Part shown: positions 1-64,000 of the stretch, in pieces | How positions within the stretch are numbered: position 1 is the stretch's first letter | How the letters are laid out: each line of letters starts with the position of its first letter | Source of the DNA: Mimachlamys varia | Taxonomy: Eukaryota > Mollusca > Bivalvia > Pectinida > Pectinidae | Assembly: GCA_947623455.1 (NCBI GenBank) | Contig: OX392528.1 | Coordinates: 57,694,322-57,758,321 of the forward strand | Length of the DNA: 64,000 nucleotides | Reading direction: 5' to 3' | Position numbers and translations under genes: made by a program | Notes under the pieces: generated by a model | What the model was told of the DNA's origin: nothing | Database searches by the model: none | Seen by the model: the letters and a program-made list of their open reading frames with translations, nothing else

Positions 1-560
1 AGTTATTGAGATATAGCCATTTTAACATTTTAAAGTATGACGTCATAGCGGCCATCTTGGATTTTGAATCAATTTAAAAATATCAAACTTTAGTCGGGAC
101 TATCCCACGATCATTTTAGACAAGTTTGAGCTGAATCCCACTGTTGGAATTTGAGAAGAAGTTTAAAATGTGAAACGGTTTTTTATATAGATTATATAGG
201 GGGAAATTACATATGGCGTATACCGGAAACCACATGTGTTACATAAAAACTAAACACATCAAATTCATCAGAATGACATTGTGTATAGATTGGTCAAAAC
301 AAATTTCAAAAAAAATTAAAATTAAAAAAAAAAAAAAAAAATTTTTTTTTATTGATTTTTGACCCAATGGCGAACTTTTTTATTTCAACTCCAAAGTACC
401 TAAATGTGTGAGAAAAAAAGTTAGATATGGCTTATGTCTACAATAATATCATTACAGAAACTCTGAACAGCCAACGGTCATTGAAATATGGCTATTTTAA
501 AGTTTTTAACTTATGACGTCATGGCGGCCATCTTGGATTTTGGACCTACTTCGTTATGTT
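1..560 (+). repeat. Tandem-module repeat, type e, two partial copies
   Basis: Two diverged copies of a module with the text GCGGCCATCTTGGATTT occur near 49-65 and 523-539. They are separated by a poly-A/poly-T stretch (about 308-352). The same module, including 'gagaagaagtttaaaatgtg', recurs at 34380-34690. No coding potential seen. Confidence 0.6.
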
Positions 561-661
561 GCTGTCACCCCTTTGGCTCATGCCAAATACAATGGGCTTA
601 ACTGAATTAACATACCTCTTACCATTTTTGCATAATTCGTGTCACAAAATGAAATGCAGAA

Positions 662-688
662 GAATAATAATAATAATAATAATAATAA
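662..688. repeat. (AAT)n microsatellite
   Basis: Nine uninterrupted AAT/ATA triplets. Confidence 0.95.
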
Positions 689-734
689 ACAGAACAGAAA
701 CAATAGGACTTTTCACCACAAAGTGAAAAGCCCT

Positions 735-1041
735 AATTAACTGATATCAGCAATATCCAAGATAGATTCCTTCGTGGTTACCGGTACAGCAGCAGTTGAA
801 ACACGCTATTTGTAAACACGCGTCCATTTCGAACCGTCTTCTACCTGCGGTTTGTTGTTGAAGTGGGCCCCACCTGAATTATTTTCAATTCTTTGGATTT
901 TTTTGTCAAGAGTTTCTTGTCAGTTACCGCTCAGGTTTACTTCGTTTTAGGCTTATTTTTGCATGGTTATCAACTGGATTTTTTTTCAGAATTTTTCAGA
1001 ATCACGAAAATTTCCCTGAAGTTACGTATATTGGGCCTTTA
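735..1041 (+). repeat. Interspersed repeat A, forward copy
   Basis: This segment matches the reverse complement of 2992-3292 along its length. Shared blocks include CTGATATCAGCAATAT, GCAGCAGTTGAAAC and AAGTTACGTATATTGGGCC. A third fragment with the last block lies at about 3334-3360. The two large copies are inverted with different sequence between them. The family was not identified. Confidence 0.75.
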
Positions 1042-1125
1042 ACGCAAATGCATCGTCGGAAACCCAGGGTGCACTTCTCTGACGTCAGAGAAGTGTACTG
1101 TGGGTTTCCGACGATGACGCAAATG
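1042..1125. mobile_element. 66-bp hairpin insertion with 9-bp target duplication
   Basis: Positions 1051-1116 form a near-perfect inverted repeat centred on TGACGTCA, with arms starting CATCGTCGGAAACCCA and two or three mismatches. The direct repeat ACGCAAATG lies immediately on each side (1042-1050 and 1117-1125). A related repeat copy at 3350-3370 reads straight through without the hairpin, which supports insertion. A 9-bp duplication is typical of Mutator-like elements, but no transposase is present, so the class is inference. Confidence 0.8.
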
Positions 1126-1814
1126 TTGTCGCCGGAAAAGTAACACCTAAGTCTCGTTTTCTATCGTCGAGGCGAGACAAAAATCTCTCAAAACAGGTAA
1201 ACAGGTATTATACATTTATATAGATAACCATATGACATTTACAAAGGTACTCCTATGCTTGAATTCTAAAAATACATTTTAGATTTTGACTTTCAGTGTT
1301 GCAAACGCACCTTCCCTATGTAACAACAGACCACTTCACAAGGGGTATGTGTATGTGTCAATGATTTTTTAGTATTTATAATCAATACTCGGGTAAAATA
1401 TTGATAGTAGTACCTTTCAGACAAATGGATAAACTTCTTTTATTTTTATTATGATGGTAGTTGCAATTGGATTTGCTAATATCGTATGATGGTATGTCTT
1501 TGGATTGTAAAAGTGCAATGTTACCTGTGGTCCATTGCGTGTACAGTATACATTTTCAGTTCCGTTAAATACCCAATGCAGTACCTCACCAGCAAAACCT
1601 GTTTGGAAGCCAGTATATATGGTGTCTGCGGTCGTCAAGCATGACGGTCTTACAATAGGTTTCACCGAGAGTGTTGTCTCAATGCTAATTTAACCACGGG
1701 ATTAGATTACACCTCTAGTACAAGGTTACTAACTTTAGAGTTTTCAATATTAACACTACCTAACAATTATGCCGTAACTACAGTCGTTATCCTTCAGCGC
1801 CCGCGCCGACTCAT
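1126..1814. other. No gene recognised
   Basis: Unique-looking AT-rich DNA. An 82-codon open frame on minus (1417-1665) has no recognisable domain and I do not call it a gene. Confidence 0.5.
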
Positions 1815-2300
1815 CACGGTAGGAAATCACGTGATATCAGTTGATGAATCCACGACAGTCCAAGATGGAGTCACCGGTCGATTCGAGGGAAAAAATAAGA
1901 GAAAACGCAGGTAAAATATAACATCTCAAATCTACACATAGCCCATGTCTTCCGGACACTATTTCTGTATCTTCTGATGTTTAAATTACCACACAACCCC
2001 ATTTCGTTTTCCCAAACACCTCTACAAACTGTCGGCTATTGCCGATATTTCCGTGCGATTTGTTGTGGTAAGTTCCCACGAAAAAACTTTGTTTTGATGC
2101 CAAGACCCGTTCTACTGCAACTATTGGCGGAAAAAGTTAGTGATAATTCATATTTGATCAAAAGTCAGCAAATAGTAAAACATAGATGGTGAACATGGAT
2201 TAGAAATACGATTTATTTTGATTTTTCTCAGTTGATGAGTTCCCACGTATACATTCGTGGCTGTGCGAAAATGATGAGTAACCACGAACTTGGAACATTA
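1815..2300 (+). repeat. Interspersed repeat B with a possible mini-exon pair
   Basis: This segment matches the reverse complement of 4310-4788. It contains ATG at 1865 opening a 46-bp exon-like stretch (MESPVDSREKIRENA) that ends in a good donor, G|GTAAAA, at 1910/1911. A strong pyrimidine tract and acceptor (ttttctcag, ending 2231) follow, then a short frame VDEFPRIHSWLCENDE ending in TAA at 2281. The inverted copy keeps the ATG and donor. It may be a duplicated 5' gene piece carried by a repeat. No family recognised. Confidence 0.5.
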
Positions 2301-2991
2301 ATCACAGAATATGGCACATATAAACTATTTGATTCTCTCAAGGTGTTTGGTATATTAATTTCACTTTTATTCAATCCTAGTGCCGAAAAGATGACGAAAT
2401 CAAAAACAAAATTATCAAGGAATTCTGTTAGGCAAAGGGGTTACAAGGAAATAAAAAAGACGCTCGACATTCATTCTTTCAATGTCACATCAGAGTTATT
2501 TTCAAAATCTCTCCCTCCACCTCACAGCCCCGCTCCAAAACGGATAACCATCCATATTTTCTTTTACATGAATAACACCATGGCAAATGAATAAGTGGGG
2601 GCGGAGCAGGGGGACAATAGCCCCATCCCTCACTTTCTATATTTCTAAAGTGAGGAGGCAAACATATTCCTTTGTCATGACAAACAAAATGTCTTCTTAA
2701 AATAACTGCATGTATATGTAGACATGTTCCCTAGCGGTCCTATGTAGCTTTATTGAAATTGGTTTACTTGTGTAGGAGGAGTTGTCTGGGCAAACTTTCC
2801 AACAAAATCTGTTTAGAATGACCTGATTACCATGGTTACCTATATTTCTGTTAAAAATATCTGCATGCATATGTGCACAGTCCCTAACGTCGTGTGTAGT
2901 TCTATTGAAATCGGTTCACAAAGGCTCAAAAGTAGAGCTGGGTACCACAAAATTAAAAGTACCACGGCATACCAATGTATTAAAAGCCCAA
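2301..2991. other. Repeat debris, no gene
   Basis: A 120-codon open frame begins at 2232 and runs to 2594, but its composition is unremarkable. From about 2690 to 2930 are fragments of a module containing 'tgtagctttattgaaattgg', also seen near 3735. Confidence 0.4.
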
Positions 2992-3292
2992 TATACGTAA
3001 CTTCAGAAAATTTTCGGTATTCTGAAAAATTATGAAAAAAATACAGTTGGTAACCATGCAAAAATAAGCATAAAACGAAGTAAACCTGAGCGGTAACCAA
3101 CAAGAAACTCTTGACAAAAAATCCAAAGAATTGAAAATAGTTCAGGTGGGGCCCAATTCAACAACGAGCCGAACGTAGAAGACAGTTCGAACTGGACGCG
3201 TGTTTACAAAAACCGCGTTTCAACTGCTGCTGTACCGGTAACCGCGTACGAATTCATCTTGAATATTGCTGATATCAGTTAATCCTAACTAA
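2992..3292 (-). repeat. Interspersed repeat A, inverted copy
   Basis: Reverse-complement partner of 735-1041. It lacks the 66-bp hairpin found just beyond the forward copy. The flanks (2933-2960 and 3350-3690) carry GGTAC-rich text such as GCGGTACGTACCA, also found in repeats with degenerate inverted ends. I found no clear target duplication. Confidence 0.7.
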
Positions 3293-4309
3293 ATCTATAA
3301 ATATGATAAGTTATTAGTCTTGATTTTCGCTTAAAGTTACGTATATTGGGCCTTTAAGCAAATACTGCGGTACGTACCACGGTATGACACCTTGATTGAA
3401 TGTTTGAGCTAGCTAAAGGTCTCTGGCTATTTTTGTTCTGAAGCCAATCAACAAGAGGCCCGCGTAAGTTTTTCGTTTTGTTATCCTCTGATATTGTTTG
3501 AGTGGAGCTATATCTGTCCTAATTGATCAGCAAACTAAAAGAAATTACAATTAAAGCATATTGGAATTTCAATTGATCTATGAAACAAATAGTTCTTTGA
3601 TAAGATACATGAAAGTCTCCCAAAAAACCGGTACAGGACTTATGTATCGCGGTACGTACCATCACAGCTTTATACCGCAGTTTACCGGTAAAACCGCCCA
3701 GGCCTATTAAAGAGGATCGGAGCTGTCCTGTGTAGCTTTATCAGTCCATAGGTTTCCGGGACGTGATCCGGACAAGATATTTTCACAGACGGACGCACCG
3801 ACAGACTGATTCCAGAATACCCCCACCTAACTTCGTTGCGAGGTGAGGGGATACAAACATATTAATTGATGCGTCTTCAAAGAACCCACATTAGGTCGCT
3901 AATCATGGTCATTCGAAGGCTTGAAGAAGCATCATTCAGATGATCAACAAGAGTTTTGTTTTTTACATGGCCCGAGACACAAGTCCTAACAGTCAGTTAT
4001 ATATGAAGTTATGAACTATAAAAAAAAACGTATCAAAAGCATAAAAATGTATTTTACCTATGGCGTTTAAGGTTAGCCCTACTAAAAAAAAGCTTGCCAC
4101 AACATCTATATGGTGCCGTATCTCTGTGGGCAGCTTCATGACTGTACCCCCGATTTGCTTTTGAAGCCTTTCCCGCATATTGGACACATTCGTAAATATA
4201 TAATCAAAGATAATCAGCAATCAGTCAAACGCTAAAAAGTGAAATAGAAAAGTCACTTTGAAGTATATTTATTGGAAAGATAGGCATTTCCGTGTTTATT
4301 TTCACGTCA

Positions 4310-4788
4310 TGTAGATTCATTCGTGGTCGCTCATCACTTTCGTGTTTCGCAAAAGTATGCGTGGGAACTGATCATGTTTTAAGAAATCATCATAATTCGT
4401 CTTTCTATTTTGTTGTTTATGTTTTTTTATTCATCATGTGATAATTGATTAAACGAAATACATACATATCCGTTAAAGAAGTACGATGGCAGGAATATAG
4501 GTCTGTGCGCTAAAACAAGGTTTTTCGTGGGAAATACCACAACAAAATACACGGAAAAATCGACAATAACCGTCGGTTTGTCGAAGTGTTTGGGAAAACT
4601 ACGGGGAGCTGTATAATAATCTATGCATCAGAAGAACCAGAAATAGAGTCCGGAAGACATGGCTTATGTCTTGTTTTGAGAGGTCATTTTATTTTCTTGT
4701 TTTACCTGCGTTTGCTCTGCTTTTCTGACCAGACTCCATCTTGAAATGTCGTGGATTCATCACTTAAGTCACGTGCTTTCCTACCGTG
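4310..4788 (-). repeat. Interspersed repeat B, inverted copy
   Basis: Reverse-complement partner of 1815-2300. On minus, ATG at 4739-4737 opens MESGQKSRANA and ends at the same phase in G|GTAAAAC (4706/4705). The exon is exactly 12 bases shorter than in the other copy. The upstream acceptor of the other copy is not conserved here. Confidence 0.65.
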
Positions 4789-4794
4789 CTCATG

Positions 4795-5346
4795 TGTATA
4801 TAATTTTACCTGTGGTCAGCCTTGTGCTATAAATAGATCGTCTCAGTGGTCAGTAATTGGTCAGATAATTAGAGCCTATAATATCATCGTGCATACTAAT
4901 TATAGGAGGTATAAAAAGAGGTGTGCGGTTTAGAGAGATTTACGCCGGACGGAAGACTGATTAACATCGGTGTGTGCTTCGGCGTTAAACTCGTAACTAA
5001 CTAACTTAGAGAGATTTAACACAGGTTTGAAGGAGAGTTAACGCGGACTTAACTGAGTTTTGACAGTTCTTAGAGAGTTTTCAAGTAGTGTTAGAGTACG
5101 GAGGATTACTGTATAAGATATAAATATTAACAAGATGGAACTTATGTATGGATGTTTATAGTGTGAATGCGCCGGCGATAGCGAGAAAAATGGAATGCCT
5201 GTACCTTTTGGAATATATGTAACTTTGTGGATTTACCATGCTGCGGCTAATAAATATGTGATCTTAATTGAATTCGTGTGTTGTTTATCGCACCACATCC
5301 ATCCCAACGGATAATATCGTCTCGTTTATACGGAGCGGACGTTACA
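4795..5346 (+). mobile_element. Possible solo LTR-like block
   Basis: The block begins with TGTGTATATAA and ends with GGACGTTACA. It contains a TATA-like box (GGTATAAAAAG, about 4909) and a polyadenylation-like AATAAATA (about 5249). These are the expected parts of an LTR. I find no flanking target duplication, no primer-binding site and no gag/pol, so this is tentative. Confidence 0.35.
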
Positions 5347-5380
5347 TATTTATTGAAATGTACACGTACATGTATTTAAG

Positions 5381-5520
5381 TTTCAGATTTGTGTAAATTA
5401 TTGTCATATATTGATTAAAATTATACCTTCTTTCAGATTTTTTTAAATTAACATAATAATTGTCATATATTGATTTAACTTAATTCTTTCAGATTTGTGT
5501 AAATTGTTGTCATATATTTA
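5381..5520. repeat. Short tandem repeat, about 3 copies
   Basis: Three degenerate units of about 45-55 bp share TTTCAGATTTGTGTAAAT and TTGTCATATATTGAT. Confidence 0.8.
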
Positions 5521-5783
5521 ACTTCATGATGAATGTTTTTTATTATTATACAATACAATTACTTATACATCAATAATTTTTTAGTGCTTTATATACAATG
5601 TATATATATGTATGAGCTAGTATAATTAAGTGTAGTTGGTCTAAAATATCATATATAGAAATAATATGTTTGAGGCAGTCACATAATATATCAGTCACAG
5701 AATATATCCGTTGAACTTGTACAGTGTGTGACGTCAGTTAAATATTATCTGTTATTGTGTGATTTTATATGTCATCTTCATTA

Positions 5784-5820
5784 CTATAACCAGAGACGTA
5801 TTATACGTCTCTGCTATAAC
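5784..5820. mobile_element. 23-bp palindromic micro-element with 7-bp target duplication
   Basis: Positions 5791-5813 are a perfect palindrome (11-bp arms CAGAGACGTAT, one central T). The direct repeat CTATAAC flanks it exactly (5784-5790 and 5814-5820). The same arms recur at 40763 and 62479 with different flanking duplications, which points to a dispersed mobile family. Confidence 0.75.
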
Positions 5821-6790
5821 ATGTATGAATAAAAACTTTATTTAATATCATGATCAATGCTATACATAGCTAGATGAAGGAGATTTATTTTTCAAGCATT
5901 TAATTATTATTTTCCATTTATTGAATCTAAAAAAAATAATTTCAATGATCATTTTCTATTACTTAATGCTGTTTTACATGAATATATTATATTTATTTCA
6001 TTACCGACTTTGGTATCATATCTACAAATTAAATGAGTTGATATTCTTAGTTGAAATAGACTATAACTTAAACTTCAAAGGATTTCATATATAAACACCT
6101 TTCTTTCAAGTTACCAAAGGTAGTGTTCGGGGAATGGCTCATTCCCCCAACACCAACTCTGGTTGGCTCAATATAGCCTGCGCTTATACGGCCAGGTGTG
6201 ATTCCTAAGAAGCCCTGGGTTTAGATGTAAAATAACTATGAACAGAGATTTTATGTCAGAAGTGTGGTCATATACCTTAAATAGCTGTCGAAAAATACAT
6301 ACTTTTGTTAGAAGTTTCAGTACTTTTATTTTTTAATTGACTATAATATGATAAGTCTACAGTAAGACTTCAATGCCTTGTCAGGTTCGTTTTAACGGGA
6401 TGATTTATTTCAGAAGGACACATTATAAAGCGAAGGTTCTTTGTGCTTTACATATAGTATATACTTACACTTTTCAGTAGCCCCCTTTAACTTAAAATCA
6501 GGGCTAGAAACTTTTTCAATATATTAGTCCAAAGGACTTGTAAAATTCTTAAGGTACTAGTCCTGAGGGCTTCAGCCTCAGTTCAACAAGTGACGAACAA
6601 CAAATTGAGAAGCGATGAGCTGGCGGGCTAGTCCAGAATTTAGGGGGACACAGGGTATGGGGGTCCCTCCCAGTAAAAAAAATAATATCTTTATGCTCTA
6701 ATAGGACTTTTGGTGTATCCCGAGTGCTAACTTTGCACCATTTTCTTTTCTTGAGTATAAGTTATAGATTAGAATACAAAAACCAAATAA
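5821..6790. other. No gene recognised
   Basis: AT-rich DNA. Around 6130-6230 is a GC-richer stretch with no recognised identity. Confidence 0.5.
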
Positions 6791-7325
6791 AAACAAGAGG
6801 TCCAGAGGGCCTGTATCGCTCACATGGATACATTGTATCTAATTAATCATGTGAAATATTTTCTTTCTGGTCCTGCCCCTCAGCCCCCTGGGGGGAGGGG
6901 GGAGGGGGGGTGGGGGGTCAGTCCCACCATTATTACAATTTTGAATCCTGAGCACCTAGGGATGCTTTCTACCACATAAGGCCAATTTCCAAAAACCAAT
7001 ATAGCAAAATAACCCTTTTTTGCCCTCCTCCCCTCAGCCACCTAGGGGGTCAGCTAGTCCCACCATTAGAACAGTTTTTAATCCTGAGCATCTAGGGATA
7101 CATCCGGCCAAATAAGGTTGATTTCCAATCTGTGATTACGGAGAAAAGCCGCTAATATCAATATAGCTAAATGACCCCTAGGGGGTCAGTCCCACCATTA
7201 GTACAATTTTAAATCCTAGTCACCTAAGGATGCTTCCTGCCAAATTAGGTTGATTTCCTATTCGTGGTTATGGAGAAGAAGTCATTTAAACAATTGTTGA
7301 CGGACGACGGACACTGTGGTCCCAA
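6791..7325 (+). mobile_element. Pearl-like tandem-core element, module type a
   Basis: The element begins AACAAGAGGTCCAGAGGGCC with CTCACATGG. About three degenerate modules follow, containing 'gggtcagtcccaccatta', 'gaatcctgagcacctaggga' and 'ggagaagaagtc'. It ends in GACGGACGACGGAC. This architecture resembles the bivalve pearl elements. The 3' CCAGGTGAGCT end is missing. Confidence 0.7.
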
Positions 7326-8029
7326 CTGGCCCTCTTTGTGCATATCCTGAATTGAAGACTGGTCATGGTCATTTGTTTTCAGGACAATATTTGTAGTACT
7401 TCATTCAAGCCCGATACATATGAGCTAAAATCCAGGCCAAGTATCCTTTTTTTCTGCCAATATCAAGATCTTTAGTGAAGGTTTTTATTATACTTGACCA
7501 GTGGCCTAGAGAGCAGGCCAATGATATTTGTCACTGCACCTTTTAAGCACTCGGTCCTTGGTACCTACTGGCCAAATACCAAATAGCACTACATTGTACC
7601 TTTCTTCTACCATTTGAGTACAGGAAGTACTCACTCACCCATCCAGGGTTTTAATTTTATTCTGAAAATGGGGCTGCATCTTTGAAATTTTGGATAAGAT
7701 GTCTAAATAACTATTAAAAATAGATTTTTTTGAACAAAGCAAAATATTAAAATAAAAATTTTTGGATGCAAAATAGTGTCAGCATCAATATTTGTCATCA
7801 TGGAAAACATTTCAATCTCTTTTTTTTCCCCCATTTTGCTCCCTGGCATAACCATTGATATTTTGAAAAACGAATTTGAGAAACAAATAGCAATCCTTTC
7901 CTGTCCCGTAAAAACCCTGGTTCCACAAGTGTTAATTGTACGCAGACTCCCATTTTAAAGTGAATTCTTTGTATTAAAACACGTACAAAAACTGTTGGAC
8001 ATCAATTAATCTTGACATATATTCAATTT
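7326..8029. other. No gene recognised
   Basis: A fragment near 7315-7370 ('actggccctctttg') also occurs at 26370-26400. Otherwise unique AT-rich sequence downstream of calmodulin. Confidence 0.5.
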
Positions 8030-8815
8030 TATTAACTATATATATATAATATATATACATATCTCCTGAAAGTAAACAGTTTTGAAATATAAATAAACAT
8101 CTTTAAATACTATCCACCAGACATACATGTACAGTTAGTTCTGTGCAGCTACATGCTCCCAACCCAGATTGAAAAGATTTTAGCAACAACTTTGAAGAAG
8201 GGATGACAAAATAGAACTCTGAAAAATTACAATAATATTTATTTTGAGACAATCATGATTATCTTTTATCCATATGATCTCATGATGAAAGGTGAATTTA
8301 CCAATTTTTACACCCTTTAATGTTTTCCTGAAGAATGGATAATGAAGAGAAATGGACAGGATGTAACAACAAATGTTAACAGGTAATGAGAAAAATGTCG
8401 ATGAGTGAAACTTATGTCAACAACAACAGTCAATGGACACCTGTTACATAAAACTTTTTCCATATTTTTTTTTTTACAAAACCTTAGTGCCTAAGCTAGC
8501 TACACTTAACTAACAAATAGAAATCTCCCTGCCTGAAAATCCATAGCATATGTAGAGCAAAATAGCAGCTCTACATTAAAACCCAGGACATGTTTCCCTC
8601 AGGAGTCTTGTTCACCATCCCTTGGCTTGAAAATACAGCATCACTGTCAAAGGGATCCTACAACCTTTGGCCATCCAGTCTGGCTTCTATCAGCAAGGTA
8701 TGGACTGCAATTATCCCCCAGTTTGGTCACAAAAGTGTACCAACAACGTACATCCCACGTGATTTTTAATGACAAAACATTTAATGAAAAAATCTACTAT
8801 GTCCATAGTCCATAA
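8030..8815 (-). other. Probable calmodulin 3' untranslated region
   Basis: This lies directly after the calmodulin stop on minus. Candidate AATAAA signals read on minus near 8238-8243 and 8028-8033. No repeat family was recognised here, unlike in the introns. The true end is unknown. Confidence 0.45.
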
Positions 8816-38764
<29,949 letters not shown>

Positions 38765-39110
38765 TGTGGATTTTAAACTAAGCTGTCTGCTGTGTTCAGA
38801 TGCTCTATATTCCCCGTGTTTAGTTTACACCGGTAGCCCTGTCGGGTTATATTAGTCCGCTGTGTTGTATTTGTAAATAAATCCAAATGGCTTTTTCGGT
38901 TCTTATACAAACTAACTGTATTCACAAATATCGTATAATTCCACAGCAGAAAAAGTACGTGTAATCTAGAAATCGTTGAATTAAGAATGGACTATTTTCA
39001 GTTCAACTTCCATCAACATCGCGGAAATGGCTCGTATCTCGCCCTAAATTACCACGGAAACGTTTGTAACGGTAACGCTCATTGGTTCGGTTACTCCTGC
39101 AATGCGACAA
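38765..39110 (-). promoter_or_regulatory. Probable calmodulin 5' UTR and promoter
   Basis: Upstream of the start exon on minus. A TATA-like TGTATAAGAACC lies at about 38905-38916, and a CCAAT box at 39085-39081. The stretch 39060-39150 is GC-richer than its surroundings. The plus-strand frame at 38987-39214 is taken as chance. The start site was not determined. Confidence 0.35.
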
Positions 39111-39724
39111 CGCGCACTGCGGCAGATGGATGTTTATTTTGTGAGGAGAGTTCCGGAGAGGCAGTATATACTCACATGTCGCACGGGAAAATTCATAATT
39201 TCAACATTCTCTGAGGATCAAATTTAGACTAGACGACATCAATTATGTAAAACTAGCATTGTTTTCATAGGAATAATTCAGTAGTTAAACGAACACCGCT
39301 TTTTTGTGTAACAAAGGGCTTTTTGTACGTGGCCACTGGTGTATTTATAGTGTACTGGTGTGATTGGACACTTGTATTACGCTTGCATATTGTATCGATG
39401 TAGATAGATGGACCTTGTGCTGTCCTGATGGATAGGTTTTTTTTCTAGTGATGCTGTCGAAAATTATTTGAAAACGGTCTTCTTTTTTCTTTTATAGGCC
39501 TAAATCCTGAAAATGTACTGTGCAGTTTAGAGTAATAGCATAATTATCTAACTTCTCGCTGTTTTCTTGTTTTGCTCGCATAATTAATTTTGGTCTTATA
39601 TTAATTGATGTAGATTTCTATTTAATATTTAATGATAAATTTCTGGTACAGGATTCTGTATCTGATAATTCTTTTAAAAATACTAATTTTGAATGTAATG
39701 AGATGACACTAACGTTAGGCCTAT

Positions 39725-40718
39725 CACAGGTGCTTGTGGACATGAATTTGACTATTTTTTCATTGAATGTAGAAGGTAATATACATATACGGTGTTTCAT
39801 AATAATATAATGCTAAATTATGAAGTTTACAATAACAACCTATGCATCGTAGCCTTATAAAAACCTAAAGGTAAGCAACTAACCGGTAGAAAAATCTAGG
39901 TCACCGCCTACCCCCTCGTGGGAATCCTTGTTTTCTCTCAAATAGGCAAAATATTAGCGCTACAAGCCTATGTGCCGTCGATTCATGGATAGTTTTTCTT
40001 TTCAACCAGCCATTAGTTTTGTTTTGACATGCACGCATCGTTCAGAATTTTATATTCAAACACAATTTAGGCTACGCTCACGGCAGCCTTTCAGTGAAGA
40101 TTTACGGAAGTTGTCGATAAGTGCCCCCAGAGGCAGTAAATGTGGGCAAGGGCAGATAATTTAAGCATGAAACGGAAGTAAAATCCCGAGATAATCCGAG
40201 AGAGTATGACGTAATATTTTCAAATATTCCGCGAAATTCAAAATATGGTGTTTCGGGTTTTTACATATGTCGTATGCATTAAATTATCTGCCCTTGCTCA
40301 CATTCACTGCCACTGGGAGCGCTTATCGACAACTTCCGTAAATCTTCACTGAAAGGCTGCCGTGAGCGTAGCCTAAATTGTGTTTGAATATAAAATTCTG
40401 AACGATGCGTGCATGTCAAAACAAAACTAATGGCTGGTTGTAAAGAAAAACTATCCATGAATCGACGGCACATAGGCTTGTAGCGCTAATATTTTGCCTA
40501 TTTGAGAGAAAACAAGGATTCCCACGAGGGGGTAGGCGGTGACCTAGATTTTTCTACCGGTTAGTTGCTTACCTTTAGGTTTTTATAAGGCTACGATGCA
40601 TAGGTTGTTATTGTAAACTTCATAATTTAGCATTATATTATTATGAAACACCGTATATGTATATTACCTTCTACATTCAATAAAAAAATAGTCAAATTCA
40701 TGTCCACAAGCACCTGTG
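39725..40718. mobile_element. 994-bp foldback transposon, 8-bp target duplication
   Basis: Two 441-bp arms (39725-40165 and 40278-40718) are inverted around a 112-bp loop with no net length change between them. Ends CACAGGTGCTTGTGGACATG. The direct repeat AGGCCTAT flanks it exactly (39717-39724, 40719-40726). Each arm holds the same 64-codon frame (MCRRFMDSFS...), differing at a handful of residues, so the arms are nearly identical and young. An 8-bp duplication suggests a hAT-type mobiliser. It lies about 1 kb upstream of calmodulin. Confidence 0.95.
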
Positions 40719-40755
40719 AGGCCTATAGATCTACATGTAGATACAGTATGCATAC

Positions 40756-40804
40756 ATTTCATCAGAGACGTATAAAGCCGTTTTAAATACGTCTCTGATT
40801 TCAT
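40756..40804. mobile_element. 35-bp palindromic micro-element with 7-bp duplication
   Basis: Positions 40763-40797 have 11-bp arms CAGAGACGTAT and a 13-bp spacer. The direct repeat ATTTCAT flanks it (40756-40762, 40798-40804). Lies 37 bp from the end of the foldback element. Confidence 0.78.
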
Positions 40805-42388
40805 AAACTAGCCTTGAAATTGTAAAATAAATCAACGTTTTTCCAATGACTATCATTTTTGAAAGAAATTTAAACGATTAGCACACACAACATTTTCTGG
40901 TCAATTATAATTATTCCACACAGTTACATTTTTGCCCCCCCCCCCCCCCCAAATATAAAAATTACTCGAAAATGTGACCTAAATGTTCATTTTTCGGGAA
41001 AATTGATCTAAACACACACACCCCATGGATAATAAAAAGTGCTCCAATTCTTTGAACACCTCAGTTTAGGTCCGAAACTAGCTAACGAATTATCACGCCC
41101 TGTGGGTACAGTACTAGTGTGCAGTTCAACAGGCAGTTGATAGTCCTATGTGTTCGTGTAATCTGTCTACTGAAACTACTATTTACCAGCAGCTTAGACT
41201 TCAATGTCTTAATCGCCTTCCTCCAAACTATAACTATAAAATTCCCTGTTCAGTTCAACGAAGTTATTTTTGATTGTGTTTAAAACTTCATCAGTTAGAA
41301 TCTAGTCTAATTGTTTCTAAAAATACCATTGCCTTTATGCGATAATCCTATTCTCGCGATGCTTAAATATGTACAGTAACGTACCAAAAGTCTTTCAATT
41401 TTTTGCATTTTGCTATACATATTCTTTATATTTCCAACAAAGTGCACACAGTTTTTTCGGTATATACCGTATAACCCTAAAAACTATTGTGGTTATTATT
41501 TATAATTTCATTTCCGAAGATACGTATATAAGACATAAGTCTTATACAATGATTTCGTATTAATTATAACAAAAATCGAATGGTTTTGCAAAATACACAA
41601 CCATGTGCATAAATTTCACTGCAAAACAACTTCACGCCCTAACTAGCCAAAACTAGCTGTTACAAATTCGCATGGAGCAGGGGTATACTGCAATCATTGT
41701 GTTTAAACATTGTTTCAACAATATAGATAATTTACCTGGAAGAAATGTAATTTGGTAGCATATCTTTTTTTACAAAGCGAAAGGCGAACAAACATGTACT
41801 ATGAGGACTCGCTAGAGAATTTATCTCTTTGATAATATATAGAAAAGATGGTGTCGTATCGAATCATATCTCGTTTGAAAATTTATTATCAATACAATGG
41901 AGATCAATATAATTGAGTTAAAAGAGTATTTGAAGATTGGAAGATAGCTCGACCAATTTAGCATTCAGTTTTCTTCATTTGTATGGTTGGTTCACAATTA
42001 ATGCTGTGCAGATCTCCGATAGCGCTACTCATTAAATATTTGTATGGCAGTGTCACATGTAGATTACACTAACATGTTATGATGTCACGTGATTGGAATA
42101 TCCCCCATCATCATGTCGTTACCAGAGTTTGGTATTTTGTAACATAGATACTGGCGATAGAAATAAAAGATTGAACCCTAGTTACACAAACATCAAACGC
42201 TGCGTCAGCTATACGCTGACGAGGAACGTAAATTATACACGTTTATAGTAGTTAGGCACAAGGACAATGTGATTCACCGTCACAGAAATGTAGACCCAAG
42301 TTATTACAGAAATCAACTTAAAAAACGAAACTAATTTCTTTGATCTCGATAACGGCCAACGACGATTTATAAAAAAGTTTATACTTTG
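40805..42388. other. No gene recognised
   Basis: C16 homopolymer at 40935-40950. Inverted repeat CGTCAGC-TATAC-GCTGACG at about 42203-42221 without flanking duplication. Otherwise unique AT-rich DNA. Confidence 0.5.
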
Positions 42389-42955
42389 TCATACATATAC
42401 ATTGTATATCAACCTCTACCCTATACCCCTCAGTCATACATGTACCAACCTCTACCCAAAACCCATCAGTCATACATGTACCAACCTCTACCCAATACCC
42501 CTTAGTCATACATGTACCAACCTCTACCCAATATCCCTCAGTCATACATGTACCAACCTCTACCCAATACCCCTCAGTCATATATGTACCAACCTCTACC
42601 CAATACCCCTCAGTCATACATGTACCAACCTCTACCCAATACCCCTCAGTCATACATTTACCAACCTCTACCCAATACCCCTCAGTCATACATGTACCAA
42701 CCTCTACCCAATACCCCTCAGTCATACATGTACCAACCTCTACCCAATACCCTCAGTCATACATGTACCAACCTCTACCCAATACCCCTCAGTCATACAT
42801 GTACCAACCTCTACCCAATACCCCTCAGTCATACATGTACCAACCTCTACCCAATACCCCTCAGTCATACATGTACCAACCTCTACCCAATACCCCTCAG
42901 TCATACATGTACCAACCTCTACCCAATACCCCTCAGTCATACATGTACCAACCTC
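42389..42955. repeat. 36-bp minisatellite, array 1, about 15 units
   Basis: The unit reads CAGTCATACATGTACCAACC plus TCTACCCAATACCCCT on plus. The first unit is degenerate. Units of 36 bp dominate, with an occasional 35-bp one (for example near 42748). Same unit as array 2. Confidence 0.97.
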
Positions 42956-43336
42956 ATCTTTATGATAGGGGGTGGCATACTCTGCTGGTGGATTGTTTAG
43001 TCCCCGAGGTTTGCTGGAGCCTCCATAGCCACAGTTAATCTCATTTGAGTAGTGGCACGGTACTTGTATTATATACATATTTTCATCGTACACGATTTGA
43101 AATTAAACAGAACTAGTGTAATTTTACTTCTAATTTCATAAAATAAAGGGGTTTTACGCACCCGACCCTTCTCCTTCTACATTAGTTTAGAAATTTTGGA
43201 TTCCTACCTTTTGGCCCCTAGCATCACTGAAGAGTCCCAGGAGGACGAAACAGCTGTATGATGCAGTTTAATTCATTTTTTTCGGCATACTGTATCTATT
43301 ACTAAATCTAAGAGGTGCAGCATATGTGTGTGTTAA
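42956..43336. other. Unique spacer between the minisatellite arrays
   Basis: About 380 bp not made of the repeat. On minus a stretch reads CGYGGSSKPRGLNNPPAEYA then TPYHKDE directly into the repeat. It looks protein-like, but there is no good acceptor or start, so I do not call an exon. Confidence 0.5.
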
Positions 43337-46300
43337 GTCATCTCTACCCAATACCCCTTCAGTCATACATGTACAAACCTCTACCCAATACTCCTCAGTC
43401 ATACATGTACCAACCTCTACCCAATACCCCTCAGTCATACATTTACCAACCTCTACCCAATACCCCTCAGTCATACATGTACCAACCTCTACCCAATACC
43501 CCTCAGTCATACATGTACCAACCTCTACCCAATACCCCTCAGTCATACATTTACCAACCTCTACCCAATACCCCTCAGTTATACATTTACCAACCTCTAC
43601 CCAATACTCCTCAGTTATACATGTACCAACCTCTACCCAATACCCCTCAGTCATACATGTACCAACCTCTACCCAATACCCCTCAGTCATACATGTACCA
43701 ACCTCTACCCAATACCCCTCAGTTATACATGTACCAACCTCTACCCAATACCCCTCAGTCATACATGTACCAACCTCTACCCAATACCCCTCAGTCATAC
43801 ATGTACCAACATCTACCCAGTACCCCTTCAGTCATACATGTACAAACCTCTACCCAATACTCCTCAGTCATACATGTACCAACCTCTACCCAATACCCCT
43901 CAGTCATACATTTACCAACCTCTACCCAATACCCCTCAGTCATACATGTACCAACCTCTACCCAATACCCCTCAGTCATACATTTACCAACCTCTACCCA
44001 ATACCCCTCAGTTATACATGTACCAACCTCTACCCAATACCCCTTCAGTCATACATGTACCAACCTCTACCCAATACCCCTCAGTCATACATTTACCAAC
44101 CTCTACCCAATACCCCTTCAGTCATACATGTACCAACCCCTACCCAGTACCCCTCAGTCATACATGTACCAACCTCTACCCAATACCCCTCAGTCATACA
44201 TGTACCAACCTCTACCCAATACCCCTCAGTCATACATTTACCAACCTCTACCCAATACCCCTTCAGTCATACATGTACCAACCTCTACCCAATACCCCTC
44301 AGTCATACATGTACCAACCTCTACCCAATACCCCTCAGTCATACATGTACCAACCTCTACCCAATACCCCTTCAGTCATACATGTACCAACCTCTACCCA
44401 GTACCCCTCAGTCATACATGTACCATCCTCTACCCAATACCCCTCAGTCATACATGTACCAACCTCTACCAAATACCCCTCATTCATACATGTACCAACA
44501 TCTACCCAGTACCCCTCAGTCATACATTTACCAACCTCTACCCAATACCCCTTCAGTCATACATGTACAAACCTCTACCCAATACTCCTCAGTCATACAT
44601 GTACCAACCTCTACCCAATACCCCTCAGTCATACATTTACCAACCTCTACCCAATACCCCTTCAGTCATACATGTACCAACCTCTACCCAATACCCCTCA
44701 GTCATACATTTACCAACCTCTACCCAATACCCCTTCAGTCATACATGTACCAACCTCTACCCAATACCCCTTCAGTCATACATGTACCAACCCCTACCCA
44801 GTACCCCTCAGTCATACATGTACCAACCTCTACCCAATACCCCTCAGTCATACATGTACCAACCTCTACCCTATACCCCTCAGTCATACATTTACCAACC
44901 TCTACCCAATATCCCTCAGTCATACATTTACCAACCTCTACCCAATACCCATCAGTCATACATGTACCAACCTCTACCCAATACCCCTCAGTCATACATG
45001 TACCAACCTCTACCCAATACCCCTTCAGTCATTCATGTACCAACCTCTACCCAGTACCCCTCAGTCATACATGTACCATCCTCTACCCAATACCCCTCAG
45101 TCATACATGTACCAACCTCTACCCAATACCCCTCAGTCATACATGTACCAACCTCTACCCAATACCCCTCAGTCATACATGTACCAACCTCTACCCAATA
45201 CCCCTCAGTTATACATGTACCAACCTCTACCCAATACCCCTCAGTTATACATGTACCAACCTCTACCCAATACCCCTCGGGTCATACATGTACCAACCCC
45301 TACCCAGTACCCCCCAGTCATACATGTACCAACCTCTACCCAATACCCCCCAGTCATACATGTACCAACCTCTGCCCAATACCTCTCAGTCATACATGTA
45401 CCAACCTCTACCCAATACCCCTCAGTCATACATGTACCAACCTCTACCCAATACCCCTCAGTTATACATGTACCAACCTCTACCGAATACCCTCAGTCAT
45501 ATATGTACCAACATCTACCCAATACCCCTCAGTCATACATGTACCAACCTCTACCCAATACCCCTCAGTCATACATGTACCAACCTCTACCCAATACCCC
45601 TCAGTCATACATGTACCAACCTCTACCCAATACCCCTCAGTCATACATGTACCAACCTCTTCCCAGTACCCCTCAGTCATACATGTACCAACCTCTACCC
45701 AATACCCCTCAGTCATACATGTACCAACCTCTACCCAATACTCCTCGGTCATACATGTACCAACCTCTACCCAAAACCCTTCAGTCATACATGTACCAAC
45801 TTCTCCCAATACCCCTTCAGTCGTACATGTAACAACCTCTACCCAATACCCCTCAGTCATACATGTTCCAACCTCTACCGAATACCCATCAGTCATATAT
45901 GTACCAACCTCTACCCAATACCCCTCAGTCATACATGTACTAAACTTTACCCAATACCCCTCAGTCATACATGTACCAACCTCTACCCAATACCCCTCAG
46001 TCATACATGTACCAACCTCTACCCAATACCCCTCAGTCATATATGTACCAACCTCTACCCAATACCCCCCCAGTCATACATGTACCAACCTCTACCCAAT
46101 ACCCCTCAGTCATACATGTACCAACCTCTACCCAATACCCCTCAGTCATACATGTACCAACCTCTACCCAATACCCCTCAGTCATACATGTACCAACCTC
46201 TACCCAATACCCCCCAGTCATACATGTACCAACCTCTACCCAATACCCCTCAGTCATACATGTACCAACCTCTACCCAATACCCCTCAGTTATACATGTA

Positions 46301-47332
46301 CCAACCTCTACCGAATACCCTTCAGTCATATATGTACCAACCTCTACCCAATACCCCTCAGTTATACATGTACCAACCTCTACCCAATACCCCTCAGTCA
46401 TACATGTACCAACCTCTACCGAATACCCCTCAGTCATACATGTACCAACCTCTACCCAATAACCCTTCAGTCATACATTTCCCAACCTCTACCCAATAAC
46501 CCTTCAGTCATACATTTACCAACCTCTACCCAATACCCCTTCAGTCATACATTTACCAACCTCTACCCAATACCCCTTCAGTCATACATATACCAACCTC
46601 TACCCAATACCCCTCAGTCATACATGTACCAACATCTACCCAATACCCCTCAGTCATACATGTACCAACCTCTACCCAATACCCCTCAGTCATATATGTA
46701 CCAACCTCTACCCAATACCCCTCAGTCATACATGTACCAACCTCTACCCAATACCCCTCGGGTCATACATGTACCAACCTCTACCCAATACCCCTTCATT
46801 CATACATGTACCAACCTCTACCCAATACCCCTCAGTCATACATGTACCAACCTCTACCCAGTACCCCTTCAGTCATACATGTACCAACCTCTACCCAATA
46901 CCCCCCAGTCATACATGTACCAACCTCTACCCAATAACCCTTCAGTCATACATGTACCATCCTCTACCCAATACCCCTCAGTCATACATGTACCAACCTC
47001 TACCCAATACCCCTCAGTCATACATGTACCAACCTCTACCCAATACCCCTCAGTCATACATTTACCAACCTCTACCCAATACCCCTCAGTCATACATGTA
47101 CCAACCTCTACCCAATACCCCTTCATTCATACATGTACCAACCTCTACCCAATACCCCTCAGTCATACATGTACCAACCTCTACCCAATACCCCTCAGTC
47201 ATACATGTACCAACCTCTACCCAATACCCCTTCAGTCATACATGTACCAACCTCTACCCAATACCCCTCGGGTCATACATGTACCAACCTATACCCAATA
47301 CCCCTTCAGCCATACATGTACCAACCTCTACC
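43337..47332. repeat. 36-bp minisatellite, array 2, about 110 units
   Basis: Same unit. Frequent variants: an extra T (CCCCTTCAG, 37 bp), CATTTA for CATGTA, CAGTTA for CAGTCA, ACATCTACC for ACCTCTACC. The canonical unit has no stop in any plus frame or in one minus frame, so open frames up to 1400 codons appear. Length variants are not multiples of three and the predicted peptide switches among QSYMYQPLPNTP, SHTCTNLYPIPL and VIHVPTSTQYPS, so I judge it non-coding. Confidence 0.97.
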
Positions 47333-48410
47333 TGATGCAAAATCAATCCAAAAAAAAGCAAAGCCATTGTTGGATACGGTTACGGCATGGATTCGTTCAT
47401 TTCATCACCACCGAGAGCAATTTACATAATGCGATACATTTCCAACGGGATTCGAGCTTTCAATCACCGACTGTCGGACGCAACAGGTCTTACACGCTCA
47501 CGTATACGGTGTGTTGACTGGCATCAGTCACCATTATTTCGGCTACTTCATTCTGCAGTGCAGCACAAAACTAGTCAAACGTTTTTGTTCTTACATAATG
47601 GTTGGCTTTGCGATTCTTTTTTCAAGTGGATTGTAGAGCGTGTGTTAGAGAATGAGCAAGAAGCCGTTAACTGACAAATGTCGATTCTGCTTAACGCGGG
47701 AATAAACAAATGGATTGGCAACACTCGCAGGACCTGTGCATTGTTTCCGGCAGAGGGTGAGAATTAATGAATGTGCTGTAATGGCAAGAAAGAGTAACAA
47801 ATTCCCCGAAATGTCCTAACATTGCCCGACCACAAAAAAATGACTTTGTTCACGGGTCGCCATGCTGGATACCATTTAAGCGTTTAGCTGATTGTGATCG
47901 ATAATACACAGAGAAACAGACTAGAGTTTGTGGTGAGAACTAGAAATCACTGTCAGGCTCGTTCTGACGCATTGCGGCACTACAGACAACCATTGCTGCC
48001 TGCTGATACCAGGAAACGTCGTATGTCGTCTGCTGTCAACACCACACGAACAACAGATGTCACAAAATATCCCAACCACCCGTGACGTAAACACCGTCTA
48101 TGTACATAACCGCTTAGCTTGTGTACCTGCAAATTAATCGAATCATTCCAATTATCAGTTCTATTTCAAACTCATTGGTGTATTTTAAATTTACATTTCG
48201 ATTTTTTACTCTCTAATTTCTTTCACGGCCGACACGTTTAAATGACGCTGATTGTATTGGCATCAAATCAAATTGATTTATTATTCGAGCTGGAGTACTT
48301 CAATGCTGTTTGTTCTCGTTGCCTGAGTTTACAACATGTGTTGATATCAACGCTTTGTGTAAACCTGTCATCATTGAAATTCATCTTTGATCACCACAAC
48401 GCGTTGAAAC
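47333..48410. other. No gene supported
   Basis: A 95-codon frame at 47387-47674 and a 63-codon frame at 47894-48085 lack recognisable domains. Confidence 0.4.
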
Positions 48411-48451
48411 ATTATTTCCAGGGACGTCACATATACGTCTCTGATTATTTC
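48411..48451. mobile_element. 25-bp palindromic micro-element with 8-bp duplication
   Basis: Positions 48419-48443 start CAGGGACGT and end ATACGTCTCTG. The direct repeat ATTATTTC flanks it (48411-48418, 48444-48451). Diverged member of the family at 5791 and 40763. Confidence 0.75.
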
Positions 48452-48876
48452 CGAGTAAATTGTTCGATACATATTAGTATGACCCATCCACACTTAAGTT
48501 AGAAAGAGTTGCAATTGAGTTTATCGATTATCAAGGGAAATTTGTTTTATTGAACACAATATTGAGAACGATTCAAGAGAGTGGGTTTGGCCTGGTTCTC
48601 TAGTACAGTATACTAGATATGCAGTAAGTAGATCAGTATGTATGTATACATGTACCTCAAGGCCACATTGTGTTACGTGTTACAGGGGCGCTGATAGTCT
48701 TTGTATCGTCATCACCTGGCAGCCAACTGAGTACGTGTAGATTGCATTTAAGTGTGGTACTTTACATAACCAGCGAACTTTACTTCATCCGCCGTATCTG
48801 GACCATATACCACTGTGTCCCGGTCTGGTTAGTCTTGCGAGAGAGATTTACAATAAAGAGATTTATGATAGGTTGG

Positions 48877-50542
48877 TTTTTAGCTCACCTGGTCCGAAGG
48901 AAAAGGGTTATTAAGCTATATTGTTTGAATCGACTTCTTCTCTATAACCATGGATTGGAAATCAGCCTTATTTGGCAGGAAGCATCCCTAGCTGCTCAGG
49001 ATTCAAAATGGTACTCATGGTTGGACTGACCCCCAAGGGAGCTGAGGGGCGGGGCCAAAAAGAATTATTTAGCTATATTGATATTAGCGACTTCTTCATA
49101 ACCACTGATTGGAAATCAGCCTTATTTGGCAGGAAGCATGCTTAGGTGTCCAGGATTCAAAATTGTACTAATGGTGGGACTGACCCCCTAGGGAGCTGAG
49201 GGGCAGGGCCAAAAAGAATTATTTAGCTATATTGATATTAGCGACTTCTTCTTCATAACCACTGATTGGAAATCAGCCTTATTTGGCAGAAAGTATTCCT
49301 AGGTGCTCAGGATTCAAAATTGTACGCATGGTGGGACTGACCCCCTAGGGGGCTGAGGGGTGGGGGCCATAAAAAGTATTTAGCTATATTGATATTAGCG
49401 ACTTTTTCTTCATGACTACTGATTGGTAATCAACCTTATTTTGCAGGAAGCATGCTTAGGTGCCCAGGATTCAAAATTGTACTAATGGTGGGACTGACCC
49501 CCTAGGGGGCTTAGGGGCGGGGCCAAAAAGGCTTATTTAGCTATATTGGTTTAGTCGACTTCGTTTCCATAACCACTGATTGGTAATCAACCTTATTTGG
49601 CAGGAAGCATGCTTAGGTGCCCAGGATTCAAAATTGTACTAATGGTGGGACTGACCCCCTAGGGAGCTGAGGGGCAGGGCCAAAAAGGGTTATTAAGCTA
49701 TATTGTTTGAATCGACTTCTTCTCCATAACCATGGATTGGAAATCAGCCTTATTTGGCAGGAAGCATCCCTAGCTGCTCAGGATTCAAAATGGTACTCAT
49801 GGTTGGACTGACCCCCAAGGGAGCTGAGGGGCGGGGCCAAAAAGAATTATTTAGCTATATTGATATTAGGGACTTCTTCATAACCACTGATTGGAAATCA
49901 GCCTTATTTGGCAGGAAGCATGCTTATGTGCCCAGGATTCAAAATTGTACTAATGGTGGGACTGACCCCCTAGGGAGCTGAGGGGCAGGGCCAAAAAGAA
50001 TTATTTAGCTATATTGATATTAGCGACTTCTTCTTCATAACCACTGATTGGAAATCAGCCTTATTTGGCAGAAAGTATTCCTAGGTGCTCAGGATTCAAA
50101 ATTGTACGCATGGTGGAACTGACCCCCTAGGGGGCTGAGGGGTGGGGGCCATAACAAGTATTTAGCTATATTGATATTAGCGACTTTTTCTTCATGACTA
50201 CTGATTGGTAATCAACCTTATTTTGCAGGAAGCATCCCTAGCTGCTCAGGATTCAAAATGGTACTCATGGTTGGACTGACCCCCAAGGGAGCTGAGGGGC
50301 GGGGCCAAAAAGAATTATTTAGCTATATTAATATTAGCGACTTCTTCTCCATAACCATTGATTGGAAATCAGCTTTATTTGGCAGGAAGCATCCATAGCT
50401 GCTCAACATTCAAAATTGTACTAATGGTGGGACTGACCCCTTAGGGGGCTGAGGGGCGAGCCGAAAAGAAAACATTTTATCATGATTACTTAGATACCAA
50501 TGTATCCAGGTGAGCGATACAGGCCCTCTGGGCCTCTTGTTT
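48877..50542 (-). mobile_element. Pearl-like element, module type a, about ten units
   Basis: Read on minus it starts AACAAGAGGCCCAGAGGGCC (50542 down) with CTCACCTGG and ends GGTCCAGGTGAGCTAAAAA-like (48877). The core consists of type-a units of about 150 bp. The ACGG-rich tail is missing. A 782-bp block (from about 48899) is repeated from about 49681. Confidence 0.85.
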
Positions 50543-50654
50543 AAAGTCACCGTAGTTCATACGCCGAAAGATCCTGATTCTTTACTGTCTACAGTTTGTT
50601 ATGTGAATCGAATAAAAAAATTGAAAAAACCTGCTTAATTGACTCTTCTCAAGC

Positions 50655-50870
50655 TTGTCGTGTTCGGACACCTGTATAAAACAGATCTACCAGGCACCAT
50701 TGTATCTACACGAACCTGATTTGTACAGATATCTGTATAATCTGTCAGGCGCCATTGTAACTAAACAAACCTGTTTTTGTTCGGAGATCTTTCTAATCAA
50801 ACCGATCCTGTTTTGTTCGGACACCTGTGTAACAGAACTGCCAAGCGTCATCATAGCTAAACGGAGCTGT
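50655..50870 (+). repeat. Degenerate tandem repeat, three to four units
   Basis: Units share 'gttcggacacctgt', 'ggcaccattgta' and 'ctaaacaaacctg', of about 55-60 bp. The 74-codon frame over it is an artefact. Confidence 0.7.
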
Positions 50871-52368
50871 GTTAAATAATGATTTCATCTAAGCCCTACT
50901 GTACATAATATGTAGTCTAGCTTACGGAATCTGTTTAATCCGGAAGAAACAAGTTGCTCTGTCACAAGCTTGACATTCTTGTATCTATTACTCATAAAAC
51001 AACAACTGAAAAATTCTATAGATGGAAAAAGATCAGAAAAGCTGGCATAGCTTTTGATTATACTGCACCTAATACAACTACATGTAGGCTTTCTGCAGGC
51101 GAAAAGAGCACTTGCTCATAACTACAAAGTGCAGTCTAGTTTGGGAAGAATTGGGAACATATGGAATTATCATTACGGAGTAGTAGTCTACCAATCTGTG
51201 GTATTCTGATACTCGTGTATATCTGACATATGAGTACAACCTACTTAGCATGCAGGCTGCTATGTTGACACATTCATTCATCATTGACAAATTCTCTCAG
51301 ATTGGGTAACTCGGCACTATGGTATTTATCACACAGGGTCCTTTAATAATAACAATGTCACATATCGAAGACGTGTTAGTCATGTACTTGAAATACATTT
51401 TCGATAAAAATGTCCCATCCTCCACCCCTCATAGGCCCAAAACTATCTGTAACACATTCTAAGGTCCTTGTGCTTGCAATACAGCCCTAGAGTTACGTCC
51501 CATAGTAGCACCAGTTGACACCTTAAGTAAGTTCATTTGTTCAACGCATGGTGAAGTGTAATACAGCCCAATAGACACCCTAGAGACACCAGTTGACACC
51601 TTAAGTTCATTTGTCCAATGCAGTGATGCTCGGAGGGGATTTATCGTCCTCGCAACAGGCAGGCTATGAAGCTTGAGTTGCCATACAATGTATCAGGGAC
51701 CGGGCTAATAAATAGGACTTAAGGATATAGATAGGCGGCACAGTGTCTTCAGATGTTTTGCTTAATAATTTGGATATACATTTAATAACGTGCATGTATC
51801 ATACATTGTATATCATTGGAAAGGTTATTAAATTTTCTATAAAGTGAACGTATAATTATAGTGTTAAAGTAATTCACAATTGCATAATAGTTTAAAAATG
51901 GCGGACAATTTTGAATATGGATCTTCTTTCACATTTCCTTACAAAAATTGACAATACTTTTCCTATTGACGGACAGAAAGGCTATCTACAAAAGTTGCCT
52001 CAGATTTTTCCTATATGTTCTAGAATTCAAGTAATTTCGATTATATGGTCTCTGGGTGATATTTCCATGCCCAAATTCACTTAAATGGTTACAAAACATG
52101 TTGTAGCTTAATTCCTCAGACATTGAGGCACGTTATTGTTGACAGGGTCTTTTACAACAATCATGCAAAATTTGGCACAAATCGGTTCATAGATGCCAAA
52201 GTTATGGCCGTTTGAAGAGGATAACTTGTTGATTTTTTTTGTTTTGTTTTTTATTTGTTTTATTTTTCAGAAATTTTACATAAATATACGATTAAAACAC
52301 ATAAAAAACATTCATTCTCACACTCACACTTTCTCATCGACACTACATTATCAACATCACGACGTAAA
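50871..52368. other. No gene recognised
   Basis: A direct duplication 'caccagttgacaccttaagt' lies at about 51510 and 51587. Otherwise unique sequence. Confidence 0.5.
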
Positions 52369-52490
52369 TGTATCATCATCATCATCATCATTATCATCAT
52401 CATCATCATCACCGTCACCATGATCACCACCATGATCGTCATCATGATCATGATCATCATCGATCATAATCATCACCATCATCATCTCAT
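52369..52490. repeat. (ATC)n microsatellite, imperfect
   Basis: ATC triplets with ACC/ATG interruptions. Generates spurious His-, Ile-, Met- and Asp-rich frames on both strands. Confidence 0.95.
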
Positions 52491-52638
52491 TGTGATATAC
52501 ATTTTCAAAACACAATGACATCACCATGACATGCCATGTACAGCCCTTTTGCAAAACACGAGTTAGCTCCCCTTAATCACAGACGGCGCTGTTATACTGT
52601 CACTTCCGGGAAGTGTTTGCCAAACAATACCAAACAAT

Positions 52639-54429
52639 ATGGCTGACAACAAAGACAATTACCTAACAGATGATGAAGTAAGTGCTTTAAAAGTGCCTGG
52701 TTTGAAACAATATCTTAGAAAACATGGACAGTTCGTTAGTGGAAATAAGTCGAACCTGATTGAAAGGGCTAAAGGAATAAGGAAACTTAACCTAAGTGAT
52801 GTTACTAACGTGCAGTGTGAAGACGATACCGGTCATAATCAACGGTACAGAGAAAAACACCTCTAGGTGAAGTTATACCTGAACCTTCATCCATTAAAAA
52901 CTGGTCGAGTGATGTGACATTAATACCAAACTTTTCAAGCAGTCAAACATATAACTATCTTGCTCTTGAAATGAAAGCGACGAGGCAATATCGCTCGAAG
53001 GTTTATTTTGAAGGCCGACACGTTCATTCCGTCGAATTTAATCGTATTAACGGTGAATGTAGTCATTGTCTGGTGAGATGTAAAGTCATCCCGTCGCTGC
53101 CAACTTCAAACAAAAAAGAAAATCCCGACCACACTGTATGGATTTGTTTATCTAAAGTGTCGAGCAAAATCCATTCGGCAAACTGTGATTGTACTGCTTG
53201 GTAAGTACTGGTTTTATAACAGAGAAACACATTGTTTTGAAAACACATCATTTAGTAATGAACCTCAAAAGATGATCAAATATTTCTTTTATTAAGTTTA
53301 TCTGCACTGTACATGTGTATAATGATATAATCAAATATAGAAATAAATAACATTTGCGATGCTGCTTCATGATGATATATACATGCTTTAATTAATCTAT
53401 AATGGCCATGCATCTGGCTAATAGTTAGTGCTGTCAAAAATTACATTTAATCGCTGAAACTGACATACATGATCATTAGATTATAATATAAGATGGCTCA
53501 ATTAACACTACATTGAATTTTAAATCTATTAACATCTGCTGTTGTCTTTTGATTTATGTACTGTTGTTTATATGGGATTTTTGTTTTCCTTACTTCAGTA
53601 ACGGCGAGGCCTGCAACCATATCTCAGCATTGTTGTACACTTTGGAAGACATCACAACAAGGAAAGCAGATGGAACCTTGCCGTCCACTTCGAAAAAGTG
53701 TAATTTGATAATCCTCGGAAAAGTAAGTTGAGTCCAAAAAAAGTGCAATACTTAAATTTCAACAAATTAAAAATCAGTGAAGGCCAAGAGACACTTCTGT
53801 TCATAGTTCAGCCACAAGTTCATTTAAACAGACAATAGATGTTGAACGTATGAGAAAAAAACGGTTTCTGCAAATTCAGATGCTGCCTGGTTGACATTTT
53901 TTGAAAACGAAAGTGATCAAAAGGAGGAAGAAATTGTTCAAACTCTGTGTCATGTTGACTACATGTATTGTTACAGAATCAGTTTAGAAAGCACAATGGT
54001 GAAGGGAGATATGATTGACAAACTAAACAGTATGTGTGTTAGTGAGGAAAGTGCAATAGCAATTGAAGAAATAACACGAGGACAAGAAAAAAATTCAAAA
54101 TGGAAAAGACTTACATCTTCAAATTTTGGAAAGGTTTGCAAGTTAAAACCAGACACTAAACAAGACAATACTTTGAAGGATTTATTGGGTTAATTACCGT
54201 GATGATTTTACAAACAAACATTGGGCATGGGGAATAAAACACCAGCAGCACGACGTATGTATGCTAACGCGGTCAAATCGGAGAAAATTGATGTGAAAAC
54301 CTTGGATTGATTGTAAATCCCAAGTACCCACACCTTGGGGCAAGTCCGGATGGTCTTGTGCTCACTCCAGGAGATGAAGATGATAATGGCCTGCTAGAAA
54401 TCAAATGCCCTTCTTCAAACAAATGGAAA
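52639..54429 (+). pseudogene. SAP-SWIM-YqaJ nuclease gene of an ISL2EU-like transposon, 5' part
   Basis: Exon 1 (52639-53200) starts MADNKDNYLTDDEVSALKVP with a SAP-like motif (LKVPGLKQYLRKHGQFVSGN), then after a one-base loss near 52858 continues VIPEPSSIKNWSSDV...YFEGRHVHSVEFN to CDCTA and donor G|GTAAGT. Exon 2 (53599-53722) gives CNGEACNHISALLYTLED, completing a SWIM zinc finger (CxC...CxH), then donor A|GTAAGT. A later exon (about 53850-54429) has EEITRGQEKNSKWKRLTSSN, a YqaJ start, then GLIVNPKYPHLGASPDGLV and LLEIKCPSSNKWK, the active-site D and ExK of the PD-(D/E)XK fold, in shifted frames. The C-terminus lies at 58283-58586. Confidence 0.85.
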
Positions 54430-55629
54430 GGGCCTGTTTCCAGTAATGTTAATTCTCCATAGGAGCCTACCCCCGTATCATTTCTTATATAGCTCAACTA
54501 CAGTTTTTTCTTTTCCGAAGAATAATTTTACACCTTTCCGACACCCAGATTTCATAATTTCAGTGAAAATGTATTTTTATAAAGTTGTCATTTTGAGCAT
54601 TAAAGACGTCAGGTCGTAAATAAAATAAGGTTATCTCGAAATTGTAATTCGCAACATAGTATAAATTTCTTTTGATAAATATTTGTAAAACATCGTGTTT
54701 ATTCATAAAACATAAAAAGAAAAAAATTCTCGGATGAAAATGCTCTTGCAGTGACACAATTAGGGAAAAAAATACCATAAAATTGCAATTTTCTCCCGTT
54801 ATATAGTTTTGGATGCAAATTTCCATCACAAAATCGGATAGAGCTTAACTTGTTTCATATGTGTACCAAAAATCAGCTAATTCCATGTGGTGGAACGTTC
54901 TCATATCACCGCCTGAATGTGGTTGTAAATTGAAAGAAAAGGGGAAATGAGTAACAACCTTGTCTGAAACCCTATTATATAGCTTATTATATACAAAATT
55001 TTATATTGAATATCAGAGCGATTATTTTCATGACAGTTTTATGATATCAAACAACTAAATAAACAGTATCGATATAAAGATTTACACTGAGGACACCCTG
55101 ATACATGAATACTTTTCTATCTCAAGTTGTCCTCTTCTGAATTTTCTGATCGTGTGACCTTAAACATTTATCCGTATCTTCTTGTCTTTGTCTATACGTT
55201 TACGGAATCATTGACTCGACGCTAGCTATTCTTGTCTCACTTTCCTTGTTTTATTGTCCCATCTCCAAAGCGTTGTGGCTCTGTCAGGGTTGGGACCCTG
55301 ACTTGTTTCACTTTCTTTGTGCCTGCCGACCACGCCACATCGATTAGATAGATTATCCATATGAAATACTTCATTTTGTTCCAAGTAATCAATCAATTCG
55401 TTATTATCACACATTTTCGCATAATTGTTCCACACTACTAAGTATTAGCTGTTTACAGCAATCATCGGTGGCTTGCTATTTTGTTACTTTATCGACGCTT
55501 CATAAAACAATCGTTATTGTTTCAAGATTGAGGGTAAATGTGTTGGAGAAGGCTGTCAACTATACTTCAAGAAACGTAGTGGCAATAAGAACAGTAGTGC
55601 ACGCAATGTTAATAGGCCACAATATTAAT

Positions 55630-57503
55630 GGCTCCTAGATACGCTGGTGCAACAAGGATTGTTGTCAGCAAAGGAACAAGCACTCATTTGCAAGAAGTGC
55701 TACATGAAGTATCTTCGGAAAAAAAATCAGCCTGAACCTGAAACCGAGGAGAACCAGGAAATAGAGGAAGAAGACGACTCCCCGTCCCATATCCTGCCGT
55801 TGCTGACCCTTCATGATCTTTTGAATGGATCATCTTCACACAAAAAATGCTGTCTCTGTCTTGTTAACTTTGCAATAAATGGAACAGAATCAAAGACATC
55901 ACCTGATCTATTCACACAATCTGTGGTGCCCCACCTCATCCCGCGTCTGCTCCATTCACCTTATTGGTAACGACTTAGATCCGTCTACAGAGGTAGTCCT
56001 TGATGGTAGAGGTTCCTTGGAATCTCAGTTACCATCAAAATCGTCCGAAATCATTAATGACCTCTTAGAAGTGTCGCACGTCCTTTCACAGAACCAGTCT
56101 GCGTTTGCAATAAGCTTTTCTTCTCTTGATGACTTGGCATGCATGGCCTGGACAGGTTGGTCCAAAGATCAGTTCCTCGAAATCCACTATCACTGTTCCC
56201 CATATCTTTCATCTGGTATATATACCAAGACTACACACGATGCTCTACTACTGTTCTGGGTAAAACTGAAAACCGACATTTCCTGGAGTCAGTGTTCTTC
56301 TCCTTTTGGAATTTCCAAGTCAAGTGTGTCCAAAACTTTCCACTCCATAGTACAGGCATTAGACACATCGATAGACCCACAATTGCTAGGGCCGGATCAC
56401 TTGACAAGAGAACAGTTGCTCGGGCACAATACTGTCTTTTCAGAAGCATTTTTTGGAGATAAAGCCACTGCCATATTAGATGGCACCTAAATTTATATCC
56501 AGAAAAGCTTCAACCACAAGCTCCAGAGAATGTCCTAGCCAGAAGAAGAGGAACTATCTCAAATTCATGAGCATCGCCTTACTAGATGGCTACATTCTGG
56601 ACACAGTAGGACCATTCACTGGCAGCGAAAATGGTGCTACAATTACAAAAGATGTCATGGACAAGCTAGTTACTTGGCTACAACCAGATGACAATGTTGT
56701 CGTTGACCGAGGTTTTAGAGATGTCCTACAAGTTCTCGAAGCCTCTGGCCTCAATGCTAGCATGCCGTCATACCTGAAACACGGTCAAAGTCAACATTCT
56801 GACGTCCAAGCAAATCTTGACAGAACTATCACCAAATCGAGGTGGATTGTGGAATCCTATCATGGTCGTCTGAAACACTGGACGTTCTTCCGACAGCTTT
56901 ATCAATGTCATTGAGGCTTTGCTTCGAACCGTCACAGCCTGTTTGAATGGTTATAGAGAACCGATCTACCAGAGATCTACAGAGAGAGATGCCAAAGATA
57001 GGCTAATGGCTGAACGTATGAAGGACCGTTTGACAACACCGAATGGTTTAGCTCAGAGAGTCAAGACAGATCCGGATCTATCTAGACGGGCAAGGTCCGA
57101 TTTTGTCAAGATGGATGCATCTTCCGTACTGTTTCCCCGTCTCGATCTCGATTACTTGAGAACCATTACGTGTGGAACGTATCAGATATCTCTGGCTCCT
57201 GGTTACATCGCCGAACATTTAAGTGATGACGGAGACTATGAGGTGCGGCTTTACCAGCACTCCCCAGACCTTCTCCGATGTCAAATACATTCGCGATACA
57301 AAAGCCAAACGAAATATAATGTTTGGGTACGGTTCACCGTTTCACCTGATGATGAGGCCCCAATAAAAGACTACTACTGCCAGTGCCCGGTTGGAGAGAG
57401 AACGATGGGAATGTGTGCGCATATCTCCAGTATCTTGTACTACAATTGTACCTTGGGTATTACAGGGCGTTGGAAAACCCTCGACCATTACAACCACAGG
57501 TAA
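55630..57503 (+). pseudogene. DDE transposase with C-terminal SWIM zinc finger
   Basis: Pieces in order: LDTLVQQGLLSAKEQALICK with CKKCY; after a frameshift near 55960, VVLDGRGSLESQ; LACMAWTGWSKDQF and KTTHDALLLFWVKLK with a helix-turn-helix-like FGISKSSVSKTFHSIV; ATAILDGT (first D); a stop and frame changes at 56490-56545; LLDGYILDTVGPF, NVVVDRGFRD (second D), KSRWIVESYHGRLKHW (E). After a stop at 56912 the next frame gives TACLNGYREPI and a SWIM finger, CQCPVGERTMGMCAH (about 57379-57423). The layout is that of an IS5/ISL2EU-like transposase. At least four lesions. Confidence 0.82.
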
Positions 57504-58269
57504 AGAAATTCCGATAAAACTTGAAATAGTTTTCCATGCGGCAACATGTCAAAATGTCATATGTCATATGTCAAAAGTATGTTTGGGGCTCGATATGAAA
57601 GATCCCCGTTACCATGTGTCTCACCAAACTTATAAATATAGGTATTATACAATCGCCCGTAGCTATGAACACTCTCGTAAATGCAAAAACCAACCAAAAT
57701 CATAAGGAACAGGTTTTGTGTGTTGTTCTGTCTATTTGTCAGCCAATGTCTTCAACCACGGGGACTTGTGAAGTAGCCATCTTGGATTTCTTTCAACCCA
57801 AGATTTGAAAATGTTCCACCATTTACATTTTGATGATTTTTCCTCCCATCAATAGCATATTACGTACTGTTTGATAGGATAAAAATTGGTTTGCATCCAA
57901 CGCCCATAAAAGGGTGTATTCTCTAAAAAACACAGTTTTTGTGTCTAAAATGTTATCATCGAAAATGGCATTTTTGAGATTGTTTCTTCCATAAAACAGC
58001 CAAATGGCACAATAGAAACATGATTTTTTGTCACAATCATGCCATGAATGTATTCTTTACGGTGACTATCATTTGATTAGATTTTCATCAATATTTTACA
58101 TAACATGCACATTTTATCAACACTTAGACAGCTTCTGAAAGGTACAACTTTGAGGAGCCATAAAAAACAAACCAAGTGACCTAAATCTTTATACTTTATA
58201 GATTTGTGACCACAACGGCATGGGCAATGCACCACCAACAGGAAATTTGAATCAGAGAAGGGGCCATTT
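57504..58269. other. 3' non-coding part of the inserted transposon
   Basis: No recognisable domain. Small frames at 57391-57808 are continuations or shadows. Confidence 0.5.
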
Positions 58270-58282
58270 TGGAAACAGGCCC

Positions 58283-58586
58283 TTTAATCATCCACGTGAA
58301 TGTGCAAAAGACAAGGATTTTTTTCTGTTGTATTGACGAGAATAATGATATTCACCTGAAAACTTCCCATCATTATTATCAGGTGCAGGGTCAAATGATG
58401 ATTGCTGAAAAAGAATGGTGTGCTTTTGTCGTGTGGACATTAAAAGGATGGACTGTGGAAACTATTTTTCATGACCAGAAATTCTGTGATTCCATGTTGT
58501 TAAAATTGAATTCGTTTTACTTAAGGAACATTCTTCCTGAAATGTTTAGCGAAAGGATCAAAAGAGGTCTGCCACCTAATACATAG
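58283..58586 (+). pseudogene. YqaJ nuclease gene, C-terminal part
   Basis: Reads LIIHVNVQKTRIFFCCIDEN, LKTSHHYYQVQGQMMIAEKE, WCAFVVWTLKGWTVETI and ends FYLRNILPEMFSERI. The YYQVQGQM...WCxFVVWT block is the typical end of the YqaJ fold. It continues the gene broken at 54429. Its frame is open to the stop at 58586. Confidence 0.88.
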
Positions 58587-59867
58587 ATTTAATTTAACGC
58601 TACATACCAGACAGTCTAATTGATGAGTGATCATGAGCTGATAAGCTTAAAATTAGGTTATATGATGAACTGAATTGTATCTACACTGTACGTATACGTA
58701 CTACGTAAATGAAAAAAGAACAATTGATCATGGTATATCCAAATATCAACATTTATTTTTGAATTAATACGACAAAATCACAATACAGCTCCATAACGTT
58801 GAAAATTAATTGTGTACCTGATAGTGTTTTGTAATATTGATTATTGATCAATTTCATAACATATTGATGAAATGAAAGTATTAACAATGAAGTATCATGG
58901 ATTGTTTTAGTTATTTGTTTGTTAAAGTGATCAATCAGTAACCAATAAGTCAGAAGTTGATGAGCTTGGAAGAAAACCTTTTCATCATCAATTGTAAGTT
59001 CTCAATTGGTTTGTGAAATATCAATTTTTATATTCAACTACAATTCACCACAAGTATATGGGAAAAAGCTTGAAATATGATCAAGTGCTCATTCCAAAAA
59101 AAATTTAAAGTATGTACCGTATTATGAATAATTACTGACCTCCAAGTGTATGCAACAACTGAAAACAGATAATTTATAACAATAACTGTAAAATATTCAA
59201 CTACAATTTTGTATGTTAAAATTTTCTTGACTTTATCGAAAGTCGAGGGATTTTAGTTAAAGTTGCATATTTCAAACAGGATAATGTTACAATGTAGCAC
59301 TGTAGTGGTATTCTCGCAACAAAACTTAGTAAAAATTTAACAGCAACACAGTACGTGTATACATATATATCACACATACATAAATTTAGATATAGTAAGT
59401 ATATCACACATGCATACATATATAATTATATATATGTCTATGATGTATTGATAATCTTTTGGTTAGGTTTATTTTGTTTAACCTTTTAACAACTTTAACC
59501 AAGGTCATTAAAGGATGTGCCCGGTTTTGGTGGTAGAGGAAAGCATATGGGTATTCTGAGAAAAACCAGTGCCACAGGCCAGGCCTTAAAATTGTGGCCT
59601 AGCTAGTCAGTGGTAGAATGTCAAGACTTCTTATTATCATTAGGTCGTATGATCATAACTGTATAGATTTCTTGGCTGACTTATAATTATATAAACTGTC
59701 TAAAACAATTTAACCTTTAACTAATATTCCCTAAAAAACTTAAAAATTCACATGTTAATATGGTAAATATTATTAGTTCATTTGATTAATATAATATTTG
59801 TAAACCTTTGTCAGTTCGGCTTTCATAACATGTGCTAAAACATGTTTTTGTACATTTTTGTGACAAT
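58587..59867. other. Spacer between two convergent transposon genes
   Basis: AT-rich, with TATATA-rich stretches near 59355-59435. No gene. Confidence 0.5.
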
Positions 59868-61101
59868 TTACTTTCGTATAAGAGGTGCCTGAAAATTTGT
59901 CAGTTTTACACATACTTTCCAAATAGCCGATGCCTGTTGAGCCATAGTAATTGGTACATTAGCCTGTAAAATTCTATAATTCTTTATCCTTTCCAACTGT
60001 CTTTCCACATGTATTCTCAGGTTAGCAATGTTCCTCGTTACTTTTACCTCGCGTCTTGAGAGTTGTTTGCGACTCCTTTTAAATGGCGGTATAATTAATT
60101 CCACCCCTTTTGGTGTGGTTAAGTCACATATTAAAAATCCTTTATCAGCCATGATGACATCGCCTGGTTCACACAAGTCAACCAACCCACTTAATTTAGT
60201 TATTTGTTTGTCACTGATACCACCATCATATAAATCTGAAACAAAAGTACAAGCACCAGCAAGCTTATTCCTATTAAAGATTTATATGTCATATGGGATT
60301 TGTAATCACTGTATAACATGGATTTCAAGGATAAAGGTTTTGGAGTTTCTGTCCTAATTTCAGTACAGTCTATAATAACACGACACTTTGGATATTTCAC
60401 TTTGAAGCATTCTCGCATTGTGTTGTCAATTATATTCCAGGATGGCCACTGGACGAACACAGATAATTGTACATTTAAATATTCAATCCACCTATTGAAG
60501 ACACGACAACATGTTGATGGTGACACTTTAAATCTATATGTTAAATCTTCTAGTAACAAACCAAGACGTAGTCTCATAAGCACCATGAGGAATTCATCTA
60601 TTAGTCTGAGGGCATATGGACATCCACTGGTCTGTTTAAACTGTTCATCGTGTTCAAACTCGTCAAACAATGCATTAAAAGTAGTTGCATGTGGAATACC
60701 TGTGTAAAACATAATATCATCATCAGAATTTTCAAGATCTTCATAAGTTAGTAAGGGGAGATCAACTTGTGTACCTACACTACAGAAAGATTTAGTTTCA
60801 GTTTGAGTAATAGTATCACACATTTTAATATCTTTTCTATCTCCTGTTTGTGTTGAGGAACAAATGGCATCTGGTGATGTCATTGTGGATTGATTACGTA
60901 TTGTCGAAACATCATGAATTTCCACTAGACCACAGTAATCATGCAAACGCAAAGAATTATCCAATCTGCTTGAAGAGCTGTTTAATATGACATCTTCAGT
61001 GATTTCACCTTCAGGTTCATTGGACTCGACCAGCAACTGTTCTTCAACGTTCTGTTCTGTTCTCCATCAAAGTTTTCATCCTGAATATTTGTATCAAGGT
61101 G
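59868..61101 (-). pseudogene. ISL2EU-like DDE transposase, last exon, frameshifted
   Basis: Exon begins after acceptor TTTTTACAG|C (61102/61101). Domains: acidic N-terminal spacer, helix-turn-helix-like LRLGLLLEDLTYRFKVSPST, WIEYLNVQLSVFVQWPS, first catalytic D in CRVIIDCTEI. A one-base deletion near 60265 shifts GIS-LL into AGACTFVSDLYDGGISDK (second D). The rest (60185-59868) has ADKGFLI, RIHVERQLERIKNYRI (E) and KLTNFQAPL. A 5-base slip in the GAACA repeats near 61050 breaks the N-terminal frame too. A THAP exon expected upstream was not found. Convergent with the YqaJ gene, as in ISL2EU elements. Confidence 0.85.
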
Positions 61102-61438
61102 CTGTAAAAATATGAAATAATCTTTTAAAGATTTTTTTTACCATAACAATTATTACCACTTGAGATCTGTCTTATCATTTGATTAATGTTTAAATACTTG
61201 CATTCCTAAAATTTTTGAGGGTGTGATTTACACATGAATATTCTCCTCATAGCCTCATGACACGCTAATGTTCATAATACACAAAATATTATTGCATTGT
61301 CCGTTTTAGATTATGTGATAATATATATATATATAACAGTACAATGCACATTCATTTATATTATTTTATTAAGGCATTTAGAAAGTAGACCTGTTGGTAG
61401 GATACTATCAAGACAATAATATCAAATATTGCACCAAC
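61102..61438. other. AT-rich, possible transposon intron
   Basis: Nothing recognised apart from (TA)n at about 61321-61333. Confidence 0.45.
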
Positions 61439-61468
61439 CAGGGACGTAAATTAAAATGTATGTCCCTG
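61439..61468. repeat. 30-bp palindrome of the micro-element family, no duplication seen
   Basis: Starts CAGGGACGTA and ends TATGTCCCTG. Flanks do not match each other. Confidence 0.5.
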
Positions 61469-62471
61469 ATATAACTTATCCCAAGTTTAAGTAATCAGTA
61501 TGCAGTTAAATTTATACTCGGAAAATAATAGAATCAAAAGAATTTTACCAATAAAATAGCCTGTATGTTCGAGTTCAGTGTTAATTCACAGTAATTGATA
61601 CATTTATGAACATGATTTTGAATATTTTTTTGTTATATGATGTAGAATATTTGTAAAAAAAAACTATTTTGAAAAAAAAAACAAACAAAAAAGTTGTTCG
61701 CCTCCTATATATCTATATCCTTAAAGGATTTTGGCCACGATTTTTCATAATTTCATATTTTGATCTCATTTAATGCAACAATACGTCCCTCGGGGTTGGG
61801 AAAATAGACAGGCTAAGTATAGGTATACGTAACGAACAGCCTAGTGAATATGCATATTTTGACCGGGATTCTAGGTCACGTGATGTGTGAAGTCATTGAG
61901 GCACAACGTATCCGATACCTGTACACGCCATTACATATTTATCTGTGAGTATAAGCGTTGACTTTTATCTTATTTCTTGGTGCAAGTAATGGCAGCAACC
62001 AATACATGTTATGTGGTTAACATTATCAATCGTCATTAATGATCTTGTCAAAAAATAAAACTTATCTATTTCCGATTTTTACATAAACTGCATTCAATTC
62101 GAATCTAGTCCATGACGTCTCAGCAACTCCAAGCTTAGAGACAGTGATACAATTGACACAATCTGATTTTACGGCTATGTAAATTACCTGTAGCCTTACC
62201 TGTCATACACATACTAGCCAAAGGGCATTTGTGGTACCTGCCTGTGAGTTGTGGCAGGTGTACTAATTACCCTGTAATTACCAAGATATGTGAATGTTAT
62301 GGCCAGTGAATTCGAAGGGTATTCATGATGATATAATTATCGATCCTCTAAATAGCAATATACACCGCCACAATTATTTTTATCCCTAGCCGTCCCCAGT
62401 GTTGGAAGAAAAACTATTTTTTAAAAAGGATTAAAGAAGTTTTCAACAGAGTCAAACTATATTTTATCAGT
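61469..62471. other. No gene recognised
   Basis: Contains a GC-richer island around 61790-61930 with TCACGTGA. No domain found. Confidence 0.45.
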
Positions 62472-62517
62472 ATTTAACCAGAGACGTATATGTATACATA
62501 TACGCCCCTGATTTAAC
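62472..62517. mobile_element. 32-bp palindromic micro-element with 7-bp duplication
   Basis: Positions 62479-62510 run from CAGAGACGTATATGTA to TACATATACGCCCCTG, an almost full palindrome (16-bp arms, two mismatches). The direct repeat ATTTAAC flanks it (62472-62478, 62511-62517). Confidence 0.78.
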
Positions 62518-62667
62518 ATTAGGCTAGTGACCTTGGCAAAACCTGACACTGTAAACATATATACGATGTTCTGAAACTTCAAAATTTTAAGTTTTATTAT
62601 TTTTGTATAAATAGTGATGCTGATATTATGACATTTTTAAAAGTTATTTATTGGTTATTGGATTTAT

Positions 62668-62689
62668 CAGGAACGTATATGTGTCCCTG
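62668..62689. repeat. 22-bp palindrome of the micro-element family, degraded
   Basis: Starts CAGGAACGTAT and ends ATGTGTCCCTG. Adjacent flanks do not match. Confidence 0.45.
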
Positions 62690-64000
62690 ATATATTTATG
62701 ATATATATCAAGGGCGGATCCAAGAATTGTAGATGCGTTAATGTGACACACTCTACTTTCAGATATAAACCAAAATATTTGTATTCCTAGTTGAAATGAA
62801 TATCACCAACTAGAGTGAGTCTAACCAAATTCATTTATTTATAGCGTTCGTATATCTAGAATCCTGTTTCTGTTCTAGTACATTTCCAAGAATATGACAC
62901 AGTATTTTTCTGCGCTAGGATTTAGAGTTATTATTTCTTACTGCAACCACTTCAACCCAAAACTGGGTGACTAAGAGATTTTGTAAAAATGTATGCAGTA
63001 ATCGTAGGAGAACGATTTTCAAAATATGTTTCAATAATCATTAGCGTATGTTATTTGTTTTAATCATGACCACAGACTTTATCCTTGGAAAATATTTAAT
63101 TATTCCACACAAATAGACTGGTGTGTTACTGAATTAAGTGAAATAAAAAAAGTCGGGAAGAGCCTTTTATTTTTGCAAACCGATCTCAGTCCAAGTTTTA
63201 AACAATATTTCAATTTAACACAAATGATTCAGACTCATGTTTTCACATCTGTTTGTGACAGTGTCTGCTTTATTGATATCAGGCAGAAATTGTTTGTTTA
63301 CGTGCACAGTTCAAAAATTTGAATGATTTTTTTTTGCATTCCATATGTACGTACTGTACTACTACTATATACTTGTACAGTATATGTTATAGAGTGGTTC
63401 GGGGTTTGCCGGACACTTACCATAAACCCGCCGTGGCTTTATTTACTTCATCTCCACAAATCATAGTCATAAAATATTATACTTCTGATGTATTAACGAA
63501 AAATTTTGATTGTACAGTGTAAACAGTTTGTATTAGCAAATCTCATGATTTCAAAATCAACAAGATCAAACACGGAGTATATTACCGAACACTATATATG
63601 CAATCAAGGGAGATTTGAAGTTTGCGAATTTTACATGTTGTGGGTATAACTTGGAACACATATTCATGATTCAGCACTGTATGCTGTTTTAAGTCAATTC
63701 CAGCTTAATAAAGTGTCTATACAAATAAACATTTGAAAAAAACCCTGCTATTTCAAGAAAATGGCTCCGTCCGTAATATCAGGGACGTATATGTGAGAGG
63801 GATAGGTCACTGTCTCTATCCGCTTGTAAATATCTAGCGAGATGAATTCACAGTTACCCCCCCCCCCCCCCCCTGATTGCTAGCGCCCCCTAGCGTTTAC
63901 CGCATGGCTTCCACGCCGCTTCGATGATCGAAGAAATTGCCGTGAAAACAGACCACTTGATGTAAGTATTGCACCATCATTACGGTTCACTGTTGATACA
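62690..64000. other. No gene recognised
   Basis: C17 homopolymer at 63857-63873. A single micro-element arm CAGGGACGTATATGTG at 63780-63795. Otherwise AT-rich. Confidence 0.45.

Follow-up and report, generated by a model that had tools for sequence, protein, structure and literature searches.

How could a piece of DNA only 23 bp long be cut out and moved by a transposase? The question is raised by a 64-kb stretch (C2:57694322-57758321, hereafter the window) of a scallop genome of 975.3 Mb, in which an earlier note had described four short palindromes, each set exactly between two direct repeats, and had taken them for moving units of 23-35 bp. All four are present, with exact direct repeats of 7, 7, 8 and 7 bp, and the window contains two further palindromes in a decayed state:

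5784..5820 (no strand): palindrome 5791-5813, 23 bp, with the 7-bp duplication CTATAAC on both sides
40756..40804 (no strand): palindrome 40763-40797, 35 bp, with a left stub of 17 nt, CAGAGACGTATAAAGCC, and the 7-bp duplication ATTTCAT
48411..48451 (no strand): palindrome 48419-48443, 25 bp, with mismatched arms and the 8-bp duplication ATTATTTC
62472..62517 (no strand): palindrome 62479-62510, 32 bp, with the 7-bp duplication ATTTAAC (the unit L019 801-832)
61439..61468 (no strand): decayed palindrome of the kind of the four above, with no duplication left
62668..62689 (no strand): decayed 22-bp palindrome, CAGGAACGTATATGTGTCCCTG, with no clear duplication

That these palindromes form a family and are not a product of chance holds both locally and genome-wide. 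Exact arm pairs occur twice in the real window (the other two units have arm mismatches) and not once in 200 Markov-shuffled windows, while the pattern CAGRGACGTAT-N(0-20)-ATACGTCYCTG has 1949 exact matches across the genome and the reversed control pattern has none. Exact CAGRGACGTAT ends number seven on both strands of the 64 kb, i.e. about 0.05 per kb per strand. The flanks were compared for 36 distinct units, which represent all sequence examined with one segmental duplicate merged: a 7/7 match was found in 21, 8/8 in 1, 6/7 in 6, 7/8 in 2, and none in 6, three of these last coming from two loci picked for their odd tandem structure. When the left flank of one unit was set against the right flank of another (33 units, 1056 pairings), 7/7 matches amounted to 0.09% and 6/7 matches to 0.76%; at random intervals of the window, 7/7 matches amounted to 0.25%. 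The genome-wide search for inverted pairs and the excess of direct repeats at the flanks of the 36 units confirm the observation made in the earlier note. The target bases are biased to GT...AC (28 sites).

Several loci call for separate comment. Some copies of the palindromes are satellite or segmental duplicates. L069 and L070 are tandem arrays without a duplication; they had been considered as template-switch fillers and were dropped as evidence. Inside a repeated 53-mer lies L071, whose duplication is clean. A 57-bp repeat found beside two arms looks like a separate repeat, and the single arm at L004 2927, whose 7-mer recurs 28 bp further on, is one of several single arms and was not counted.

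The direct repeats are genuine target duplications. The palindrome of L015 is arranged as GTTATTA-unit-GTTATTA inside a host repeat, of which many palindrome-free copies, with one target copy each, occur in the DNA examined, among them:

893..1042 (+): empty-site paralogue of the L015 unit, a repeat without the palindrome and with a single target copy
2980..3126 (-): second empty-site paralogue of the L015 unit, again without the palindrome and with a single target copy

A second unit with an empty site is L055 469-497 (duplication ATACTGG), the empty paralogue of which is L010 1797-1892; a third candidate, L010 105-124, was ambiguous and was dropped. The comparison with empty sites that had been proposed for these palindromes confirms a 7-bp duplication at two units, by means of paralogues inside one genome assembly. 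Within this one assembly only empty sites and palindromes could be set against each other, and there was no site at which the element was found in one copy and its excision product in another.

Longer elements with the same ends, which the earlier note had suggested looking for, do exist. Palindromes with a spacer of 21-51, several of those listed being adjacent or tandem units, revealed sequence deeper in the terminal inverted repeat (TIR) and provided a 37-mer query, which occurs 67 times in the genome at up to three mismatches; one fetched copy proved to be a complete element. This copy (C10:17037413-17040504) has 3092 bp, a perfect 33-bp TIR, CAGGGACGTATATGTGAGAGGGATAGGTAACTG, and the duplication GACATGG. 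A second copy (C4:18214445-18217532), of which only the two ends were read, has 3088 bp and the duplication GTATATA; in a third candidate copy, on C7, the right end is absent from the predicted place. When the first 357 bp of the parent were used as a DNA query, 146 first-look candidates were obtained; all 40 matches that were scored among them begin at base 1 with an identity of 97-100%, and the parent family therefore looks young. The 3092-bp copy contains no frame longer than 108 aa and encodes no transposase. A decayed copy of the parent reaches into the window:

63780..64000 (-): right end of a decayed parent copy, with the 33-bp right TIR at 63780-63812, one base off the TIR of the young parent

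Its body runs beyond the window edge (L019 2102 to about 4300), and its left TIR is degraded. The arms of the palindromes themselves are of two types, CAGAGACGTATAAAGCC(A) and CAGGGACGTATATGTGAG(A), which suggests at least two related element families.

The palindromes were next compared with the TIR of the parent. Among 75 rows whose left arm, by selection, measures no less than 18 nt, this arm ends at nucleotide 18-19 of the 33-nt TIR in 71 rows and farther in 4; with four units counted in both orientations, arms exceeding this limit number 7 of 79. For the other arm type, 74 of 85 rows chosen for at least 17 nt end at nucleotide 17-18 and 11 keep more of the TIR, the inner reference being in this case assembled from the palindromes and one single end, with no complete parent read. 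This pile-up of arm ends implies that a limit lies within the TIR, such as would result from a staggered cut. The family does consist, as proposed earlier, of two terminal repeats placed head to head, the arms being the outer part of the 33-bp TIR of the parent. Arms that end at this point in 71 of 75 rows also set the palindromes apart from MITEs in the usual sense, which keep both complete TIRs.

We propose, with a probability of about 0.87, that the palindromes are excision footprints of DNA transposons of the P superfamily rather than mobile units of 23-35 bp. According to this scenario, an element with the 33-bp CAGRGACGTAT... TIR would insert and duplicate 7, sometimes 8 bp of the target, as seen from the duplications at the two parent copies and from the empty sites of two footprints. 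The transposase would then cut at the 3' ends of the element and, on the other strand, 18-19 nt inside it, so that the flanks would keep a 3' overhang corresponding to the outer 18-19 nt of the TIR; we infer this cut from the length limit of the retained arms. The two overhangs, nearly identical and inverted with respect to each other, would presumably be trimmed back, would pair through short homologies or be filled in, and would then undergo end joining, with a product of the form duplication, stub, reversed stub, duplication. Finally, the footprints would drift like ordinary DNA, and some would be multiplied by segmental duplication or by the growth of satellites, which is shown in part. 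The product agrees with the published rule, according to which end joining after excision of a P element leaves the overhang sequence between the target duplications (PMC3878927): only the outer overhang length of the TIR is kept here, the limit being 18-19 nt as compared to about 17 nt in the P element of Drosophila melanogaster, where the 5' cut is placed 17 bp inside the 31-bp TIR (PMC7776569). The pieces of 23-35 bp need not have moved at all; most probably, the element of about 3.1 kb with the same ends was inserted and later excised. As the stubs of each end would be brought together by end joining, the puzzle of how 23 bp could be moved falls away. The arms that exceed the limit, the 6 of 36 units that lack a duplication and the recurrence of some interiors nevertheless speak against this scenario.

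The opposite reading, in which the two-stub palindrome is itself recognized, cut and reinserted by a transposase, draws on interiors that are found unchanged at several loci (12, 11 and 10 of the 75 rows, and one 37-bp unit present 7 times among the 85 rows) and on duplications no less clean than the ones flanking the parent. The same 75 rows, however, contain 31 distinct interiors, and preferred junctions in end joining would likewise produce repeated interiors, besides which some copies are satellite or segmental duplicates. Moreover, the arms end inside the TIR of the parent, and hence the inner TIR and the subterminal sequence are missing. A duplex of 23-35 bp would also be too rigid for its two ends to meet. 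Taken as an account of the family, self-sufficient ultra-short elements appear very unlikely. The recurring interiors do leave room for a variant in which a transposase paired two separate palindromes and so mobilized some of the identical ones a second time in trans; we give this variant only a slight chance, and if it were true, these would be the smallest known cut-and-paste units.

It is also highly improbable that the palindromes are extreme MITEs, i.e. internal-deletion derivatives formed by incomplete gap repair of the parent, whether or not they moved afterwards. Such derivatives would have the ends and the duplications of the parent, as the palindromes do, and a few longer units indeed retain about 50 bp of one end (C2:11234063 and C2:58224985). 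Yet the breakpoints of internal deletions should be spread over the TIR and the interior, whereas the observed ones pile up at 18-19 nt; units with a spacer of 21-51 number only 140 genome-wide against the 1949 with a spacer of 0-20, and the 300 kb examined contain no pair of ends that lie farther than 44 bp from each other and have an exact duplication.

If the palindromes are excision footprints, the superfamily of the responsible transposase has to be considered. P-superfamily transposases are present in the genome, as shown by Pfam P domains and by 49 matches. An open frame of 963 aa on C9 contains three TNP-like domains according to Pfam and matches the Drosophila P transposase (6p5a) with an E value of 2.3e-14; its named relatives include sequences from Mytilus, Pecten, Argopecten and Ylistrum. 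Pfam found no THAP domain in this frame or in three others, and a separate upstream exon could encode it. A CAGRGACGTAT end lies 5' of P copies, in the right orientation, in three of the four examined, namely on C9 (E9), on C4 (E4) and on C3, the arm on C3 having been predicted beforehand and then found; the fourth copy (L021/L022) has no such arm on its 5' side. Each of these single arms is weak evidence, because exact ends occur in the window at about 0.05 per kb per strand. The arms upstream of E9 and E4 were rejected as proof of TIRs, as no matching right end with a duplication was found and both resemble partly decayed footprints; neither a second end nor a duplication is proven for any of the three arm-bearing copies. 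E4 (L057), a decayed P copy, offers a stronger link: from 202 bp inside its CAGAGACGTATAAAGCC end it can be aligned with the parent, from 194 bp inside the TIR, over 467 columns at 81% identity, and this parent-like stretch is followed by P-coding remnants. It thereby joins P-coding remnants, a CAGRGACGTAT-type end and the subterminal DNA of the parent in one locus. At the other P loci of the 49-match set, the 1.5-kb flanks contain no such end at up to one mismatch except for one footprint, some of the one-mismatch matches falling within coding frames. In the young P families (L037, L039 and L040-L046), the DNA examined, which does not extend to their termini, shows no such ends.

From this body of evidence we infer that the mobilizer of the young 3.1-kb copies is probably a P transposase. 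A transposase from outside the P superfamily would be suggested by the absence of coding capacity in the young parents, whose mobilizer has to be deduced indirectly, and by the fact that none of the P copies examined proved to be a complete element with P-coding sequence, both ends and a duplication. Against it stand the link provided by E4 and the agreement with the P superfamily of the GT...AC bias and of the duplication length, which is 7 bp at both parent copies, with 21 of 36 footprints showing 7/7 matches and 1 of 36 showing 8/8, where the superfamily has 7-8 bp. Other superfamilies also leave different traces, as described in PMC3878927: Tc1/mariner elements produce overhangs of 2-3 nt, piggyBac leaves no footprint, and hAT elements form hairpins on the flanking DNA. 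After hAT excision one would not expect stubs of 18 nt from both TIRs. The hAT target rule given in the same source, an 8-bp duplication at NTNNNNAN, does not describe the duplications counted above, with their preponderance of 7 bp. We therefore consider a non-P mobilizer scarcely probable. Among the candidates named in the earlier note, the P-like mobilizer and the end-repair product are retained, and hAT fits poorly.

The scallop elements resemble the P element of Drosophila melanogaster in their long TIR (33 bp versus 31 bp), and in what appears to be a deep cut with overhang sequence left between the target duplications; they differ in the letters of the TIR, in a duplication of mostly 7 bp rather than 8 bp, and in that their footprints form a repeat scattered over the genome in no fewer than 1949 exact copies, far above the number of parent copies seen. 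Galileo, a member of the P superfamily from Drosophila, shares the duplication of 7, sometimes 8 bp, with the consensus GTATTAC or GTANTAC and hence the same GT...AC, but it has long, variable, foldback-like TIRs, and the account of its targets in PMC4168063 mentions no footprint family. Zebrafish Pdre2 and THAP9, as reported in PMC10983969, show that a non-insect animal, too, can have a transposase of the P superfamily together with TIRs and target duplications; the TIR there has 13 bp and the duplication 8 bp, and in cell assays excision by THAP9 leaves larger flanking deletions instead of tidy stubs, which counts against our interpretation and against simply transferring the fly rule to other animals. 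As to MITEs, the palindromes are likewise short and non-coding, with inverted ends and target duplications; MITEs, however, share the terminal repeats of their transposon (PMC3878927), while in the scallop units each side retains little over half of the 33 nt of the TIR.

The P-type excision footprint as such is of a known kind. No footprint family of this sort was found among the top-ranked results of a search of the open-licence literature and, as far as that search shows, what is new is the abundance, the bivalve host and the readable stagger of 18-19 nt. What is known of the deep staggered cut of P elements, and of the scars that end joining leaves behind, comes mainly from flies and from cell assays. 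A bivalve genome with thousands of scars, apparently of the P superfamily, would make the stagger, the spectrum of end joining and the choice of targets measurable from sequence alone. In addition, the 97-100% identity of the scored parent copies suggests that the parent has been active recently enough for tests in living animals. The scallop palindromes also caution annotators against taking every short, palindromic, dispersed repeat flanked by target duplications for a mobile element.

The strong local GC skew of the window is caused by a tandem array of a C-rich unit, and two further arrays, which lie on opposite strands, are built of a 157-bp unit that looks like one and the same in both:

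window 21019-22253, array of the 157-bp unit
window 42410-47332, array of a 36-bp C-rich unit, ~136 copies
window 48901-50470, array of the 157-bp unit, on the strand opposite to that at 21019-22253

A 57-bp repeat is found both at window 61721-61777 and at ~100-157 of the genome segment L003; its two copies are 95% identical, and each starts ~20 bp past a palindrome-type arm.

Beside the P transposase, two segments carry a second open frame; these frames resemble each other and gave no Pfam match:

L020 680-1813, second open frame, strand opposite to the P transposase
L021 8834-9676, second open frame, strand opposite to the P transposase

A young P-superfamily family (L040-L045, one locus each on C7, C13, C10, C19, C16 and C6) exhibits ~99% identity across 4.5 kb, with frames of 816-843 aa; no CAGRGACGTAT end occurs in the DNA examined around these six loci, which stops short of the family's ends.

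The footprint itself is also present in two satellite-like arrays of the same genome, with a spacing of ~89 bp (C4:48841634-48845138) and ~71 bp (C2:50063623-50063939). Within each array the same footprint is repeated in successive units, and therefore the scar has been multiplied there as a component of the tandem repeat.
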